Shown: one piece after another, positions 1-64,000 of the stretch
Position numbering within the stretch: the stretch's first letter is position 1
Layout of the letters: the number at the start of each line of letters is the position of its first letter
DNA from: Rhodoferax sp.
Lineage (GTDB): Bacteria > Pseudomonadota > Gammaproteobacteria > Burkholderiales > Burkholderiaceae_C
Assembly (NCBI GenBank): GCA_008015235.1
Contig: SSFF01000002.1
Coordinates: 62,001-126,000 of the forward strand
Length of the DNA: 64,000 nt
Reading direction: 5' to 3'
Made by a program: the position numbers and the translations under genes
Notes under the pieces: generated by a model
What the model was told of the DNA's origin: nothing
Database searches by the model: none
What the model saw: only the letters and a program-made list of their open reading frames with translations

Positions 1-176
1 CCTTCCCAGTTCAAAGGAGCCAGCACGCCACCGGTGAATTTGGCGGCTTCTTCCAGCACGGCCTGTGCGGTGTCGAAACCGGCATCTTCAAAGCCGGGAA
101 TCTGGGCGATCTGGTCGATGTTGGCCAGATGCTGGATGTTGAACAACATGTCTTTGACGGGGGCGACGTAGCTCAT
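1..176 (-). CDS. Acyl-CoA dehydrogenase, N-terminal fragment (cut by window edge)
   Basis: Only the first 58 or so codons are present; the gene runs off the left edge. The visible N-terminus (MSYVAPVKDMLF, then helical sequence ending in FTGGVLAPLNWEG) matches the extended N-terminal segment of acyl-CoA dehydrogenases that feed electrons into ETF during fatty-acid beta-oxidation. The ATG at 176 is preceded by GGAGAC four bases upstream, a good ribosome binding site. It follows etfA on the same strand after an intrinsic terminator, so it may have its own promoter or be read through. The family is inferred from the N-terminus and the etf context; no catalytic residues are in view. Confidence 0.8.
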   Translation of the reverse strand, partial: MSYVAPVKDMLFNIQHLANIDQIAQIPGFEDAGFDTAQAVLEEAAKFTGGVLAPLNWE

Positions 177-223
177 GGAAGTCTCCGGAATGGGTGCAAG
201 GGGGAAAAACTAAGGAACCGAAC

Positions 224-256
224 GAAAAAAAGGGCACCGCGCAGGGTGCCCTTTTT
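224..256 (-). terminator. Intrinsic terminator after etfA
   Basis: Read on the minus strand, an 8-bp perfect stem (AGGGCACC/GGTGCCCT, plus positions 231-238 and 245-252) with a six-base loop is followed by a run of seven T (plus-strand A at 225-231). It lies 15 bases beyond the etfA stop and should end most etfBA transcripts before the acyl-CoA dehydrogenase gene. Confidence 0.85.
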
Positions 257-267
257 GTCCAGGCAGA

Positions 268-1200
268 TTACAGCGCCGAGACCAGTTCGGGCACCGCCAC
301 GAACAGGTCGGCTTCGAGGCCGTAGTCGGCCACGGAGAAGATCGGGGCCTCGGGGTCCTTGTTGATGGCCACGATCACCTTGGAGTCCTTCATGCCGGCC
401 AAGTGCTGGATGGCGCCGGAGATACCGCAGGCCACATACAGCTGGGGCGCCACGATCTTGCCGGTCTGGCCCACTTGCAGGTCATTGGCAGCGTAGCCAG
501 CGTCCACGGCAGCGCGGCTGGCGCCGATGGCGGCACCCAGCTTGTCGGCCAGGGGGGTCATGACTTCGTCGAACTTCTCGCTCGAACCCAGGGCACGGCC
601 ACCGGAGACGATGATCTTGGCAGCCGTCAGCTCAGGGCGGTCGCTCTTGGCCAGCTCGGAGCCCACATAGGCCACACCGGCGTGGGCGGCGGCGGCACCG
701 GCCGTTTCCACGGCGGCGCTACCACCGGTAGCGGCTGCGGCGTCAAAGTTGGTGGCACGCACGGTGATTACCTTGGTGGCGTCGGTAGCCTGCACGGTGG
801 CAATGGCGTTACCGGCGTAGATGGGACGCTCGAAGGTGTCGGCGCTCACCACCTTGGTGATGTCGGACACCTGGGCCACGTCGAGCTTGGCAGCGACGCG
901 GGGAGCCACGTTGCGGCCCGCCGCGGTGGCGGGGAACAGGATGTGGCTGTAGTTGCCGGCTATGGCCAGCACCTGGGCGGCCACGTTTTCGGCCAGGCCT
1001 TGTTCCAGGGCAGCGCCGTCGGCGTGGATGACTTTGGAGACACCGGCGATCTGGGCTGCGGCGGCAGCAGCGGCAGCGGCGTTGGCACCGGCCACCAGCA
1101 CGTGGACGTCACCACAGCACTGGGCGGCTGCGGTCACGGTGTTCAGGGTCGCGGGCTTGATGGAGGCGTTGTCGTGCTCGGCGATAACAAGAGCGGTCAT
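268..1200 (-). CDS. etfA: Electron transfer flavoprotein alpha subunit
   Basis: 310 aa, full length for the family. Forms the FAD-binding subunit of the soluble ETF heterodimer, which collects electrons from acyl-CoA and other dehydrogenases and passes them to ETF-ubiquinone oxidoreductase. The C-terminal third carries the FAD domain: [12 protein letters not shown] near residue 200, then [19 protein letters not shown] and HLAGMKDS, with [10 protein letters not shown] and the final ADLF segment typical of EtfA. The N-terminal domain is Ala-rich ([16 protein letters not shown]). It starts 20 bases after the etfB stop, forming a two-gene operon. Downstream acyl-CoA dehydrogenase fits beta-oxidation. 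Confidence 0.97.
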
Positions 1201-1220
1201 GGTCTTGGTCCCTTCGTGAA

Positions 1221-1970
1221 TTAGATGACTTTGGCTTCGGTCTTGAGCTTGGCAACCAGGGTCGCCACGTCGGGCACCTTGATACCGGCGCTGCGCTTGG
1301 GCGGCTCGGACACTTTGAGGGTCTTGATGCGGGGAGCCACATCCACGCCGAGGTCTTCGGGCTTGACGGTGTCCAGCTGCTTCTTCTTGGCCTTCATGAT
1401 GTTGGGCAAGGTCACATAGCGGGGCTCGTTCAGGCGCAGGTCGGTGGTGATGACTGCGGGCAGGGTCACGGAGACGGTTTGCAGGCCGCCGTCGACTTCA
1501 CGCGACACGGAAGCCTTGCCGTCCGCCACTTCGACCTTGTTGGCGAAGGTGGCTTGGGGCAGGTCGGCCAGGGCAGCGAGCATCTGGCCGGTCTGGTTGC
1601 AGTCGTCGTCGATGGCTTGCTTGCCAACGATGATCAGGCCGGGCTGTTCCTTGTCGACCAGGGCCTTCAGGAGCTTGGCCACGGCCAGGGGCTGGAGTTC
1701 TTCAGCGGTTTCCACCAGGATGCCGCGGTCGGCACCGATGGCCATGGCCGTGCGCAGGGTTTCCTGGCACTGGGCGGGGCCGCAGGAGACGGCGATCACT
1801 TCGGTGACCACGCCCTTTTCCTTCAGGCGCACGGCTTCTTCCACCGCAATTTCGTCAAAGGGGTTCATGCTCATTTTGACGTTTGCGATATCTACACCCG
1901 TGTTGTCCGACTTCACGCGAACCTTCACGTTGTAGTCCACCACACGCTTGACGGCGACCAGGGCTTTCAT
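1221..1970 (-). CDS. etfB: Electron transfer flavoprotein beta subunit
   Basis: 249 aa from the ATG giving [19 protein letters not shown], the canonical EtfB N-terminus; an ATG three codons upstream is possible but adds residues the family lacks. Beta subunit of ETF, which binds AMP and docks with partner dehydrogenases. Visible family signatures are [16 protein letters not shown] near residue 40, the recognition-loop region [21 protein letters not shown] near residue 120 and the [20 protein letters not shown] segment near residue 190 that is the ETF beta signature. First gene of the operon; its upstream region holds two palindromes that look like operators. Confidence 0.97.
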
Positions 1971-2006
1971 TGCATCCACTCCAGTAGTTATAAATGGGGA
2001 ATTTAC

Positions 2007-2022
2007 TTGACGTACACGTCAA
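2007..2022. promoter_or_regulatory. Perfect 16-bp palindrome upstream of etfB (candidate operator)
   Basis: TTGACGT-AC-ACGTCAA is a 7-2-7 perfect inverted repeat 36 bases upstream of the etfB ATG. Its size and symmetry fit a dimeric regulator. Similar sites are known for TetR- and MerR-family regulators of fatty-acid and branched-chain amino-acid catabolism in proteobacteria; which regulator binds here is inference. Confidence 0.55.
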
Positions 2023-2080
2023 CTCTCGCATTCTATGCTGCAGTGCGGTGGAACCCGAAAATCTGCGCGCAAACACAAAA

Positions 2081-2096
2081 TCGAACGATCGTGCTA
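2081..2096. promoter_or_regulatory. Imperfect palindrome centred on ACGATCGT, etfB upstream region
   Basis: TCGAACGATCGTGCTA is an imperfect dyad around an 8-bp perfect core (ACGATCGT, 2085-2092). With the 2007 palindrome it suggests two-site control of etfBA. Weaker than the first site; chance is possible. Confidence 0.3.
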
Positions 2097-2178
2097 ATTT
2101 GTATTATAGACGCCCAATTTCCAGAAAGGTGGAAATTTTTTCTTAGGTACAAGCACCTAAGGCACGCCGCACTGGCGC

Positions 2179-3453
2179 TCAGCGCTGGTGGATCACACGC
2201 TGCGGAAATGGAATCTCGATGCCGTGGGTGCGCAGTGCATCCAGGATGGCGATGTTGATGCTGGAGCGCAGATTGCCCTGCCCGTTCTCCACATCGTTGA
2301 TCCAGTACACCAGCGTGAACTCCAGCCCGTCGGCGCCAAAGGCTTGCAACTGCGCTGCAGGCGCAGGGTCGCGCAAGACTCGGGGCTGTTCCAGCGCCAC
2401 TCCCACTAGCAGCGACTGCACCAGCGTCACATCCGAATCGTAGCCCACGGCAATGCTGGTGCTCTGAAACACATTGGTATCGGCAAGTGAAAGGTTCTCA
2501 ACCCGACTTGTTATCAACATTTCGTTTGGAACGATCGACTCGCGGCCAGCAGGCGAGCGCACCACGGTATAGCGGGCATTGATCTGGGTGATCTGCCCCT
2601 CAAACCCGTCCACCTTGACGTTGTCACCGATGCGCATGCTGCGCTCGGCCAGGATGACAAAGCCCGACACGTAATTGGCGGCCAGTTTCTGCAGGCCAAA
2701 ACCGATACCGACCCCCAAGGCACCGCCGAGCACCGACAAGGCGGTCAGGTCGATGCCCACGGCCGACAGGGCCAGCATCAGGCCCACGAACATCAGCAGC
2801 GCACGGGTCGCATTGCTCACGGCCTTGCGCAGGGACAGCTCGCCGCCGGTGGCTGAACGCAGCAGGCGCGACTCGATGGCCGACGAAATCCACAAGGTCA
2901 GGATAAGCACCAGCCCGGCTGTGAGGGCACCTTCCAGAAGGGTGCGCACCGACAGGGTACTGGCCCCGACCTTCCAACTGATCTGGTCCAGCTCGTTGAG
3001 CACAATCGGCAACAGACCGCTTACCCACAGCACCATGGCCGCCCAGGCCAGCCAGGAAATGGTCTGTTCCAGCAACTTGACCCAGGGAGCGGCGCCAAAA
3101 GCCACCTGCAGTACCTTGACACCCACCCGAATGGCCACCAGTGAAAGCAGGACGGGAATGGCCACTTTGAATACCGCCAGCTCCATGAAACGGTCCAAAA
3201 CGGAGCGCGCGACATAGGCGGAGCACAGGAGCAGCAAGGGGAAAAGAACGCCATCGATAAGACGCTTACCGAACCAAATGGACGGTTCGAGCGGATTCTT
3301 CGGTGTGCCCCGCAGCACACGCACCAGCCACCAGGCCAGCCCCACGCAGGCCAACAGCATCAGCACTTCCACCAGTACCGAGGGGTGGGTGAAGGCTTCC
3401 AGCCATCCGGCGAGGTCGTCGATGGGCTTGGGTGCAGGCAGGCGCTGGGTCAT
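2179..3453 (-). CDS. MscS-family mechanosensitive ion channel
   Basis: 424 aa. Inner-membrane channel that opens on membrane tension to release solutes after osmotic downshock. Several hydrophobic segments fill roughly residues 30-230, ending in the pore helix and its Gly/Ala-rich stretch (SVLGGALGVGIGFGLQKLAANYVSG, near residue 245-270). The beta domain follows, with AERSMRIGDNVKVDGFEGQI, INARYTVVR, and IVPNEMLITSRVEN, all typical of MscS. The extra N-terminal helices make it longer than E. coli MscS (286 aa). An ATG at 3453 is chosen over a TTG seven codons upstream; neither has a strong Shine-Dalgarno sequence. Confidence 0.93.
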   Translation of the reverse strand: MTQRLPAPKPIDDLAGWLEAFTHPSVLVEVLMLLACVGLAWWLVRVLRGTPKNPLEPSIWFGKRLIDGVLFPLLLLCSAYVARSVLDRFMELAVFKVAIPVLLSLVAIRVGVKVLQVAFGAAPWVKLLEQTISWLAWAAMVLWVSGLLPIVLNELDQISWKVGASTLSVRTLLEGALTAGLVLILTLWISSAIESRLLRSATGGELSLRKAVSNATRALLMFVGLMLALSAVGIDLTALSVLGGALGVGIGFGLQKLAANYVSGFVILAERSMRIGDNVKVDGFEGQITQINARYTVVRSPAGRESIVPNEMLITSRVENLSLADTNVFQSTSIAVGYDSDVTLVQSLLVGVALEQPRVLRDPAPAAQLQAFGADGLEFTLVYWINDVENGQGNLRSSINIAILDALRTHGIEIPFPQRVIHQR

Positions 3454-3530
3454 GGAAATCGGTGGCTCACGCAATCAAAACGCGCATTAGACACCCATGC
3501 CACACAAGCCCTAGGCCCTGTGGAAAAAAA

Positions 3531-4484
3531 TCAGACGTCGGCCAACACGCGCACGTGCGCTTCCACGCTGCGCGCCAAGGCGCCCAGGTCGTAACCGCCT
3601 TCCAGGCAAGACACAATGCGCCCCTGGGCATGGCGCTTGGCCACGTCCTTCATTTTTTCGGTGATCCAGGCGTAATCCTTCTCGGTCAGCCCCATCTGTC
3701 CCATGTCGTCGTCGCGGTGGGCATCGAAGCCGGCGCTGATGAAGATCATCTCGGGCTTGTACGCATCCAGGCGCGGCAGCCACTGCTCCTCGATCAGGGC
3801 GCGCACCTGCTCGCCCTTGGTGTAGGCCGGTACCGGCACATTGACCAGGTTGCTGGCGTTGGATGCCGCACCACCGGGCGGATAGAACGGGTGCTGGAAA
3901 AAACTCACCATGAGGATGCGCTGGTCATCGGCCACGATGTCTTCGGTGCCGTTGCCATGGTGCACGTCAAAGTCGACGATGGCCACGCGCTTGAGGCCAT
4001 GGCGCTCCAGCGCATAGCGTGCCGCAATGGCCACGTTGTTGAAGAAGCAGAAGCCCATGGCCTTGTCCTTGCAGGCATGGTGGCCGGGTGGACGGATGGC
4101 ACAGAAGGCGTTTTCCATTTCACCAGCCAGCACCGCATCGGTGGCGGCGATGGCGGCACCGGCCGAGCGCAGCGCAGCATCCCAAGTGTGCACGTTGATG
4201 GACGTGTCGGGGTCAATCTGCGCATGCGTCGGGCCACCGGCGTTGATTTCCTCGCGCAGGCCATCGGTCAGGCCGCGGATCGAGGCGATGTACATGCGCC
4301 CGTGGGCCAGTTCGATGTCGGCAATCGGGGCCGGGTCGGCTTCGCGCCTGTTCAGGGCATCGAGCACACCGCTGGACAATAGCTGGTCGTCAATGGCATC
4401 GAGCCGTTCGGGGCACTCGGGGTGACCCGCTCCCATTTCGTGTTTACGGCAATCGCGGTGGGTAAAGTATCCGGTTGTAGTCAC
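3531..4484 (-). CDS. Histone deacetylase-family (AcuC/HdaH-like) zinc hydrolase
   Basis: About 317 aa. Zn-dependent amidohydrolase of the arginase/deacetylase fold; bacterial members remove acetyl groups from polyamines, small molecules or lysines. All catalytic motifs are visible: HPECPERLDAI near the N-terminus, RPPGHHA (tandem His), FDVHHGNGTED (zinc ligands Asp and His), SAGFDAHRDD (second zinc Asp) and EGGYDLGALA with the catalytic Tyr near the C-terminus. The start is uncertain: two in-frame GTG codons at 4484 and 4496, and I choose the one giving VTTTGYFTHRDC. Divergent from moxR across 45 bases. Substrate cannot be told from the sequence. Confidence 0.92.
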   Translation of the reverse strand: MTTTGYFTHRDCRKHEMGAGHPECPERLDAIDDQLLSSGVLDALNRREADPAPIADIELAHGRMYIASIRGLTDGLREEINAGGPTHAQIDPDTSINVHTWDAALRSAGAAIAATDAVLAGEMENAFCAIRPPGHHACKDKAMGFCFFNNVAIAARYALERHGLKRVAIVDFDVHHGNGTEDIVADDQRILMVSFFQHPFYPPGGAASNASNLVNVPVPAYTKGEQVRALIEEQWLPRLDAYKPEMIFISAGFDAHRDDDMGQMGLTEKDYAWITEKMKDVAKRHAQGRIVSCLEGGYDLGALARSVEAHVRVLADV

Positions 4485-4529
4485 CTGGCGTCTCACACTG
4501 TCTGTTGTTTTAGGTTAAGGTCTTGTGCC

Positions 4530-5450
<921 letters not shown>

Positions 5451-5462
5451 TGCCCCACCACC

Positions 5463-6419
5463 ATGTGGAGCCGCCTGCAACTCGGCCAACGCCTGCAAGC
5501 ATGGTTTGAATCGCGCCTGCCCCGGCGCGACACGGTGGAGCTGACCCAGCGCAACGTCTACATCCTGCCCACCGGCGCTGGCTGGATGCTGGCCGCTACC
5601 TTGCTGGTGCTGCTGGTGGCCAGCATCAACTACCAGCTCAACCTGGGCTACCTGCTGACCTTCCTGCTCACCGGAGCGGCCACCGTGGGCATGCACGTGT
5701 GCCACGGCAACCTGCGTGGACTCGCTATGCATTTGATAGCGCCTCACGCAGCATTCGCGGGGGCCAGCACCGCTTTTGACCTGCAACTAAGCAGCCAGCG
5801 CAAGCAGCCGCGCCCGGCCATTGCGGTGGCCGTCCTGGGCACCGGCCACTGGAGCTGGACCGACGTACCGGCCCAGGGGACATGCCGGGTGCAGGTCGGC
5901 TTTGCCCCGCAGCAACGCGGCGTGCAACCCGTGCCCACGCTGACCCTGGAAACCCGCTTCCCACTGGGCACCTTCCGCGTCTGGACCGTGTGGCGCCCGG
6001 CCTCCACCCTGGTGGTCTACCCGCGCCCTGAAGCCCATCCGCCACCGCTGCCGCCTGCACAGCCCGTGGGCGCCGGCCAGGCCCAGGCTACGCAGAACCA
6101 CCCTACCGGGGAATTCGACGGCGTGCGCGCCTACCGGCGCGGCGACCCGCTCAAGCTGGTGGTGTGGAAAAAGGCCGCCAAGAACGACGAACTGGTCAGC
6201 CGCGACACCGTCCACGCCCAGCGCAGCGAACTCTGGCTGGACCTGCAGCAGGCTGGGAGTGGCGACCTGGAGCACCGGCTCTCGCGCCTGTGCGCCTGGG
6301 TGCTGCTGGCCGAGAAGCGGGGGCTGGACTACGGCCTGCGCCTGGGTGTACAGGAGCTGGCGCCAGGTACGGGGGTCGCCCACCAAAACCGCTGCCTGCA
6401 GGCACTGGCCCGCTACTGA
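5463..6419 (+). CDS. DUF58 domain protein (MoxR cassette)
   Basis: 318 aa. Two transmembrane helices near residues 35-75 (AGWMLAATLLVLLVASINY and YLLTFLLTGAATVGMHV) are followed by a beta-rich segment and the DUF58 core, with the signature EFDGVRAYRRGDPLKLVVWKKAAK near residue 220. The family is related to VWA domains and is thought to work with MoxR in cell-envelope assembly or stress; the exact function is not known. Residues 88-101 (AMHLIAPHAAFAGA) are encoded by a copy of the dispersed repeat described in this window, read in frame, so part of the protein appears to come from a repeat insertion. Confidence 0.9.
   Translation: MWSRLQLGQRLQAWFESRLPRRDTVELTQRNVYILPTGAGWMLAATLLVLLVASINYQLNLGYLLTFLLTGAATVGMHVCHGNLRGLAMHLIAPHAAFAGASTAFDLQLSSQRKQPRPAIAVAVLGTGHWSWTDVPAQGTCRVQVGFAPQQRGVQPVPTLTLETRFPLGTFRVWTVWRPASTLVVYPRPEAHPPPLPPAQPVGAGQAQATQNHPTGEFDGVRAYRRGDPLKLVVWKKAAKNDELVSRDTVHAQRSELWLDLQQAGSGDLEHRLSRLCAWVLLAEKRGLDYGLRLGVQELAPGTGVAHQNRCLQALARY
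5724..5766 (+). repeat. Dispersed repeat, copy A, inside the DUF58 gene
   Basis: GCTAT-GCATTTG-ATAGC stem-loop, then CACGCA, then CGCGGGGGCC. It matches the intergenic copies of the family and is co-oriented and in frame with the gene (GCT = codon 88). Peptide read is A-M-H-L-I-A-P-H-A-A-F-A-G-A, parallel to copy B. Confidence 0.75.
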
Positions 6420-6431
6420 GCGCACGAGACC

Positions 6432-8447
6432 ATGCCACGCTTGCCTTTCACCGCCACGCTGCAGCAGTTGCCCCGGGACACCCGCGACACCTGGTTTTTG
6501 CTGCTGGTCATTGCCTGGACCATCACGCCGCATGGCGAGCACCTGCCGCTGTGGTGCAGTGCCATGGCCATTGGCTTGCTGGTCTGGCGCGGGCACATTG
6601 CCTGGCATGGGCGGCCCCTGCCCTCGCGCTGGTGGCTGCTGGGCCTGCTGCTGCTGGCGGCAGGTGCCACCTTCTGGAGCCACCGCACGCTACTGGGGCG
6701 CGACCCTGGCGTCACTTTCATTGTGGTGCTGCTGGCGCTCAAGACCCTGGAAATGCGGGCCCGGCGCGATGCCTTTGTCATCTTCTTCCTGGGCTTCTTT
6801 ACCCTGCTGTCGAACTTCTTCTATTCGCAGAGCCTGCTCACGGCGGCCGCCATGCTGGTGTCCCTGCTGGGCCTGCTCACGGCCCTGGTCAACAGCCAGA
6901 TGCCGGTGGGCCGTCCACCGCTGTGGCAGTCCGCCCGCACCGCCCTGTGGATGGCGCTGCTGGGCGCGCCCATCATGGCGCTGCTGTTTGCGTTCTTCCC
7001 GCGCATCGCACCTCTGTGGGGACTGCCCGGCGACGCCATGAGCGGGCGCAGCGGGCTCTCGGGCCAGATGAAGGTCGGCAGCGTCAGCAGCCTGGCCCTG
7101 GACGGCAGCGTGGCCCTGCGCGTGGAGTTCCTGGGAGAACGCCCACCGCAGCGTGCACTCTACTTCCGCGGCCCGGTGCTGACGCAGTTCGACGGCCGCG
7201 AATGGCGTGCTGGCACGGCCGACCCGTTCACCCCGCCACCACCTGCCGCCTTGCAGGTCAGCGGCCCGGCCTACCGCTACCGTATCACGCTCGAGCCACA
7301 CAACCGCCCCTGGTTGCTGGCGCTGGACGCCACCCCCGAAGCACCAAAGATCGAAGGCAGCCGCGTGCGCATGCAGCCAGATCTGCAATGGACACTGGAC
7401 CGCGGCGTCTCCGACCTGCTGCGCTATGAGGCGGTGGCCTACCCCGAATTCCGCCACGGCCCGCAGCGCGCCCACCCCGGTCTGCAGGAAGCGCTTTACC
7501 TGCCACCCGGTTTCAACCCACGTACCCAAGCGCTTGCGCAGGAAATCCGCCGCGACTCCCCTGGTGCAAGCACCCCGGCCCTGGTCGAGGCCGTGCTGCA
7601 GCGCCTACGCACCGAGGGCTATACCTACACATTGGAGCCCGGTGAATACGGCATCCACACCGCCGACGAGTTCTGGTTCGACCGCAAGGCCGGCTTTTGC
7701 GAGCACATCGCGTCGAGCTTCGTGCTGCTGATGCGGGCCATGGGCGTACCCGCGCGCATCGTCACCGGTTACCAGGGCGGTGAAGTCAACAGCCTGGACG
7801 GTTTTTTCACCGTGCGCCAGAGCGATGCCCACGCCTGGGCCGAGGTTTGGCAGGCCGGTATCGGCTGGGTGCGGGTCGACCCCACCAGCGCCGTGGCACC
7901 GGGGCGCACCGGCAGCTTCCAGCCGCTGCGCGCACCGGCCGGGGCCATCACCAACGCGGTGGTCACGGTGAGCCCGGCACTCGCGGCCCAGCTGCGCGCC
8001 CTGTGGGAAGCGACCAACAATCGCTGGAACCAGTGGGTACTCAACTACAGCCAGGCCAAGCAGCTCGACCTGCTGCGCAGCCTCGGTGTCAGCAGCCCGA
8101 GCTGGGAAGATCTGGTCTACGTGCTGGCCGGACTGGTAGCCGCCGCGGGGATCCTGGGAGCGATCTGGAGCGCCTGGGAACGCAGCCGCCAGGACCCCTG
8201 GCTGCGCCTGCTGCACCGGGTCCAGAAACGGCTTGCTGCGCTGGGCATGCCCGTCGGCAGCGCCCAGGCACCGCGCGCCATGCTGGAATGGGTGCGCCAG
8301 CAGCCCTGGGGCGGACAAGCACATGGCATCGCACTGGCCCAGTGGCTGCTGCGACTGGAGGCCTGGCGCTACAGTGCGCAGCCAAACAGGGAGTCGCTGG
8401 GTACACTGCGCAGCGAATTGCTGCTTTTGCATTGGCCCACCCCTTGA
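6432..8447 (+). CDS. TgpA-type membrane transglutaminase (DUF3488/DUF4129)
   Basis: 671 aa, close to the usual length of TgpA. About six transmembrane helices occupy residues 15-200, an extracytoplasmic transglutaminase-like domain follows, and another helix lies near residue 555 (LVYVLAGLVAAAGILGAIW) before a cytoplasmic DUF4129-like tail. The catalytic Cys-His-Asp triad is visible: KAGFCEHIASSF (Cys), SDAHAWAEVW (His) and WVRVDPTSAV (Asp). The Pseudomonas aeruginosa homologue TgpA is essential. It starts 12 bases after the DUF58 stop, completing the MoxR-DUF58-TgpA unit; mltB follows after 5 bases, hinting at a shared role at the cell wall. Confidence 0.94.
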   Translation: MPRLPFTATLQQLPRDTRDTWFLLLVIAWTITPHGEHLPLWCSAMAIGLLVWRGHIAWHGRPLPSRWWLLGLLLLAAGATFWSHRTLLGRDPGVTFIVVLLALKTLEMRARRDAFVIFFLGFFTLLSNFFYSQSLLTAAAMLVSLLGLLTALVNSQMPVGRPPLWQSARTALWMALLGAPIMALLFAFFPRIAPLWGLPGDAMSGRSGLSGQMKVGSVSSLALDGSVALRVEFLGERPPQRALYFRGPVLTQFDGREWRAGTADPFTPPPPAALQVSGPAYRYRITLEPHNRPWLLALDATPEAPKIEGSRVRMQPDLQWTLDRGVSDLLRYEAVAYPEFRHGPQRAHPGLQEALYLPPGFNPRTQALAQEIRRDSPGASTPALVEAVLQRLRTEGYTYTLEPGEYGIHTADEFWFDRKAGFCEHIASSFVLLMRAMGVPARIVTGYQGGEVNSLDGFFTVRQSDAHAWAEVWQAGIGWVRVDPTSAVAPGRTGSFQPLRAPAGAITNAVVTVSPALAAQLRALWEATNNRWNQWVLNYSQAKQLDLLRSLGVSSPSWEDLVYVLAGLVAAAGILGAIWSAWERSRQDPWLRLLHRVQKRLAALGMPVGSAQAPRAMLEWVRQQPWGGQAHGIALAQWLLRLEAWRYSAQPNRESLGTLRSELLLLHWPTP

Positions 8448-8452
8448 GGCCC

Positions 8453-9628
8453 ATGCCCGGCCCCGACCGACCTCTACCTGGCGTTTCTTCTGTGCATCGA
8501 ATTTCCTCCACGATTGCTATATTTTTAATAGCTACCTGCGCAATGAATGCGGGGGCGGCAACCCCAAAAAGCATTAAAAAGAAACCAACGGCAGCACAAC
8601 GCGCGGCCAAGGTCCAGCAGCGGGCAGCCAAGGACAGTGCATTGGCAGGCATGCCGCTCTACGCCACCCGTCCCGAGGTATTGGCCACGGTCTTCGACAT
8701 GGCCCAACGCCGTGGCATCAATACGGCCTGGGCCCAGCATGTGGTGAGTCAGGCGCGCTTCATGCCCTCCATCGTCCAGGCGGTACTGCCCGCCAGCGCC
8801 CCGAACGCCAAGAACTGGAATCTGTACCGCGAACGCTTTGTCGAGCCCAGGCGCATCGCCGCCGGGGTAGCCTTTTGGCAACAGCACCGCGCCACGCTGG
8901 AGCGGGCCCAGCAGGCCACCGGGGTGCCGGCCGAGATCATTGTCGGCATTGTTGGCATTGAAACCCTGTACGGCAAGCACAGCGGCGGTTTCCGGGTAAT
9001 TGACGCGCTGAGCACCTTGGCGTTTGATTTCCCTGCCAGCCACCCGCGCGCAGCCCAGCGTGCAGCCTTTTTCCAGGGTGAACTCGAGGCCTACCTGGCG
9101 TTGACAGTCCGCAACGACATGGACCCGCTGGCCCTGCGGGGCAGCTACGCCGGTGCCATGGGCATGCCGCAGTTCATGCCATCGAGCTGGGAGAAATACG
9201 GTATCGACTTCGATGGCGACGGCAAGGTCGATCTTTTCAACAACCCGCAGGACGTGATCGGTTCGGTGGCCAACTACTTCAAGGCCTTCCAATGGCAACC
9301 GGGCATGCCCACGCACTATCCCCTGCAGCTGGACCGTGAGCGCGCCGACCTGGCAACCCTGTTGCTGCCCGACATCAAGCCCACGTTCTCCGCCTTCGAC
9401 ATGGTGGCCCACGGCGCGCGGCTGGACGCAGCCGGCCAGCAACATACCGGTGCACTTGCCCTGCTGGAGCTGCAAAACGGCGGCGATGCACCGCTTTACC
9501 TTGCAGGTACGGACAACTTCTATGCCATCACCCGCTACAACTGGAGCAGCTACTATGCCTTGGCAGTCATTGAACTGGGTCGCGCCATCGCGCAGGCTTT
9601 GCCCGCAGCGACAGTCATGCAAAAATAG
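8453..9628 (+). CDS. mltB: Lytic murein transglycosylase B
   Basis: 391 aa. Cleaves the MurNAc-GlcNAc bond of peptidoglycan to give anhydro ends. The catalytic Glu sits in IIVGIVGIETLYGKHSGG near residue 175; GSYAGAMGMPQFMPSSWEKYGIDFDGDGKVDL and VIGSVANYFKAFQW are standard MltB motifs. The N-terminus is a signal peptide whose hydrophobic core (residues 22-35, AIFLIATCAMNAGA) is encoded by a copy of the dispersed repeat. There is no clear lipobox (the Cys lies inside the core), so the protein may be soluble periplasmic. A GTG at 8492 could be an alternative start giving a shorter n-region. It lies 5 bases after the TgpA gene. Confidence 0.93.
   Translation: MPGPDRPLPGVSSVHRISSTIAIFLIATCAMNAGAATPKSIKKKPTAAQRAAKVQQRAAKDSALAGMPLYATRPEVLATVFDMAQRRGINTAWAQHVVSQARFMPSIVQAVLPASAPNAKNWNLYRERFVEPRRIAAGVAFWQQHRATLERAQQATGVPAEIIVGIVGIETLYGKHSGGFRVIDALSTLAFDFPASHPRAAQRAAFFQGELEAYLALTVRNDMDPLALRGSYAGAMGMPQFMPSSWEKYGIDFDGDGKVDLFNNPQDVIGSVANYFKAFQWQPGMPTHYPLQLDRERADLATLLLPDIKPTFSAFDMVAHGARLDAAGQQHTGALALLELQNGGDAPLYLAGTDNFYAITRYNWSSYYALAVIELGRAIAQALPAATVMQK
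8514..8572 (+). repeat. Dispersed repeat, copy B, forming the mltB signal peptide core
   Basis: TTGCTAT-ATTTTTA-ATAGC stem-loop, then CTGCGCA, ATGAATGCGGGGGC. Nearly the same as intergenic copy F (29636). Co-oriented with mltB, frame GCT = codon 22. Reads A-I-F-L-I-A-T-C-A-M-N-A-G-A, the hydrophobic core and probable cleavage region of the signal peptide. Confidence 0.85.
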
Positions 9629-9631
9629 GCC

Positions 9632-11020
9632 ATGACCGAACCTGCCGCCCCCCCCCGCACCGAACCGGTTCTGGACAGCGTCACACGCGCCGACCAGTCG
9701 GATGAACTGGCCACCACCACCTTGCTGCGTGCTGCCATCGGCACGGTCAATACCAACTACTACCTGAGCATCTTCACACGCTTTGACGCGCAAGATCGGG
9801 TGGGCCCCAGCTGGAACACCGCCGCAGGTCTGGCGACCTTGAACTGGATGATGTTCCGCCGGATGTGGAATGCCGCGCTGGCCTACAGTGGCATTGCCCT
9901 CACGGTCGCACTACTGGTATTTGGTATCGGCAAGCTCGCATTCCATTTCAGCAGCGAAGTGCAATGGGGTCTGGCAGGCCTGTATGCACTGGCCCTTGTG
10001 GCCTTGCCTGGCTTCTTCGGCAATGCCCTGCTGTTCCGTCAATACCGCAACGACATGGCCCGTGCCTTGTCGGCGCACCACACCATCAGCGAAGCGGCTG
10101 TCATGCTGCAGGCACGCGCACCGACCCGTCAGCGTCTCATTGGCCTGGGCGTATTCAACGCGCTGGGTATCGCTGCATTGGTCGCTTTGTCCGTATGGGC
10201 GTCCTCCTTCAACGGCCTGTCGTCGGCCTTCAACCCCACCGCCGTCGTACCGGCCCCCATGGCCAGCGGCAATGTCGCGTCCGGCCGTGCGATCGATGCC
10301 AAACCGGCCACCGCCCCCACTCCGGCTACCTCGGCCTCAGCAGTTCCACAGGCCAGTGTGTCTGCTGCACAGGCCACTGCCTCCTCCCCGGCAGTGGCTG
10401 CGTCCGCCCCTGCGACCAGCGCCTCGGTCCCCGCTGCAGCCGCCAGTGCGCCTGTCGCCACACCAACCAATGGCGGACGGGGCCTTGTCCAGCCGCCAGC
10501 AGCTGTCAGCCCCATGCCCAAGGACACCGCAAGTGCGCCCAGTACCAAGGAAAAAGTGGAGGCGGCACGGCTGGCCCCCTTGGCCAATGCACAAAACCGG
10601 GAAACCACCAAGGTACCGACGCCGTCGGGTGGAAAAGCCGCACCCACCGAGGTGCCCCGCAAGTCCACCCCGCCTGCAGCAGCAGTCCCACGGGCCAGCG
10701 CTCCAGTGGAGCGTCCGCGCAACAAAGCAACGGCGCCAACCCCTGCGCCCGAATTCGATGGCAAGCCGGGTGTTCCTGCAGGCAGTTATGGCATCAACGT
10801 GGGATTGTTCGCCAACGAAAACAATGCCCGCAATGCCTTCATCAAGCTCAGTGATGCTGGCATGCCGGCCTATAGCGAACAGATGCGCGGCAAGAAGGGC
10901 CCGTTGACGCGGGTGCGCGTAGGCCCATTCGACTCGGATGCCCAAGCCCAGAAAACGGCCGAAAGGATACGCGCCTTGGGACTGGATGCGGAAGTGTTCA
11001 AGCAGCCCCTAAAACCCTGA
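9632..11020 (+). CDS. DUF2628-like membrane protein with C-terminal SPOR domain
   Basis: 462 aa. The N-terminal part (YYLSIFTRFDAQDRVGPSWN near residue 47, then RRMWNAALAY) resembles DUF2628 proteins. Three hydrophobic segments follow at about residues 85-110, 112-137 and 168-190. Residues 205-375 are a low-complexity Ala/Pro/Ser/Thr linker suited to spanning the periplasm. The last 75 residues are a SPOR domain (GSYGINVGLFANENNARNAF, RVRVGPFDSDAQAQKTAERI), which binds glycan strands stripped of peptide stems at the division septum. It starts 3 bases after mltB, which makes such glycans' ends; coupling is an inference from context. Confidence 0.82.
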   Translation: MTEPAAPPRTEPVLDSVTRADQSDELATTTLLRAAIGTVNTNYYLSIFTRFDAQDRVGPSWNTAAGLATLNWMMFRRMWNAALAYSGIALTVALLVFGIGKLAFHFSSEVQWGLAGLYALALVALPGFFGNALLFRQYRNDMARALSAHHTISEAAVMLQARAPTRQRLIGLGVFNALGIAALVALSVWASSFNGLSSAFNPTAVVPAPMASGNVASGRAIDAKPATAPTPATSASAVPQASVSAAQATASSPAVAASAPATSASVPAAAASAPVATPTNGGRGLVQPPAAVSPMPKDTASAPSTKEKVEAARLAPLANAQNRETTKVPTPSGGKAAPTEVPRKSTPPAAAVPRASAPVERPRNKATAPTPAPEFDGKPGVPAGSYGINVGLFANENNARNAFIKLSDAGMPAYSEQMRGKKGPLTRVRVGPFDSDAQAQKTAERIRALGLDAEVFKQPLKP

Positions 11021-11053
11021 ACATTCCGTTGCCGCCTTGCAGGGCGGCTGGTT

Positions 11054-11923
11054 TCAATGGACCGCGTCGTGCGCGAACTGTGCGTGCAGGGTGTCCAGCC
11101 ACCCGGTCAGCTCCTGCGGCTCGATATGCAGCAAGTCCAGGCAGGCTGGACCATGGCCCTGCCATTCCAGCAACTCGGGAGCCCCTTCGTAGGCAGCCAC
11201 CATGTGCTCGGTAATCAGGAGCATGGCCACCAATTTGCGCACCAGTTCGGGCACACGCTCATCGCCCAGGACCGTGAAGTCATGGTGCAAACGCACTGCC
11301 AGGGCAATTTCTTCCGGCAACAGCCAGGTCTTGGCCACGATGGCCCCGACCACCGCATGGTCGGTGTGGTGGGCTGCGTTTTCCACGGCAGTGAATCCCT
11401 GCGTGGTGTCACTCATTGCCGCCTGCAAGGTCGCTTCGTACCCACGCAACCCGCGCAGCAACACTGGCAGGGCAATGTGGCAGAACAAGCCACAGGTATG
11501 GGCCAATTCCGGGTCCAGACCAAAGAGTTGGCGTGCGATGAAGCCCATGGCCGTGGCACGCCGGGTGGACGATTGCCAGAAATGCTCGATCAGAGGCGAC
11601 TGCACAGTAAAACTGCGGCGCATCAGAAAACCAGTGAGGATGGACACGGTGTGGGCCATGCCCAGCAGGGCCACGGCTTCGGCCACCGTCGAAGCACTGC
11701 GTGAGCGCGCGTACAGCGGGCTGTTGGCCACTTTGATGACGGCCGCTGCCATGGCCACGTCATGGCTGGCAATGGCCACGACATCGGCCGGCTCCGGGTC
11801 GAGGCGGCGCACCACTGCACGCAAATCCATCAGGAGTTTGGGACATGGATCGATGACGATGTCCTTGAGCGGCCCACGCTTGCGGGCCGCATCCAGTTCG
11901 CGGTGAATTTCGGCGACTTTCAT
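11054..11923 (-). CDS. HDOD domain protein
   Basis: 289 aa. HDOD domains are catalytically dead relatives of HD phosphohydrolases found in signalling proteins linked to chemotaxis, c-di-GMP and cell-cycle control. The domain covers roughly residues 30-230: VVAIASHDVAMAAAVIKVANSPLY, the AEAVALLGMAHTVSILTGFL helix, HFWQSSTRRATAMGFIARQL, and HHTDHAVVGAIVAKTWLLPEEIALAVRLHHD. No separate output domain is visible. Strong ribosome binding site (CAGGAGATTGA) ahead of the ATG. It ends 34 bases from the convergent SPOR gene. Confidence 0.88.
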   Translation of the reverse strand: MKVAEIHRELDAARKRGPLKDIVIDPCPKLLMDLRAVVRRLDPEPADVVAIASHDVAMAAAVIKVANSPLYARSRSASTVAEAVALLGMAHTVSILTGFLMRRSFTVQSPLIEHFWQSSTRRATAMGFIARQLFGLDPELAHTCGLFCHIALPVLLRGLRGYEATLQAAMSDTTQGFTAVENAAHHTDHAVVGAIVAKTWLLPEEIALAVRLHHDFTVLGDERVPELVRKLVAMLLITEHMVAAYEGAPELLEWQGHGPACLDLLHIEPQELTGWLDTLHAQFAHDAVH

Positions 11924-12006
11924 TCAATCTCCTGATCCTGTCCATTATGCGAAAAGACAGGCCTGCCACCGAACCCGAGCGCAACTATTTTTCGTCCCGC
12001 CGGCAG

Positions 12007-12963
12007 CTATAGGGGCAAGAGGAATTCGCGGCTGATGTGCATGCCGATGTCGTTCACGCGGTCCAGGAATTGGGTCAGGTAGGCGTGCAACCCGGTGGCC
12101 AGGATTTCATCGGTACGGCCAAACTGCAGTTCGGCACACAGCTTTCCGGCGCGGCGCTGGGTCTCGCTGTCAGGATTGCTGCCCACCAGCGCCAGGTTGT
12201 GCATTACCTCGCGCATGCTGGCATGCAGGGAGCGCGGCATGTCGGCGCGCAGTATCAGCAACTCGGCCACGCGCTCGGGCCGGATCACATCGCGGTAGAC
12301 CTTGCGGTAGACCTCGAAGCCGGACACGCTGCGCAGGATGGCACTCCAGTGGTAGAAGTCCAGTTCCTGGTCCTTGGAGCTGGCCGAGCCGTAGAAATCG
12401 CTTTGCACCGCCTGGAACTTCACGTCCAGCAGGCGTGCGGTGTTGTCGGCGCGCTCGAGGAAGGTCCCCAGGCGCATGAAGTGCAGGGATTCGTCCATCA
12501 GCATGGTGCCCACGGTGACGCCGCGCGAGAGGTGCGAGCGGAACTTGACCCATTCGAAGAACTCTCCCGGATCGCGCTCGAACTCACCGTCGCGGATCAT
12601 GCGGCGCACTTCGAGCCAGGTGGCGTTGTGGGTCTCCCAGACTTCGGTGGTCAGCGTGCCGCGCACGGCGCGTGCATTCTCCCGTGCCGCACTCAGGCAG
12701 GACATGATGCTCGAAGGATTGCTCTCGTCCTTGACCATGAAATCCATGACCTCACGCGCCGCAATGCGGCTGTGGCGTTGACCGTAGGCAGGCAGCAGCT
12801 CACTGATGGACAGCAAGCCCTGCCAGCCCATCTGGGCCACGGCATCGGACTGGGGCAGCAGCGAGGTCTGGTAATTCACATCCAGCATGCGGGCAGTGTT
12901 CTCGGCGCGCTCGGTATAGCGCGACATCCAGAACAAATGGTCGGCGGTTCGTGACAGCATCAT
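12007..12963 (-). CDS. Alpha-E domain protein (DUF403), stand-alone
   Basis: 318 aa, all-helical. The alpha-E signature is at the N-terminus (MLSRTADHLFWMSRYTERAENTARMLD) and again in the middle (MRLGTFLERADNTARLLDVKF), showing the internal repeat of the fold. The family is almost always next to a circularly permuted ATP-grasp ligase and transglutaminases, and is predicted to take part in a peptide-bond-forming system of unknown product. The ATG pair at 12958-12963 has GGAGAGG just upstream. It starts 8 bases after the ATP-grasp stop, so the two are co-transcribed. A second alpha-E copy is fused to its ATP-grasp at 26069. Confidence 0.92.
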   Translation of the reverse strand: MMLSRTADHLFWMSRYTERAENTARMLDVNYQTSLLPQSDAVAQMGWQGLLSISELLPAYGQRHSRIAAREVMDFMVKDESNPSSIMSCLSAARENARAVRGTLTTEVWETHNATWLEVRRMIRDGEFERDPGEFFEWVKFRSHLSRGVTVGTMLMDESLHFMRLGTFLERADNTARLLDVKFQAVQSDFYGSASSKDQELDFYHWSAILRSVSGFEVYRKVYRDVIRPERVAELLILRADMPRSLHASMREVMHNLALVGSNPDSETQRRAGKLCAELQFGRTDEILATGLHAYLTQFLDRVNDIGMHISREFLLPL

Positions 12964-12971
12964 CCCTCTCC

Positions 12972-14456
12972 TTACGCAAGATCTGCAGCACGTGCTGCAC
13001 TGTCTTCCAATATCCAGGTGTCCTTGGTGCCCCCGCCCTGGCTGCTATTGACCACCAGCGAACCCTCCTTCAGGGCCACGCGGGTCAGGCCACCGGGCAC
13101 CATCTGCACCGTCTTGCCTGTCAGCACATAGGGGCGCAGGTCGATGTGGCGCGGCGCGATGCCGCTTTCGACAAAGGTTGGGCAGCTCGACAGGCTCAGT
13201 GTCGGCTGGGCAATGTAGCCGGCCGGATTGGCCTCGACCGCCTTGCGGAAGTCTTCAATTTCGGCCTGGGTGGCGGCCGGCCCCACCAGCATGCCATAGC
13301 CGCCGGCGCCGTGCACTTCCTTGACCACCAGGTCCTTGAGGTTGGCCAGGGTGTAGGCCAAGTCGTCCTTGTTGCGGCACATGTAGGTCGGGACGTTGTT
13401 CAAAATGGGCTTCTCGCCCAGGTAGAACTCCACCATCTTGGGCACATAGGGGTAGATCGACTTGTCGTCGGCGATGCCGGTGCCCACGGCGTTGCAGATG
13501 CTCACGTTGCCAGCACGGTAGGCTTGCAGCAACCCCGCGCAACCCAGCGTGGAATCGAGACGGAACACCAGGGGGTCGAGAAACTCGTCGTCGACGCGGC
13601 GGTAGATCACATCGACCCGCTTGGGGCCGCGCGTGGTGCGCATGTAGACAAAGCTGTCGCGAACGAACAGGTCCTGCCCTTCCACCAGTTCCACCCCCAT
13701 CTGCTGCGCAAGGAAGGCATGCTCGAAGTAGGCACTGTTGTACATGCCGGGCGTGAGCACCACCACCGTGGGTTCGGCCGTGGTGGCCGGGCTGCTGGCG
13801 CGCAGGGTTTCCAGCAGCAGGTCCGGGTAATGGGCCACAGGCGCCACGCGGTGCTGGGAGAACAGCTCGGGAAACAGCCGCATCATCATCTTGCGGTTTT
13901 CCAGCATGTAGCTCACGCCGCTGGGCACACGCAGGTTGTCTTCGAGCACGTAGTACTCGCCATTGCCTTGCGCATCGGGCGCACGCACGATGTCGATGCC
14001 GCTGATGTGGGAATACACGTTGTTGGGCACGTCCACGCCCATCATTTCGGGGCGGAACTGGGCATTTCCCTCGATCTGCTCACGCGGCACGACCCCGGCC
14101 TTCAGGATTTCCTGGTCGTGGTAGATGTCGTGGATGAAGCGGTTCAGGGCTGTCACGCGCTGCACCAGGCCGCGCTCCATGGTGGCCCATTCGGTCGAGG
14201 GAATGATGCGCGGAATCAGGTCGAACGGTATCAGGCGCTCGGTACCGGCCCCGTCCGCATCCTTCTCACCATACACCGCGAAGGTGATGCCGACACGGCG
14301 AAAGATCATCTCGGCCTCGGCACGGCGCTTGGCCATGGTGTCTGCAGGTTGCCGTGCCAGCCATGCATCGTAGGTTTTGTAGTGCTCCCGAATCTGCGCT
14401 CCTTGCGAGAAGAACGCATAGGGCAGCTGGGTGTACATCTCATCAAACTTTTGCAT
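12972..14456 (-). CDS. Circularly permuted type 2 ATP-grasp protein, stand-alone
   Basis: 494 aa. Predicted carboxylate-amine ligase of the DUF404/DUF407 (CP-ATP-grasp 2) family. Recognisable segments are FRRVGITFAVYGEKDADG near residue 70, ERGLVQRVTALNRFIHDIY near 120, MLENRKMMMRLFPELFSQ near 215, VVVLTPGMYNSAYFEHAFLAQQMGVELVEG near 255, IYRRVDDEFLDPL near 310 and HGAGGYGMLVGPAA near 390, the last likely a nucleotide-binding loop. No product is known. Ribosome binding site CAGGAGA precedes the ATG. First gene of a pair with alpha-E. Confidence 0.93.
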   Translation of the reverse strand: MQKFDEMYTQLPYAFFSQGAQIREHYKTYDAWLARQPADTMAKRRAEAEMIFRRVGITFAVYGEKDADGAGTERLIPFDLIPRIIPSTEWATMERGLVQRVTALNRFIHDIYHDQEILKAGVVPREQIEGNAQFRPEMMGVDVPNNVYSHISGIDIVRAPDAQGNGEYYVLEDNLRVPSGVSYMLENRKMMMRLFPELFSQHRVAPVAHYPDLLLETLRASSPATTAEPTVVVLTPGMYNSAYFEHAFLAQQMGVELVEGQDLFVRDSFVYMRTTRGPKRVDVIYRRVDDEFLDPLVFRLDSTLGCAGLLQAYRAGNVSICNAVGTGIADDKSIYPYVPKMVEFYLGEKPILNNVPTYMCRNKDDLAYTLANLKDLVVKEVHGAGGYGMLVGPAATQAEIEDFRKAVEANPAGYIAQPTLSLSSCPTFVESGIAPRHIDLRPYVLTGKTVQMVPGGLTRVALKEGSLVVNSSQGGGTKDTWILEDSAARAADLA

Positions 14457-14686
14457 AGACTTTTACTCTCCTGTAGCAAGCAAAGCAAACTTTGGGCCAA
14501 CCCGACACAACCCTCTTGAACGGCTGCCCACCCCCGCATCTTATGGCACCACTTCAGTGCAATAGTGGTGGCATGTCCACACAACTCGTGCTTGCTACCG
14601 CATTTGTGCGCAAATCCCTAGAATGAATGCACCATAAACAGGCACCACCCGCTGGTGACTACGAATTCGTATTGGGAAGGAACCAC

Positions 14687-16663
14687 ATGCCATTGCTGCA
14701 TCGCCTCAACCTGTCGCACAAATTCATCATCCTGGGCGTGCTCGCGCTGGTCATGCTGGTCGTCCCGGCCAGCCTGTATTTCAACCGGGCACTGGCCGAT
14801 GTACGTGCCGCACAGCGGGAGGCGCATGGCGCGCCACCGCTGGTGGCACTGAACAAGGTCATCCAACTGAGCCAGACCCACCGCGGCATGTCCGCAGCCA
14901 TGCTCAACGGCAACCAGGCGTTGGGTGCTCGCCGTCCGGCTGTACGCGATGCTGCAGTGCAGGCCATGGCCAGCGTGGATGCGGCATTGCAAAGTGCAGG
15001 TGCCTCCTCCAAGCTGCTCGGGGACTGGAACGAGGCCAAGCAACGCTGGACCACCGTGGAACAGGGCGTCTCCAGCCAACAGCTCAAGGCGGCCGAAAGT
15101 ACCCGCCTGCACACTGAACTGATCACCCGCGAGTTGCAGCTCAGCGACGAATTGATGGCTGAGTTCGGACTCAGCCTGGATGCGGGACCTGATACCTACT
15201 TCCTGATCCAGGCCGCACTGGTCAATACCCCATGGCTGGCAGAAAACCTGGGCATCATGCGCGCCATGGGCAGCGGTTTCCTGACCCAGGGGAACCTGCC
15301 TCCCGAAGGCAAAGCCACCTTGCAGGGCTTGAAGAAGCGGGTATTGGAAGAGGAAACGGAACTCTTTCGCAATCTCCAGCGCGCCACCAATGCCAATCCC
15401 GCGTTCAAGGATGCGCTGAGTGCCAAGGCCGAAGCTGGACGCGCCGCCGTCAACAAGGCACTGCAGCTGGCGGAGCAGGAACTGTTCAACGCCTCCGAGA
15501 TCAAGCTGCCTGCGGCTGACTATTTCGACGAGTTCACGCGCACCATCGACAGCCTGTTTGCCCTCAATGAGCTGGCCATGCAGAACATGACCGAAGCCCT
15601 GGACGCACGCGCCCGTGCCACCCAGCGCACCGGCTGGATGGTGGTCTCGGTCCTGCTGCTGGGACTGGTCGCAGCCATCGCCCTGGCCTTGGCCTTCGTG
15701 CACAGCATTACCGGTCCGGTCCGCGAAGCAGTGCGCATTGCACAGTCCGTGGCCACGGGTGACCTTCGCAGTGAGATCCAGGTGCAGGGCAGCAACGAAT
15801 TGGGGCAGCTGATGCAGGCCTTGCTGACCATGCGCAACCACCTCTCCGAAGTGGTGACCCAGGTGCGTGAAGGTGCCGAAGGCGTGGCCACGGCCAGTGC
15901 CGAGATAGCACAAGGCAACAACGACCTCTCGGCCCGCACTGAAAACCAGGCCAGCGCCCTCGAGCAGACCGCAGCGTCCATGGAGGAACTGGCATCCACC
16001 GTCAAGCAGAACTTTGAATCCGGCCAGCACGCCAACGGGCTGGCCGAAGAGGCTTCAAAAGTCGCCGCCAAGGGTGGCGACGTGGTGGGCCGCGTGGTGC
16101 ACACCATGGAAGCCATCAACGTGTCGTCCAAAAAGATTGCCGACATCATTGGTGTCATTGACGGCATTGCCTTTCAGACCAACATCCTGGCGCTCAATGC
16201 CGCCGTGGAAGCGGCCCGCGCCGGCGAGCAAGGGCGAGGGTTTGCCGTGGTGGCGTCCGAGGTGCGCTCACTCGCAGGGCGCTCGGCCGAGGCGGCCAAG
16301 GAGATCAAGACCCTGATCAGCACATCGGTCAACAACGTGGAGGAAGGCTGCAAGCTGGTGGAGCAGGCCGGGAGCACCATGGACGAGATCGTGGTCCACG
16401 TCCGCCGCGTGGCCGATCTCATGGGCGAAATCACCACCGCCAGCCGTGACCAGTCCGCCGGCATCGATCAGGTGAACCAGGCCATCGGCCAAATGGATTC
16501 GGTGACGCAGCAGAACGCTGCCCTGGTGGAAGAGGCCGCCGCAGCTGCCCAGTCGCTGGAGCACCAGGCCTCGACCCTGGTGCAGGCTGTGCATGTCTTC
16601 AAGCCACATTCCGGCGCAAGCAGTCCACAGCAAGCCCGGTTGCCAGCACCGGCCCAACTTTGA
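14687..16663 (+). CDS. Methyl-accepting chemotaxis protein (type IV pilus/flagellar receptor class unknown)
   Basis: 658 aa from the ATG giving MPLLHRLNLSHKFI, which has GGGAAGGAACC upstream; an ATG 20 codons earlier is less likely. Order: transmembrane helix 1 (residues 12-33), a large periplasmic helical sensor (about 34-320), transmembrane helix 2 (WMVVSVLLLGLVAAIALALAFV near 325), HAMP, then the signalling domain with [42 protein letters not shown], the CheA/CheW hairpin tip. No receptor-tail pentapeptide is visible. The next gene is a hemerythrin, which suggests oxygen or redox as the cue; that is an inference. Confidence 0.95.
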   Translation: MPLLHRLNLSHKFIILGVLALVMLVVPASLYFNRALADVRAAQREAHGAPPLVALNKVIQLSQTHRGMSAAMLNGNQALGARRPAVRDAAVQAMASVDAALQSAGASSKLLGDWNEAKQRWTTVEQGVSSQQLKAAESTRLHTELITRELQLSDELMAEFGLSLDAGPDTYFLIQAALVNTPWLAENLGIMRAMGSGFLTQGNLPPEGKATLQGLKKRVLEEETELFRNLQRATNANPAFKDALSAKAEAGRAAVNKALQLAEQELFNASEIKLPAADYFDEFTRTIDSLFALNELAMQNMTEALDARARATQRTGWMVVSVLLLGLVAAIALALAFVHSITGPVREAVRIAQSVATGDLRSEIQVQGSNELGQLMQALLTMRNHLSEVVTQVREGAEGVATASAEIAQGNNDLSARTENQASALEQTAASMEELASTVKQNFESGQHANGLAEEASKVAAKGGDVVGRVVHTMEAINVSSKKIADIIGVIDGIAFQTNILALNAAVEAARAGEQGRGFAVVASEVRSLAGRSAEAAKEIKTLISTSVNNVEEGCKLVEQAGSTMDEIVVHVRRVADLMGEITTASRDQSAGIDQVNQAIGQMDSVTQQNAALVEEAAAAAQSLEHQASTLVQAVHVFKPHSGASSPQQARLPAPAQL

Positions 16664-16675
16664 AGGGAGCCTACC

Positions 16676-17095
16676 ATGGCGTACTTTGAATGGGCCGATG
16701 ACATGGTCATCGACAAGGGCCCGATCGATGCGGACCACCAAAAACTGGTGGAACTCGTCAATGACCTCCACACCGCCACCAGCGAGGGACGTGGACAGGA
16801 AGTCATCGAACGCATCATTCACGAACTCATCCGCTACACCAAGGAGCATCTGGAACGCGAAGAGCAGTTGATGGCATCGATACAGTTCCCGCATCTGGAA
16901 CGGCACAAGGTGGGACACGACCATTTCACGCAACAGCTCAATGTGCTGCAGGCCAAGTATGACCAGGGCAGCATCACCGTGGCATCACAGCTGTCGACCG
17001 TGCTGCGGGATTGGTTGTCACTTCACATTCGCCGCTCCGACAAGGAAATCAAGACCTACCTGACCCAGCGAACCAAAGCCAAAGCACGCCGCTGA
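16676..17095 (+). CDS. Bacteriohemerythrin
   Basis: 139 aa, single domain. Binds oxygen at a non-heme di-iron site. Ligand motifs fit the family: IDADHQKLVELVNDLH (His near residue 21), HELIRYTKEHLEREEQLM (His-Glu pair near 57-62) and FPHLERHKVGHDHFTQQL (His residues near 77-85), with LRDWLSLHIRRSDKEIKTYL supplying the last His and Asp. Such proteins deliver or sense oxygen, and are often linked to chemoreceptors. It starts 12 bases after the chemoreceptor stop and has GAAGGGAGCC upstream, so they form an operon. Confidence 0.95.
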   Translation: MAYFEWADDMVIDKGPIDADHQKLVELVNDLHTATSEGRGQEVIERIIHELIRYTKEHLEREEQLMASIQFPHLERHKVGHDHFTQQLNVLQAKYDQGSITVASQLSTVLRDWLSLHIRRSDKEIKTYLTQRTKAKARR

Positions 17096-17113
17096 GGCAT
17101 CCGCCGCCCTGCC

Positions 17114-17848
17114 ATGAACTCCGAGAGTCAGCCCTCCTCCATCGGCCCCGCAACCCCATTTGCTGATCTCGATGCACAGGGCCTGAACCTGCATGCCGTC
17201 TTTGCCTTAGACACCCTGCCGGACGAGGTGCGAGAGACACTGGCGCTGGGCGATGCGGAGCGAACGCGCTACCGACAGCTGATTCTGGTGGGCCACCGGG
17301 GTCGCAGGTTCTGGACCGCCTTGCAAGAGCGCGGCATGCACGGTGCGCACCCCATGGACCAGTTTGTGACCGAATGCATCGCCGCCTGGATGGACGGGCC
17401 CCTGCACGGCCACGCCTGGCACCAGGTATTCCCCGGCCAGCAGACCGTGGGACTGCAAAGCCTGGGCCGCCTGGCGGGATGGCACCACCCATCACCCTTC
17501 TGGGTCGGCGTGCAGCAGGACTGGGGCAGCTGGTTCGCCTACCGTGCCGTGGTGCTGGCCGATACCGACCTGCCGCTCACGCCACGGTTGGAGTCGCCGT
17601 CACCCTGTGACAGCTGCCGCGACAAGCCCTGCATTCAAGCCTGCCCTGCCGGGGCCCTGGCCAGCGAGCTAACCGGCGCCTGGCAGCTGCGCACCTGCCT
17701 CGACTACCGCAAACAGTCCAACTCAACGTGCCAGGACCGCTGCCTGGCACGCAATGCCTGCCCGGTGGGGGCTGCGCACCGCTACGACGATGCGCAAATC
17801 AGCTACCACTACCTGCATTCCATGCAGGCCATCCGAAGTTATTACTGA
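17114..17848 (+). CDS. 4Fe-4S ferredoxin-like protein, QueG-related C-terminal region
   Basis: 244 aa. The iron-sulfur part is CDSCRDKPCIQACPAGAL near residue 162, followed by a second Cys set (LRTCLDYRK, STCQDRCLARNACPVG). This layout recalls the ferredoxin half of epoxyqueuosine reductase, but the cobalamin-binding core is not evident and the N-terminal 150 residues are not ones I can name. Start ATG 18 bases after the hemerythrin stop, so possibly the third gene of that operon. Its redox partner is unknown. It ends immediately next to the convergent tryptophanase gene. Confidence 0.75.
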   Translation: MNSESQPSSIGPATPFADLDAQGLNLHAVFALDTLPDEVRETLALGDAERTRYRQLILVGHRGRRFWTALQERGMHGAHPMDQFVTECIAAWMDGPLHGHAWHQVFPGQQTVGLQSLGRLAGWHHPSPFWVGVQQDWGSWFAYRAVVLADTDLPLTPRLESPSPCDSCRDKPCIQACPAGALASELTGAWQLRTCLDYRKQSNSTCQDRCLARNACPVGAAHRYDDAQISYHYLHSMQAIRSYY

Positions 17849-19219
17849 TCAGACCCAGGCGCACTCGCAGGTGAAGTGGCGCAAAAATTTGGGCTGCTTG
17901 GTGATCTTCACGCCGCGGATGCTGGCCGCCTTTTCCTTCACTTCCGCAATCACCTCGGCCGCGTAGTCGAAGTGGCTTTGCGTGTACATGCGTCGCGGAA
18001 AGGCCAGGCGCACCAGCTCCATGCTGTGGTAAGTCTCCACGCCGGTATCCAGCCGTTTGCCGAACATCACCGAGCCGATTTCCACACCGCGGATGCCGCC
18101 TTCCAGGTAGAGTGCGTTGCACAGCGCCCAGGCCGGGTAGTGTTCGATAGGCATGCTCGGCAGCACCGTCTTGGCGTCGATGTAGACCGCGTGGCCACCC
18201 GTGGGGCGCACAAAGCCCACGCCCGCAGCTTCCAGGCGCTCGCCCAGGTATTCGGCGGTGCGCAGGCGGTAGCGCAGGTAATCCTCGTCCATGCCCTCTT
18301 CCAGGCCCACGGCCAACGCTTCCAGGTCACGCCCGGCCATGCCGCCGTAGGTGGGGAAGCCTTCCATCATGATCAGGCCGTTGCGCACGGCATCCAGCCA
18401 CTCTTCGCTGCGCAGCACGATGAAGCCGCCGATGTTGACCATGCCGTCCTTCTTGGCACTCATGGTGGCGCCGTCGGCATAGGAGAACATCTCCTTGACG
18501 ATGTCCTTGATAGACGTGTTCTCGTAGCCCGGTTCGCGCATCTTGATGAACATGGCGTTTTCCGAGAAGCGGCACACGTCCATGATGAAGGGCTTGCCGT
18601 ATTTCTTGAGCAGCGCGGCATAGGCGCGGATGTTGGCCATGGACACCGGCTGGCCGCCGCCCGTGTTGTTGGTCACGGTGATCATGCCGAAGGGGATGCG
18701 GTGGCCCTGCTCCTTCAGCACGGCTTCCACGCGCGCCAGGTCGATGTTGCCCTTGAAGGGGTAGTCCAGCGCCGGCTGCAGGCCCTCGGGGATCACCAGG
18801 TCCACGGCCTCGACGCCCATGTATTCCAGGTTGCCCCGCGTGGTGTCGAAATGGCAGTTGTTGGGCACCAGGTCACTGGCCTTGCACACGGCAGAAAACA
18901 GCACTTTCTCGGCGGCACGGCCCTGGTGGGTGGGCACGAAATACTGCATGCCGGTGATGTCCTGGATCACCTTTTCCAGGCGGTAGAAGCTGCGCGCGCC
19001 GGCGTAGCTCTCATCGCCTTCCATGATGGCGCCCCACTGTTTGGACGACATGGCACCGGTACCAGAGTCGGTCAGCCAGTCGATCAGCACGTCTTCGGCG
19101 CGCAGCTTGAAAACATTGAGCTTGGCAGCTTCCAGCAGTTGCACGCGCTCCTCGCGCGTGGTCATGCGGATGGGTTCGACGCTCTTGATGCGGAACGGTT
19201 CGATGAGGGTTTTGGGCAT
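17849..19219 (-). CDS. tnaA: Tryptophanase (tyrosine phenol-lyase family)
   Basis: 456 aa. PLP-dependent beta-eliminating lyase giving indole, pyruvate and ammonia from tryptophan. The PLP lysine lies in YADGATMSAKKDGMVNIGG. Overall the sequence looks as close to tyrosine phenol-lyase as to TnaA (EPFRIKSVEPIRM, AMSSKQWGAIMEGDESYAG), but residues that separate the two enzymes are of the tryptophanase type: FDTTRG has Asp where the phenol-lyase has Thr124, GVEIGSVMFG has Ile where it has Arg381, and FLRHFTC has His where it has Phe448. Start chosen at MPKTLIEPF (GGAGAAACCC upstream) over a codon 16 residues earlier. No TnaC-like leader peptide was recognised. Confidence 0.88.
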   Translation of the reverse strand: MPKTLIEPFRIKSVEPIRMTTREERVQLLEAAKLNVFKLRAEDVLIDWLTDSGTGAMSSKQWGAIMEGDESYAGARSFYRLEKVIQDITGMQYFVPTHQGRAAEKVLFSAVCKASDLVPNNCHFDTTRGNLEYMGVEAVDLVIPEGLQPALDYPFKGNIDLARVEAVLKEQGHRIPFGMITVTNNTGGGQPVSMANIRAYAALLKKYGKPFIMDVCRFSENAMFIKMREPGYENTSIKDIVKEMFSYADGATMSAKKDGMVNIGGFIVLRSEEWLDAVRNGLIMMEGFPTYGGMAGRDLEALAVGLEEGMDEDYLRYRLRTAEYLGERLEAAGVGFVRPTGGHAVYIDAKTVLPSMPIEHYPAWALCNALYLEGGIRGVEIGSVMFGKRLDTGVETYHSMELVRLAFPRRMYTQSHFDYAAEVIAEVKEKAASIRGVKITKQPKFLRHFTCECAWV

Positions 19220-19299
19220 GGGTTTCTCCAGCGGCGTTTTTGAAAGAACGCGAAGGTAGCACCGCAAAAATGACCGTGGTGTCGGTTATTTCCAACAGT

Positions 19300-19328
19300 T
19301 GTATAGATAAGTGAAACCGGCCCGCCAA
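19300..19328 (-). promoter_or_regulatory. Candidate sigma-70 promoter of tnaA
   Basis: On the minus strand, TTGGCG (-35, plus 19323-19328) and TATACA (-10, plus 19300-19305) are 17 bases apart. The predicted start leaves an mRNA leader of roughly 75 bases before the tnaA ATG. Confidence 0.45.
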
Positions 19329-19374
19329 GTACCGGGAACTGCGCCCAGGCGGTGTCTTGGTGCTGCCGGTGTAC

Positions 19375-19403
19375 TTGGGAATTTGGGCGTGCGCTTTTAC
19401 AAT
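19375..19403 (+). promoter_or_regulatory. Candidate sigma-70 promoter driving the c-di-GMP riboswitch transcript
   Basis: TTGGGA (-35, 19375-19380) and TACAAT (-10, 19398-19403) with a 17-base spacer. The predicted start, about 19410, falls just in front of the aptamer, which is what a riboswitch leader needs. The fit of promoter and aptamer supports both. Confidence 0.6.
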
Positions 19404-19414
19404 GCCTGCAGTTT

Positions 19415-19506
19415 TCACAAACTCATGGGGCAAACCTGCCGAAAGGCAGGGACGCAAAGCCTCCGGTCCACACTGTGCTGCACAACGGATAGCGGGGTTG
19501 CCATCT
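19415..19506 (+). ncRNA. Cyclic-di-GMP-I (GEMM-I) riboswitch aptamer
   Basis: The conserved GEMM-I core is plain: GGGGCAAACC (19427-19436), a perfect 6-bp stem CCTGCC/GGCAGG capped by a GAAA tetraloop (19435-19450) as in the Vibrio Vc2 aptamer, then GGGACGCAAAGCCTCCGG (19449-19466), a second helix, and AGCGGGGTTGCC (19491-19502) closing onto ATGG/CCAT of P1. The GAAA loop is the one that docks into the tetraloop receptor. It controls the gene beginning at 19566. The direction of regulation is not certain; the region after the aptamer can hide the ribosome binding site. Confidence 0.93.
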
Positions 19507-19534
19507 TTCTTCCGAACGATGTCGCGCGCGTGTG

Positions 19535-19556
19535 CCCTTTTTCGTTGACGAAAGGG
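19535..19556 (+). promoter_or_regulatory. Hairpin able to sequester the ribosome binding site (riboswitch expression platform)
   Basis: CCCTTT(TT)CGT pairs with ACGAAAGGG across a TG loop, with two bulged T. The 3' arm contains AAAGGGA, the only Shine-Dalgarno-like sequence before the ATG at 19566. There is no stable GC stem followed by a clean T-run, so control of translation fits better than termination. A GATG at 19518-19521 could also compete with the P1 strand CCATC. Confidence 0.45.
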
Positions 19557-19565
19557 ATCCGCTGC

Positions 19566-20012
19566 ATGAAACAAACCAAGCCCTATGGCCGATCGCACAT
19601 GACAGCGGCCGAGCGTGCGGCGCTGGAACAACAGTCCACCTTGCCAGCCCAGCTGCTGACGACCCAGCCGCCCTTCCAAACCGACGCCAGCCAAGACATT
19701 TTCAACCTCACCGGTGACGCATCCACCGAACCCATGGCAGAAAGAAAGCCTTCGCTGCGGCGACAGCTTGGAATCTACCTGTTGCTGATGGCGGTAACGC
19801 TGACCGTCTTTGTGTTCGTGCGGGACAGCCTGTTGATGGCACGGCTTCTGGAGCAGGTGTCCTCACGCGAAGCCGTGATGGTCTGCAAGGAAGGCAGGAT
19901 GCACTACAACAGCTACAACCCGCTGGACCGCTTGCTGGGCAAAGGGCATTTCGTCTGTACCGAATGGACCATACAGCGCGGCATGCTGTCGATTCCGCGG
20001 CCCTATTACTAG
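19566..20012 (+). CDS. Small one-pass membrane protein of unknown function, under c-di-GMP riboswitch
   Basis: 148 aa; not a family I recognise. Residues 1-62 are hydrophilic and probably cytoplasmic, with RSHMTAAERAALEQQ near the start. One transmembrane helix follows basic residues KPSLRRQLG (about residues 68-87, IYLLLMAVTLTVFVFV). The last 60 residues would be periplasmic, with two Cys (VMVCKEGRMHYNS and HFVCTEWTIQRG) that could pair. The riboswitch upstream places it in the c-di-GMP regulon (motility, pili, exopolysaccharide or adhesion). Start is the ATG 9 bases after AAAGGG. It ends 18 bases from the convergent comEC gene. Confidence 0.85.
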   Translation: MKQTKPYGRSHMTAAERAALEQQSTLPAQLLTTQPPFQTDASQDIFNLTGDASTEPMAERKPSLRRQLGIYLLLMAVTLTVFVFVRDSLLMARLLEQVSSREAVMVCKEGRMHYNSYNPLDRLLGKGHFVCTEWTIQRGMLSIPRPYY

Positions 20013-20030
20013 GGCCTGTCTACACCCATT

Positions 20031-22472
20031 TCATGGCGGCTGGTGCCGCCAATAGCGGCGCTGGAGATCACGTTCGCACAACATCTCGGCAGGACGCTCG
20101 CTGTGCCACTGCATGGCACCACAGTGGGGTGAATCCCGCACCACAATGCCGCGCTGGTGGTAGCGCTCCAGCACCGGAGGCGAAGGGTGGCCAAAGCGGT
20201 TGCGGTAGCCCGACTGCACCCAGGCAAAGCGCGGCTGCACGGCATCCAGGAAAGCGGCCGTGCTCGAAGTCTTGCTGCCATGGTGTGGCACCAGCAGCAC
20301 ATCGGCGTGCAGCCGTCCCTCTTGCGACTGGAGCAGGCGCGCCTCCTGGGCCTGCTCGATGTCACCGGCCAGCAGGACCGTCTGTCGGCCATTCGAAATC
20401 CGCAGCACACAGCTCAGGGCGTTGGGCGGCATCTGCACCTGGCGCGCATAGTCCGGCAGGTCCGGATGCAATACGCTGAACTCCACCCCATCCCAATGCC
20501 AGCCTTGTCCAGCTTCGCAACGCACCCCACTGCGCTGCTGCTGCAGCGGGTGTGCAGGCTCCAGTGAACTGAGCAGCGTCGCACCAGGGTGCATCTGCAG
20601 CACGGCCTGGGCACCGCCCACGTGGTCGCTGTCGCGGTGGCTGAGCACCAGCATGTCCAAGGGCCATTGCAGGGACTGCAGCAAGGGCACCACTACCCGG
20701 TGACCGGCGTCCGATTCCAGCCCATAGCGCGGCCCGGCATCGAAAGCCAGGGTGTGGCTGTGGGTGCGCACCAGCACGGCGTTGCCTTGTCCGACATCGG
20801 CGGCCAGCAGCGCAAACTCACCTGGGGCAGGGACAGCGGGCCGCCACAAGGCCAGCGGCAAAAGCAAGGGCAAGGCCAGGGAACGCATGCGCCATGACCA
20901 AGGAAACACCAGGATAGCCGCTCCCAGGCAGGCAAACAGGCCCAGCGCCAAGGGCGGACGTGGCCACCACCACACCGCCCCGGGCCACACGGCCATCCAG
21001 GCCAACACGGCGTGCATGGCCTGTGCCGCCACCGCGGCCATGTCCCAGAAAACCGGGTGCAGCACGCCCAGCAGGCTCAGGGGCGTCAGCACCAGCGTCA
21101 CCCAGGGCACGGCCAGCACATTGGCCAGCAAACCCACCAGCGACACCTGTCCAAACAACAAGATGCCCAGCGGCGCCAAGGCCAGGCCAATGGTCCACTG
21201 CTCCCGGAAAATATGGCCAATTCGGTCCCTGGCCCGCATATTCATTGACGAATCTACTCCTGAATTTGTAGCAAACAGCACGCCTACCGCCACAAAGCTC
21301 AGCCAGAACCCGGCCTGCAACCAGGCCCAGGGGTCCCACAGCAGCACCACCGCGCACACGGTCAGCCAGACCAATGGCCAAGGCCAGCGTGCACCGTTGC
21401 TGCGCAGCGTCACCGCAACCAACAGCATGAGCACAGTACGCTGGGCCGGCACGCCCCAGCCCGCAAACAGTGCATAGGCCCAGGCCAGCAGGACGCCACC
21501 CCACAAGCCCGCCAGACTGGCAGGCACGCGCAAGCACGCCCTGGCAGACCAACGCCAGGCCCGCCCCACCAGCAGGGCCGCGAGCCAGGCAAACAGGGTC
21601 ACGTGCAGGCCGGAAATACTGACCAGATGGGCGACCCCCGTGGCCCGGTACACGTCCCAGTCCGCGCGATCAATGGCCGCCTGGTCCCCCACCACCAGCG
21701 CAGCAATCAGCGCGCTGGCGGCCGGTTCCGGCACGGCCGCCCCGATCTGGGCGCGTACGCTGTAGCGCGCCGCGTCGATGGCCGAGCGCCAGCCACTGTC
21801 CAAGCGCACCGGCACCGGGTCACGCACTCCGGCACGCACGTAGGCCTGTGCCTGCACCCCCTGCTCCCAAAGGTAAAGCTCGTAGTCGAATCCATGGGGA
21901 TTGATGTTTCCATGCGGGGCCTTCAGGCGCAGGCGCATCTGCCAACGCTCGCCCGGGCGCACCGCCACCGGTTGGCGTTGCAGTTCCAAACCTCCCCCCG
22001 CGGTACTACCCCAGCCGCTGTACCAGCCCACATCGATGCGCCGGGGCAATGCCACGGCCTGCCCGTCCGTTTCGGCGGCCTCGGGCTCCAGCCGAAAACG
22101 CACGCCGGCAGCTTGCTGCTGCGGCAGGCCAACCACCAGCCCCCGCACATCCACGTCACGCCCCTCCAGGCTGGCAGGCAAGGCTGACGCCGCGAAATAC
22201 GCCGCGCGCCAACCCGTGCTGCCGAAACCCAAGGCCAGACAACCCACCGACATTGCCAGCAGCGCGATCGCCGAGGGTACGCATATTGCTCTTCTTTTGA
22301 TAGCTAACAAGGCAAGCAGCATGCCGGGAAACATGCAAATAACTGCATAAACCTCCGACGCCCAGAGTTGTGTCTGCTGCAGCTGCAAGGCAATACCCAG
22401 CACCCATGCGCTGAACACCAGCCCCCATGTCGGGGGGCGCGGATGGACAGCGGCAGCGTCGCGTATGGGCAT
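20031..22472 (-). CDS. comEC: ComEC/Rec2 DNA-uptake channel
   Basis: 813 aa, normal for the family. Inner-membrane channel that brings single-stranded DNA into the cytoplasm during natural transformation. N-terminal DUF4131-like OB region (to about residue 200), the Competence domain with SISGLHVTLFAWLAALL near 275 and many helices, then a metallo-beta-lactamase domain with LSHRDSDHVGGAQAVL near 615 and LLVPHHGSKTSSTAAFLDA near 720. Residues 401-414 (ATNSGVDSSMNMRA), in a loop of the membrane domain, come from a copy of the dispersed repeat, and a degraded copy seems to underlie codons 57-66. Divergent from the transglutaminase gene over 95 bases. Confidence 0.96.
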   Translation of the reverse strand: MPIRDAAAVHPRPPTWGLVFSAWVLGIALQLQQTQLWASEVYAVICMFPGMLLALLAIKRRAICVPSAIALLAMSVGCLALGFGSTGWRAAYFAASALPASLEGRDVDVRGLVVGLPQQQAAGVRFRLEPEAAETDGQAVALPRRIDVGWYSGWGSTAGGGLELQRQPVAVRPGERWQMRLRLKAPHGNINPHGFDYELYLWEQGVQAQAYVRAGVRDPVPVRLDSGWRSAIDAARYSVRAQIGAAVPEPAASALIAALVVGDQAAIDRADWDVYRATGVAHLVSISGLHVTLFAWLAALLVGRAWRWSARACLRVPASLAGLWGGVLLAWAYALFAGWGVPAQRTVLMLLVAVTLRSNGARWPWPLVWLTVCAVVLLWDPWAWLQAGFWLSFVAVGVLFATNSGVDSSMNMRARDRIGHIFREQWTIGLALAPLGILLFGQVSLVGLLANVLAVPWVTLVLTPLSLLGVLHPVFWDMAAVAAQAMHAVLAWMAVWPGAVWWWPRPPLALGLFACLGAAILVFPWSWRMRSLALPLLLPLALWRPAVPAPGEFALLAADVGQGNAVLVRTHSHTLAFDAGPRYGLESDAGHRVVVPLLQSLQWPLDMLVLSHRDSDHVGGAQAVLQMHPGATLLSSLEPAHPLQQQRSGVRCEAGQGWHWDGVEFSVLHPDLPDYARQVQMPPNALSCVLRISNGRQTVLLAGDIEQAQEARLLQSQEGRLHADVLLVPHHGSKTSSTAAFLDAVQPRFAWVQSGYRNRFGHPSPPVLERYHQRGIVVRDSPHCGAMQWHSERPAEMLCERDLQRRYWRHQPP
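21231..21275 (-). repeat. Dispersed repeat, copy C, inside comEC
   Basis: On the minus strand TTGCTAC-AAATTCAGGAG-TAG, then CGTCAATGAATATGCGGGCC. Very like intergenic copy D (49741), which has the same TTCAGGAG inner segment and TGCGGGCC tail. Co-oriented with comEC, frame GCT = codon 401. Confidence 0.8.
22279..22307 (-). repeat. Possible degraded dispersed repeat, copy E, in 5' part of comEC
   Basis: Minus strand: TTAGCTAT-CAAAAGA-AGAGC then AATATGCG. It keeps the 5' stem-loop and an ATGCG but lacks the middle and the GGGC tail. The GCT codon is again in frame (codon 57). Could be chance. Confidence 0.35.
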
Positions 22473-22567
22473 GCTGCCATGCTAGCGGAAGCACGTCGCA
22501 GCCCACACCGCAAGCAGTTGGCGCGCAATTTGCTTTAATGTTTCCACCACCTGCCCAACACACCGCC

Positions 22568-25500
22568 ATGTCCATCCACGCCGCGCTGACCCACACCACC
22601 CACTACCGTTACGACCGTCTGGTGAACCTCGGGCCCCAGGTCATCCGCCTGCGCCCGGCCCCGCACTGCCGCAGCAAGGTCGTCTCCTACGCGCTCAAAG
22701 TCGAGCCCGAAACCCACTTCCTGAACTGGCAGCAAGACCCCTTTGCCAACTACCAGGCCCGGCTGGTGTTTCCGGAAAAGACCACCGAATTCAAGGTCAC
22801 GGTGGACCTGGTGGTGGAAATGGCGGTCTACAACCCGTTCGACTTCTTTCTGGAGCCCAGCGCCGAAAACTTCCCCTTCGCCTACGAGCCCCTGCTCAAG
22901 CAGGAACTCGCGCCCTACCTGGCCGCCGATCCGCTGACGCCGCGCCTGAAGGCTTTCCTGAACAGCACCAACCGCAAAAAGCGCCGCACCATCGACTTCC
23001 TGGTGGATCTGAATCAGCAGGTACACCAGGCCATTGCCTACACCATCCGCATGGAGCCCGGCGTGCAAACGCCCGAGCAGACCCTGGAGCTGGCCAGCGG
23101 TTCGTGCCGCGACTCGGCCTGGATGCTGGTGCAGCTGCTGCGCCACTGCGGGCTGGCGGCACGCTTTACCTCGGGCTACCTGATCCAGCTGGCCCCCGAC
23201 GTCAAATCGCTCGACGGCCCCAGCGGCACCGAAGTGGACTTCACCGACCTGCACGCCTGGTGCGAGGTCTACCTGCCCGGCGCCGGCTGGATCGGGCTGG
23301 ACGCCACCAGCGGCTTGCTGGCAGGTGAAGGCCATATTCCTCTGGCCTGCACCCCCCAGCCTTCCGGCGCGGCGCCCATCGAAGGCGGGGTGGACAAGTG
23401 CGAGGTCGATTTCGCGCACCACATGCAAGTCACCCGCATCTACGAGTCGCCGCGCGTGACCAAGCCCTACACCCCCGAACAGTGGCAATCCGTCATGGCG
23501 CTGGGTGAACAGGTCGATGCCGAGCTGGTGGCTGGCGACGTGCGCCTGACCATGGGCGGCGAGCCCACCTTCGTGGCCGTGGGCGACCGCGACGCCGCCG
23601 AATGGAACACCGACGCCCTGGGACCGACCAAGCGCGGCTATGCGCAGGCCCTGGTGCACAAGCTGCGCGACCAGTACGGACGCGGCGGCTTCCTGCACTT
23701 CGGCCAGGGCAAGTGGTACCCCGGCGAACAGCTGCCGCGCTGGGCGCTCAACATCTACTGGCGCGCCGACGGCCAGCCGGTCTGGAACAAGCCCGAACTC
23801 TTCTGCGACGAACGAACCCCCACCCACTACACCGCATCGGAGGCCGGCTACTTCCTGCGCACCCTCGCCGGCAAGCTGGGCCTGACCGACCAATACGTGC
23901 AGGCCGGTTACGAGGACACCTGGTACTACCTGTGGCGCGAACGCCGCCTACCGGTCAACGTAGACCCGTTCAACAGCAAGCTCGACGACGAGATGGAACG
24001 CGCCCGGCTGCGCCGCGTGTTCGCGCAGAAACTCGACTCCGTGGTCGGCTATGTGTTGCCGCTCAAGGTGGGCAACGGCCCCTACCTGACTGGCCCCAAC
24101 TGGGTCACCGGCCCGTGGTTCTTCCGCGACGAACGCATGTACCTCATGCCCGGCGACTCGCCCATGGGGCTGCGCCTGCCACTGGACTCGCTGCCCTGGG
24201 TCAGCCAGGTCGACTACCCCTACCAGGCCGAGCGCGACCCCACCGAGCCGCGTGGCGAACTGCCGCTGTACGCCCAACTGGCCGAGCGCTACGCCCCGGG
24301 ACGCCCACAGGCGGTGCAAAGCCAGGTCTACCCGGCCACCACCACAGCGGCGGCCGCAGCCACGGTGCGCATGCAAGGCCAGGTGCCCGGTGCCGCCAGC
24401 ACCGGCGCAGAGCCCGGCGAGTACGGCCGCGCCCCGGGCGCCTTCGAGTCGGCCCACTGGGTCACCCGCACGGCGCTGTGCGTGGAAGTGCGCGACCCAC
24501 GCCGCGCCAGCGGCCCCAAGGCCGAGGCCGTGGGCGAATCCAGCGGGGTGCTGTACGTGTTCATGCCGCCGCTGGAGCGGCTGGAAGACTACCTCGACCT
24601 GCTCGCCGCCATCGAGTCCACGGCGTCTGAACTGAAGACGCAGCTGGTGCTCGAAGGCTACCCGCCCCCGCGCGACCCGCGCCTCAAACTCCTGCAGGTC
24701 ACGCCCGACCCGGGCGTCATCGAAGTCAACATCCACCCGGTGTCCACCTGGAAAGACTTGGTGGCCAACACCGAGTTCCTGTACCAGGCCGCGTTCGAAT
24801 GCCGGCTGTCGGCCGAAAAATTCATGCTCGACGGGCGCCACACCGGCACCGGCGGCGGCAACCATTTCGTCATGGGCGGAGCCACCCCGGCCGACAGCCC
24901 CTTCCTGCGCAAACCCGAGCTGCTGGCCAGCCTACTGCTGTACTGGCACAACCACCCGTCCCTGAGCTACCTGTTCAGCGGCATGTTCATCGGCCCCACC
25001 AGCCAGGCCCCGCGCGTGGACGAAGCCCGCAACGACCAGGTCTACGAGCTTGAAATCGCCATTGAGCAGATCTACCGCAACCGCGAACGCTTTGGGCAGG
25101 ACATGCCGCCGTGGCTGGTGGACCGCACGCTGCGCAACATCCTGATCGACGTGACCGGCAATACCCACCGCAGTGAGTTTTCCATCGACAAGATGTACTC
25201 GCCCGATTCGGCCACGGGCCGCCTGGGCCTGCTGGAACTGCGCGCGTTCGAAATGCCGCCGCACCCCCACATGAGCAGCGTGCAACAACTGCTGCTGCGC
25301 GCCCTGGTGGCGCGCTTCTGGAAGGCACCCTACCGCGCCCCCGTGACACGCTGGGGCACCGAACTGCACGACCGCTTCATGCTGCCAACGTTCATCCGCA
25401 TGGATTTCGACGACGTGATCTCCGAGATGAACGCGGCCGGCTACGCCTTCGACGCCGCCTGGTTTGCCCCGCACTACGAGTTCCGCTTCCCCATGGTGGG

Positions 25501-26038
25501 TGCGGTGCAGTCGGCGGGCGTGACCCTCACGCTGCGCAACGCGCTGGAGCCCTGGCATGTGATGGGCGAGGAAAGCGCCGCTGGCGGTACCGCCCGCTAC
25601 GTGGACTCTTCGCTGGAGCGCATGGAAGTGCGTGTTACCGGCCTGAATGAGAGCCGCTACACCGTCACCTGCAACGGCGAGCCACTGGCCCTGCACAGCA
25701 CGGGCACGGTGGGCGAATTCGTGGGCGGGGTGCGCTACAAGGCCTGGAACCCGCCCAGCAGCCTGCACCCCACCATCGGTGTGCATGCGCCGCTGACCTT
25801 CGACATCGTGGACACCTGGATGAAGCGTTCGGTGGGCGGTTGCCAGTATTTCGTGGCCCACCCCGGCGGGCGCAACTACGACACCTTCCCGGTCAACAGC
25901 TACGAGGCCGAAAGCCGCCGCCTGGCGCGCTTCTCGGAGCTGGGCCACACGCCCGCACGCATGGAGGTGCCGCCGGCCACCATCAGACTGCCCGGCAGCA
26001 AGGAATTCCCGCTGACCACCGACCTGCGCCGCCCCTGA
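22568..26038 (+). CDS. Transglutaminase-DUF2126 fusion protein
   Basis: 1156 aa from the ATG giving MSIHAALTHTTHYRYDRLVN. Residues 1-290 are a transglutaminase-like domain with the triad in place: GSCRDSAWMLVQLL (Cys), DLHAWCEVYLP (His) and WIGLDATSGLL (Asp). The rest is DUF2126 (COG4196), starting with VRLTMGGEPTFVAVGDRDAAEW near residue 325 and with LDGRHTGTGGGNHFVMGGATPADSPF near 755, DNA-encoded His/Glu-rich segments that fit a proposed glutamine-synthetase-like ligase fold (from memory of the comparative literature, not checked). An Ala/Pro/Gly linker of about 50 residues near 585-640 is unusual. First of three genes; product unknown. Confidence 0.92.
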   Translation: MSIHAALTHTTHYRYDRLVNLGPQVIRLRPAPHCRSKVVSYALKVEPETHFLNWQQDPFANYQARLVFPEKTTEFKVTVDLVVEMAVYNPFDFFLEPSAENFPFAYEPLLKQELAPYLAADPLTPRLKAFLNSTNRKKRRTIDFLVDLNQQVHQAIAYTIRMEPGVQTPEQTLELASGSCRDSAWMLVQLLRHCGLAARFTSGYLIQLAPDVKSLDGPSGTEVDFTDLHAWCEVYLPGAGWIGLDATSGLLAGEGHIPLACTPQPSGAAPIEGGVDKCEVDFAHHMQVTRIYESPRVTKPYTPEQWQSVMALGEQVDAELVAGDVRLTMGGEPTFVAVGDRDAAEWNTDALGPTKRGYAQALVHKLRDQYGRGGFLHFGQGKWYPGEQLPRWALNIYWRADGQPVWNKPELFCDERTPTHYTASEAGYFLRTLAGKLGLTDQYVQAGYEDTWYYLWRERRLPVNVDPFNSKLDDEMERARLRRVFAQKLDSVVGYVLPLKVGNGPYLTGPNWVTGPWFFRDERMYLMPGDSPMGLRLPLDSLPWVSQVDYPYQAERDPTEPRGELPLYAQLAERYAPGRPQAVQSQVYPATTTAAAAATVRMQGQVPGAASTGAEPGEYGRAPGAFESAHWVTRTALCVEVRDPRRASGPKAEAVGESSGVLYVFMPPLERLEDYLDLLAAIESTASELKTQLVLEGYPPPRDPRLKLLQVTPDPGVIEVNIHPVSTWKDLVANTEFLYQAAFECRLSAEKFMLDGRHTGTGGGNHFVMGGATPADSPFLRKPELLASLLLYWHNHPSLSYLFSGMFIGPTSQAPRVDEARNDQVYELEIAIEQIYRNRERFGQDMPPWLVDRTLRNILIDVTGNTHRSEFSIDKMYSPDSATGRLGLLELRAFEMPPHPHMSSVQQLLLRALVARFWKAPYRAPVTRWGTELHDRFMLPTFIRMDFDDVISEMNAAGYAFDAAWFAPHYEFRFPMVGAVQSAGVTLTLRNALEPWHVMGEESAAGGTARYVDSSLERMEVRVTGLNESRYTVTCNGEPLALHSTGTVGEFVGGVRYKAWNPPSSLHPTIGVHAPLTFDIVDTWMKRSVGGCQYFVAHPGGRNYDTFPVNSYEAESRRLARFSELGHTPARMEVPPATIRLPGSKEFPLTTDLRRP

Positions 26039-26068
26039 GGCTGCGTCGAACCCCAGCTGGCATACTGC

Positions 26069-28708
26069 ATGGCTGTGAACGCGCCCTCGCAAAACACCGC
26101 AGCCAGCACCATGCCCCGGTCCCTTGACGGGATCGAGGCACTGGCGCGCGGATGGGCCGCAGCCGACGGGCACTTCGACGAACTGCGGGCCTGGGCCCGC
26201 AATGGCCCGGCGGTGCAGGACGCCCGCGCCCTGGCCCCGGTGTGGCAGGAGTTCTTCGCCCGCACGGACGGCATCACCCCCGGCGACATGGATCGGCGCT
26301 TCGAGAGCCTGCAGCGCCAGGTGCGTGACAACGGGGTCACCTACAACGTCTACGCCGACGCCGAGGGCCCACAACGCCCTTGGTCGCTGGACCTGTTCCC
26401 GCTCATCATCGACGCTGCGCAGTGGCGCCACATCGAAGCCGGCGTGCTGCAGCGCACGCGGTTGCTGGAGGCCATCCTGCATGACACCTACGGCGAGCAG
26501 ACCCTGGTGGCACGCGGGCTGCTTCCGGCGGCCCTGGTGCACGGCCACCCCGGTTACCTGCGGCCCTTGCACGGCGCACTGGCCGCCGGCGAGCGCCACC
26601 TGCACATCGCCGCCTTCGACCTGGCACGCGGCCCGGACGGGCTGTGGTGGCTGGTGGGCCAGCGCTGCCAGGCCCCCTCGGGCCTGGGCTACCTGCTGGA
26701 GAACCGGCTGGCCGTGGCGCGCCAGTTCGGGCAGGCCTTCCAGGGCATGAACGTGCAGCGCCTGGCGGGCACCTACCGTGCCCTGATTGACAGCCTCAAG
26801 GCACACAGCCCGGCGGGCAAGGATGCCCACATCGCCTTGCTCACACCGGGACCGTACAACGAAACCTATTTCGAGCACGCCTACCTGGCCCGTTACCTGG
26901 GCCTGACCCTGGTACAGGGCAGCGACCTGCTGGTGCGTGACGAACGGCTGTACCTCAAGACGCTCAAGGGCCTGGAGCCCATCCATGTGCTGCTCAAGCG
27001 CGTGGACGACCAGTACATGGACCCGCTGGAGCTGCGCGCCGACTCCACCCTGGGTGTGCCGGGCCTGCTGCAGGCGATGCGGGCCGGCCACGTGCTGGTG
27101 GCCAACGCCCCTGGCAGTGCCTTCCTGGAGTCCCCTGCGCTCTTGGGCTTCCTGCCCGGACTGGCCCAGCACCTGCTGGGCGAGGAACTGGTGCTGCCCG
27201 CCCTGCCGACCTGGTGGTGTGGGGAACGCAGCGCCATGCAGGAAGCCCTGGCCACGCTGGGCACGCACACCATCAAGCCCACCTACCCGGGCTCCAGCAT
27301 CCACCACAGTTTCGAGTCGGTGCTGGGCCCCAAGCTCGGCGCGCAGGCGCTGCGTGAATGGTCGCAGCGCATTGCTGCGCACGGCGACGACCACACGCTG
27401 CAGGCCTTCATGCCACTGTCGCAGCTGCCCACCTGGAGCGGACCACGCCCCGGCCAAGCCGGGCACATGGTGGCCAAGTCGACCCTGCTGCGCGTGTTCG
27501 TCACCTCGGACGGTCTGGACAGCGCCGGTCGACCGCGCTGGCGCGTGCTGCCCGGCGGCCTGGCCCGCGTGGCCGACCCCATGACCGACATCGCCTCCAT
27601 GCAGCGCGGCGGCGGCAGCGCCGATGTCTGGGCGCTGACCGAGGGTGTGGTCGACACCACCACCCTGCTTTCGGCGGGGCAGCCGGTCCTGTCGGTGGTG
27701 GGCCCGCGCAAGCGCCTGGTCACCAGCCGCGCGGCCGAAAACCTGTACTGGCTGGGCCGCTATTCGGAACGCGCCGAGAACACCGTGCGTCTGGCCCGCC
27801 TCACGCTGGACTGCCTGGGCGGCGAAGAGCTGTCCAGCCCGCCACTGCTGGAATGGCTGCACACCATGGCCCTGGGCAATTGCCTGGTTCTGCCAGGCGT
27901 GCCCTCGCCACTGGTGGCAAGGCGCGTGTTCGAGCGTTCGCTGATCGCAGGACTGGCCAGCAACGATGGCGCCACCAGCGTCGGCTTCAACCTGCGTGCG
28001 CTCCGGCTGGCAGCGGCCTCGGTGCGCGAGCGGCTGTCGCAGGAGCACTGGAGCCTCATCATGCAATCCGAAGAAGCCCTCTTTGCCAGCTGTGCACAGA
28101 TGGCCGGCGCGGGCGACTATGCACCGGGCATGGCACTGCGCGCGCTCAAGACCTGCAGTGACCACCTGGTGGCCATCACCGGTGCACAGACCGACCGCAT
28201 GACACGCGACGATGGCTGGCGGCTGCTGAGCATCGGGCGCCATGTCGAGCGCCTGGTTTTCCTGTCCGATGCGCTCTTGCGCGGCCTGCGCAGCCGCAGT
28301 CTGCGCAGCGACAGTGGCTTCGAAGCCGTGCTGGCGCTGTTCGACTCCACCATCACCTACCGCGGCCAGTACCAGCAAAGCCGGGACCTTGGCGCGCTGG
28401 TGGACTTGCTGGTGCTCGACGGCGACAACCCGCGCTCGCTGGCCTGGGTGGTGCAGACCTTGCGTGGGCGCCTGTCGCGGCTGGCCGGTGTGCCCAAGAA
28501 CCAATGGAGCGAACTGGCCCTGCAGTTGCCCGACCCCGACACATGGAGTCTGACCGCACTGTGCGCACCGGAGGATGGCGACACAGACCTGGAAGCCCTG
28601 CAGACACTGCTGCTCCTTCTGCGGGACGCTGCGTTCGATACCTCCAACGCCATCAGCGCCACCTACTTCACGCACACCGGCCTGACTGGCACGAGCGTGG
28701 GCAACTGA
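26069..28708 (+). CDS. Circularly permuted ATP-grasp / alpha-E fusion protein
   Basis: 879 aa. Residues 1-545 or so are a CP-ATP-grasp type 2 domain: DNGVTYNVYADAEGPQ near 90, YLLENRLAVARQFGQAFQ near 210, IALLTPGPYNETYFEHAYLARYLGLTLVQG near 255, LLKRVDDQYMDPLELRADSTLGVPGLLQ near 308. Residues 550-870 are an alpha-E domain, opening with SRAAENLYWLGRYSERAENTVRLARL and repeated at SIGRHVERLVFLSDALLRGL. The same two domains are separate genes at 12007-14456. It begins 30 bases after the DUF2126 stop and ends 15 bases before the next transglutaminase. Start is the first ATG in frame and could be further in. Confidence 0.92.
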   Translation: MAVNAPSQNTAASTMPRSLDGIEALARGWAAADGHFDELRAWARNGPAVQDARALAPVWQEFFARTDGITPGDMDRRFESLQRQVRDNGVTYNVYADAEGPQRPWSLDLFPLIIDAAQWRHIEAGVLQRTRLLEAILHDTYGEQTLVARGLLPAALVHGHPGYLRPLHGALAAGERHLHIAAFDLARGPDGLWWLVGQRCQAPSGLGYLLENRLAVARQFGQAFQGMNVQRLAGTYRALIDSLKAHSPAGKDAHIALLTPGPYNETYFEHAYLARYLGLTLVQGSDLLVRDERLYLKTLKGLEPIHVLLKRVDDQYMDPLELRADSTLGVPGLLQAMRAGHVLVANAPGSAFLESPALLGFLPGLAQHLLGEELVLPALPTWWCGERSAMQEALATLGTHTIKPTYPGSSIHHSFESVLGPKLGAQALREWSQRIAAHGDDHTLQAFMPLSQLPTWSGPRPGQAGHMVAKSTLLRVFVTSDGLDSAGRPRWRVLPGGLARVADPMTDIASMQRGGGSADVWALTEGVVDTTTLLSAGQPVLSVVGPRKRLVTSRAAENLYWLGRYSERAENTVRLARLTLDCLGGEELSSPPLLEWLHTMALGNCLVLPGVPSPLVARRVFERSLIAGLASNDGATSVGFNLRALRLAAASVRERLSQEHWSLIMQSEEALFASCAQMAGAGDYAPGMALRALKTCSDHLVAITGAQTDRMTRDDGWRLLSIGRHVERLVFLSDALLRGLRSRSLRSDSGFEAVLALFDSTITYRGQYQQSRDLGALVDLLVLDGDNPRSLAWVVQTLRGRLSRLAGVPKNQWSELALQLPDPDTWSLTALCAPEDGDTDLEALQTLLLLLRDAAFDTSNAISATYFTHTGLTGTSVGN

Positions 28709-28723
28709 ACCGCATCCCCCGCC

Positions 28724-29623
28724 ATGCTGCTGCGCATCACCCACGACACCCACTACCGCTACAGCCCGGATGTCGAAACCGCCCAGCACATGGCCTACCT
28801 GCGCCCGCGCGACCATGCCAGCCAGCAGTTGCAATCGTTCGCGCTGGACATCACCCCCGGGCCCAGCCTGTGCCGGGCGCAGACCGATGTGTTCGGCAAC
28901 ACCCGCCACTTCTTCGCCATCGACATGGCCCATCCGGAACTGCACGTGGTCGCCCGCAGCGTGGTGCGCACGCAGACGCCCGCCGCACCCGAAAGCCGCT
29001 GCACCTGGGAACAGGCGCAAACCGCCTTCACCTACCGCGGCGCCCAGGCCACGGACCCGGCGGCCGAGTTCACCTTCGCCTCACCCTTCGTACCGCTGCA
29101 ATCGGCCTTTGCCGACTATGCGGCGCCCAGCTTTGTGCCCGGCGCGCGGGCACTCGACGCCGCGCTGGACCTGGTGCAGCGCATGCACCACGATTTCACC
29201 TACGAAAGCCGCAGCACCGAGATCAGCACCCCGGCCCAGCAGGCACTGGCACAACGCAAGGGCGTGTGCCAGGACTTTGCCCACATTGCGGTCGCCTGTC
29301 TGCGCAGCATGGGCCTGCCGGCGCGCTACGTCAGCGGCTACCTGCTGACGCAGCCGCTGCCCGGGCAGCCGCGCCTGGTCGGGGCCGATGCCTCGCACGC
29401 CTGGGCCAGCGTCTACCTGCCCGACCTGCCTGAGGGCCAGCGCTGGGTCGACCTGGACCCGACCAACAACCGCTGGGGCTGGGGCTCGCCGGGCGCAGAC
29501 TATGTGACCGTGGCCCTGGGGCGTGACTTCGGTGACGTGTCACCATTGCGTGGTGTCATCCAGGGCGGCAGCCGCCATGTGCTGTCGGTGGGTGTGACGG
29601 TGGAGCCAGTGGCTGAGGACTGA
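28724..29623 (+). CDS. Transglutaminase-like protein of the ATP-grasp/alpha-E cluster
   Basis: 299 aa. N-terminal bacterial transglutaminase-like region (MLLRITHDTHYRYSPDVETAQHMAYLRPRD) and a catalytic domain with RKGVCQDFAHIAVACLRSM (Cys near residue 183), DASHAWASVYLP (His) and WVDLDPTNNRWG (Asp). No signal peptide or membrane helix, so cytoplasmic, as are its partners. It probably hydrolyses or transfers peptide/isopeptide bonds in the same pathway as the ligases, but no substrate is known. Last gene of the cluster; a dispersed repeat starts 13 bases after its stop. Confidence 0.92.
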   Translation: MLLRITHDTHYRYSPDVETAQHMAYLRPRDHASQQLQSFALDITPGPSLCRAQTDVFGNTRHFFAIDMAHPELHVVARSVVRTQTPAAPESRCTWEQAQTAFTYRGAQATDPAAEFTFASPFVPLQSAFADYAAPSFVPGARALDAALDLVQRMHHDFTYESRSTEISTPAQQALAQRKGVCQDFAHIAVACLRSMGLPARYVSGYLLTQPLPGQPRLVGADASHAWASVYLPDLPEGQRWVDLDPTNNRWGWGSPGADYVTVALGRDFGDVSPLRGVIQGGSRHVLSVGVTVEPVAED

Positions 29624-29635
29624 CAGCAAACGGAA

Positions 29636-29700
29636 TTTAGCTATATTTTCAATAGCAGCGTACGCAATGAATACGCGGGCATGATGCCTATTTGGCCTCT
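29636..29700 (+). repeat. Dispersed repeat, copy F, between convergent genes
   Basis: TTTAGCTAT-ATTTTCA-ATAGC stem-loop, TACGCA, ATGAATACGCGGGC, then the tail GATGCCTATTTGGCCTC. It follows the transglutaminase stop in the same orientation. The tail runs into the opposing DMT exporter gene and supplies its stop codon (plus 29688-29690). Confidence 0.88.
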
Positions 29701-30608
29701 AAACTGCGGCCCGTCGGCTCGATGATGACCAGGGCGATGCCGCACACCAGCAGGCCGGCACCGGCCCAGAAGCTGGCCGTGGGCAGTTCCGAAAACAGCA
29801 GCCAGCCCAGCGTGGGGCTGAACAGCAGCAGGCTGAAGCTGCCGGCCTCCACCGCCGAAGCGTCCCCGGCGCGGTAGGCAAAGAAGTAGCACAGGTAGAT
29901 GCCGCTGTTGCTCACGGCCACCACGGGCAGCAGCCACAGCAGATCGGGGGTCAGCTCGGGCAGGGAAAAACCGCTGAGCAGCCCAAACGCACACCAGCAC
30001 GCCACCTGGCTCCAGGTCAGCACCGCCATCGGGTGTTCCTGACCCGAATACTTTTTCAGCACCACGCCCAGCAGGGCCTCCATGAGGGCCCCCAACAATG
30101 CCACCAGCGCGGCTGCCTGGAAGGCCCCGGCACCGGGCTGGAAAATGACCAGCACCCCGCCAAAGCCCACCAGCACGCCGCACCAGCGCAGCCAGTGCGG
30201 CTTTTCGCGCAAGAAAAGCACCCCCAAGGGCAACATGAACAGCGAGCCGGTCATCAGGTAGGCACTGGCTTCGGCCAGTGGCAGGTGTGCCACGGCCCAG
30301 GCTGCGCACCAGGCCGAGACCACGATGAAGAAGGCCCGCAGCAGGTGCAGCTGCGGATTGCGCGTGCGCGCCACACGACCGCGCGTCCACAGCGTGATCG
30401 GCCCGACCAGCAGGGACAAGACCGCGCAGGCCTGCAGAAACAGGGTCTGCTGCGGCGTGGCCCCCTGCGCCATGATGTGCTTGTTGCAGGCGTCGAGCAC
30501 CGACCAGCAGGCCATTCCCAGCATTACCAGCAAGACGCCACGCGTATTGCCGGACAAGCCTTGCCAGCAATTGCGCAATACCGCTTCCCAGCGGCGCAAG
30601 AACCCCAA
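29688..30608 (-). CDS. EamA/DMT-family transporter
   Basis: About 306 aa, ten predicted transmembrane helices in two EamA halves, as usual for drug/metabolite exporters. Visible: GVLLVMLGMACWSVLDACNKHIMAQG (helix 1), PLAEASAYLMTGSLFMLPLGVLFLREKPHWLRWCGVLVGFGGVL (end of first half) and FSPTLGWLLFSELPTASFWAGAGLLVCGIALVI (end of second). Substrate unknown. The start is uncertain: no early ATG fits, and I choose a TTG at 30608 with GAGGA seven bases upstream, 10 bases after the proQ stop; a longer reading frame would overlap proQ. Its last codons lie in dispersed repeat F. Confidence 0.85.
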   Translation of the reverse strand: MGFLRRWEAVLRNCWQGLSGNTRGVLLVMLGMACWSVLDACNKHIMAQGATPQQTLFLQACAVLSLLVGPITLWTRGRVARTRNPQLHLLRAFFIVVSAWCAAWAVAHLPLAEASAYLMTGSLFMLPLGVLFLREKPHWLRWCGVLVGFGGVLVIFQPGAGAFQAAALVALLGALMEALLGVVLKKYSGQEHPMAVLTWSQVACWCAFGLLSGFSLPELTPDLLWLLPVVAVSNSGIYLCYFFAYRAGDASAVEAGSFSLLLFSPTLGWLLFSELPTASFWAGAGLLVCGIALVIIEPTGRSLEAK

Positions 30609-30618
30609 GGAATGGTCC

Positions 30619-31290
30619 TCAGGCGTCCGAACGGCCGTTGCGCTTGAGCATGGAGCGAACCTGGGTCGCCGGCACGCCGTAGGCAAAGGCAAACTCCATC
30701 ACCGTCTGGCCGGCCGCGTCAAAGGCCTGCAGCAGGGCGGCATCCTTGGCGCGCAGGCGTTCGACCTGGGCCAGGACCTCTTCCAAGGCAGCAGCTACCT
30801 CGGGCTCGGGATTGCCAGCCAGCCCCAGGTATTCCATGCGGCCCAGGCCGCTGGCCTGCACAGCGTGGGTCAGTTCGCGCTGCAGGCGGCTCAGGGCATC
30901 GGGCTGCTTGCGCATCTGGCGGCGGCGGTAGAGCTCGATCACGGCGGAGTACACGTGCTCGGGTGCCACCGGCTCCACCGCCTGCAACTGCAGGTCGTGG
31001 CGCGGCTTGGCACTGGCCATGGCCTGCAGGTAGCGGGTCGAGCGCGTGTGCACCGACAGCGCTTCTTTCAGGCTGGCCTTGTCAAACGCGTCAGGATGGG
31101 CCTGCATGAGGTCCTGGAAAATGCCGCGCTTGAGGGGCAGGAACTCGGCACCAAACAGTGCGGGGTACAGGGCAAACAGTTTCTCCAGCACCGGCAGTGC
31201 CTCGGCCGTGCGCGCGGCACGGGTCTTGCGTGCCGGGGCAGCAGCAGGCGTTTCAACAGTTTCTGGGGCAGTAGACGTTTCGGTACTCAT
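30619..31290 (-). CDS. proQ: ProQ/FinO-family RNA chaperone
   Basis: 223 aa. The ProQ/FinO domain covers about residues 30-150 (LPVLEKLFALYPALFGAEFLPLKRGIFQDLMQAH, LKEALSVHTRSTRYLQAMASAKPRHDLQ). Members bind structured small RNAs and 3' ends and act in post-transcriptional control. The N-terminus is an Ala/Thr/Glu-rich tail, and the C-terminal half (LIELYRRRQMRKQPDALSRLQ and a long helix) ends in AFAYGVPATQVRSMLKRNG, an unusual helical extension in place of the Tudor-like domain of E. coli ProQ. Start chosen at MSTETST. Divergent from the EAL gene across 96 bases. Confidence 0.88.
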   Translation of the reverse strand: MSTETSTAPETVETPAAAPARKTRAARTAEALPVLEKLFALYPALFGAEFLPLKRGIFQDLMQAHPDAFDKASLKEALSVHTRSTRYLQAMASAKPRHDLQLQAVEPVAPEHVYSAVIELYRRRQMRKQPDALSRLQRELTHAVQASGLGRMEYLGLAGNPEPEVAAALEEVLAQVERLRAKDAALLQAFDAAGQTVMEFAFAYGVPATQVRSMLKRNGRSDA

Positions 31291-31386
31291 AGACGCAACA
31301 CGCGTGGAGGAAAACCCTCGATTGTCGGTGATTTTGAGATTTGCCTGCGTCCCACTAGACTCGGCCTGAATTGAAGGGATTCCCAC

Positions 31387-32577
31387 ATGACCGAACCGAT
31401 ACGGGGTTTGAACCGTGAAGTCATTCCCAGCCACACTGCAGTCTTCAACACCGGTGACCCCGGCGATGCTGCCTATGTGATTGAAAGTGGGTGTGTCGAG
31501 GTGCTGGCCGGACCGCCCGAAGCACCACGCCGGGTGGCGGTGCTGGCCCAAGGCGCCATGTTCGGCGAAGTCGGCCTGCTCGACCGCCAACCACGCAGCG
31601 CCACGGTGCGCACCCTGGTGCCGACCACGCTGGTTCGCATCGACCGTGCCCATGTGGACGAACTGCTGACGCGCACCGACCCGGTCATCCAGTACCTGCT
31701 GCGTCTGCTGCTGGAGCGCTACCGCAGCTCCAGTGCCGCCGCCATCGCCGACCCCACCGCCCTGCCCGGTGCGGCCACGGCTGCCACGCCGCAGACCGAC
31801 CTGCACGCTGCGGCCGTGCGCACGCTTTCGCTGGCCCACGACCTGACCGATGCCCTGAACTCGGACCAGCTGACGCTGTACTACCAGCCCCTGGTGTCCC
31901 TGCAGGATGGCCGCCGTGTCGGGTACGAAGCCCTGATGCGCTGGCGCCACCCCGGTCTGGGGCTGGTGAGCCCGGACGAATTCATCGGCCTGGCGGAGAA
32001 AACCGGCATCATCCGGCGCATCGGCCAGTGGGGACTGCGCCGTGCCGCCCAGGATTGGCAACAGCTGCGCGCGGCCCACCCCGAAGGAACCCCGCTGTTC
32101 GTGAGCGTGAACCTGTCTGCGCCCGAAATGTGCAGCCCCGGCATCGTCGCCCAGATCCACGCCTGCCTGGAGCACTACGGCATGCCCATGACGGCCCTGC
32201 GCATCGAGCTGACCGAAACCACCGTCGTCAACAACATGGAAGCCGTCATCGACTCGATCAACCGCCTGCGCGCCTGGGGCGCCGGGGTGGCACTGGACGA
32301 TTTCGGCACCGGCTATGCCGGGCTGGACTACCTGCAGAACATGGCGTTCTCCAGCATCAAGATCGACCGCACTTTTGTGCAGCACATGCACAGCTCGAAC
32401 CGCAGCTTCCACATCATCCAGTCGGCATTGGAACTGTCACGGCGATTGGGCATCCACAGCGTGGCCGAGGGCATCGAAGACGCCCAAACCGCCCAGGCCC
32501 TGGCGGCACTAGGCTGCGACATCGGCCAGGGCTATTACTTCTCGCGGCCCCTGCCTCTGGCCGAAATCGTCAACTGA
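31387..32577 (+). CDS. Cyclic-nucleotide-binding / EAL phosphodiesterase
   Basis: 396 aa. Residues 10-120 are a cNMP/CRP-like sensory domain (FNTGDPGDAAYVIESGCVEVLAG, LAQGAMFGEVGLLDRQPRSATVRTLVPTTL). Residues 150-395 are an EAL domain with the catalytic set intact: YEALMRWRHP, NLSAPEM, ELTETTVV, DDFGTGYAGLDYL, SIKIDRTFV, AEGIEDAQTAQAL and GQGYYFSRPLP. It should therefore cleave c-di-GMP to pGpG under control of a bound nucleotide or similar ligand. Soluble, no membrane helix. GAAGGGATTCCC precedes the ATG. It connects to the c-di-GMP theme of the window. Confidence 0.95.
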   Translation: MTEPIRGLNREVIPSHTAVFNTGDPGDAAYVIESGCVEVLAGPPEAPRRVAVLAQGAMFGEVGLLDRQPRSATVRTLVPTTLVRIDRAHVDELLTRTDPVIQYLLRLLLERYRSSSAAAIADPTALPGAATAATPQTDLHAAAVRTLSLAHDLTDALNSDQLTLYYQPLVSLQDGRRVGYEALMRWRHPGLGLVSPDEFIGLAEKTGIIRRIGQWGLRRAAQDWQQLRAAHPEGTPLFVSVNLSAPEMCSPGIVAQIHACLEHYGMPMTALRIELTETTVVNNMEAVIDSINRLRAWGAGVALDDFGTGYAGLDYLQNMAFSSIKIDRTFVQHMHSSNRSFHIIQSALELSRRLGIHSVAEGIEDAQTAQALAALGCDIGQGYYFSRPLPLAEIVN

Positions 32578-32586
32578 ACGGCGCGG

Positions 32587-34173
32587 TCAGGCCAACCGGA
32601 GCATCGCCGGCGCCTGCCCACTGCTGCGTGGGTCCAGCTGAAAGACCGCCACCGACTGCTGCAGCCGGTTGGCCTGCTCGCGCAGGCTCTGCGCCGCTGC
32701 CGCACTCTCCTCCACCAGGGCCGCGTTCTGCTGCGTCATCTGGTCCAGGTCACCAATGGACTGGTTGACCCCGGCAATCCCGCTGCTTTGCTCCGTGGCC
32801 GCCGCCGTGATCTCGCCAATGACGTCGGCCACCCGGCGCACCGATTGGACGATTTCTTGCATGGTGCTGCCAGCGTCCGTGACCAGTTGGGTGCCGGTTT
32901 CGACTTTCTCGACCGAAGTCACGATCAGGGCCTTGATTTCCTTGGCCGCTTCAGCCGAGCGTCCTGCCAGGCTGCGCACTTCGCTGGCCACGACCGCAAA
33001 GCCGCGTCCCTGTTCGCCCGCGCGCGCGGCTTCCACGGCCGCATTGAGGGCCAGGATGTTGGTCTGGAAGGCGATGCCGTCGATGACGGAGATGATGTCG
33101 GCGATTTTCTTGCTGCTGGCGTCGATCTGTTGCATGGTGGAGACCACCTGGGTGACGACTTCGCCGCCGCGCTGGGCCACGCTGGAGGCGCTGGAGGCCA
33201 GTTGGCTGGCCTGGCGGGCGTTGTCGGCACTGTGCTGGACGGTGCCGGTGAGGTGGTCCATGCTGGAGGCAGCGGCCTGCAGGTTGGCCGAGGTTTGTTC
33301 GGTGCGGTGGGCCAGGTCGTTGTTGCCCTGTGCAATTTCGGCGCTGGCGGTGGCGATGCTGTCGGTGCTGGAGCGCACTTCCGAGACCATGCGGGCCAGG
33401 GACTGGTTCATGTGCTGCAGGGAGTCAAGCAGGTGCCCGAATTCGTCCTGGCGGTCGTTGACGATCTGAGCACTGAGGTCTCCGTTGGCAATGCGCTCGG
33501 CCAGGTTGTTGGCCTGGTCCAAGGGTTGGCGGATCGAACGCACCAGCCAGAGCGTGCCGGTGAATACCATGGCTATCACCGTAGCCAGCCCCGCCAGGAT
33601 GCCGATGGTGTTGGTCATCCGGCGGCTCTCGGTTTCCTCCGAGATCACGGTGACATGGGCCTTCTGCAAATCCACCATTTCCTTCTGCGCGCCAATGTAC
33701 TGTGCCATGGCAGGCAGGTACTCTGAATTCAGCAGCTTGAGCGCCTGCTCGGCATCACCGCCCTTCTTGGCGTCGCGCGCCTTGTTGCGCAGGTCGATCA
33801 CCTTCTGGCGCAACTCGGCAATCTTCTTCATCTGCGCCTTGTCCGCATCGGTCAACGGCATCGCTTCGATCTTCTTCTGCAATTCAGTGATCTGTGCGCT
33901 GGTAGCAGTGACGGCGTCCTTGAAGATGCCTTCCAGGTTGGTGCCGTCCTGCAGCAGGATAGCCTGGTTGCGGGCCGCATTGGTCTGTGTCAGACCAGCC
34001 CATTCGGTGGTGATCTGCACCAGCTCGACCGCCACCGCCTGGCGGGCGCGCCCTTCGGCCAGGATGCTGGCACTGCGCACCAGGCCGACACCGGCCACGG
34101 TCGCGATCAGCAAGATCACACTGCCAATGAAAACCCACAACTTGGTGGAAATAGAAATCTTGCGCAAGTCCAT
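32587..34173 (-). CDS. Methyl-accepting chemotaxis protein with four-helix-bundle sensor
   Basis: 528 aa, E. coli Tar-like length. Transmembrane helix 1 (residues 11-31, [21 protein letters not shown]), a periplasmic four-helix-bundle sensor (about 32-185; [34 protein letters not shown]), helix 2 ([20 protein letters not shown] near 190), HAMP, and the MA domain with [51 protein letters not shown]. There is no C-terminal NWETF-type tail. Ribosome binding site CGGGAGCAGAGC. Ligand unknown. Its stop lies 9 bases from the convergent EAL gene. Confidence 0.95.
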
Positions 34174-34424
34174 GCTCTGCTCCCGTATGCGGCCGGTGTG
34201 TATCCCCTGCCTTGGACAGGTTCAATGGCCGCACGGCCCTCCAACGGAGTACCGAATGACCCAAGGCCCGCCCACGGCAGGCCACTGCACAACAGCCCTT
34301 TTTCCAAATGGCCTGGCACGCGGGTTTCCCGCATGCGACGCCATATCCATTGGCGCCTTCCACATGCTACTCCAGCGCGGCCTGTTTGCAAGCGCTGGCT
34401 GGCCCTGTGTTTTCCCTAGGAACG

Positions 34425-34449
34425 CGGGGCCCCAAGCTGGTGGGCCCCG
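34425..34449 (-). terminator. GC-rich hairpin just after polA
   Basis: CGGGGCCC/GGGCCCCG is an 8-bp perfect stem with a 9-base loop, 4 bases beyond the polA stop. On the minus strand it is not followed by a T-run, so it is a terminator-like or 3'-end-stabilising hairpin at best. The remaining 34174-34424 holds the leader of the chemoreceptor gene and I see no other feature in it. Confidence 0.4.
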
Positions 34450-34453
34450 GTGC

Positions 34454-37264
34454 TCAGTGCGCCTGGTCCCAGTTCGGCCCGACCCCGACCTCGGCCACCA
34501 GCGGCACCTGCAGGCTGGCGACCCCGCCCATGAGCCTGGGCACTTCGGTGCGCACCCAGTCGACCTCGGCTGCGGGCACCTCGAACACCAGTTCGTCGTG
34601 CACCTGCATGATGACCTTGGTTTGCAGTCCCTGGTCGTCCAGCGCCTTTTGCACCGCCACCATGGCCAGTTTGATCAGATCGGCCGCTGTGCCCTGCATG
34701 GGCGCGTTGATGGCGGCGCGCTCCAGGCCGGCCAGCTGGGCCCCCTTGGCAGTCTGGATGCCGGCCATCTGCAAGCGGCGACCGAACACGGTTTCCACAT
34801 AACCCTGGGCACGGGCCGTGGCCCGGGTCGTCTCCATGTAGGTCTTCACGCCGGGGTAGCGCTCGAAATAGCGCGTAATGAAATTCTTGGCCGCGGTGTT
34901 GTCAATCCCTAAGCTGCGTGCCAGGCCAAAGGCGCTCATGCCGTAGATCAGGCCGAAGTTGATGACCTTGGCATAGCGGCGCTGCTCGCTGCTGACCGCG
35001 TCGAGCGCCACGCCGAACACTTCGGCCGCGGTGGCACGGTGCACGTCGTGGCCTTCCCGAAAGGCGCGCAACAGGGCTTCGTCACCACTGAGGTGGGCCA
35101 TGATGCGCAGTTCGATCTGCGAGTAGTCGGCGCTGGCGATGACGCTGCCCTCGGGCGCCACAAAGGCCTCGCGCACGCGCCGGCCCTCCGCGGTCCGGAT
35201 CGGAATGTTCTGCAGGTTCGGGTCGTTGCTGGACAAACGCCCGGTCACCGCCACGGCCTGGGCGTAGTGGGTGTGCACGCGCCCGGTGCGCGGCAGGGCC
35301 AGCTGGGCCAGCTTGTCGGTGTAGGTGCCCTTGAGCTTGGACAGACTGCGGTGCTCCAGCAGCTTGGCCGGCAGCGGGTAGTCCTCTGCCAGCTTTTCCA
35401 GCACCTCTTCGTCGGTGCTGCGGGCTCCGGTGGCGGTCTTCTTGACCACCGGCATGCCGAGCTTGTCGAAAAAGATTTCGCCGAGCTGCTTCGGTGACGC
35501 CAAGTTGAAAGGCTGGCCGGCAATTTCATAGGCCTCCTGCTCCAACTGCAGAATGCGCTGGCCCAGTTCGTGGCTTTGGCTGGCCAGCGTGGCTGCGTCA
35601 ATGCGCACACCATTGCGTTCGATGCGGTACAGCGCTTCGCTGCTGGCGATCTCCAGCTCGTAGATGAAGCGCAGCTTGGCATCCGCCTCGATGCGCGGCC
35701 ACAGCGCAAGGTGCACGTCCAGCGTCATGTCGGCGTCTTCGCAGGCGTACTGGCTGACGCGCTCGATGTCCACCTGGTCGATGGTGATCTGGTGCGCGCC
35801 CTTGCCGCACAGGTCCTCGAAGCTCAGGCCCTTGCGCCCCACGTGGCGCAGGGCCAGGCTCTCCAGTCCGTGGGGCTTGTCGACTTCGAGCACATAGCTC
35901 TGCAGCATGGTGTCGTGGGCGTAACCGCGCACTTCGATGCCATGGTTGGCAAACACATGGCGGTCGTATTTCACATGCTGGCCCAGCTTCAAGGCCTGCG
36001 GGTTCTCCAGCCAGGGTTTGAGCTTCTTCAACACTTCGTCGCGCGGCAGTTGCGCCGGGGCGCCGGGGTAGTTGTGGGCCAATGGAATGTAGGAGGCGCT
36101 GCCGGGCGCGATGCTCAGCGAAATGCCCACGATCTCGGCGCGCATTTCGTCAAGTAAGGTGGTTTCGGTGTCCAGCGCTGTCAACGGGGCCGACGCGATC
36201 TTCGCCAGCAATGTGTCGAACGCAGCCCAGTCGAGGACGGTGTCGTACTGCAGGTCGCCCGTTACGCTTGAGCTCGCGGCCGCCCCGCCGAACATGTCGT
36301 CCATGGCAGCAGCCGGTGGGGCAGGAGTGCTGAACGCTACTGGCGTACTGGCCGCAGCTGTACCACCGGCCAGCTGTGCCTCCATGGCCTTGGCCAGACC
36401 CTTGAACCCGTATTTGGTATAAAAACCATGCAGAGCCCGCGTATCCTCTGCATTAGCCACTACAGAATCCATAGCAGGCAGACCATCCACCCAACCTGTC
36501 AGGTCGCAGTCGGTCTTGATCTTCAGCAGCTGCTGCCCGGTAGGCAGCCAATCCAGCGCTTTGCGCAGGTTCTCCCCGGCCACACCTTTGATGTTTCCAG
36601 CGTTGGCCACCACGCCTTGCAGCGAACCGTACTCGGCCAGCCACTTGGCAGCGGTCTTGGGACCCACCTTTTCCACACCGGGCACGTTGTCCACGGTGTC
36701 GCCCACCAGGGTCTGGTAGTCGAGCATCAGGCTGGCCGGCACCCCGAACTCGGCCTGGACTCCGGCCAAATCGCGGCGCTTGCCGTTCATGGTGTCGATG
36801 ATGACGATCTTGTCGGTCACCAGCTGGGCCAGGTCCTTGTCGCCACTGCTGATGACCACGTCCAGCCCCTGCTGCGCCGCCGTCACCGCCAGGGTACCGA
36901 TCACGTCGTCGGCTTCGACGCCGGGCACATCCAGCACTTTCCAGCCCAGATGCCGTACCACCTCGTGGATGGGCGCGATCTGGCTGCGCAGGTCGTCGGG
37001 CATGGGGTCGCGGTGGGCCTTGTACTGGGGGTAGATGGCGTCACGGAAGGTCGGGCCCTTGGCGTCGAACACACAGGCGACGAAAGCGGCCGGGTACTCC
37101 TTGCGCAGGCTGTTCATCATGTTGATCATGATGCGGATGGCACCTGTCTTCTGCACCGTTCCGTCTTCCAGCGTGGTGCTCATGCTGTCGCCACCGGCGA
37201 AAAAGGCGCGGTACAGGTAGCTGGAACCATCGACCAGCAGCAGGGTGTTTTGGGGATTGCTCAT
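34454..37264 (-). CDS. polA: DNA polymerase I
   Basis: 936 aa from the ATG giving MSNPQNTLLLVDGSSYLYRAFF; an upstream start 8 codons earlier is possible. All three domains are present. The 5' nuclease covers about 1-290 (DGSSYLYRAFFAG, VEADDVIGTLA, SSGDKDLAQLV). The 3'-5' exonuclease is intact, with LDTETTLLDEM, LKLGQHVKYDRHVFANHG, AHDTMLQSYVL and YACEDADMTLDVH. The polymerase has VIASADYSQIELRIMAHLSGD (motif A Asp), RRYAKVINFGLIYGMSAFGLA (O-helix) and QVHDELVFEVP (motif C). Repairs gaps and removes Okazaki primers. Confidence 0.98.
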   Translation of the reverse strand: MSNPQNTLLLVDGSSYLYRAFFAGGDSMSTTLEDGTVQKTGAIRIMINMMNSLRKEYPAAFVACVFDAKGPTFRDAIYPQYKAHRDPMPDDLRSQIAPIHEVVRHLGWKVLDVPGVEADDVIGTLAVTAAQQGLDVVISSGDKDLAQLVTDKIVIIDTMNGKRRDLAGVQAEFGVPASLMLDYQTLVGDTVDNVPGVEKVGPKTAAKWLAEYGSLQGVVANAGNIKGVAGENLRKALDWLPTGQQLLKIKTDCDLTGWVDGLPAMDSVVANAEDTRALHGFYTKYGFKGLAKAMEAQLAGGTAAASTPVAFSTPAPPAAAMDDMFGGAAASSSVTGDLQYDTVLDWAAFDTLLAKIASAPLTALDTETTLLDEMRAEIVGISLSIAPGSASYIPLAHNYPGAPAQLPRDEVLKKLKPWLENPQALKLGQHVKYDRHVFANHGIEVRGYAHDTMLQSYVLEVDKPHGLESLALRHVGRKGLSFEDLCGKGAHQITIDQVDIERVSQYACEDADMTLDVHLALWPRIEADAKLRFIYELEIASSEALYRIERNGVRIDAATLASQSHELGQRILQLEQEAYEIAGQPFNLASPKQLGEIFFDKLGMPVVKKTATGARSTDEEVLEKLAEDYPLPAKLLEHRSLSKLKGTYTDKLAQLALPRTGRVHTHYAQAVAVTGRLSSNDPNLQNIPIRTAEGRRVREAFVAPEGSVIASADYSQIELRIMAHLSGDEALLRAFREGHDVHRATAAEVFGVALDAVSSEQRRYAKVINFGLIYGMSAFGLARSLGIDNTAAKNFITRYFERYPGVKTYMETTRATARAQGYVETVFGRRLQMAGIQTAKGAQLAGLERAAINAPMQGTAADLIKLAMVAVQKALDDQGLQTKVIMQVHDELVFEVPAAEVDWVRTEVPRLMGGVASLQVPLVAEVGVGPNWDQAH

Positions 37265-37378
37265 GGCGTGGATTGTGCCTGCCTGCACCGGGGTTTTCCG
37301 TTGGGTAAACCCTGCCGCCTACAATGCCACTTCTGCGCAAGCGCACACTGGCGCGCGCCCTCTCCTTGAGCAGTTCCC

Positions 37379-38365
37379 ATGGCGGTTTACACAGAAGTTT
37401 CCTTCGACGAAGCAAAAGAATTCCTTGCCCGTCTCCAACTCGGCACCCTGCAGGACATGAAGCCCTGCTCCGGCGGCATTGAAAACACCAACTATTTCGT
37501 CACCACCGACACCGGGGCCTACGTGCTGACCCTGTTCGAGCGCCTGACGTTCGAACAACTGCCCTACTACCTGCGCCTGATGAAGCACCTGGCGGCCAAC
37601 GGCATCCCCGTGCCCGACCCGGCCGCCAACGCCGACGGTGATGTGCTGCACCGCATCCAGGGCAAGCCCGCTGCCGTGGTCAACCGCCTGCGCGGCGGCA
37701 GCGAACTCGCCCCCACAGCCGCCCACTGCGCCACCGTGGGTGAGATGCTGGCGCGCATGCACCTGGCGGGCCAAAGTTTCGAGATGCGCCAACCCAACCT
37801 GCGCGGACTGCCCTGGTGGAACGAGACCGTGCCGGTGGTGCTGCCGCACCTGGACGCCCCCCAGGCCGAACTGCTGCGCGCCGAGCTGGCCTACCAGAAC
37901 CACGTGGCCGTCCAGGCCGAGTACGTGGCCCTGCCGCGCGGTGCCATCCATGCCGACCTGTTCCGTGACAACGTCATGTTTGCGCACGACCTGGGCGACG
38001 GTGCGGCGCCTGAGCTGACCGGCTTCTTCGACTTCTACTTTGCCGGTGTCGATACCTGGCTGTTCGACCTGGCCGTGTGCCTCAATGACTGGTGCGTGGA
38101 CTTGGCCCAAGGGGCCAACGACCTGGAGCGCGCCCGCGCCTTCGTGGCCGCCTACCAGACAGTGCGCCCACTCACGGCATCCGAGCGCGCGCTGCTGCCG
38201 GCGATGCTGCGTGCCGGTGCACTGCGGTTCTGGCTCTCGCGCCTGTGGGACTTCTACCTGCCCCGCGACGCTGCGCTGCTCAAACCCCACGATCCGACGC
38301 ATTTCGAGCGCGTACTGCGCCAGCGCCTGGAACACCCCCTGACCCTGTCGGAGCTGGAAGCATGA
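37379..38365 (+). CDS. thrB: Homoserine kinase (type II, APH-like fold)
   Basis: 328 aa. Phosphorylates homoserine with ATP in threonine synthesis. This is the aminoglycoside-phosphotransferase-like form found in Pseudomonas and betaproteobacteria, not the GHMP kinase of E. coli. Visible motifs are MAVYTEVSFDEAKEFLARL (N-terminus), GGIENTNYFVTTDTGAYVLTLFER (nucleotide loop), PRGAIHADLFRDNVMF (Brenner-like catalytic motif with Asp) and GFFDFYFAGVDTWLFDLA (metal-binding Asp). Its stop overlaps the ATG of the next gene (ATGA), so they are translationally coupled. Confidence 0.94.
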   Translation: MAVYTEVSFDEAKEFLARLQLGTLQDMKPCSGGIENTNYFVTTDTGAYVLTLFERLTFEQLPYYLRLMKHLAANGIPVPDPAANADGDVLHRIQGKPAAVVNRLRGGSELAPTAAHCATVGEMLARMHLAGQSFEMRQPNLRGLPWWNETVPVVLPHLDAPQAELLRAELAYQNHVAVQAEYVALPRGAIHADLFRDNVMFAHDLGDGAAPELTGFFDFYFAGVDTWLFDLAVCLNDWCVDLAQGANDLERARAFVAAYQTVRPLTASERALLPAMLRAGALRFWLSRLWDFYLPRDAALLKPHDPTHFERVLRQRLEHPLTLSELEA

Positions 38366-39150
38366 AACTGCAACTGGTACCCGCCGCCCAGGGCGCCCAG
38401 TGGGTGCGTCAGGGCCTACGCACTTTCTTTCGCCAGCCTTTTGGCCTGATCGGTCTGTTCATGATGTTCGCCCTGCTGCTGCTGGGCCTGCACGTGCTAC
38501 CCACCCTGGGAACGGCCATCGGCCTGGTGCTGGTTCCGGCCTTCACCAGTGGCTTTGTGCGTGCCACCGAAGCGGTGGAGCAAGGCAATTTCCCCATGCC
38601 CCATCTGCTGGTGGCGCACTGGGTGCGTTCACGCACCACCCGACTGCGCATGCTGGGCCTGGGCGCGCTCTACCTGCTGGCCATCGTCCTGATCATGCTG
38701 CTGTCGGTGTTTGTCGACGGCGGCACCCTGGCGCAGTTCTACCTGCTCGGTGGCACGCTCGACGAGGAAACTTTCAAGAACCCGGCCCTGCTCAACGCTG
38801 CGCTGCTCACCATGGCGCTGTACCTGCCGGTGTCCATGGCGTTCTGGCACGCCCCCATGCTGGTGGCCGACGAAGACATGGGGCCGGTCAAGGCCCTGTT
38901 CTTCAGCTGGATGGCGTGCAAGCGCAACATCACGGCCTTCACCCTGTACGGCCTGAGCTGGGCCTTGTTCTACCTGGCACTGAGCATGGTGGTCTCCACC
39001 GTGGGCCTGCTGCTGGGGGGACCGCAGGTGGTGCAGGTACTGGTTTTCCCCATGACACTGGCCATGGCCACCCTGTTCTTCACCTCCATCCATTACAGTT
39101 ACCGTGATTGTTTCGCACACCCTGAAGGAGAGCTCCATGACGCAACATAG
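38362..39150 (+). CDS. BPSS1780-family membrane protein
   Basis: 262 aa. Four or five hydrophobic helices: residues 25-45 (GLIGLFMMFALLLLGLHVL), 48-65, 98-118 (ALYLLAIVLIMLLSVFV), 148-165 and 195-235 (LYGLSWALFYLALSMVVSTVGLLLGGPQVVQVLVF). The N-terminus WVRQGLRTFFRQPFGL is the family's hallmark. Function unknown; common in betaproteobacteria, often downstream of thrB. Starts inside the thrB stop (ATGA) and overlaps the next gene by 14 bases, so this is a tight three-gene unit. Confidence 0.9.
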   Translation: MKLQLVPAAQGAQWVRQGLRTFFRQPFGLIGLFMMFALLLLGLHVLPTLGTAIGLVLVPAFTSGFVRATEAVEQGNFPMPHLLVAHWVRSRTTRLRMLGLGALYLLAIVLIMLLSVFVDGGTLAQFYLLGGTLDEETFKNPALLNAALLTMALYLPVSMAFWHAPMLVADEDMGPVKALFFSWMACKRNITAFTLYGLSWALFYLALSMVVSTVGLLLGGPQVVQVLVFPMTLAMATLFFTSIHYSYRDCFAHPEGELHDAT

Positions 39151-39895
39151 CCTGCAAGGCCGCCGTGACGACGAAGTACTGTGGTTCCAGCGGCGCAGCT
39201 TCCTGCAAGGGGCCGCTGCCTTCACCGCCCTGGGAGGATGGGGTGGCGCCTGGGCCCAATCGCGCTCCAACATCGTCGAACTGCGTGGCGATGCCCTGGT
39301 CAACGGCGAACGCCTGTTGCCGCAACAAACCATCCAGACCGGCGACACACTGCAGACCGGGCCGCAGTCGACCCTGACCTTTGTGCTGGGGAACTCGGCG
39401 TTCCACGTGCGCCAGAACTCCAACATCGTGGTCGAGCGCGGTGCCACACTCACCGCGGTGAGCCTGCTGCGCATGCTCAGCGGCGCCGTGGTCAGCGTCT
39501 GGGGCAAGGGCAGCGCGCGCCAGATCATCACCCCCACCCTGACGGCCGGCATCCGCGGCACAGGGGTCTACACCGAAATCTTCGCCGACCAAGGTGGCCG
39601 CAGCTATTTCTGCAACTGCTACGGTGTGGTGGAGATGAGCGCCGGCGACGACCAGGTGGTCAGCGAGTCGAGCTACCACCAGGCTTACTGGGGCGAAGTT
39701 GCCCCCAAGGACGGCCGCATGCTGACACCGGGCAAGGCCATCAACCATACCGACGAGGAGCTCGAGTTCCTGGCCAAGCTGGTGAACCAGAAGACTGCCT
39801 GGCAGATCATGGGCAAGAAGGGCGTCAAGGACGGCAAGGGCTACATGGAAGAGAAGCCCGGCCAGATGCACCCGGCCCAGATGATTGGGAAGTAG
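39137..39895 (+). CDS. Tat-exported FecR-domain protein
   Basis: 252 aa. A twin-arginine signal is present (FQRRSFLQGAAAFTALGGWGGAWAQ, residues 16-40), so the protein should be folded before export to the periplasm. The body is a FecR-like domain (IVELRGDALVNGERLLPQQTIQTGDTLQTGPQSTLTFVLGNSAFHVRQNSNIVVE, then ITPTLTAGIRGTGVYTEI). The FecR fold binds anti-sigma partners or polymer-type ligands, but no sigma factor gene is nearby. Starts at MTQHSLQ with GAAGGAGAGCTCC upstream, within the last 14 bases of the BPSS1780 gene. Function unknown. Confidence 0.85.
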   Translation: MTQHSLQGRRDDEVLWFQRRSFLQGAAAFTALGGWGGAWAQSRSNIVELRGDALVNGERLLPQQTIQTGDTLQTGPQSTLTFVLGNSAFHVRQNSNIVVERGATLTAVSLLRMLSGAVVSVWGKGSARQIITPTLTAGIRGTGVYTEIFADQGGRSYFCNCYGVVEMSAGDDQVVSESSYHQAYWGEVAPKDGRMLTPGKAINHTDEELEFLAKLVNQKTAWQIMGKKGVKDGKGYMEEKPGQMHPAQMIGK

Positions 39896-39949
39896 GCACC
39901 GGGCCCTGGCGGCCCAAGGCGTCACAAACGCTTCATCAAACCGTCATAC

Positions 39950-39976
39950 AGAGCCGTCATGCTGACGGCTCTTTTT
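39950..39976 (+). terminator. Intrinsic terminator of the thrB-BPSS1780-fecR-like unit
   Basis: AGAGCCGTCA/TGACGGCTCT, a 10-bp perfect stem with a TGC loop, followed by five T. It lies 54 bases beyond the stop of the FecR-like gene and 23 bases before the phoX ATG, so phoX needs its own start of transcription or read-through. Confidence 0.88.
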
Positions 39977-39998
39977 CATTGACGAGGTTATTTGCCCC

Positions 39999-42224
39999 AT
40001 GAAGCGACGCACCCCAAACAGCCCTGACCACGCCTTCAACAACGAAGACTCCAATACCAGCGCCAACGAAACATTCGACGCGGTCTTGAACGCCCGCCTG
40101 CAGCGCCGCAGCCTGCTGCTCGGTGGCGCAGCAGCCCTGGGTACCAGCGTGCTGGGCGGGACAGCCCTCACCGGCTGTGCCACCACCAGCACTTCCATGG
40201 GCGCTGCACCCGCCCCCTTGAACGCCATGGTCTCGGCCCTGGGCTTCAAGGCCGTGCCCAAGAGCCTGGCCGACACCGTGGTGGTGCCCGCAGGCTACCG
40301 CGTGCAGGTGCTCTACGGCTTGGGCGACCCCCTGCGCTCCGACGTGCCCGCCTTCAAGAACGACGGTACCGACAGCCAATGGGAGCAACGCGCCGGGGAC
40401 CACCACGACGGCATGGAATGGTTTGGCCTGGATGCCCAGGGACGCCCCAGTGCCAGCAGCACCGTCCGCGGTGTGCTGGCCATGAACCACGAAGCCACCA
40501 CCGACGAAAAGCTCAGTTCCTTCTTCCTGCACGCCGACGGCGGCAAGTCGACCCTGCCCCGCCCTGCCTCGGAAGTGGACAAGGAACTCGCCATCCACGG
40601 TCTGTCGGTCGTGGAAGTGCAAGCCCAGGGCCAGCAATGGAAGTACCTTCCGCAATCGGCACTGAACCGCCGCGTCACCGCCATGACCGAAGTGCTGCTG
40701 ACCGGCCCCGCGGCCGGCAGCGCCCACATGGTCACCAAATACAGCCCTGACGGCACGCGCGCCCGTGGCACGCTCAACAACTGTGGCACCGGAAAAACCC
40801 CTTGGGGCACTTTCGTTTCGGGTGAGGAGAACTGGTTCGGCTATTTCCACCGTGACGCCAAGGACGACGAGCGCCGCGGCAAGAAGGACAAGCAGGTGGC
40901 CGGACTCATCCGCTATGGGCGCAAGGCCGGTGACGCCAGCCGCCACGGCTGGGAAAGCGCCGGTGCCGATGACCGCTTCGTGCGCTGGAACAATGGCGCC
41001 ATCGCTGCCGACGCCAAGTCCGACTACCGCAACGAGTTCAACACCTTCGGCTACGTAGTGGAAATGGACCCCTACAACCCGAACGAGCCGGTGCGCAAGC
41101 GCACCGCCCTGGGCCGCATCGCCCACGAGAGCGTGAGTTTTGCCGCCCCCGTGGTGGGCCAGCCGGTCGTGGCCTACATGGGTGACGACTCGCGCGGAGA
41201 GTACATGTACAAATACGTGTCGGCAGCCCGCTGGGACGCAGCCGATGCAACACCGGCCAAGCGCCTGGCCGCAGGCGACAAGTACCTGAACAAGGGCACG
41301 CTGTATGCCGCCAAGTTCAAGGCCGATGGCACGGGTGAATGGCTGGAGCTTTCATTGAACAACCCGATCGTCTCTGCCAACCCGGACTTCGAATTCGGCA
41401 GTGACGCCGACATCGCGGTATTCACCCGCCTGGCTGCCGATGCCGTGAATGCCACCAAGATGGACCGGCCCGAGTGGGGCGGCATCAACCCGCGCAATGG
41501 CGAGTTCTACATGACGCTCACCAACAACTCCAACCGCACCGTGGACGGCGAAATGGGCGTGGACGCACCCAACCCACGCACCTACTCCGACCTGAAAGGC
41601 GGAACCAAGGAAAGCAAGGGCAACGTGCATGGGCACATCATCCGCGTGGCGGAAGGCAAGCCCTCGGACACCAGCTTCCGCTGGGACATCTATGTGTTCG
41701 GTGCCGAGTCTGACGCCGACACCGCCCGCGTCAACCTGTCGCGCCTGACCGAGGAAAACGACATGTCCGCGCCCGACGGTCTGGCTTTCAGCGCCGCCAC
41801 CGGCATCTGCTGGATCCAAACCGACGACGGTGCCTACACCGACAAGACCAACTGCATGATGCTGGCTGCCTTGCCCGGCAAAGTGGGCGACGGTGACAAG
41901 AAGACCCTGAGCTACAAGCGCGCCGACGGCAGCGAAAAGCGCGTGACCACGCCCGTGGGCAAGGCGCAGACCCCCGAGACGCTCAAGCGCTTTCTGGTGG
42001 GCCCCAAGGACTGCGAAATCACCGGTCTGTGCGAAACGCCCGACGGACGCACACTTTTCATCAACATCCAGCACCCCGGTGAGGGCACCAAGATGGCCGA
42101 CATCGGCAACCCGGCCAAATACACCAGCCAGTGGCCTGCCAACGCCGGCTACGGTGCCGGCCTGCGCCCGCGCTCGGCCACCATCGTCATCACCAAGGTG
42201 GACGGCGGGGTGATTGGCTCCTAA
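39999..42224 (+). CDS. phoX: PhoX-family alkaline phosphatase
   Basis: 741 aa. PhoX enzymes are periplasmic phosphatases that use calcium and iron and serve phosphate scavenging. The core is DUF839: LYGLGDPLRSDVP, DGMEWFGLDAQGR, LAMNHEATTDEKL, NNCGTGKTPWGTFVSGEENWFGYF, GRIAHESVSFAAPVVGQPVVAYMGDDSRGEYMYKYV and RPEWGGINPRNGEFYMTLTNNSNR, all of them characteristic. The N-terminus has a Tat motif (LQRRSLLLGGAAALGTSV) ending in GTALTGCATT, which could be a lipobox, so it may be a Tat-exported lipoprotein. No Pho box was sought beyond inspection. The stop overlaps the convergent tetR stop by two to three bases. Confidence 0.93.
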   Translation: MKRRTPNSPDHAFNNEDSNTSANETFDAVLNARLQRRSLLLGGAAALGTSVLGGTALTGCATTSTSMGAAPAPLNAMVSALGFKAVPKSLADTVVVPAGYRVQVLYGLGDPLRSDVPAFKNDGTDSQWEQRAGDHHDGMEWFGLDAQGRPSASSTVRGVLAMNHEATTDEKLSSFFLHADGGKSTLPRPASEVDKELAIHGLSVVEVQAQGQQWKYLPQSALNRRVTAMTEVLLTGPAAGSAHMVTKYSPDGTRARGTLNNCGTGKTPWGTFVSGEENWFGYFHRDAKDDERRGKKDKQVAGLIRYGRKAGDASRHGWESAGADDRFVRWNNGAIAADAKSDYRNEFNTFGYVVEMDPYNPNEPVRKRTALGRIAHESVSFAAPVVGQPVVAYMGDDSRGEYMYKYVSAARWDAADATPAKRLAAGDKYLNKGTLYAAKFKADGTGEWLELSLNNPIVSANPDFEFGSDADIAVFTRLAADAVNATKMDRPEWGGINPRNGEFYMTLTNNSNRTVDGEMGVDAPNPRTYSDLKGGTKESKGNVHGHIIRVAEGKPSDTSFRWDIYVFGAESDADTARVNLSRLTEENDMSAPDGLAFSAATGICWIQTDDGAYTDKTNCMMLAALPGKVGDGDKKTLSYKRADGSEKRVTTPVGKAQTPETLKRFLVGPKDCEITGLCETPDGRTLFINIQHPGEGTKMADIGNPAKYTSQWPANAGYGAGLRPRSATIVITKVDGGVIGS

Positions 42225-42916
42225 TCGGTATCGGCCAGATCGGCTTGCGCCCGCGGCGCATGTTCGCTCAGGTACTGGGAGCCGGTCAGGATCATGCGCA
42301 CCATGACCACCAGCTGCTCGGCAATGCCCGGCCACTTGTCGGATGGCAGGTCCACGGCCGTGGCGCCCATGGCGAACACTAGGCGCGTGATGGCCTTGGC
42401 CGTCAGCGCCGGTTCGTACAGGGTGTTGCCGCTGACCTTGGCGAGGCGAATCAGGTCCAGGCGCAACTCGTCCTCGAAGTAGTTGAGCTGGCGGTCCACC
42501 GCCTGCTTGAACGCGGGCGAGCCTACCGTGCCTTCGCGCAGCAGGATGGGCAGCAGCTTGTCGTCGCTGCCGAGCTGCTGCATGAAGGCCTGCACCGAAC
42601 TGCGTACCACGCTGCGCCGGCGCCGCGCCAGCTGGCGCGCCTCGCCGATGATCTGCCGCAGGGAGCTGCCGGCCAGGTCGATCAGCGCCACCGCCAGCTC
42701 GTCCATGTCGCGGAACTGGCGGTAGAAACTGTTCGGGGCGATACCGGCTTCGCGCGCCACCTCGCGCAGGCTCAAGCTTGATACGCTGCGGTGCGGCCCC
42801 ACCAGCTTGAGGGCAGCGGCAATCACGTCTTCGCGCGAAATGACCGGCTTGCGCCCCACGCTGGGTGCAGCACTGGCGGCCACCGGACTGTCTAAGGGTT
42901 CCTGGGCGGTATTCAT
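42221..42916 (-). CDS. TetR-family regulator, FabR/DesT-like
   Basis: 231 aa. N-terminal helix-turn-helix (residues 25-70: SREDVIAAALKLVGPHRSVSSLSLREVAREAGIAPNSFYRQFRDMDELAVALID), followed by a ligand domain. The HTH region and the RQFRDMDELAVALID stretch resemble FabR of enterobacteria, which controls unsaturated fatty-acid synthesis. The divergently transcribed genes, a ferredoxin-type reductase and a fatty-acid desaturase, support a role in adjusting membrane unsaturation. Start is MNTAQEPLDS. The intergenic region carries a palindrome. Confidence 0.85.
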   Translation of the reverse strand: MNTAQEPLDSPVAASAAPSVGRKPVISREDVIAAALKLVGPHRSVSSLSLREVAREAGIAPNSFYRQFRDMDELAVALIDLAGSSLRQIIGEARQLARRRRSVVRSSVQAFMQQLGSDDKLLPILLREGTVGSPAFKQAVDRQLNYFEDELRLDLIRLAKVSGNTLYEPALTAKAITRLVFAMGATAVDLPSDKWPGIAEQLVVMVRMILTGSQYLSEHAPRAQADLADTD

Positions 42917-42944
42917 TGCAGCGATGATACCCAATGGATTTGCT

Positions 42945-42983
42945 GCACACTTGTGCATATATATGTGCCGATAACTGTATACT
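42945..42983. promoter_or_regulatory. Candidate TetR operator and promoter between tetR and the desaturase unit
   Basis: GCACA-CT-TGTGC (42945-42956) is a perfect 5-2-5 inverted repeat, followed by alternating ATATAT, and by AACTGTATACTT, another partial dyad around GTATAC that contains a good -10 (TATACT, 42978-42983). No clear -35 is seen, which fits a regulated promoter. Placement midway between the divergent genes suggests control of both. Confidence 0.5.
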
Positions 42984-43012
42984 TGCGCAGTTTTTTGAAT
43001 TCTGCAACTGCT

Positions 43013-44101
43013 GTGACCACCGCCTCCGCCCCTGCCCTGCGCCGTGTCTTGACCCCCCTGGTGGACCCCGCCACCTTCGATTTCTGGGCCCAGAAGATCA
43101 ACCCCCTGTGGAGTTGGGACCGCGTCCTCGCACGCGTGGTGCAGGTGGAGCGCGCGTGCGAGGACGCCGTCTCGCTGGTGCTGCAGCCCAACCGCCATTT
43201 CCGTGGCTTTGTCGCCGGCCAGCACCTCAACGTATCCGCCCAGGTGGCCGGCCGCCGCACCACGCGCAGCTACAGCTTCACACGCCCCCCGGCGGCCGAC
43301 GGACGCCTGCACATCACCGTCAAGCAGGTAGAAGGCGGGCGCCTGAGCACCTACCTGTGCACCCAGGCCCGCGTCGGCGATGTGCTGGAAATCAGCCAGG
43401 CCTTTGGCAGCATGACGCTGGCGCTACCGCCCACCGCCGACCTGTGTTTCCTGGCCGCTGGCAGCGGCATTACGCCATTGATGGCACTGACCCGCGCCTG
43501 GGCTCAGGCCGGTGGCAGCACCCCGCTGACCCTGCTCTACTGGGCTCGCACCCGTGCCCAGCTGAGCTTTGTGAACGAGCTGGAACAACTGGCACAGCAG
43601 CACCCGAAGTTCACGCTGCACACCTTCACCACGCACGAACGCGATGGCATGGCATGCCCCGAGCACGACACCATCACGGCCGAACTGCTGCAACAGCACG
43701 CACCCCACCTGGCCACCAGCCAGGTACTGGCCTGCGGCCCGGGCGGGTTTGTCCAAACTGCGCGCAGCCTCAGCGCACGTGCCCTGTCCTTTGCCGGCGA
43801 AGGCTTTACCGCACCCGACCTCGCCGCCGACACCAAAGGCCCGGCCACCGTGGAAGTGAAGCTGCGCACAAGCCAGCGCACCGTCACTGTGGCCACCGGA
43901 GTTTCCCTGCTCGAAGCCCTGGAGGCGGCAGGACTGAACCCGCAGCACGGCTGCCGCATGGGCGTATGCCACACCTGCAGCTGTACCCGCACCAGCGGCA
44001 CCACACAGAACCTGCAGAACGGCGCACTGGAAAGCGAAGAAGGCATGGACGTGCGCCTGTGCGTGAGCCGTGCGCGCACCCCCTTGACCCTGGACCTGTA
44101 A
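43013..44101 (+). CDS. Ferredoxin reductase (FAD, NAD(P)H and 2Fe-2S domains), desaturase partner
   Basis: 362 aa from the GTG giving VTTASAPALRR; an upstream ATG at 42953 would lie inside the operator palindrome and is less likely. Domain order: FAD-binding (RTTRSYSFTRPPAADG), NAD(P)-binding (DLCFLAAGSGITPLMAL), and a C-terminal plant-type 2Fe-2S domain with GCRMGVCHTCSCTRTSG and VRLCVSRA (Cys-x4-Cys-x2-Cys and a fourth Cys). It should pass electrons from NAD(P)H to the fatty-acid desaturase encoded 32 bases downstream. Same layout as known desaturase electron-transfer partners. Confidence 0.92.
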   Translation: MTTASAPALRRVLTPLVDPATFDFWAQKINPLWSWDRVLARVVQVERACEDAVSLVLQPNRHFRGFVAGQHLNVSAQVAGRRTTRSYSFTRPPAADGRLHITVKQVEGGRLSTYLCTQARVGDVLEISQAFGSMTLALPPTADLCFLAAGSGITPLMALTRAWAQAGGSTPLTLLYWARTRAQLSFVNELEQLAQQHPKFTLHTFTTHERDGMACPEHDTITAELLQQHAPHLATSQVLACGPGGFVQTARSLSARALSFAGEGFTAPDLAADTKGPATVEVKLRTSQRTVTVATGVSLLEALEAAGLNPQHGCRMGVCHTCSCTRTSGTTQNLQNGALESEEGMDVRLCVSRARTPLTLDL

Positions 44102-44133
44102 GCCCCCACCGGAATTTGGAGAAATTGAACGCC

Positions 44134-45234
44134 ATGCGTTTGTCCGTGCCCCCCCAACTGAGCCCCGAGCAACTGGAACGTTTTGGTGCCGAGATCGATG
44201 CCCTGCGCGCACGCACGGTGGCACAACTCGGCGAGCGCGATGCGCGCTATATCCGTGCGGTGTTCGCCGCGGTGCGCTACTTCGAGGCCGCGGGCCGCAT
44301 CGTGCTGATGGCCAGCTTTTTCCTGCCCAAGGGCTGGCTGCTGCCCGCATGGGTAGCCGGCGTGCTGATGCTGGCCCTGTCCAAGATCCTGGACAACATG
44401 GAGCTGGGGCACAACGTGATCCACGGCCAGTTCGACTGGATGGGCGACAAGCACCTCAATGGCAAGAGCTTCGAGTGGGACATCATGGGCACCAGTGCCA
44501 ACTGGCGCAAGACGCACAACTACCGCCACCACACCTACACCAACGTGCACGGCATGGACGAAGACATCGGCTACGGCGTGCTGCGCCTGTTCCCGCAGCA
44601 GCGCTGGAACGCCGGCTACCTGCTGCAGCCGTTTTATGCCGTGATCTTCGCCTTGCTGTTCGAGTGGGGCGTGGCCATGCAGGACGTGCGCCTGGGCCGC
44701 TGGTTCAAGGGCCGCATGACGGGCCGCCAGCTTGCCGCACAGTTCGCCCCGGTGGGCCGCAAGATGCGCCGCCAGCTCATCAAGGACTACTTGGTGTTCC
44801 CGCTCTTGGCAGGCCCCGCCTGGCTCGCGGTGCTCAGCGGCAATGCCGTGGCCAACGTGCTGCGCAGCCTGTGGACCTACACCGTGATCTTCTGCGGCCA
44901 TTTCACGGCCGATGTTCAGACATTTCCCAAGAGCGTGCTGCGCGGTGAGTCCCGCGCCCACTGGTACCTGCGCCAGATCTTGGGCAGCAGCAACCTGTCG
45001 GGCGGCAAGCTGCTGCACATCCTGACCGGCAACCTCAGCCACCAGATCGAGCACCACCTGTTTCCCGACGTGCCAGCCAACCGCTACGGTGAAATGGCTG
45101 TGGCGGTGCGCGACATCTGTGCCCGCTATGGCGTGCACTACAACACCGGCTCCATGGTGGGGCAGTTCAGCCAGGTGGTGTGGCGCATCCTGCGCCATGC
45201 GTTCCCCAGCCAGCCACCACGCCAAGCCGCCTAG
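44134..45234 (+). CDS. Membrane fatty-acid desaturase
   Basis: 366 aa from MRLSVPPQLSPEQL; TTGGAGAAATTGAACGCC lies upstream. Integral-membrane di-iron desaturase that makes double bonds in acyl chains. The three His boxes are visible: GHNVIHGQFD (HxxxH, residues about 90), THNYRHHTYTNVHG (HxxHH, near 130) and LSHQIEHHLFPDVP (HxxHH, near 305). Hydrophobic helices sit at residues 55-90 and 180-235. Regulator at 42221 and reductase at 43013 complete the unit. The product (delta-9 or other position) cannot be told. A dispersed repeat follows 25 bases after the stop. Confidence 0.93.
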   Translation: MRLSVPPQLSPEQLERFGAEIDALRARTVAQLGERDARYIRAVFAAVRYFEAAGRIVLMASFFLPKGWLLPAWVAGVLMLALSKILDNMELGHNVIHGQFDWMGDKHLNGKSFEWDIMGTSANWRKTHNYRHHTYTNVHGMDEDIGYGVLRLFPQQRWNAGYLLQPFYAVIFALLFEWGVAMQDVRLGRWFKGRMTGRQLAAQFAPVGRKMRRQLIKDYLVFPLLAGPAWLAVLSGNAVANVLRSLWTYTVIFCGHFTADVQTFPKSVLRGESRAHWYLRQILGSSNLSGGKLLHILTGNLSHQIEHHLFPDVPANRYGEMAVAVRDICARYGVHYNTGSMVGQFSQVVWRILRHAFPSQPPRQAA

Positions 45235-45258
45235 GCCAAGCCTCCCTGGAAGCCGGGA

Positions 45259-45326
45259 ATTGCTACCATTTCAGTAGCAAATTACGCAATCTGCATGCGG
45301 GCCAGAGGCCTTTTTGGCATGCAAAT
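45259..45326 (+). repeat. Dispersed repeat, copy G, after the desaturase gene
   Basis: ATTGCTAC-CATTTCA-GTAGC stem-loop, TTACGCA, CTGCATGCGGGCC, then AGAGGCCTTTTTGGCATGC. The tail contains GGCC-AGA-GGCC-TTTTT, a miniature terminator shape. The most complete copy of the family in the window. Confidence 0.9.
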
Positions 45327-45336
45327 CGGCACCCCC

Positions 45337-45756
45337 TTACTTCTGCTGCGTGCAGGCGTTGCGCTCGTCGAGCAGCTTCTGCTGTTCGGTGCGCCACTGG
45401 GTCTGTTCCTGGAAGCTCAGGGTTCGCCCCTGGTAGCGTTTGTCCATGGCATCGAACTGGCGACGGTTGGCGTCCAGGCAGCCATCGCGGCGCTGGGTCT
45501 GCGCCGCAGTGGGCGCCGGGGTGTTGGCTTTGCGGCAGGCCTCATGGCGTTGCGCGACCGCCTGGAGTGCCTCGTGCAGTTCCTTCGCCCAGACCTGTTG
45601 CGCCGGTCCAGTGCCTTTGCCCGGTGAGCGTGCAGCGAATTCGCGCGTGACGGCATCCACTTCCGCATCAGCTCGGGCATCACATGCCGGCTGCGCCAAA
45701 GACGGAAAACCAAGCGCTGCGGCCCAGGCGAACAGAGCAAATTTTTGTAGGTTCAT
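45337..45756 (-). CDS. LprI-like small exported protein
   Basis: 139 aa from MNLQKFALFAWAAALGFPSLAQ, a signal peptide with predicted cleavage after SLAQ (about residue 19). The mature part is helical with four Cys (PACDARADAEVDAV, HEACRKANTP, DGCLDANRR, RNACTQQK), a spacing typical of LprI/DUF1311-like lysozyme-inhibitor proteins. Periplasmic. It starts 38 bases beyond the arsA stop on the same strand, but shows no link to arsenic. Its stop lies 11 bases from the end of repeat G. Confidence 0.72.
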   Translation of the reverse strand: MNLQKFALFAWAAALGFPSLAQPACDARADAEVDAVTREFAARSPGKGTGPAQQVWAKELHEALQAVAQRHEACRKANTPAPTAAQTQRRDGCLDANRRQFDAMDKRYQGRTLSFQEQTQWRTEQQKLLDERNACTQQK

Positions 45757-45794
45757 GGCCGCATTATCCGCAGCCTTCCCCCTGAAGGGTAGCC

Positions 45795-47561
45795 CTACAC
45801 CATGTCCTGCAAGGCGGCAACGCCAACCGGCGGCTGCACCAGCCAGGGCACCACAAAACATTGCCGGGCCAGGCCAGCCTGCACCCGCTGCACCTGGGTC
45901 TGCTCGCTTTGCAGCCGGGCCTGCAGCACCGGGTCATGCGTGCCCGCAGCCAGCAGGCTCTTGTTGATGACCCAGGCAAAGGGCTCGATGCGGGCGCGGC
46001 GCAGGTCGGTCTGCAACTCTTCGGCCTGGGTCACGGGGGTGGTTTCGGGCAGCGTCACCAGCACCACTTTCGTGTAGTCGGGGTCTTGCAGGCGCATCAG
46101 CGGCGTCACCATGCGGGCGCTGCCATGGCTGGACAGCTCCCGCTCCATCTGGCGGTGGTAGGCACCCGTGGCATCCATGAGCAGCAAGGAGTGTCCGGTG
46201 GGGGCCGTGTCCAGCACCACAAAGGCACTGCGTGCTTCGGACACCACGCGCGAGAACGCATGGAACACCGCCACTTCCTCGGTGCAGGGCGAGCGCAGGT
46301 CCTCCAGCATGAGGGCCTGTTCCTGGGCATCCAGCCCCTTGCCTTTGGTCGCCATGACCTTGTCGATGTAGCGCTGCGTTTCCACAACCGGGTCGATGCG
46401 GTCCACGCGCAAGCCGGGCACTTCCCCCGCCAGGGTCTGGGCCAGGTGCGCGGCCGGGTCGGTGGTGCTGAGGTGCACGCTGTAGCCGCGCTGCACCAGG
46501 CCCAAGGCGAGTGCTGCCGCCACCGTGGTCTTGCCCACACCGCCCTTGCCCATCACCATGACCAGCCCGTGCCCGGCCTGGGCCAGCGCGTCGGCCAAGG
46601 CACGCAGGCTCTGGCTTTCGGCCGAAGCCTCCCATGCGGGCAATGCAGCGTCCTGCATCGGCAGGCCCTCGGCGGTGTGCAGCAAGGCCCGCAAGGCGGC
46701 CAGCCCCACAGTATCGAAAGCGCGCAGGGGAATCTGGTCCTGCGGCAGCGCCCGCAGCGGTGCGGGCATGTCCGCCAGGGCCTGTTCACCCAGGGCCTGC
46801 AGGGCCTGTGCCACGGCATCGTCCGGGCTGCTGGCACGGAACACACCGTTTACCACCAGGCGCTGGTGCTGGAGCCCCAGTTCCAGCAATTCGGCACTGG
46901 TGCGCGCCGCTTCGGCAATGGCCCCGGCATCGGGGCGCACCACCAGCACGATGGTGGTTTGTGTGGCGTCGCTCAAGGCATTCCAGGCAGCCTGAAAACG
47001 CGCTTCCTGCATCTTGAGGCCCGAGTGCGGCCCCAGGCACGAGGCGCCGCGGTCGTTGCCGGCCAGGAAGCCGCTCCAGGCCTTGGGCAGGCTCAGCAGG
47101 CGCAGCGTGTGGCCTGTGGGCGCGGTGTCGAACACCACGTGGTCCCACTGCGGGTCGGGGTCGGACAAGAGCGCAGCAAATTCATCAAAGGCAGCAATCT
47201 CGGTGGTGCAGGCGCCCGACAGTTGCTCGCGCACCGTGGCCACGGCGCCCGCCTCGGCCGTGGACTGCATCTGCGCAATCACGCGCGCGCGGTAGGACTC
47301 GGCAGCGGCCTGGGGGTCGATGTTGAGCACCGACAGCCCCAGCACCCCGGGCACGGGTGTGGCCACGTTGCGCAGCGGCACGGACAGCATCTGGTCTAGG
47401 TTGGAAGCGGCGTCGGTGCTCACCAGCAGGACCCGCTTGCCCTGGTCGGCCAGATGGACGGCCACGGCCGTGGATACCGAGGTCTTGCCGACACCGCCCT
47501 TACCGGTGAAAAACAGGTAGCGGCTGGGGGCTTCCAACAAGACCAGTGGGGCGTGGTTCAT
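45795..47561 (-). CDS. arsA: Arsenite-activated ATPase
   Basis: 588 aa; a two-domain ATPase as in E. coli (583 aa). It powers an arsenite carrier in the membrane. Each half has a P-loop (FTGKGGVGKTSVSTA near residue 25; VMGKGGVGKTTVAAALA near 330) and a signal transduction motif (VVFDTAPTGHTLRLL; VVLDTAPTGHSLLLM). All three arsenite-binding Cys of the family are there: LSGACTTEIAAFDEF, GASCLGPHSG and LRSPCTEEVAVFHAF. Start at MNHAPLVLL (AAGGA, 6 bases before) is preferred to an ATG two codons earlier. Last gene of the ars operon; no arsD was found, which usually accompanies arsA. Confidence 0.95.
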   Translation of the reverse strand: MNHAPLVLLEAPSRYLFFTGKGGVGKTSVSTAVAVHLADQGKRVLLVSTDAASNLDQMLSVPLRNVATPVPGVLGLSVLNIDPQAAAESYRARVIAQMQSTAEAGAVATVREQLSGACTTEIAAFDEFAALLSDPDPQWDHVVFDTAPTGHTLRLLSLPKAWSGFLAGNDRGASCLGPHSGLKMQEARFQAAWNALSDATQTTIVLVVRPDAGAIAEAARTSAELLELGLQHQRLVVNGVFRASSPDDAVAQALQALGEQALADMPAPLRALPQDQIPLRAFDTVGLAALRALLHTAEGLPMQDAALPAWEASAESQSLRALADALAQAGHGLVMVMGKGGVGKTTVAAALALGLVQRGYSVHLSTTDPAAHLAQTLAGEVPGLRVDRIDPVVETQRYIDKVMATKGKGLDAQEQALMLEDLRSPCTEEVAVFHAFSRVVSEARSAFVVLDTAPTGHSLLLMDATGAYHRQMERELSSHGSARMVTPLMRLQDPDYTKVVLVTLPETTPVTQAEELQTDLRRARIEPFAWVINKSLLAAGTHDPVLQARLQSEQTQVQRVQAGLARQCFVVPWLVQPPVGVAALQDMV

Positions 47562-47592
47562 GGTCATTCCTTGTTTGATCAGACGGGCTGTG

Positions 47593-48018
47593 TCAGCGCA
47601 GAGGTTTACCCTGTGCATCCACCACGGCCTCACCGTCTTCCTTGGTGAAGGCGCCCTGCTGCGGCCGGGGCAGGATGTCGAGCACGCGCTCGCTGGGGCG
47701 GCACAGGCGGGTGCCCAGGGGCGTAACGACGATGGGGCGGTTGATGAGGATGGGGTGGGCCAGCATGGCCTCGATGCGCTGGGCGTCGGTACAACCCTCT
47801 GCCCCCAGACCCAGCTCGGTAAACAGGGCTTCCTTCTCACGCATGATGGCGCGCACGCCCTCGCCGTTGGCGGCAATCAGCTGCTCCAGCGTGGCGCGGT
47901 CGGGTGGGGTTTGCAGGTACAGGATGATTTCAGGCTCTTCGCCGCTGTTGCGGATCATCTCCAGCGTGTTGCGCGAGGTGCCGCACTTGGGGTTGTGGTA
48001 AATCGTGATGCGGCCCAT
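47593..48018 (-). CDS. arsC: Arsenate reductase, glutaredoxin-dependent type
   Basis: 141 aa, the same length as E. coli ArsC. Reduces arsenate to arsenite with glutathione and glutaredoxin. Catalytic Cys12 sits in HNPKCGTSRNTL; the anion-binding Arg residues are in VRAIMREKEALF and ILINRPIVVTPLGTRLCRPSERVLDIL. Start ATG preceded by AAGGAGAAGCC. Between acr3 (10 bases upstream) and arsA (31 bases downstream). A second arsenate reductase of another family is encoded upstream in the same operon. Confidence 0.95.
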   Translation of the reverse strand: MGRITIYHNPKCGTSRNTLEMIRNSGEEPEIILYLQTPPDRATLEQLIAANGEGVRAIMREKEALFTELGLGAEGCTDAQRIEAMLAHPILINRPIVVTPLGTRLCRPSERVLDILPRPQQGAFTKEDGEAVVDAQGKPLR

Positions 48019-48028
48019 GGGCTTCTCC

Positions 48029-49048
48029 TTATGCGTGTTCGTACCAGTTCTTGGTGCGGTTGACCACATGCACCACCGCCAGCATGACCGGCACCTCGAT
48101 GAGCACGCCCACCACAGTGGCCAAAGCCGCGCCCGAGTTGAAACCGAACAGGCTGATGGCAGCCGCCACCGCCAGCTCGAAAAAATTGGATGCGCCGATG
48201 AGCGCCGAGGGGCAGGCAATGTTGTGCTTTTCGCCGACCGCGCGGTTGAGCCAGTAGGCCAGCGCCGAGTTGAACACCACCTGGATCAGGATGGGCACGG
48301 CCAGCAACGCAATGATGAGTGGCTGCTTCAGGATCGCCTCACCCTGGAAGGCGAACAACAGAACCAGCGTGGCCAGTAAGGCCGCAATCGACCAAGGGCC
48401 GATGCGTTGCATGGCAGCGTCAAACGCCGCCGCACCGCGGCGCAACAGCGCCTTGCGCCAGGCCTGGGCCAGCAGCACGGGGATGACGATGTAGAGCACC
48501 ACCGACACCAGCAGCGTGCTCCAGGGCACGGTGATGCTCGACAGGCCCAGCAGGAATGCCACCAGGGGCGCAAAGGCCACGACCATGATGCTGTCGTTGA
48601 GCGCCACCTGCGACAGCGTGAAAAGCGGGTCACCATTGGAGAGACGGCTCCAGACAAACACCATGGCCGTGCACGGCGCCGCCGCCAGCAATATCAGTCC
48701 GGCAATGTAGCTGTCCAGCTGGTCCGCAGGCAGCAAGGGCGCAAACCAGTGGCGAATGAACAGCCAGCCCAGAAAGGCCATGGAAAAGGGCTTGACCAGC
48801 CAGTTCACGAACAGGGTGACGCCAATGCCCTTCACGTGCTTGCGCACCTCGCCCAGGGCGCCAAAGTCCACCTTCACCAGCATCGGGATCACCATGACCC
48901 AGATCAGCAGCCCCACGGGCAGATTAACCTTGGCAACTTCCATGGCACCCACCGCCTGGAACAGGCCAGGAAACCACTGGCCCAGCGCGATGCCCGCGAC
49001 GATGCACAAGGCCACCCACACACTCAAATAACGCTCGAACAAATTCAT
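48029..49048 (-). CDS. acr3: ACR3-family arsenite efflux permease
   Basis: 339 aa, ten predicted transmembrane helices. Exports arsenite. The essential Cys of the family is in ILLAAAPCTAMVFVWSRLSNGDPLFTLSQVALND (about residue 130). N-terminus MNLFERYLSVWVALCIVAGIALGQ and C-terminal GASNFFELAVAAAISLFGFNSGAALATVVGVLIEVPVMLAVVHVVN are typical. It works either alone by the proton gradient or with ArsA as energy source; the arsA gene in this operon makes the latter possible. An upstream dispersed repeat separates it from the LMW-type arsC. Confidence 0.96.
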   Translation of the reverse strand: MNLFERYLSVWVALCIVAGIALGQWFPGLFQAVGAMEVAKVNLPVGLLIWVMVIPMLVKVDFGALGEVRKHVKGIGVTLFVNWLVKPFSMAFLGWLFIRHWFAPLLPADQLDSYIAGLILLAAAPCTAMVFVWSRLSNGDPLFTLSQVALNDSIMVVAFAPLVAFLLGLSSITVPWSTLLVSVVLYIVIPVLLAQAWRKALLRRGAAAFDAAMQRIGPWSIAALLATLVLLFAFQGEAILKQPLIIALLAVPILIQVVFNSALAYWLNRAVGEKHNIACPSALIGASNFFELAVAAAISLFGFNSGAALATVVGVLIEVPVMLAVVHVVNRTKNWYEHA

Positions 49049-49085
49049 CTGTTGATTCCCTTCACAACCATCACCACACCCTCTG

Positions 49086-49146
49086 ATCGCTATTTTTTCA
49101 ATAGCTGCTTGCGCAGCATAAATGCGGGCTGGGTGCCAAAAAGACT
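49086..49146 (+). repeat. Dispersed repeat, copy H, inside the ars operon
   Basis: CGCTAT-TTTTTCA-ATAGC stem-loop, TTGCGCA, CATAAATGCGGGC, TGGGTGCCAAAAAG. Lies in the 168-base gap between acr3 and the LMW-type arsC, opposite in orientation to the operon. Together with copy D it widens two spacers of the operon. The remaining bases of this gap show no other feature. Confidence 0.88.
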
Positions 49147-49216
49147 ATAAACATCGACCCCACGCCGCAGACCGTGCAGACCACGTGCACCGGTGCAGGG
49201 GCCGGGTTTGCACCGC

Positions 49217-49717
49217 TCATGCCTGGGCCAACTCCTTGGCCGTTTGCTGCAGGGCCATGGCCTGCAGCTTGTCGGCCGGCAGGTTCACCAGCAGGTCCAG
49301 ACGGCGGCGGATGGCGTGCAGCGTGGCCTTGAAAGCCTCGGCCTTCTCGGCGTCGCTGCCGTCTCCGGCGGAGGGGTCGGCATAGCCCCAGTGGGCCGTG
49401 GCCGGTTTTCCGGGCCAGAACGGGCACACCTCACCCGCAGCGTTGTCGCAGACGGTGATGATCAGGTCCATGTGGGGCGCACCGGGGGCGGCAAACTCGT
49501 CCCAGCTTTTGCTGCGCAGGCCCTCGGTGGAAATGCCTGCGTTGCGCAGGGTCTGCAGGCCGATGGGATGGGGCTGCTGGTTGGCACGCGGGCTGCTGCC
49601 GGCCGAAAAGCCGCGAAAGCGCCCGCCCCCGATGTGGTTGAGCACGGCTTCGGCCAGGATGCTGCGGGCGGAGTTGTGGGTACAGAGGAACAGGACGTTC
49701 AAGGGTTTGGAAGACAT
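49217..49717 (-). CDS. Arsenate reductase / low-molecular-weight phosphatase family, thioredoxin type
   Basis: 166 aa. LMW-PTP fold: FLCTHNSARSILAEAVLNH carries the CX5R anion-binding loop at residues 11-18, and HWGYADPSAG holds the Asp (general acid). DLIITVCDNAAGEVCPFWPG has the redox Cys pair of ArsC (Cys near 90 and 97), so it probably reduces arsenate through a Cys relay to thioredoxin. This is a second, unrelated arsenate reductase beside the glutaredoxin-type ArsC. Second gene of the ars operon, after arsR. Confidence 0.88.
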   Translation of the reverse strand: MSSKPLNVLFLCTHNSARSILAEAVLNHIGGGRFRGFSAGSSPRANQQPHPIGLQTLRNAGISTEGLRSKSWDEFAAPGAPHMDLIITVCDNAAGEVCPFWPGKPATAHWGYADPSAGDGSDAEKAEAFKATLHAIRRRLDLLVNLPADKLQAMALQQTAKELAQA

Positions 49718-49740
49718 AAGAGACCTTGGAAGTGACTAAA

Positions 49741-49804
49741 TTGCTATGTTTTCAGGAGCTGATTTCGTATATTGCATGCGGGCCAGGTGCCGATTTGGCT
49801 TGCA
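49741..49804 (+). repeat. Dispersed repeat, copy D, inside the ars operon
   Basis: TTGCTAT-GTTTTCAGGAGC, then TTTCGTATATTGCATGCGGGCC, AGGTGCCGATTTGGCTTGC. It sits in the 96-base gap between arsR and the LMW-type arsC. Its inner TTCAGGAG matches the in-gene copies C and K. Confidence 0.88.
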
Positions 49805-49813
49805 AAACAGGCG

Positions 49814-50143
49814 TTAGCAGCTGGCGCAGCCGGCGTCCTCTGCGTCCACCGCGCACGGCTCCCCCTGGCAGCAGTGCTCGGTCAGATAGGCCAGCAACTG
49901 GTTCATGTGGGCAAACTCGGCGCGGTAGATCAGGTTGCGGCCATCGCGCTGCTGCGACACCAGACCGGCACCCAGCAGCTCCTTCAAGTGAAAGGACAGG
50001 GCCGTACCCGCCACACCCAAGCTTTCCGAAAGGCGCGACGGCGTCATGCCGCCCTGCCCGGCCACCACCAGCGCGCGGAAAATCTGCAGCCGCGAACCCT
50101 GGGCCAGGGCCCCCAGCGCACGCACGGCTTCGGTTTCTGTCAT
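49814..50143 (-). CDS. arsR: ArsR-family arsenic-responsive repressor, C-terminal Cys type
   Basis: 109 aa. Winged-helix repressor (LGALAQGSRLQIFRALVVAGQGG, MTPSRLSESLGVAGTALSFHLKELLGAGLV, QRDGRNLIYR). The recognition-helix CxC metal site of plasmid R773 ArsR is missing. Instead there is HCCQGEPC at residues 90-97 and further Cys near the end (GCASC), an arrangement like the Cys95/Cys96/Cys102 site of the Acidithiobacillus regulator. So arsenite sensing is likely to use a C-terminal site. AGGAAAGGACGCC precedes the ATG. First gene of the ars operon. Confidence 0.93.
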   Translation of the reverse strand: MTETEAVRALGALAQGSRLQIFRALVVAGQGGMTPSRLSESLGVAGTALSFHLKELLGAGLVSQQRDGRNLIYRAEFAHMNQLLAYLTEHCCQGEPCAVDAEDAGCASC

Positions 50144-50193
50144 GGCGTCCTTTCCTGTTGGGTGATTCCGCGATGGCGGATCACTGAAAATAT

Positions 50194-50214
50194 TTCAATA
50201 ATTGTTGAATTATA
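50194..50214 (-). promoter_or_regulatory. ArsR operator and -10 box ahead of arsR
   Basis: TTCAA-TAATTG-TTGAA (50194-50209) is a perfect 5-6-5 dyad typical of ArsR-family sites. It overlaps the minus-strand TATAAT (plus 50209-50214), a perfect -10 for arsR. A repressor bound here would block its own promoter. A less exact dyad (TGATTCCGC/GCGGATCA) lies at 50163-50183. Confidence 0.65.
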
Positions 50215-50299
50215 GAAGCATGTGCTCCCGATATGGCCATCAGCGACCGCCATCGCGCATCTGCTACCCTTTGCCTCCAGCTATTCAAACCTGTGCGCT

Positions 50300-50935
50300 A
50301 TGACCCTCTCCACCCTTTGGCTTTTCATCGTCATGACCTTCTTTGTCTCGGCCACGCCGGGGCCCAACATGCTGTTCGTGATGAGCATTGCGGCCCGCCA
50401 CGGGCTGCGCGTGGCGGTCATGGCCATGGCAGGGTGCATGACGGCACTGCTCATCATGATGAGCATTTCCGCCGCTGGGCTGGGAGCGCTGCTGCAGGCC
50501 TTTCCCACCGTGTTCGAAGCCCTGCGCCTAGCAGGGGCGGCCTACCTGGCCTACCTGGGCGTACAGGTGTGGCGCTCACCCGTGAACGACGCCAGCACCG
50601 AGACCACGGAAATGGCCCCCACGGTCCCGGTGGCCAACACCGGCGCCATTTACCGCCAGGCCTTTCTGGTGGCCGCCAGCAACCCCAAGGCCATCCTGTT
50701 CGCAGCGGCCTTCTTCCCCCAGTTCATCAACCCCCAGGCTGCACAGCTGCCCCAGTTCGCCATCCTGCTGACCACCTTTGCCGTGATTGAAGTGAGCTGG
50801 TACTTCATCTACGCTGCCAGCGGCAAGCGACTGTCAGCCTACCTGCAGCGCCCTACCATCCTGCGCGCCTTCAACCGCGCCACGGGCGGTGTGTTTGTGG
50901 GCTTTGCGGCGCTGATGGCCTTCGCAAAGGAATAG
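50300..50935 (+). CDS. LysE/RhtB-family amino-acid exporter
   Basis: 211 aa from MTLSTLWLFIVMTFFVSATPGPNMLFV, with the family's SATPGPNML motif in helix 1. Six predicted helices: residues 5-25, 40-60 (LRVAVMAMAGCMTALLIMMS), 65-85, 118-145, 150-175 and 190-208. The family exports threonine, homoserine, lysine and related compounds; the exact substrate is not known. It is divergent from arsR, with no sign of arsenic control beyond the shared intergenic region. Confidence 0.9.
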   Translation: MTLSTLWLFIVMTFFVSATPGPNMLFVMSIAARHGLRVAVMAMAGCMTALLIMMSISAAGLGALLQAFPTVFEALRLAGAAYLAYLGVQVWRSPVNDASTETTEMAPTVPVANTGAIYRQAFLVAASNPKAILFAAAFFPQFINPQAAQLPQFAILLTTFAVIEVSWYFIYAASGKRLSAYLQRPTILRAFNRATGGVFVGFAALMAFAKE

Positions 50936-50969
50936 GAAACGGCTGCGCGGGGGGAATCGGCGCAGCGCG

Positions 50970-51446
50970 TCAGCGGTCACCCTGCGCACTTCCCGAAGTC
51001 TCTGGCCCGGAGACAGCCTTGGCCGCGGGCACTTTGCGCTGCCTGAGCGTTTGCGGCCCCAAGGTCCCGTCCGCTGCTGCCTTCAGCAGGCGCTGGAACG
51101 AAGGACATTGCATGTGGCTCGGTGCGGGGCATTCCGCTGCATGGCGCAGTCCGTCGCGCATGGCGCGCAGACGACGGATCATGGAATCGAGCTGTTCCGC
51201 CTTGGTCGCCAACATTGTGCGGTCGATGTTTGGCTGCCTTTCGGCCGAGAACATCTGAGATATCTCTTCAAGCGAGAAACCAGCAGCCTGTCCCAGCGAC
51301 ACCAGCGCCAGCTGCTCTAGTACCCCCGGATCGAAGCGTCTGCGCAGCCCCTGCCGCCCCACGGAGGCAATCAGGCCGCGCTCCTCGTAGTAGCGCAAGG
51401 TTGATGCCGGCAGTCCGCTGCGCTTGGAAACCTCGGAAATATCCAT
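50970..51446 (-). CDS. MerR-family transcriptional regulator
   Basis: 158 aa from MDISEVSKRSGLPASTLRYYEERGLI, the classic MerR winged-helix start (DISEVSKRSG, LRYYEERGLIASVGRQGLRRRFD). Then a dimerisation helix (RTMLATKAEQLDSMIRRLRAMRDGLRHAAE), followed by CPAPSHMQCPSFQRLL with two Cys that may form the metal/redox site, and a basic Lys/Arg tail. It is divergent from the DUF2938 operon over 84 bases. The intervening sequence has a promoter with a 19-base spacer, so the regulator probably activates that operon. The inducer is unknown. Confidence 0.92.
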   Translation of the reverse strand: MDISEVSKRSGLPASTLRYYEERGLIASVGRQGLRRRFDPGVLEQLALVSLGQAAGFSLEEISQMFSAERQPNIDRTMLATKAEQLDSMIRRLRAMRDGLRHAAECPAPSHMQCPSFQRLLKAAADGTLGPQTLRQRKVPAAKAVSGPETSGSAQGDR

Positions 51447-51460
51447 CTTCAAAAAATGTC

Positions 51461-51491
51461 TTGACTTCAAGTTGACTTGAATTTGCATACT
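51461..51491 (+). promoter_or_regulatory. MerR-type promoter with dyad in a 19-bp spacer
   Basis: TTGACT (-35, 51461-51466) and CATACT (-10, 51486-51491) are 19 bases apart, longer than usual, with a perfect 6-4-6 dyad (TTCAAG-TTGA-CTTGAA, 51466-51481) between them. This is the layout on which MerR activators work by twisting the spacer. It should drive the operon starting at 51531. Confidence 0.85.
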
Positions 51492-51530
51492 GAATGCACT
51501 CACTCGGTTTGTCAACACGAAAGGCAAGAA

Positions 51531-52037
51531 ATGACACCACTCGACGACCCCATTCTCCGCATCGTTGCACTTGGTGCAGGGGCAACGGCAACCATGGACT
51601 TGTGGCAGGTGGCCCTCCGCTTCGTTGGCGTTCCCGCATCCAACTTCGGATTGCTCGGACGCTGGATCGGACACATGGCGCGCGGGCAATGGAGCCATGT
51701 CGCCATCGCCCAGGCTGCTCCCGTCCGAGGTGAGCACTCCATTGGCTGGACCGCACATTACCTGGTAGGAATTGCGTTTGCCGCGGCGTGGACCGGGCTG
51801 GCGGGCACGCCATGGCTGCTCGCGCCAACCCTGTGCCCTGCGCTGCTGTTCGGCATTGGAACCGTCCTCTTCCCCTTGCTGGTGATGCAACCTGCCATGG
51901 GCGCCGGCATGGCCGCGACACGGACGCCAGCCCCCCTGCGCAACAGCCTCAAGAGCCTGGTCAACCACACCGTCTTCGGGTTCGGGCTGTATCTCTCGGC
52001 CTGGGCCATTTCACACACCCTCGGGCAGATCGCCTGA
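51531..52037 (+). CDS. DUF2938 membrane protein
   Basis: 168 aa. Five or so hydrophobic segments: LRIVALGAGATATMDLWQVAL near residue 9-30, YLVGIAFAAAWTGLAG near 80, LLAPTLCPALLFGIGTVLFPLLVMQPAMGAGM near 105-135 and FGFGLYLSAWAISHTLG at the end. DUF2938 members are uncharacterised membrane proteins. It starts at MTPLDDP, and is the first gene of the MerR-controlled operon, followed 31 bases later by a flavodoxin-like gene. Function unknown. Confidence 0.85.
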   Translation: MTPLDDPILRIVALGAGATATMDLWQVALRFVGVPASNFGLLGRWIGHMARGQWSHVAIAQAAPVRGEHSIGWTAHYLVGIAFAAAWTGLAGTPWLLAPTLCPALLFGIGTVLFPLLVMQPAMGAGMAATRTPAPLRNSLKSLVNHTVFGFGLYLSAWAISHTLGQIA

Positions 52038-52068
52038 GTTCATTTCATCATTCATAGGAGTACCCAAG

Positions 52069-52650
52069 ATGAAGAAGATCGCAGTCATATTCCATAGCGG
52101 ACAAGGCAACACCGCCCACTTTGCGGAAGGTGTCGCCAAGGGCGCGCGCAGTGTCCCCGACGTCGACGTCGAACTGGTTCGTGCAGAAACCATCAGCACT
52201 GATCCCGACCTGCTTCTGGCGTTCGACGCCTTCGTCCTCGGATCGCCAACCTACCTGGGCGGCGTCAGTGGCATCTTCAAGACCTTCTTGGATTCCACGG
52301 GTGGTCTCTGGCGCAACCAGAAACTCAAAGGCAAGCTCGCCTGCGGATTTACCGTCTCCGCGCTCCCCTCCGGGGACAAGCAATCCACACTCAACGCCAT
52401 GTTCACCTTTGCCATGCAGCACGGGATGGTCTGGGTGGGCAATCCCTTCCTGCCCGAACAGCAGCGCGGCGTGCCTTACGAACATGCCTTGAACCGCCTG
52501 GGCTCCTGGAGTGGTTTCATGGCACAGGCTGGTCACTCGAATGGGGGGAACTCCTATGCCCCAGGCGATGAACGGACGGCCTTTGCCTTCGGACAAAACT
52601 TCGCCAACGTGCTCCTGCGCATGTCCGCCCAGGTCGAGGAGGTGCTGTGA
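52069..52650 (+). CDS. Flavodoxin-fold NAD(P)H oxidoreductase (WrbA-like)
   Basis: 193 aa. Flavodoxin-like FMN protein: KKIAVIFHSGQGNTAHFAEGVAKGA is the phosphate-binding loop, and DAFVLGSPTYLGGVSGIFKTFLD is the second FMN loop; SWSGFMAQAGHSNGG is typical near residue 150. It would reduce quinones or flavin with NAD(P)H and is a candidate for protection against electrophilic or oxidant stress. Its place in a MerR-regulated operon fits that. AGGAGTACCCAAG precedes the ATG. The next gene begins at TGATG, one base overlap. Confidence 0.9.
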   Translation: MKKIAVIFHSGQGNTAHFAEGVAKGARSVPDVDVELVRAETISTDPDLLLAFDAFVLGSPTYLGGVSGIFKTFLDSTGGLWRNQKLKGKLACGFTVSALPSGDKQSTLNAMFTFAMQHGMVWVGNPFLPEQQRGVPYEHALNRLGSWSGFMAQAGHSNGGNSYAPGDERTAFAFGQNFANVLLRMSAQVEEVL

Positions 52651-52883
52651 TGTTGCCCGCACGCTTCTTTCCCGCCGTTTTCGCCTTCCTCCTTTCGGGC
52701 TTGATGTCATTGATCGTCTCGGGCATATCCACCTTGCGTGTGTCGGGACTGGCTCCCAACTTCCTGGAAATGTGGACCGGGGCATGGTTGATGGCCTGGG
52801 TGATCGCCTTTCCCACGGTGCTGGTAGTGGCGCCGTTTACCAGGCGCATCGCACAACGCCTGGTGGGCACACCGGCAGGGTAA
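52650..52883 (+). CDS. DUF2798 small membrane protein
   Basis: 77 aa, two transmembrane helices (residues 4-27, [21 protein letters not shown]; residues 43-65, [22 protein letters not shown]) joined by a short loop, matching DUF2798. It overlaps the flavodoxin-like stop by one base (TGATG), so translation is coupled. A GTG three bases upstream is also possible. Function unknown; third gene of the MerR-controlled operon. Confidence 0.85.
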
Positions 52884-52916
52884 GTACAACGGACAGCAAC
52901 AGCCGTCGGGTCCATG

Positions 52917-52948
52917 GCGCGGCTTTGGGGCGCTTTCCAGAGCCGCGC
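52917..52948 (+). terminator. Hairpin after the MerR-controlled operon
   Basis: GCGCGGCT/AGCCGCGC, an 8-bp perfect stem with a 16-base loop, 33 bases past the DUF2798 stop. It lacks a T-run, so termination is weak or Rho-assisted at best. No other feature in the 160-base gap before glpQ. Confidence 0.35.
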
Positions 52949-53043
52949 TTGCGCGGAATGCAACATCACAAGCTTGTCACGCTTTCGTCACAAGCCCCCG
53001 CCATCATCGGCCGCTTGTTCCACCACCCCTCGCGGGAAGTTCC

Positions 53044-54219
53044 ATGACCACGATGCGTTTTTCTTCCACAGCTGTTGCCCTGTCCATCGCCGCCCTGCTG
53101 TCGGCCTGCGCCACCACTGGCTCGCAGACTTCCGCCTACCCCACGCTGGGCGGCGCCAAACCGCTGGTCATTGGCCACCGGGGCGCCAGCGGCTACCTGC
53201 CTGAGCACACGCTGGAAGCCTACCGCCTCGCCATCGAGCAAGGGGCGGACTTCATCGAACCCGATGTCGTGGTCACAAAGGACGGCCAGCTCGTGGCGCG
53301 CCACGAACCCAACATCACCGCTACCACCGACGTGGCCGAACGCCCCGAATTTGCCAAGCGCAAGACCACGCGCGAAGTGGACGGTGTGAAGGAAACCGGC
53401 TGGTTTGTCACCGACTTCACCCTGGCCGAGCTGCGCACCCTGCGTGCCAAACAGGCCAATGCAGCCCGAAGCAAGGCGCATGACGGCAAGTACCTGGTGC
53501 CGACCCTCAAGGAAATTCTGGACCTGGCCAAGGAAGAATCGGCCAAGCGTGGCCGCACCATCGGCGTCTACCCCGAGACCAAGCACCCGTCCTACCACGT
53601 GACCGAAGGCCTGCTGATCGAGCCACGCCTGCTCAAGCTGCTGGCCGAATACGGCTACACCAAGAAGGACTCGCCGGTCATCATCCAGTCTTTCGAAGTC
53701 TCGAACCTGAAGGAAATGCGCAGCCAGACCCAGGTGCGACTGGTCCAGCTCATCGATGGCGACGATGTGGACGCCAAGGGCAACGTGACACTGGCCGCCC
53801 CCTTCGACAAACCCTATGACTTTGCCCTGGTGAAGGACAAGCGCACCTTCAAGGACATGCTCACGCCCGCCGGTCTGGCCGAAATCCGGACCTATGCCGA
53901 CGGCATTGGCCCCTGGAAGCCCTACCTGGCCAGCGCCGCACAGGTGATGGGCGCAGACGGCAAACCCAAGGACCTCAATGGCGACGGCAAGATCAGCGAT
54001 GCCGACCGAGTTGCCCTGCCGCCCACCGACGTGGTGAAGAACGCCCACGCTGCCGGCCTGTTTGTGCACGCCTACACCTTCCGCAGCGAAGCCCCGGGCC
54101 TGGTATCCGACTACAAGGGTGACCCCAAGGCAGAGTACAAGCGCTTCTTTGCGCTGGGTGTGGACGGCGTGTTCAGCGACTTCCCCGACACCGCCAAGGC
54201 GGCTCGCGACGGCATGTAA
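53044..54219 (+). CDS. glpQ: Glycerophosphodiester phosphodiesterase, lipoprotein
   Basis: 391 aa. Hydrolyses glycerophosphodiesters to glycerol-3-phosphate and an alcohol. Lipoprotein signal: [19 protein letters not shown] with lipobox LSAC (Cys near 21). Catalytic motifs: [50 protein letters not shown] with GHRG, EPD (metal) and HE residues as in E. coli GlpQ; near the end FVHAYTFR and [11 protein letters not shown]. No glpT gene is adjacent. It stands alone after the MerR-controlled operon. Confidence 0.93.
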
Positions 54220-54300
54220 GCCCGTCACCCGACCCGGCGCCCAGTGCGGTACCGGGTCGGTGCCCTCTTCTGATTGCGGGTGGATGTATCGGGGAGAAAC

Positions 54301-54358
54301 TTACTATCTATTTTGTAGCTTAGTAGGCAATATTCATGCGGGCCAGGGGCTGTTTTAC
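54301..54358 (+). repeat. Dispersed repeat, copy I, after glpQ
   Basis: TTACTAT-CTATTTT-GTAGC stem-loop, TAGGCA, ATATTCATGCGGGCC, AGGGGCTGTTTTACC. In the same orientation as glpQ, 81 bases after its stop. Its tail holds the stop codon of the opposing ankyrin gene (54355-54357). Confidence 0.85.
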
Positions 54359-54738
54359 CTGTATTCCTGGCTGCTGCTCAAACCCACCCAGCGCCGCCAG
54401 GACCAGCGATTGGGGGCGGCCTCTGGGCCGTTCGCTGTGGCATCCACCAGGCCCAGGTCCGTCAAACGTTGCTCCACTGAGGCCAGACCCGCCTGGCGGG
54501 CCGCCTGCAGGGGGCGCATCCCATCCAGCGCTGAAAACTGGTCGGGTTGGGCTCCATGGTCCAGCAGAGTGTGGGCCACAGCTTCCTGGCGGGACAACAG
54601 GGCTGCCACCAGCACGGTGCCGGAATACTCGGGGTGGATGTAATTGACATCGACGCCCGCACCCAGGTGATAGCGCACCAGGTCCAGATCGCCCGCACAG
54701 GCGGCGTCAAAGAGTTCTTTCCAGTTTCCAGAGGACAT
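54355..54738 (-). CDS. Ankyrin-repeat protein
   Basis: 127 aa from MSSGNWKELFDAACAGDLDLV. Two or three ankyrin repeats cover residues 5-90: WKELFDAACAGDLDLVRYHLGAGVDVNYIHPEYSG, TVLVAALLSRQEAVAHTLLDHGAQPDQFS, ALDGMRPLQAARQAGLASVEQRLTDLG. No signal peptide; cytoplasmic, protein-protein contact. The partner is unknown. A GTG at 54750 could extend it by four codons. The C-terminal codons and stop lie in dispersed repeat I. Confidence 0.8.
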   Translation of the reverse strand: MSSGNWKELFDAACAGDLDLVRYHLGAGVDVNYIHPEYSGTVLVAALLSRQEAVAHTLLDHGAQPDQFSALDGMRPLQAARQAGLASVEQRLTDLGLVDATANGPEAAPNRWSWRRWVGLSSSQEYR

Positions 54739-54877
54739 GGGGCGGTGCACTCCACACAGGTTTCACAGGGCTGCACAACGCTGCAACCGGGTGGTGTCGG
54801 GCACGGGTGTAGCTGGCGTCGGCCGCGGCAGTGTAGTCAGACTGCGAATGCCCGGACTGTCACGCAGGGCATGTCCC

Positions 54878-55195
54878 CTACAGGCTGTAGTCGCGCTCCA
54901 CCCTGGCGATGCGGGTGGTGAAGGCGCCGTACCACTGGGCCCGCCCCAGACGCTGGGCTTCCAGGTGCTCGGCGTTGGCCTTCCAGGCGCGGATGGACTC
55001 CAGGTCTTTCCAGTACGACACCGTGATGCCCACCTCATTGCGCGCCGACTCGGCCCCCAGGAAGCCAGGCTGCTGGCTTGCAAGCTCCACCATGCGCTCG
55101 GCCATGGCCCCCTAGCCGTGGTCTCCCTCGGTGCGTGTGCTGGTGAAGATGACCGCGTAGTACGGAGGGGGTGGGGTTTGGGCGATCAAGGGCAT
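54878..55195 (-). pseudogene. Antibiotic-biosynthesis monooxygenase (ABM) gene broken by an amber codon
   Basis: A 105-codon frame gives MPLIAQTPPPPYYAVIFTS (beta strand 1), TRTEGDHG, then a TAG (plus 55112-55114, codon 28), then GAMAERMVELASQQPGFLGAESARNEVGITVSYWKDLESIRAWK to the end. The family has a Tyr-like residue here, so one base change from TAC/TAT to TAG explains it. The rest of the frame is undamaged, so the change is recent or suppressed. Re-start at the ATG three codons later (55105) would lose strand 1, which ABM folds need. It begins 10 bases after the stop of the upstream exported protein, as an operon. Confidence 0.8.
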
Positions 55196-55205
55196 AAGAA
55201 CTCCA

Positions 55206-55649
55206 TCATTTCCCGGTCATGGCGCGTTCCAGTTTCTTGGGGTCCACATACTTCATGTAGCCCATGACACTGGCGCTGACCTCGGGGTTGGTCATCAGCT
55301 CTTGCACGGCAATGCGGCCCAGGCTGCTGAAAGCGGCTTCGAAGCCCTTGGGGCCATCGACCTGCATCGCGTTGCGCGCCTCCATGCGACAGTCTTCGCT
55401 GATCAGACGCGAAATCAGCTGACCGACCGTCTGGTCGCTGGCGGCGCGAGCGGCAGGGGGGACCGTTGCCAGATCCTTGAGCGCAGGGTGAACCGACATC
55501 GCGGAGAACATCCAGCGCACCAGCTCCTTGCGCTCTTTGCCATTGGTGTGGTCTGACAAGCACCCAGCCAGCGTGTCGGACGTGGATTGTGCTGCAGCAA
55601 AACCGGCATACCCGAGCATCGTGGCTAACAACAACTTCTTGAAATCCAT
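55206..55649 (-). CDS. Exported hypothetical protein
   Basis: 147 aa from MDFKKLLLATMLGYAGFAAAQ, a signal peptide with cleavage after AAAQ (about residue 21). The mature part is helical with two Cys (LAGCLSDHTNGKERKELVRWMFSAMS and SEDCRMEARNAM) and the end NPEVSASVMGYMKYVDPKKLERAM. Not a family I can name with certainty. Start chosen over an ATG ten codons earlier because it gives the signal peptide. Upstream of the broken monooxygenase gene, and 42 bases after the uvrD stop, all on the minus strand. Confidence 0.75.
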   Translation of the reverse strand: MDFKKLLLATMLGYAGFAAAQSTSDTLAGCLSDHTNGKERKELVRWMFSAMSVHPALKDLATVPPAARAASDQTVGQLISRLISEDCRMEARNAMQVDGPKGFEAAFSSLGRIAVQELMTNPEVSASVMGYMKYVDPKKLERAMTGK

Positions 55650-55691
55650 GGAGAACCTTTCATTGGAAAGAAAAAGCATTCAGGGCGACGG

Positions 55692-58082
55692 TCACACCGG
55701 TGTGAGCTTGGCCACGCTCAGCGCCAGCCATTTGGCGCCGTGGCGCGGGAAGTCGATGTGGGCGCGGGCATCTGCACCCACGCCTTCGATGGCGAGCACG
55801 GTGCCTTCGCCAAATTTGTTGTGGAACACCTTCTGGCCTTTCCTGAAGCCGGTGTCCGACTCGGTCTTGCGCGCCACTTCGGGCAACTTTTCAGTGCCGA
55901 ATTGCACACCAGCCCGCGCAGAATATGCGGAGGCAGCTCCTGAATTCGTAGCATAGCCGCCACCCCAACTGCGTTGCGCCGTCATCGGATTCAGCGCAGC
56001 GGTGCGGGGGCTGAGCCACTTCAGACACTCGTCGGGCAGCTCGTCGAGAAAGCGGCTGCTGGGGTTGTAGCGGGTCTGGCCGTGCAGCATGCGGGTTTGC
56101 GCCAGCGTCAGGTACAGGCGCTTGCGCGCCCGTGTGATGGCCACGTACATGAGGCGGCGTTCTTCCTCCAGACCGTCGCGGTCGTTCATGGAATTTTCGT
56201 GCGGGAACAGGCCCTCTTCCAGGCCCGTGATGAACACGCAGTCAAACTCCAGGCCCTTGGCCGAGTGCACGGTCATGAGCTGGATGGCTTCCTGCCCGGC
56301 CTGGGCCATGTTGTCACCCGCTTCCAGCGCGGCGTGGGTCAGGAAGGCGGCCAGCGGCGACAGGGTTTCGCCGGTGTCGCCGACCTCTCCCGCATCCATG
56401 CTCTCTGGCACTGCTGCCGCGGCCTGTGCAGCCGGGCTGCGCGCCGCGGCTTCCATGCCCGGCGCTTCGCGGCCAAAGCCCTCCTGCATGACAAAGCTCT
56501 CGGCGGCGTTGACCAGTTCTTCCAGGTTCTCCAGCCGGTCCTCGCCTTCCTTGTCCAGGCGGTAGTGCTCGATGAGGCCGCTGTGCTCCAGCACCAGCTT
56601 CACGATTTCGCTTAAGCGCAAGTTGCCGGTCTGCTCGCGCATCACGTCCACCTTGGCCACAAAGGTGGCCATGGCAGTACCGGCACGGCCGGTGAGTGAG
56701 CTTACGGCGTCGTGCAACGAGCAGCCCAGGTCGCGGGCAATGTCTTGCAGCTGCTCGACCGAGCGCGCTCCGATGCCGCGTGCCGGAAAGTTCACCACAC
56801 GCAGGAAGCTGGTGTCGTCGTTGGGGTTCTCCAGCAGGCGCAGGTAGGCCAGTGCGTGCTTGATTTCGGCGCGTTCGAAGAAGCGCAGGCCGCCGTACAC
56901 GCGGTAGGGCAAGCCAGCGTTGAACAGCGAGGTTTCCACCACCCGGCTTTGCGCGTTGGAGCGGTAGAGGATCGCAATTTCGTTCTTGGGCACGTCGTCG
57001 CGCACCAGCTGCTTGATCTCATCCACCACCCAGCGCGCTTCGTCAAAGTCGCTGGGGTTGGACACCACGCGCACCGGTTCGCCCGCCCCCTGGTCGGTGC
57101 GCAGGTTCTTGCCCAGGCGGTTGGCGTTGTGGCCGATGAGGGCATTGGCCGAATCGAGGATGTTGCTGAAGGAGCGGTAGTTCTGCTCCAGCTTGATCTG
57201 GTGGCGCACACCGAACTCGCGCACAAAGTCGGCCATGTTGCCCACGCGTGCGCCGCGGAAGGCGTAGATGCTCTGGTCGTCGTCGCCCACGGCCAGTACC
57301 GAACCGGCATCGACCACGCGGCCCTCGGGCTCGCTCTGCCCCGCCAGCAGCTTGATCCAGGCGTACTGCAGCTTGTTGGTGTCCTGGAACTCGTCGATCA
57401 GGATGTGGCGGAAACGGCGCTGGTAGTGGGCGCGGATCGGGTCGTTGTCGCGCAGCAGCTCAAACGAGCGCAGCATCAGCTCGCCAAAGTCGACCACGCC
57501 TTCGCGCTGGCATTGCTCCTCGTAGAGCTGGTACAGCTCCACCTTGCGGCGCGTGTCGGGGTCGCGCGCGTCCACGTTGTGCGGGCGCAGGCCATCTTCC
57601 TTGCAGCCAGCGATGAACCACGCCAGCTGCTTCGGGGGAAAGCGCTCGTCGTCCACGTTGTGCTGCTTGCACAGGCGCTTGATGGCGGAGAGTTGATCTT
57701 GCGTGTCGAGAATCTGGAACGATTGCGGCAGATTTGCCAGCTTGTAATGGGCGCGCAGAAAGCGGTTGCACAGGCCGTGAAAGGTGCCTATCCACATGCC
57801 GCGCGCGTTGATGGGCAGCATGGCCTGCAGGCGCGTGAGCATTTCCTTGGCGGCCTTGTTGGTGAAGGTCACGGCCAGGATGCCCGCAGGCGACACCAGC
57901 CCCTGGCTCAGCAGCCAGGCAATGCGCGTGGTCAACACCCGCGTCTTGCCGGAACCGGCCCCAGCCAGAATGAGCGCGTGCTCGTCGGGCAGGGTGACTG
58001 CCGCGCTTTGTTCAGGGTTGAGGCCCTGGAGCAGGGGCGAAAGGTCGGAATGCTGGGTAGGCGCAAAAAGGGAAGAATGCAT
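55692..58082 (-). CDS. uvrD: DNA helicase II (UvrD)
   Basis: 796 aa from [14 protein letters not shown]. 3'-5' superfamily 1 helicase for mismatch and excision repair. Motifs: [14 protein letters not shown] (I), [12 protein letters not shown] (Ia), [18 protein letters not shown] (II), [13 protein letters not shown] (III), [13 protein letters not shown] (IV), [27 protein letters not shown] (V) and [19 protein letters not shown] (VI). C-terminal tudor-like tail ([22 protein letters not shown]) marks UvrD rather than Rep. Residues 711-724 ([14 protein letters not shown]), in the linker ahead of that tail, are encoded by a dispersed repeat copy. An Ala-rich insertion lies near residue 570. Confidence 0.95.
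55911..55955 (-). repeat. Dispersed repeat, copy K, inside uvrD
   Basis: Minus strand: GCTAC-GAATTCAGGAGC, then CCTCCGCATATTCTGCGCGGGCT. Matches comEC copy C and intergenic copy D in the TTCAGGAG segment and the CGGGC tail. Co-oriented with uvrD, frame GCT = codon 711; reads A-T-N-S-G then Ala-rich, just as copy C does. Confidence 0.8.
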
Positions 58083-58153
58083 GGGGTGATTGTAGGAATG
58101 GCCGCCCCTGCGGTGCCCATGGAAATAAAACCCAGATACACAAAAGCGCGATT

Positions 58154-58163
58154 TTGTATACAA
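58154..58163. promoter_or_regulatory. TTGTATACAA palindrome upstream of guaC
   Basis: A perfect 10-bp palindrome in the 219-base divergent region between uvrD and guaC, containing a -10-like TATACA. No -35 at the right distance is clear. It is a candidate operator or core promoter for guaC. Confidence 0.4.
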
Positions 58164-58169
58164 TCAATC

Positions 58170-58204
58170 ACCGGGCCCAAGCATTTGGCAGCCCGGTTTT
58201 TTGT
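58170..58204 (+). terminator. Intrinsic terminator in the guaC leader (attenuator-like)
   Basis: ACCGGGC/GCCCGGT (58170-58176, 58191-58197), a 7-bp perfect stem with an inner CCAA/TTGG helix, followed by TTTTTT. It points at guaC, about 98 bases before its ATG. Since uvrD is transcribed away, no upstream gene needs this terminator, so it probably cuts short transcripts entering guaC. Confidence 0.7.
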
Positions 58205-58301
58205 TGTCAGGCCCTGCCAAAGCGCTCTGGCCAACAAAGCCCGGCACCAGTCCAAGCGCCCACTTTCTCTTTGTGAAACATCGAAACTGGAGCTTGGAAC
58301 C

Positions 58302-59279
58302 ATGGAAATTTTTGACTACGACAACATCCTGCTGCTGCCCCGCAAGTGCCGCGTGGAAAGCCGCAGTGAGTGCGATGCCGGTGTAGAGCTGGGCAGCCGC
58401 AAATTTCGCCTGCCGGTGGTCCCCGCCAACATGAAGACGGTGGTGGACGAGAAAATCTGCGTCTGGCTGGCGCAGAACAACTACTTCTACGTGATGCACC
58501 GCTTCGACCTGGACAACGTCCAGTTCGTACGTGACATGCACCAGCAAGGCCTGTACGCCTCCATCTCCCTGGGCGTGAAGCAGCCCGACTACGCCACTGT
58601 GGACACGCTGGTGGCCGAGGGCCTGTGCCCCGAATACATCACCATCGACATCGCCCACGGCCATGCCGACAGCGTGAAGAACATGATCGGCTACCTGAAG
58701 GAAAAGCTGCCCCAGAGCTTTGTCATCGCCGGCAATGTGGCCACGCCCGAAGCCGTGATTGACCTGGAAAACTGGGGCGCGGACGCCACCAAGGTGGGCG
58801 TGGGCCCGGGCAAGGTCTGCATCACCAAGCTGAAAACCGGTTTCGGCACCGGCGGCTGGCAGCTCTCGGCGCTCAAGTGGTGCGCGCGCGTGGCCACCAA
58901 GCCCATCATTGCCGACGGCGGCATCCGCAGCCATGGCGACATAGCCAAGAGCATCCGCTTTGGCGCCAGCATGGTCATGATCGGCTCGCTGTTTGCGGGC
59001 CACGAAGAGTCTCCCGGCAAGACCGTCGAGGTGGACGGCCAGATCTACAAGGAATACTACGGCTCGGCCTCGGACTTCAACAAGGGCGAATACAAGCATG
59101 TGGAAGGCAAACGCATTCTGGAGCCGGTGAAGGGCAAGCTGGCCGACACGCTGATCGAGATGGAGCAGGACGTGCAAAGCTCCATTTCCTACGCTGGCGG
59201 CAAGAAGCTGATGGACATCCGCAAGGTGAACTACGTGACGTTGGGTGGCGACAACGCAGGCGAACACCTGCTGATGTAA
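58302..59279 (+). CDS. guaC: GMP reductase
   Basis: 325 aa from [20 protein letters not shown]. Reduces GMP to IMP with NADPH, linking guanine and adenine nucleotide pools. Family marks: [78 protein letters not shown] (catalytic Cys in KVCITK), [39 protein letters not shown] (phosphate binding) and [21 protein letters not shown]. It is distinguished from IMP dehydrogenase by lacking CBS domains and by the length. Transcribed divergently from uvrD behind an attenuator-like hairpin. Confidence 0.95.
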
Positions 59280-59315
59280 GCCCCACCCGCATAACCCGTC
59301 AGGGTTTCGACAGCC

Positions 59316-59356
59316 ACAGCGCTGCATGCTGCCATTTGGCCAGTCTGCAGCGCTGT
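59316..59356 (+). repeat. 11-bp perfect inverted repeat between guaC and the dehydrogenase gene
   Basis: ACAGCGCTGCA (59316-59326) and TGCAGCGCTGT (59346-59356), with a 19-base loop, 37 bases past the guaC stop. The right arm is followed by ATTCTTT, a poor T-run. It could be a weak terminator, or an operator for the next gene whose ATG is 44 bases further on. Confidence 0.45.
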
Positions 59357-59400
59357 ATTCTTTGGGGCTGGCACCCGGCGCACACCGGGCAGGAGGAACC

Positions 59401-60270
59401 ATGAAAATTGCAATTTTGGGCATCGGCTTGATGGGCTACCCCATGGCACGGCGGCTATGCGAGGCCGGGCACGAAGTCCACGCCTGGAACCGCACCGCAG
59501 AGCGCGCCCAGCGCCTGGTACCACTGGGCGCCAGCGCCCACCAGAACCCTGCAGACGCCGTGCGCCACGCCGATCTGGTGATCACCATGCTGGAAAACGG
59601 CCCGGTGGTGGAGCATGTGCTGTTTGAGCTCGGTACCGCACCGGCCATCCCCAAGGGTGCCCTGGTGGTGGACATGTCCTCGATCAAACCTGCCGAGGCC
59701 CGCGACCACGCGGCCCGACTGACGGAGCTGGGCGTGGAGTACCTGGATTCACCCGTGTCCGGGGGCACCATCGGTGCCGAACAAGGCACCTTGGCCATCA
59801 TGGCCGGGGGCAAACCGGCCCAGTTTGAGCGTGCTGCGCCGGTGCTGCGCGTGTTCGGCCGTCCGACCCATGTGGGCCCGGTCGGCTCTGGCCAGATGGC
59901 CAAGCTGGCCAACCAGATGATCGTAGGCATCACCATCGGCGCCGTGGCCGAAGCCCTGCTGTTCTGCGAACGCGGTGGCGCCAACATGGCCAAGGTGCGT
60001 GAAGCCATTACCGGCGGATTTGCCGACAGCCGCATCCTGCAGGTGCACGGCCAGCGCATGATCGAGCGCGACTTTGCCCCGCGCGGCAAGATGTCGGTAC
60101 AGACAAAGGACCTGCGCAACGCCCTGGCCACTGCCGAGGAAATCGGCTTCGATGCCCCCATTACCCAGTTGTTTGAAAAGCTCTACGGCGAAGGCCTGGA
60201 ACACGGCCTGGCCGACCTCGACCAGTCGGGCCTGTTCGTGGAGCTGGCCAGCCGCAATGGCATGAGCTGA
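59401..60270 (+). CDS. 3-Hydroxyisobutyrate dehydrogenase-family NAD(P)-dependent oxidoreductase
   Basis: 289 aa from MKIAILGIGLMGYPMARRLCEAG, with GGCAGGAGGAACC directly upstream. Rossmann domain (residues 1-160) with GIGLMGYPMA; SGGTIGAEQGTLAIMAGG is the substrate-binding loop, and SGQMAKLANQMIVGITIGAVAEALLFCERGG carries the catalytic Lys of the family (GQMAKLANQ). The helical C-terminal domain ends in TQLFEKLYGEGLEHGLADLDQSG. Substrates may be tartronate semialdehyde, 3-hydroxyisobutyrate or a related beta-hydroxyacid; the sequence alone does not decide. Not obviously linked to guaC. Confidence 0.92.
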   Translation: MKIAILGIGLMGYPMARRLCEAGHEVHAWNRTAERAQRLVPLGASAHQNPADAVRHADLVITMLENGPVVEHVLFELGTAPAIPKGALVVDMSSIKPAEARDHAARLTELGVEYLDSPVSGGTIGAEQGTLAIMAGGKPAQFERAAPVLRVFGRPTHVGPVGSGQMAKLANQMIVGITIGAVAEALLFCERGGANMAKVREAITGGFADSRILQVHGQRMIERDFAPRGKMSVQTKDLRNALATAEEIGFDAPITQLFEKLYGEGLEHGLADLDQSGLFVELASRNGMS

Positions 60271-60287
60271 AATCGACCGAGCATTCA

Positions 60288-60350
60288 TTTGCTACCGAAT
60301 TCATAGCTTCCTACGAAATAAATGCCCGGGCTACAGCCCTATCTTGTTTG
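60288..60350 (+). repeat. Dispersed repeat, copy J, after the dehydrogenase gene
   Basis: TTTGCTAC-CGAATTCA-TAGC stem-loop, CCTACGAAATAAATGCCCGGGC, TACAGCCCTATCTTG. Same orientation as the gene it follows, 17 bases after the stop. More diverged in its second half than copies F and G. Confidence 0.7.
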
Positions 60351-60385
60351 TAACCAACACCCCTACACAAGCGCGATGGGGAAAT

Positions 60386-60413
60386 AAAAAAACCCGCCAA
60401 GGCGGGTTTTTTT
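60386..60413. terminator. Bidirectional intrinsic terminator
   Basis: Seven A, then CCCGCC-AA-GGCGGG, then seven T: a symmetric hairpin that can end transcription from both sides, namely the dehydrogenase gene (plus) and the DEAD-box helicase gene (minus, stop at 60436). Confidence 0.92.
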
Positions 60414-60435
60414 GTAGGGGCGTCAGACACTAGGC

Positions 60436-62397
60436 TCAGTCGAAGTTGCGCGCAGGGCGCTTCTTGGCGTCGCGGGGGGCAAAGGGCTTGCCACCATTGC
60501 CAGCCGACTTGCCAAAACCAGCAGGTTTGGCAAATGCGGGCTTGAAGTCGCCACGCGGGGCATCGAAACCGCCACGGTTACCGCCGAAACCGCCGCGCTT
60601 GTCTTCAAAACCGCCACGGTTGCCACCAAAGCCGCCTTCACGCGGGCCGCCGAAATCACGGCCACCTTCACGGGGTGCGTGGAAATCGCGACCGCCGCCG
60701 AAGCCGCCTTCACGGGGACCGGCATTGAAACCACCTTCACGCGGGCCGTTGTTGAAACCGCCGCGTGCGGGAGGACGGTCGCCATTGTTGTCACGGCGGG
60801 CCGAGAAGCCTTGGCCGGCAAAGCGGTCGTTGAAACCACCCTTGCGCTCGTAGCTGAAGCCGCCTTCACGCGGGCCACCGAAGTCACGGCCGCCACCAAA
60901 GCCACCTTCACGGGGGCCGTCAAAACGGCGACCACCGCGCGGTGCGCCACGTCCGTCGGGACGACCACCACGGCCACCAAGGCCAGCGCGGGTGTCGGGG
61001 AAGCGTTGCTGCGGCTCCAAACCGGGAATGGTTTCGGCCTTGAGGGGCTGGTGCGTGTACTGCTCGATGTCCATGATCTTGCGGCGATCGCGGAACTCGG
61101 CAAAGGTCACGGCCAGGCCGTCGCGACCGGCACGACCGGTACGGCCGATGCGGTGGGTGTAATCCTCGGCCTTCATGGGCAAGCCGAAGTTGAACACGTG
61201 GGTGATGGTGGGCACGTCAATACCGCGGGCAGCCACGTCGGTGGCCACCAGGATTTTCACCTGGCCGCTGCGCAGCGCCATCAGGCGGCGGTTGCGCAGA
61301 CCCTGGCTCAGGGCACCGTGCAGGGCCACGGCCGAGAAGCCGTCCTGCTGCAGGTCATTGGCCAGACCGTCGCACTCGATTTGGGTGCTAGCGAACACGA
61401 TCGCCTGGTCGATGCTGGCATCACGCAGCCAGTGGTCCAGCAGCTTGCGCTTGTGCTGTGCGTTGTCGGCCCAGTGCAGGGACTGCTTGATGTTGGCATG
61501 CTTTTCCTGCGGGCTGTCGATGGTGACGCGCTGCACCTTGGAGCCGTTGTCGTGCATCACACGCATGGCCAGCTGCTGGATACGCGGCGCAAACGTGGCC
61601 GAGAACATCATGGTCTGGCGGCGCTGGCTGGTCAGTTGGTTGATTTCGGCCAAGTCGTCGGAGAAGCCTAGGTCGAGCATGCGGTCGGCTTCGTCCACCA
61701 CCAGGAACTGCACCTGGTCGAGCTTGATTTGCATGGAGCGCTGCAGGTCGAGCAGACGGCCCGGTGTGGCCACCACAAGGTTGGCGTTTTGCAGCTTGGC
61801 GATCTGCAGCTGGTAGGGCATGCCGCCGACGATGTTGGCGATACGGATACCGCGGCAGTGCTTGACCAGATCGATGGCGTCGTGCGCCACCTGCTGGGCC
61901 AGTTCGCGGGTCGGGCACACAATCAGGGCGCCAGGGACGGCGGCCTTGAAATTGCGCGGGTTGGTCGGGTCCTTGCGCTTGGCACGCTTAGGAGCGGCTT
62001 CGCCCTTGGCGGCGGCTTCGGCCACTGCGCGCTCGTAGTCTTCACGTTCCTGGGCTTCGGCCTGGGCCTGTTGCTCGATCAGGGTGTGCAGCACGGGCAG
62101 CAAAAAGGCGGCCGTTTTGCCGGAACCGGTCTGGCTGGACACCATCAGGTCCATGAAGCCGCGCTCGGCAGAAAGTTGGCTGGGCAGTGCCAGGGGGATG
62201 GCTTTTTTCTGCACCACGGTCGGCTGGACGTAGCCCAGGTCTTTCACGGCCTGCACCAGTTGCGGTGCTAGGCCCAATTCGACAAAGCCGTTGGGGGTGT
62301 CGTCTTCCACCAGGGCTTCCACAGCGATGATGGGGGCGTTGTCCATAGAGATTTCGGCAGGCGCGAAGTCGCCAGCCACTTGCATAGTGTCAGTCAT
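60436..62397 (-). CDS. DEAD-box RNA helicase (RhlE-like) with glycine/arginine-rich tail
   Basis: 653 aa. Unwinds RNA, probably in ribosome assembly, cold growth or decay. Q motif FVELGLAPQLVQAVKDLGYVQPTVVQKKAIPL, motif I SSQTGSGKTAAFLLPVL, motif Ib TPGR, motif II VVDEADRMLDLGF (DEAD), motif III SATF, motif VI YTHRIGRTGRAG. A charged insertion (QAEAQEREDYERAVAEAAAKGEAAPKRAKRKDP) sits at about residues 110-145 between motifs I and Ia. From residue 470 the protein is a Gly/Arg/Phe-rich tail with about six PREGG repeats and several RGGF repeats, an RNA-binding disordered region. The ATG at 62397 is preceded by a long 5' region. Confidence 0.94.
   Translation of the reverse strand: MTDTMQVAGDFAPAEISMDNAPIIAVEALVEDDTPNGFVELGLAPQLVQAVKDLGYVQPTVVQKKAIPLALPSQLSAERGFMDLMVSSQTGSGKTAAFLLPVLHTLIEQQAQAEAQEREDYERAVAEAAAKGEAAPKRAKRKDPTNPRNFKAAVPGALIVCPTRELAQQVAHDAIDLVKHCRGIRIANIVGGMPYQLQIAKLQNANLVVATPGRLLDLQRSMQIKLDQVQFLVVDEADRMLDLGFSDDLAEINQLTSQRRQTMMFSATFAPRIQQLAMRVMHDNGSKVQRVTIDSPQEKHANIKQSLHWADNAQHKRKLLDHWLRDASIDQAIVFASTQIECDGLANDLQQDGFSAVALHGALSQGLRNRRLMALRSGQVKILVATDVAARGIDVPTITHVFNFGLPMKAEDYTHRIGRTGRAGRDGLAVTFAEFRDRRKIMDIEQYTHQPLKAETIPGLEPQQRFPDTRAGLGGRGGRPDGRGAPRGGRRFDGPREGGFGGGRDFGGPREGGFSYERKGGFNDRFAGQGFSARRDNNGDRPPARGGFNNGPREGGFNAGPREGGFGGGRDFHAPREGGRDFGGPREGGFGGNRGGFEDKRGGFGGNRGGFDAPRGDFKPAFAKPAGFGKSAGNGGKPFAPRDAKKRPARNFD
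60560..60995 (-). repeat. Degenerate tandem codon repeats of the helicase tail
   Basis: The DNA repeats short units that encode G-P-R-E-G-G-F-(G/N)-G-G-R-D-F and N-R-G-G-F. Copy similarity at DNA level (CGTGAAGGTGG or close) means the tail can grow or shrink by slippage or recombination between strains. Confidence 0.7.
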
Positions 62398-62652
62398 ATT
62401 TATTTACTCGTACGAGAGCGCCGCAGGGTGTGCGACTGCTCCGTTCATGGTTAAAAAACATCAACCATCAAACGGAACCTGCTCTGACCCGCCATGTCTG
62501 TCTGGGGGTTATCAGTGCCGGGGGCTTTTTTCGCCAATTGGCGTGCCCGGTGAATGAAGGGAGATGTGCAAACTCGCCACCCTAAAGCAGCGAAGCCCGC
62601 AATTATGGCACAAGCTAGGGTTTTTACCTAATTTCTGCGCAAACCCCGGAAA
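62398..62652. other. Gap between helicase and orn genes
   Basis: 255 bases. It holds the 5' leader and promoter of the DEAD-box gene, likely a long untranslated region as is common for cold-inducible helicases. I see a weak GC-rich hairpin (around GCCGGGGGCTTTTTTCGCC, 62517-62535) with a T-run on the plus strand, but no plus-strand gene enters it. No gene was recognised here. Confidence 0.4.
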
Positions 62653-63222
62653 TCAATCCAGTTTTAGGAAATGGCTGCGGTAGTGTGCCAGCTCGTCGAT
62701 GGACTCGTGTACATCGGCCAAAGCGGTGTGGCGCTGCTGCTTTTTGAAACCGGCCTTCACTGCCGGTTTCCAGCGTGCCGCCAGCTCTTTGAGCGTGCTC
62801 ACATCCAGGTTGCGGTAGTGCAGATAGGCTTCGAGCTTGGGCATGTACTTGACCAGAAAGCGCCGGTCCTGCGAGATGGTGTTGCCGCACAGGGGCGAGG
62901 CATTGGCGGGTACGTACTGGGCCAGAAAGGCTAGCAAGGCGTCTTCGGCCTGAGCTTCGGAAATGGTCGACGCCTTGACCTTGTCGATAAGCCCACTCTT
63001 GCTGTGCGTGCCCTTGTTCCAGGCATCCATGCCGTCGAGCAAGGCGTCGCTTTGGTGGATGGCAAACACCGGCCCTTCCACGCGTGGCGCCAGGTGCGGT
63101 CCGGTCACCACCACCGCAATTTCCAGAATGCGGTCGTGCTCCGGGTTCAGGCCGGTCATTTCACAGTCGAGCCAGACCAGGTTCTGGTCCGACTTGGCGA
63201 GGGGAATAGATTCTTCAGACAT
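62653..63222 (-). CDS. orn: Oligoribonuclease
   Basis: 189 aa, normal length. 3'-5' exoribonuclease of short RNAs, and the enzyme that removes pGpG after c-di-GMP is cleaved by EAL proteins. DEDDh residues: [27 protein letters not shown] (Asp, Glu), [28 protein letters not shown] (Asp) and [19 protein letters not shown] (His, Asp). Start ATG at 63222, divergent from the M48 protease gene over 36 bases. It completes the c-di-GMP disposal path with the EAL gene at 31387. Confidence 0.97.
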
Positions 63223-63258
63223 GGGCCTATTGTTACCGATGGCCTACACTCGGCGCCG

Positions 63259-64000
63259 ATGACCGACTCTGCCTTGAACCCTTCCAACCTGCTTTCCCTG
63301 GCCTTCGCTGTGCTGCTGGCGGCCAGCGTCCTGCTCAAGCTGTGGCTTTCCAGCCGCCAGATGCGGCATGTGGCGGCCCACCGCCATGCCGTGCCAAGCG
63401 CTTTTTCCCAACAAGTCAGCCTGGAGGAACACCAGAAGGCCGCCAGCTACACCATCGCCCAGGGACAGTTCGGTTTGCTGGAACTGGCCTGGGGCACCGC
63501 TGTGCTCCTGGGTTGGACCCTGCTGGGCGGCCTGTCGCTGCTCAATGGCTGGATCAGCAGCCTGGTGGCCCCGGGTCTGGGCCAGCAGGTGGCGCTGGTG
63601 GTGGCCTTTGGTGCCATCGGCGGCGTGCTCGACCTGCCCTGGGCGGCGTGGCGCACCTTTGTGCTGGAGCAGCGCTTTGGCTTCAACCGAACCACCTTCA
63701 AGCTGTGGATGCAGGACCTGCTCAAGTCCACTGTGGTCGGCGCCCTCATCGGCATTCCGCTGGTGGCACTGGTGCTGTGGCTTATGGGGGCTGCTGGCGC
63801 CCTGTGGTGGCTGTGGACCTGGGGCGTGTGGATGGGTTTCAATCTGCTGATGCTGGTGGTCTACCCGACCTGGATCGCACCGCTGTTCAACAAGTTCCAG
63901 CCGCTCGAAGATGCAGCCCTGAAAGAGCGCGTCACCGCCCTGATGCAACGCTGCGGCTTTACCAGCAAGGGCTTTTATGTGATGGACGGCAGCCGCCGCA
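63259..64000 (+). CDS. M48-family (Ste24/CAAX-type) metalloprotease, N-terminal part (cut by window edge)
   Basis: The first 247 codons are present from the ATG giving MTDSALNPSNLLSLAFAVLLAASVLL. The part seen is the membrane half of Ste24-like proteases (CAAX prenyl protease N-terminal domain): helices at residues 12-32, 75-95, 110-130, 165-190 and 195-215, with LPWAAWRTFVLEQRFGFNRTTFKLWMQDLLKS (a family hallmark) near 138 and WMGFNLLMLVVYPTWIAPLFNKFQPLEDAALKERV near 200. The zinc HExxH motif lies beyond the window edge. Envelope protein quality control is likely. Divergent from orn. Confidence 0.9.
   Translation, partial: MTDSALNPSNLLSLAFAVLLAASVLLKLWLSSRQMRHVAAHRHAVPSAFSQQVSLEEHQKAASYTIAQGQFGLLELAWGTAVLLGWTLLGGLSLLNGWISSLVAPGLGQQVALVVAFGAIGGVLDLPWAAWRTFVLEQRFGFNRTTFKLWMQDLLKSTVVGALIGIPLVALVLWLMGAAGALWWLWTWGVWMGFNLLMLVVYPTWIAPLFNKFQPLEDAALKERVTALMQRCGFTSKGFYVMDGSRR

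Follow-up and report, generated by a model that had tools for sequence, protein, structure and literature searches.

The window, a 64-kb stretch of a Rhodoferax sp. genome (G000), contains 12 copies of a 69-bp repeat that were identified in an nhmmer search. Copy A (5720..5788, +; 37.5 bits, read in translation) is located inside the DUF58 gene (5463-6419, +), which has no NCBIfam match and takes its name from the initial annotation. Copy B (8512..8580, +) lies in the part of mltB (ORF to 9628, +; MltB by NCBIfam) that encodes the signal peptide. Both are in sense with GCT in phase 0 and encode AMHLIAPHAAFAGA and AIFLIATCAMNAGA, respectively. Copy C (21208..21276, -; 38.3 bits), inside comEC (20031-22403, -; ComEC/Rec2 by NCBIfam), is also sense and phase 0 and encodes ATNSGVDSSMNMRA, and a degraded copy E (22285..22353, +; 18.5 bits) lies close to the 5' end of the same gene in antisense (A1 frame). 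Two further sense, phase 0 copies are a weak one in polA (34454-37288, -; PolA by NCBIfam) at 36411..36479 (-; 19.1 bits) and copy K (55888..55956, -; 47.8 bits), close to the 3' end of uvrD (55692-58082, -). The polA gene of Rhodoferax antarcticus also carries a copy (L228 17271; gene read from translation). A copy at 29636..29704 (+) directly follows the stop of a gene at 28724-29623 (+) and overlaps the 3' end of the convergent gene at 29688-30524 (-), and another at 54299..54367 (+) occupies a convergent gap past a gene ending at 54219 (+) and overlaps the 3' end of 54355-54738 (-). Intergenic copies are found at 45258..45326 (+), in a convergent gap downstream of a gene ending at 45234 (+); at 49085..49153 (+), between 48029-49048 (-) and 49217-49717 (-); at 49739..49807 (+), between the latter gene and 49814-50143 (-); and at 60287..60355 (+), between convergent genes ending at 60270 (+) and 60436 (-). 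An Rfam scan of the window matched a c-di-GMP-I riboswitch as its sole hit.

The similarity among the copies is that of a DNA motif, being the same on both strands, in several frames and in non-coding DNA. A 1.264-Mb sample of the window's genome gave 192 matches of at least 15 bits and 0 in the reversed sequence, with a copy density of ~1 per 6.6 kb. The genome-wide total of ~550 is an extrapolation from this sample; an earlier genome scan had scored 150 of 1333 candidates. The motif has a fixed length of 69 bp, sharp edges, a GC content of 46% and ~59 bits of information spread over all 69 bp, and its G000 form is TTGCTAT-n-AATTT-n-ATAGCTgccTgCGCAAT..TATGCGGGCtAgaggCC.ATTTggC....AAA. Its AT profile peaks at 10.75 bp, and the AT boxes are rigid and helically phased. 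The dinucleotide at positions 51-52 is TT in 100 copies, AA in 45, AT in 12 and TA in 2, with the TpA step observed 2 times vs. 29.8 expected. Copies are over-evenly spaced (CV 0.85; gaps below 500 bp 0.6% vs. 6.9%), and close neighbors are rare in the sampled genome. We found little copy-paste signal. The top pairwise identity is 0.806, above every one of 200 column shuffles (0.708-0.792), and the identities show slight over-dispersion (sd 0.060 vs. 0.052), which leaves room for a degree of copying or common constraint.

It had been claimed in the initial annotation that every in-gene copy is co-oriented with its gene and read in one frame. Co-orientation and the GCT codon frame were borne out for copies A, B, C and K, and the weak polA copy, absent from the earlier list, agrees with them. 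Copy E, previously placed in the comEC frame, is instead antisense in this genome and in 8 congeners. Genes of the 1.264-Mb sample were called using a home-made gene caller, which puts the mltB start at 8651 and thereby leaves copy B outside the in-gene count. Among the resulting 72 in-gene copies (5 within the window) the generalization fails: 40 are sense and 32 antisense, with no orientation bias (p = 0.41), and the many copies in other frames that had been named beforehand as contrary evidence were found. Phases 0/1/2 hold 26/5/9 sense (S0 to S2) and 3/24/5 antisense (A0 to A2) copies; all six frames are used, yet two of them hold 50 of the 72 copies (p = 2e-8 vs. six equal frames). At least 2 of the 5 S1 copies are probably miscalled, as they sit in N-terminal segments that the named domain does not cover (L070:5509-7263 and L057:1786-4740).

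The suggestion that selection for a stop-free frame explains the agreement held in part. In the 120 copies outside genes, frames S2 and A0 nearly always contain stops (open in 4.8% and 1.4%, respectively), while S0, S1, A1 and A2 are open in 69%, 55%, 47% and 45%. Openness alone does not, however, predict the counts within genes, which for S0/S1/A1/A2 are 26/5/24/5 vs. 19.3/15.3/12.9/12.5 expected (p = 4e-5). The excess in S0 and A1 and the deficit in S1 and A2 suggest that the encoded residues matter too. Copies in the S2 frame have lost a TAG stop through one substitution: T at position 13 occurs in 0 of 7 S2 in-gene copies of at least 20 bits vs. 40 of 46 intergenic copies.

Comparison with orthologues, which the initial annotation had proposed as a check for insertion, revealed no matching length gain. 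In 15 orthologue pairs, representing 14 in-gene copies set against repeat-lacking congeners, none was near the gain of about +23 aa in G000 that an insertion predicts. Length gaps were 0-8 aa on either side, with G000 up to 8 aa longer, apart from comEC vs. G044, where the sister protein is 22 aa longer. The uvrD and comEC sites are of equal length in some non-carrier genomes, and the listed spans of the DUF58 gene suggest similar lengths (G018 ~4 aa longer than G000). At the tested sites, the in-gene motif was not inserted; existing coding sequence was converted to motif, in tolerant frames and at a near-constant length, and has long been retained as such. Orthologue lengths and the weak copy-paste signal led us to reject an insertion element (RPE, MITE or REP) inside genes. 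The palindromic in-frame element like those of Rickettsia that had been invoked earlier is not supported, given the missing length gain, the missing stem covariation and the use of both orientations.

Using a model trained on G000 (R1), we counted 0 or 1 copy in 14 of 25 genomes of the genus, 9 in one and at least 108 in 10; since R1 represents the G000 dialect and the congener count used stricter filters, some counted non-carriers may hold a strongly divergent dialect that escaped it. A recheck with the sample profile covered the comEC, uvrD and mltB sites and the G018 and G044 stretches. The motif is found across Comamonadaceae; five named genomes contain at least 150 copies each. The consensus differs by lineage, forming "dialects" in G000, G007 (57 copies) and R. 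antarcticus (11 copies). Tested motif sites are common to divergent congeners. Nine further genomes of the genus share the copy C site, and copy C is present in 8 of 8 site-covering genomes with at least 108 copies, as against 0 of 12 with no more than 9. Of the 10 genomes having copy C, 9 have copy E antisense to comEC, and 12 further genomes of the genus, as well as other Comamonadaceae genera, keep the copy K site. The motif has apparently been lost in some lineages of the family.

Several explanations of the repeat were weighed. That the in-gene similarity reflects chance or conserved residues of a shared protein motif, with no DNA repeat, has a negligible probability; one MutL copy does fall on a stretch that we take to be conserved in MutL, but the idea is refuted by the reversed control (192 vs. 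0) and by copies on both strands, in several frames and in non-coding DNA. A short mobile element of the RPE, MITE or REP type that entered genes and intergenic DNA, with the frames being what selection left, would account for the sharp-edged copies, dispersed in their hundreds and of a defined 69-bp length, and for the slight excess of similar copy pairs; the insertion tests covered in-gene copies. We nevertheless consider such an element improbable overall and strongly disfavored inside genes, given the 15 orthologue pairs and the uvrD and comEC alignments without matching length gain, the absence of near-identical copies (maximum identity 0.806) and the stop lost in S2-frame copies. An RNA-level element that spread into genes, such as a 3' hairpin terminator or mRNA stabilizer, would fit the enrichment of copies between convergent genes (41 of 120 vs. 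76 of 561, with 12 of 120 vs. 151 of 561 in divergent gaps) and at 3' gene edges (59 overlaps vs. 25 at 5' edges). Base-pair covariation was nonetheless absent among 164 copies, in which none of 25 candidate stem pairs departed from independence by more than 6 points (e.g., 65% observed vs. 68% expected for pair 3-13; invariant pairs are uninformative), and an RNAalifold consensus of the 12 window copies gave 5 weak pairs and zero double changes. The missing covariation led us to reject a hairpin, and with near-equal orientation in tandem gaps (34 co-oriented vs. 33 anti-oriented) and 72 in-gene copies in both orientations an RNA-level origin is very improbable.

Unlikely, though worth serious consideration, is a role as scattered binding sites of a nucleoid or chromosome-segregation protein, with selection acting at several hundred of them and genes tolerating the motif in permissive frames. 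The phased AT tracts and other DNA-shape features, the even spacing and the long-term conservation of sites at which insertion was not seen all agree with such a role, but dialect change and the absence of replichore polarity (p = 0.91 for the best 150 copies of G007) do not, and the division of the genus into genomes with 0-1 copy (14 of 25), one with 9 and 10 with at least 108 would be odd for a housekeeping structure. The best reading is that drive or selection maintains the motif where it stands. On balance, we lean towards the repeat being a DNA recognition sequence under a motif-favoring process, likeliest a putative uptake signal in natural transformation.

Under the uptake model, the motif would be read as double-stranded DNA through its base sequence and its rigid, helically phased AT tracts, as the statistics suggest. 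The conversion of coding sequence to motif would be driven by a process favoring motif-bearing DNA fragments. Most likely this is sequence-specific uptake of DNA during natural transformation, in which type IV pili would bind the motif and alleles that carry it would then spread by homologous recombination. On this view Comamonadaceae would have a long uptake signal comparable to DUS and USS, divided into lineage dialects and lost repeatedly, and the in-frame agreement inside genes would be a by-product in which frames yielding Ala-rich, stop-free peptides are tolerated. We give about an even chance to the fuller proposal that Comamonadaceae have their own 69-bp putative uptake sequence, six to seven helical turns read via bases and AT-tract shape, with dialects and several apparent losses, and that UvrD, ComEC, MutS and MutL have been partly rewritten in place.

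In favor of the uptake model, transformation of V. eiseniae needs pili and resists foreign DNA, and A. temperans is transformed solely by DNA of its own species (PMC4212676). Evolution in place, the DNA-level features, the near-independence and even spacing of copies, their enrichment in convergent gaps, the absence of replichore polarity, the conservation of sites and the dialects are likewise counted for it. Counted against uptake, the motif exceeds known uptake sequences several-fold in length, and it is less dense in G000 than in H. influenzae and Neisseria, for which roughly 1,300-1,500 copies per genome are quoted. In addition, V. aporrectodeae, a congener of a transformable species, has 1 match only, and G042 (99% complete) has the uvrD copy but no ComEC match at 1e-40. 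The ComP_DUS pilin family (PF16732), to which the cognate receptor would be expected to belong (ComP in Neisseria), exceeds the cut-off in 26 of 31 genus genomes and in 0 of 14 control genomes. Its distribution does not follow that of the motif, as it occurs in carriers and non-carriers and was not found in carriers G012 and G013; as a marker of carriers it does not discriminate. On the supporting side, genome-maintenance genes make up 6 of 55 copy hosts vs. 0 of 40 controls (p = 0.038), a small, post hoc contrast counted at 1e-60 for both groups. Hosts were scanned at 1e-10 to 1e-40 (59 of 66, plus mltB; 4 crossing stretch borders and 3 others were left out) and controls at 1e-60, at which 21 of 40 had no family name. 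A bias towards genome-maintenance genes is quoted for DUS/USS in passages of PMC2346458.

The motif shares with DUS and USS strong over-representation, evolution in place (for in-gene copies) and lineage dialects; their short length of about 9-12 bp is not shared. The USS resembles the motif in having AT-rich flanks in helical phase beside a core. A gene-end bias, a further likeness, is reported for it together with an orientation bias within genes (PMC2346458). It differs in its 9-10 bp core, unrelated sequence and other bacterial family, and the in-gene orientation of the 69-bp motif is unbiased. Neisseriaceae DUS resemble the motif in being scattered in many copies over genes and gaps, in their lineage-specific dialects (PMC3630211), in occupying permissive core-genome sites (PMC2397512) and in pilus-based competence, the uptake role of the Comamonadaceae motif being putative. 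They differ in their length of 10-12 bp and intergenic inverted pairs, and their uptake is shown experimentally, while the motif is known here from sequence. RPEs are palindromic insertions that lengthen host proteins. The motif shows neither a matching gain in protein length nor stem covariation, although RPEs are likewise short dispersed repeats found between genes and in-frame inside them, according to portions of PMC1950309. BRE, a short repeat of Betaproteobacteria including Comamonadaceae that is partly in genes, is described in passages of PMC3110155 as ~90 bp, with a mean of 69% GC in Bordetella, tandem arrays and at most 29 copies; by this description, length, GC (46%) and tandem arrangement (close neighbors being rare for the motif) do not fit, and identity with BRE was rejected.

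Unexplained spaced motif pairs printed in 2017 in sections of PMC5217627 correspond, as printed strings in our register, to motif positions 24-39 (GCTTAT(N)5AAGCG of Acidovorax ebreus) and 12-45 (ATAGCT(N)22CAAAAG of Polaromonas naphthalenivorans). These passages likewise report such pairs as frequent between convergent genes, with Rhodoferax ferrireducens having the most of all genomes (140). They treat them as separate potential novel motifs of single genomes, and propose neither a 69-bp unit, family-wide spread, in-place evolution nor function. Our literature search, which took in few subscription papers and no preprints, found no uptake sequence named for Comamonadaceae and no function for the motif.

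Should the motif prove to be an uptake signal, Comamonadaceae would be a further family beside the two with well-known uptake sequences (Neisseriaceae and Pasteurellaceae), and its signal would be by far the longest. It would be a candidate for the transformation specificity of Verminephrobacter and Acidovorax and may explain sequence-selective transformation in the family. As carriers, non-carriers and apparently decayed lineages occur within one genus, selfish molecular drive and selection would be directly testable against each other. Even if the motif has another function, a 69-bp DNA signal rewrites proteins in place, DNA-repair proteins included.

We found 12 copies of the 69-bp, GCT-anchored repeat in the window, using a profile built from clear copies. 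Those in DUF58, mltB, comEC (copy C) and uvrD are co-oriented with their host genes in one common frame, as the initial annotation had described, and their translated peptides match its text; a weaker fifth copy, in polA, has the same frame. Copy E, which had been placed in frame with comEC, is actually on the strand opposite to that gene.

Elsewhere in the window, a c-di-GMP-I-GGC riboswitch aptamer (19420-19506, +) is the sole Rfam match at gathering score. An inverted pair of 264 nt (16129-16392/32849-33112, 77% complementary) lies within two opposite-strand ORFs, probably two paralogous genes. A DEAD-helicase-like ORF of 653 aa (60436-62397, -) has a long Gly/Arg-rich repeat tail and gives rise to several short direct-repeat families (D1, D3, D5).

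Sixty stretches of 20 kb from the source genome (G000) were searched together with the window (1.264 Mb of 3.65 Mb), and an iterated profile identified 192 copies of at least 15 bits, with none in the reversed sequence of the same 1.264 Mb. According to a home-made gene caller, 72 lay inside genes, 70 across a gene edge and 50 in intergenic DNA, as compared to 78%, 16% and 6% expected from random placement; genes are thus avoided by the motif, yet are far from motif-free. Of the rule that in-gene copies are co-oriented with their genes and read in the same frame, only a frame preference survived at this scale. Among the 72 in-gene copies, sense copies numbered 40 and antisense copies 32 (p = 0.41), and the GCT-anchor phases 0/1/2 (26/5/9 sense, frames S0-S2; 3/24/5 antisense, frames A0-A2) departed from six equal frames (p = 2e-8). 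The orientation rule is therefore a small-sample effect, and the frame preference is real. Among the 120 copies outside gene interiors, the 64-base core was stop-free in 69% (S0), 55% (S1), 5% (S2), 1% (A0), 47% (A1) and 45% (A2) of cases. This openness accounts for the rarity of A0, but not for S0 and A1 exceeding S1 and A2 (26/24 versus 5/5; departure from openness, p = 4e-5); two of the five S1 copies sit in N-terminal ORF stretches whose calling is doubtful. The S0 peptide is Ala-rich (AtksiA..Ads.RA), and A1 encodes AR..iAQaAiksVA. Where S2 is used, the peptide is LLSkLEl.AQ..RGLdA and the consensus TAG is gone, with T at position 13 in 0 of 7 S2 copies (at least 20 bits) versus 40 of 46 intergenic copies.

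The shared frame had been likened to Rickettsia palindromic elements (RPE), and insertion of such a unit predicts approximately 23 additional residues in G000. Host proteins were compared with stretches of two non-carriers (G018 and G044), in which the best motif score was at most 9.8 bits. Twenty protein pairs matched, of which two alignments ended before the copy and three were below 45% identity, leaving 15 usable pairs (14 copies), and none showed the ~23-residue gain. Site gaps were zero in six pairs (one, an ORF of locus L057, in a doubtful ORF stretch) and 2-8 aa in seven, with G000 the longer in six of these. The copy E site had gaps of 8 and 4 aa, one on each side of the alignment, and at copy C the G044 protein was 22 aa longer. 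In family alignments, the same uvrD span is 25 residues in both carrier G015 and non-carrier G006, comEC length is equal in G041 (a carrier) and G006, and lengths elsewhere in the comEC linker vary across both carriers and non-carriers. A MutS copy (49 bits) gave a gap-free alignment. Insertion of the unit into genes is strongly disfavored at the usable pairs, and the uvrD and comEC family alignments agree. Part of the initial frame observation holds, and the comparison with RPE does not.

Among 155 copies of at least 30 bits, the information has sharp edges, spanning 69 bp and ~59 bits, with a GC content of 46% versus 62% for the genome; 53 family copies, each trimmed to 69 bp relative to the GCT anchor, aligned without gaps. 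Base pairing at 25 candidate stem pairs (GCTAT/ATAGC and others), assessed across 164 copies, was within 6 points of column independence, invariant pairs being uninformative. Strong coupling was instead seen between neighboring bases in AT boxes, where AA and TT are interchangeable and TA is shunned (2 versus 29.8 expected at 51-52; 2 versus 20.9, 3 versus 16.3 and 8 versus 19.8 at other steps). This coupling, the TA avoidance and a 10.75-bp periodicity peak in AT content suggest recognition of duplex DNA and DNA shape. Pairwise identities were close to those of column-shuffled copies (maximum 0.806 versus 0.708-0.792; sd 0.060 versus 0.052; mean equal by construction), so the copies look nearly independent of one another, with a slight excess of similarity. 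Neighboring copies are spaced wider than chance (CV 0.85; gaps below 500 bp, 0.6% versus 6.9%), with convergent gaps favored (41/120 copies versus 76/561 gaps) and divergent gaps avoided (12/120 copies versus 151/561 gaps). The best 150 copies of congener G007 showed no association between orientation and replication arms (p = 0.91). Their density along the chromosome is uneven (Kuiper p = 0.019), which may reflect the scoring of only these 150.

Comparison of loci indicates that copy sites are old and are shared with relatives. All eight genomes that both cover the copy C site and have at least 108 copies carry copy C in sense orientation, as do G041 and G045, neither of which is in the congener copy count; copy C is absent from 12 of 12 genomes with nine or fewer copies fully covering the site, and from G043 and G044. 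Copy E is antisense in nine of the ten genomes having copy C. Thirteen genomes (G000 included) carry the uvrD copy and 15 lack it, while a further two loci do not cover the site. Beyond the genus, the uvrD copy also turns up elsewhere in the family (e.g., Rhodoferax antarcticus, Acidovorax, Comamonas), and the polA copy is present in R. antarcticus. All three in-gene copies covered and alignable in G007 matched in site and orientation, nine further queries having been left out for low identity or poor cover. Congener G008 (L153, L128, L097) had no matches to R1, the model trained on the G000 dialect, yet has a motif-like uvrD peptide (AIKSGAAYAYSTGLG) and a 13-bit mltB copy, and so resembles a lineage with decaying copies. 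G042, a 99% complete congener, has a uvrD copy at 45 bits and no ComEC match at 1e-40.

Genomes of the genus form two classes by copy number: with the G000-dialect model, 10 of 25 (G000 included) had at least 108 copies (counted up to a maximum of 125), one had nine, three had one and eleven had none. Outside the family, the same model found no copy in 16 genomes of this order. The placement of G000 among the comamonads is based on the named relatives of its uvrD. Of 80 named uvrD loci, 30 had copies of at least 12 bits by a family profile trained on the same 80 loci, Rhodoferax, Polaromonas, Acidovorax and Comamonas being among these; the other 50 (e.g., Variovorax and Hydrogenophaga loci) had no copy at this cut-off, and the reversed control gave 0. 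Whole genomes of R. antarcticus, Acidovorax delafieldii, Comamonas testosteroni NFYY023, Polaromonas sp. AER18D-145 and Rhodoferax STC_134 had at least 150 copies each, Polaromonas CF318 had 12, Variovorax beijingensis five, Verminephrobacter aporrectodeae and Curvibacter lanceolatus one match each, and Hydrogenophaga taeniospiralis none. The middle of the motif varies by lineage, with dialects GCGCAAT.T.TATGCGGGC in G000, GCGCA.ATTCcACGGGCGC in G007 (57 copies) and GCGCTTaTtctaTAAGGGC in R. antarcticus (11 copies). On the uvrD tree, carrier state requires 6 changes over 34 rows and is more clustered than in shuffles; in our reading, the motif would be ancestral, with subsequent losses.

NCBIfam scans of 60 host genes, 55 of them outside the window, named UvrD, PolA and ComEC among window hosts, and MutL, MutS, an AddA-like helicase, a photolyase-like protein, DnaX, DNA-deoxyinosine glycosylase and RarA among the others. 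Replication and repair genes made up 6 of 55 non-window hosts versus 0 of 40 length-matched, copy-free genes (E ≤ 1e-60; p = 0.038), 21 of the 40 controls being unnamed at this cut-off; this enrichment is only a lead, because the gene class was named after the hosts were seen. The mutL gene (L056:2499-4481) holds one sense and one antisense copy, the former on what we take to be a conserved MutL stretch.

By analogy, DNA uptake is the likeliest function of the motif, which resembles uptake sequences in its origin in place, its use of tolerant frames, its spacing, its preference for convergent gaps, its dialects and its maintenance-gene hosts. Uptake motifs are reported to show in-gene orientation and gene-end biases, and a maintenance-gene bias is quoted (van Passel, PMC2346458); Neisseria uptake sequences (DUS) are reported in permissive core sites (Treangen et al., PMC2397512). 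Transformation of V. eiseniae is pilus dependent and resists foreign-DNA competition, and only DNA of its own species transforms A. temperans (taken to be an Acidovorax); the available portion of that source names no sequence for this specificity (Davidson et al., PMC4212676). PMC5217627 lists one motif pair in A. ebreus and another in P. naphthalenivorans; by our own register both fall within the 69-bp unit, and the accessible part of that paper assigns them no function. Counting against uptake are the length of 69 bp, unusual for uptake sequences, the single motif match of V. aporrectodeae, and the occurrence of a ComP_DUS-type pilin in both carriers and non-carriers; the main rival is that the motif is the binding site of a chromosomal protein. 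Beneath the frame observation lies a DNA signal, found family-wide, which rewrites coding sequence in place and for which uptake is our favored function.
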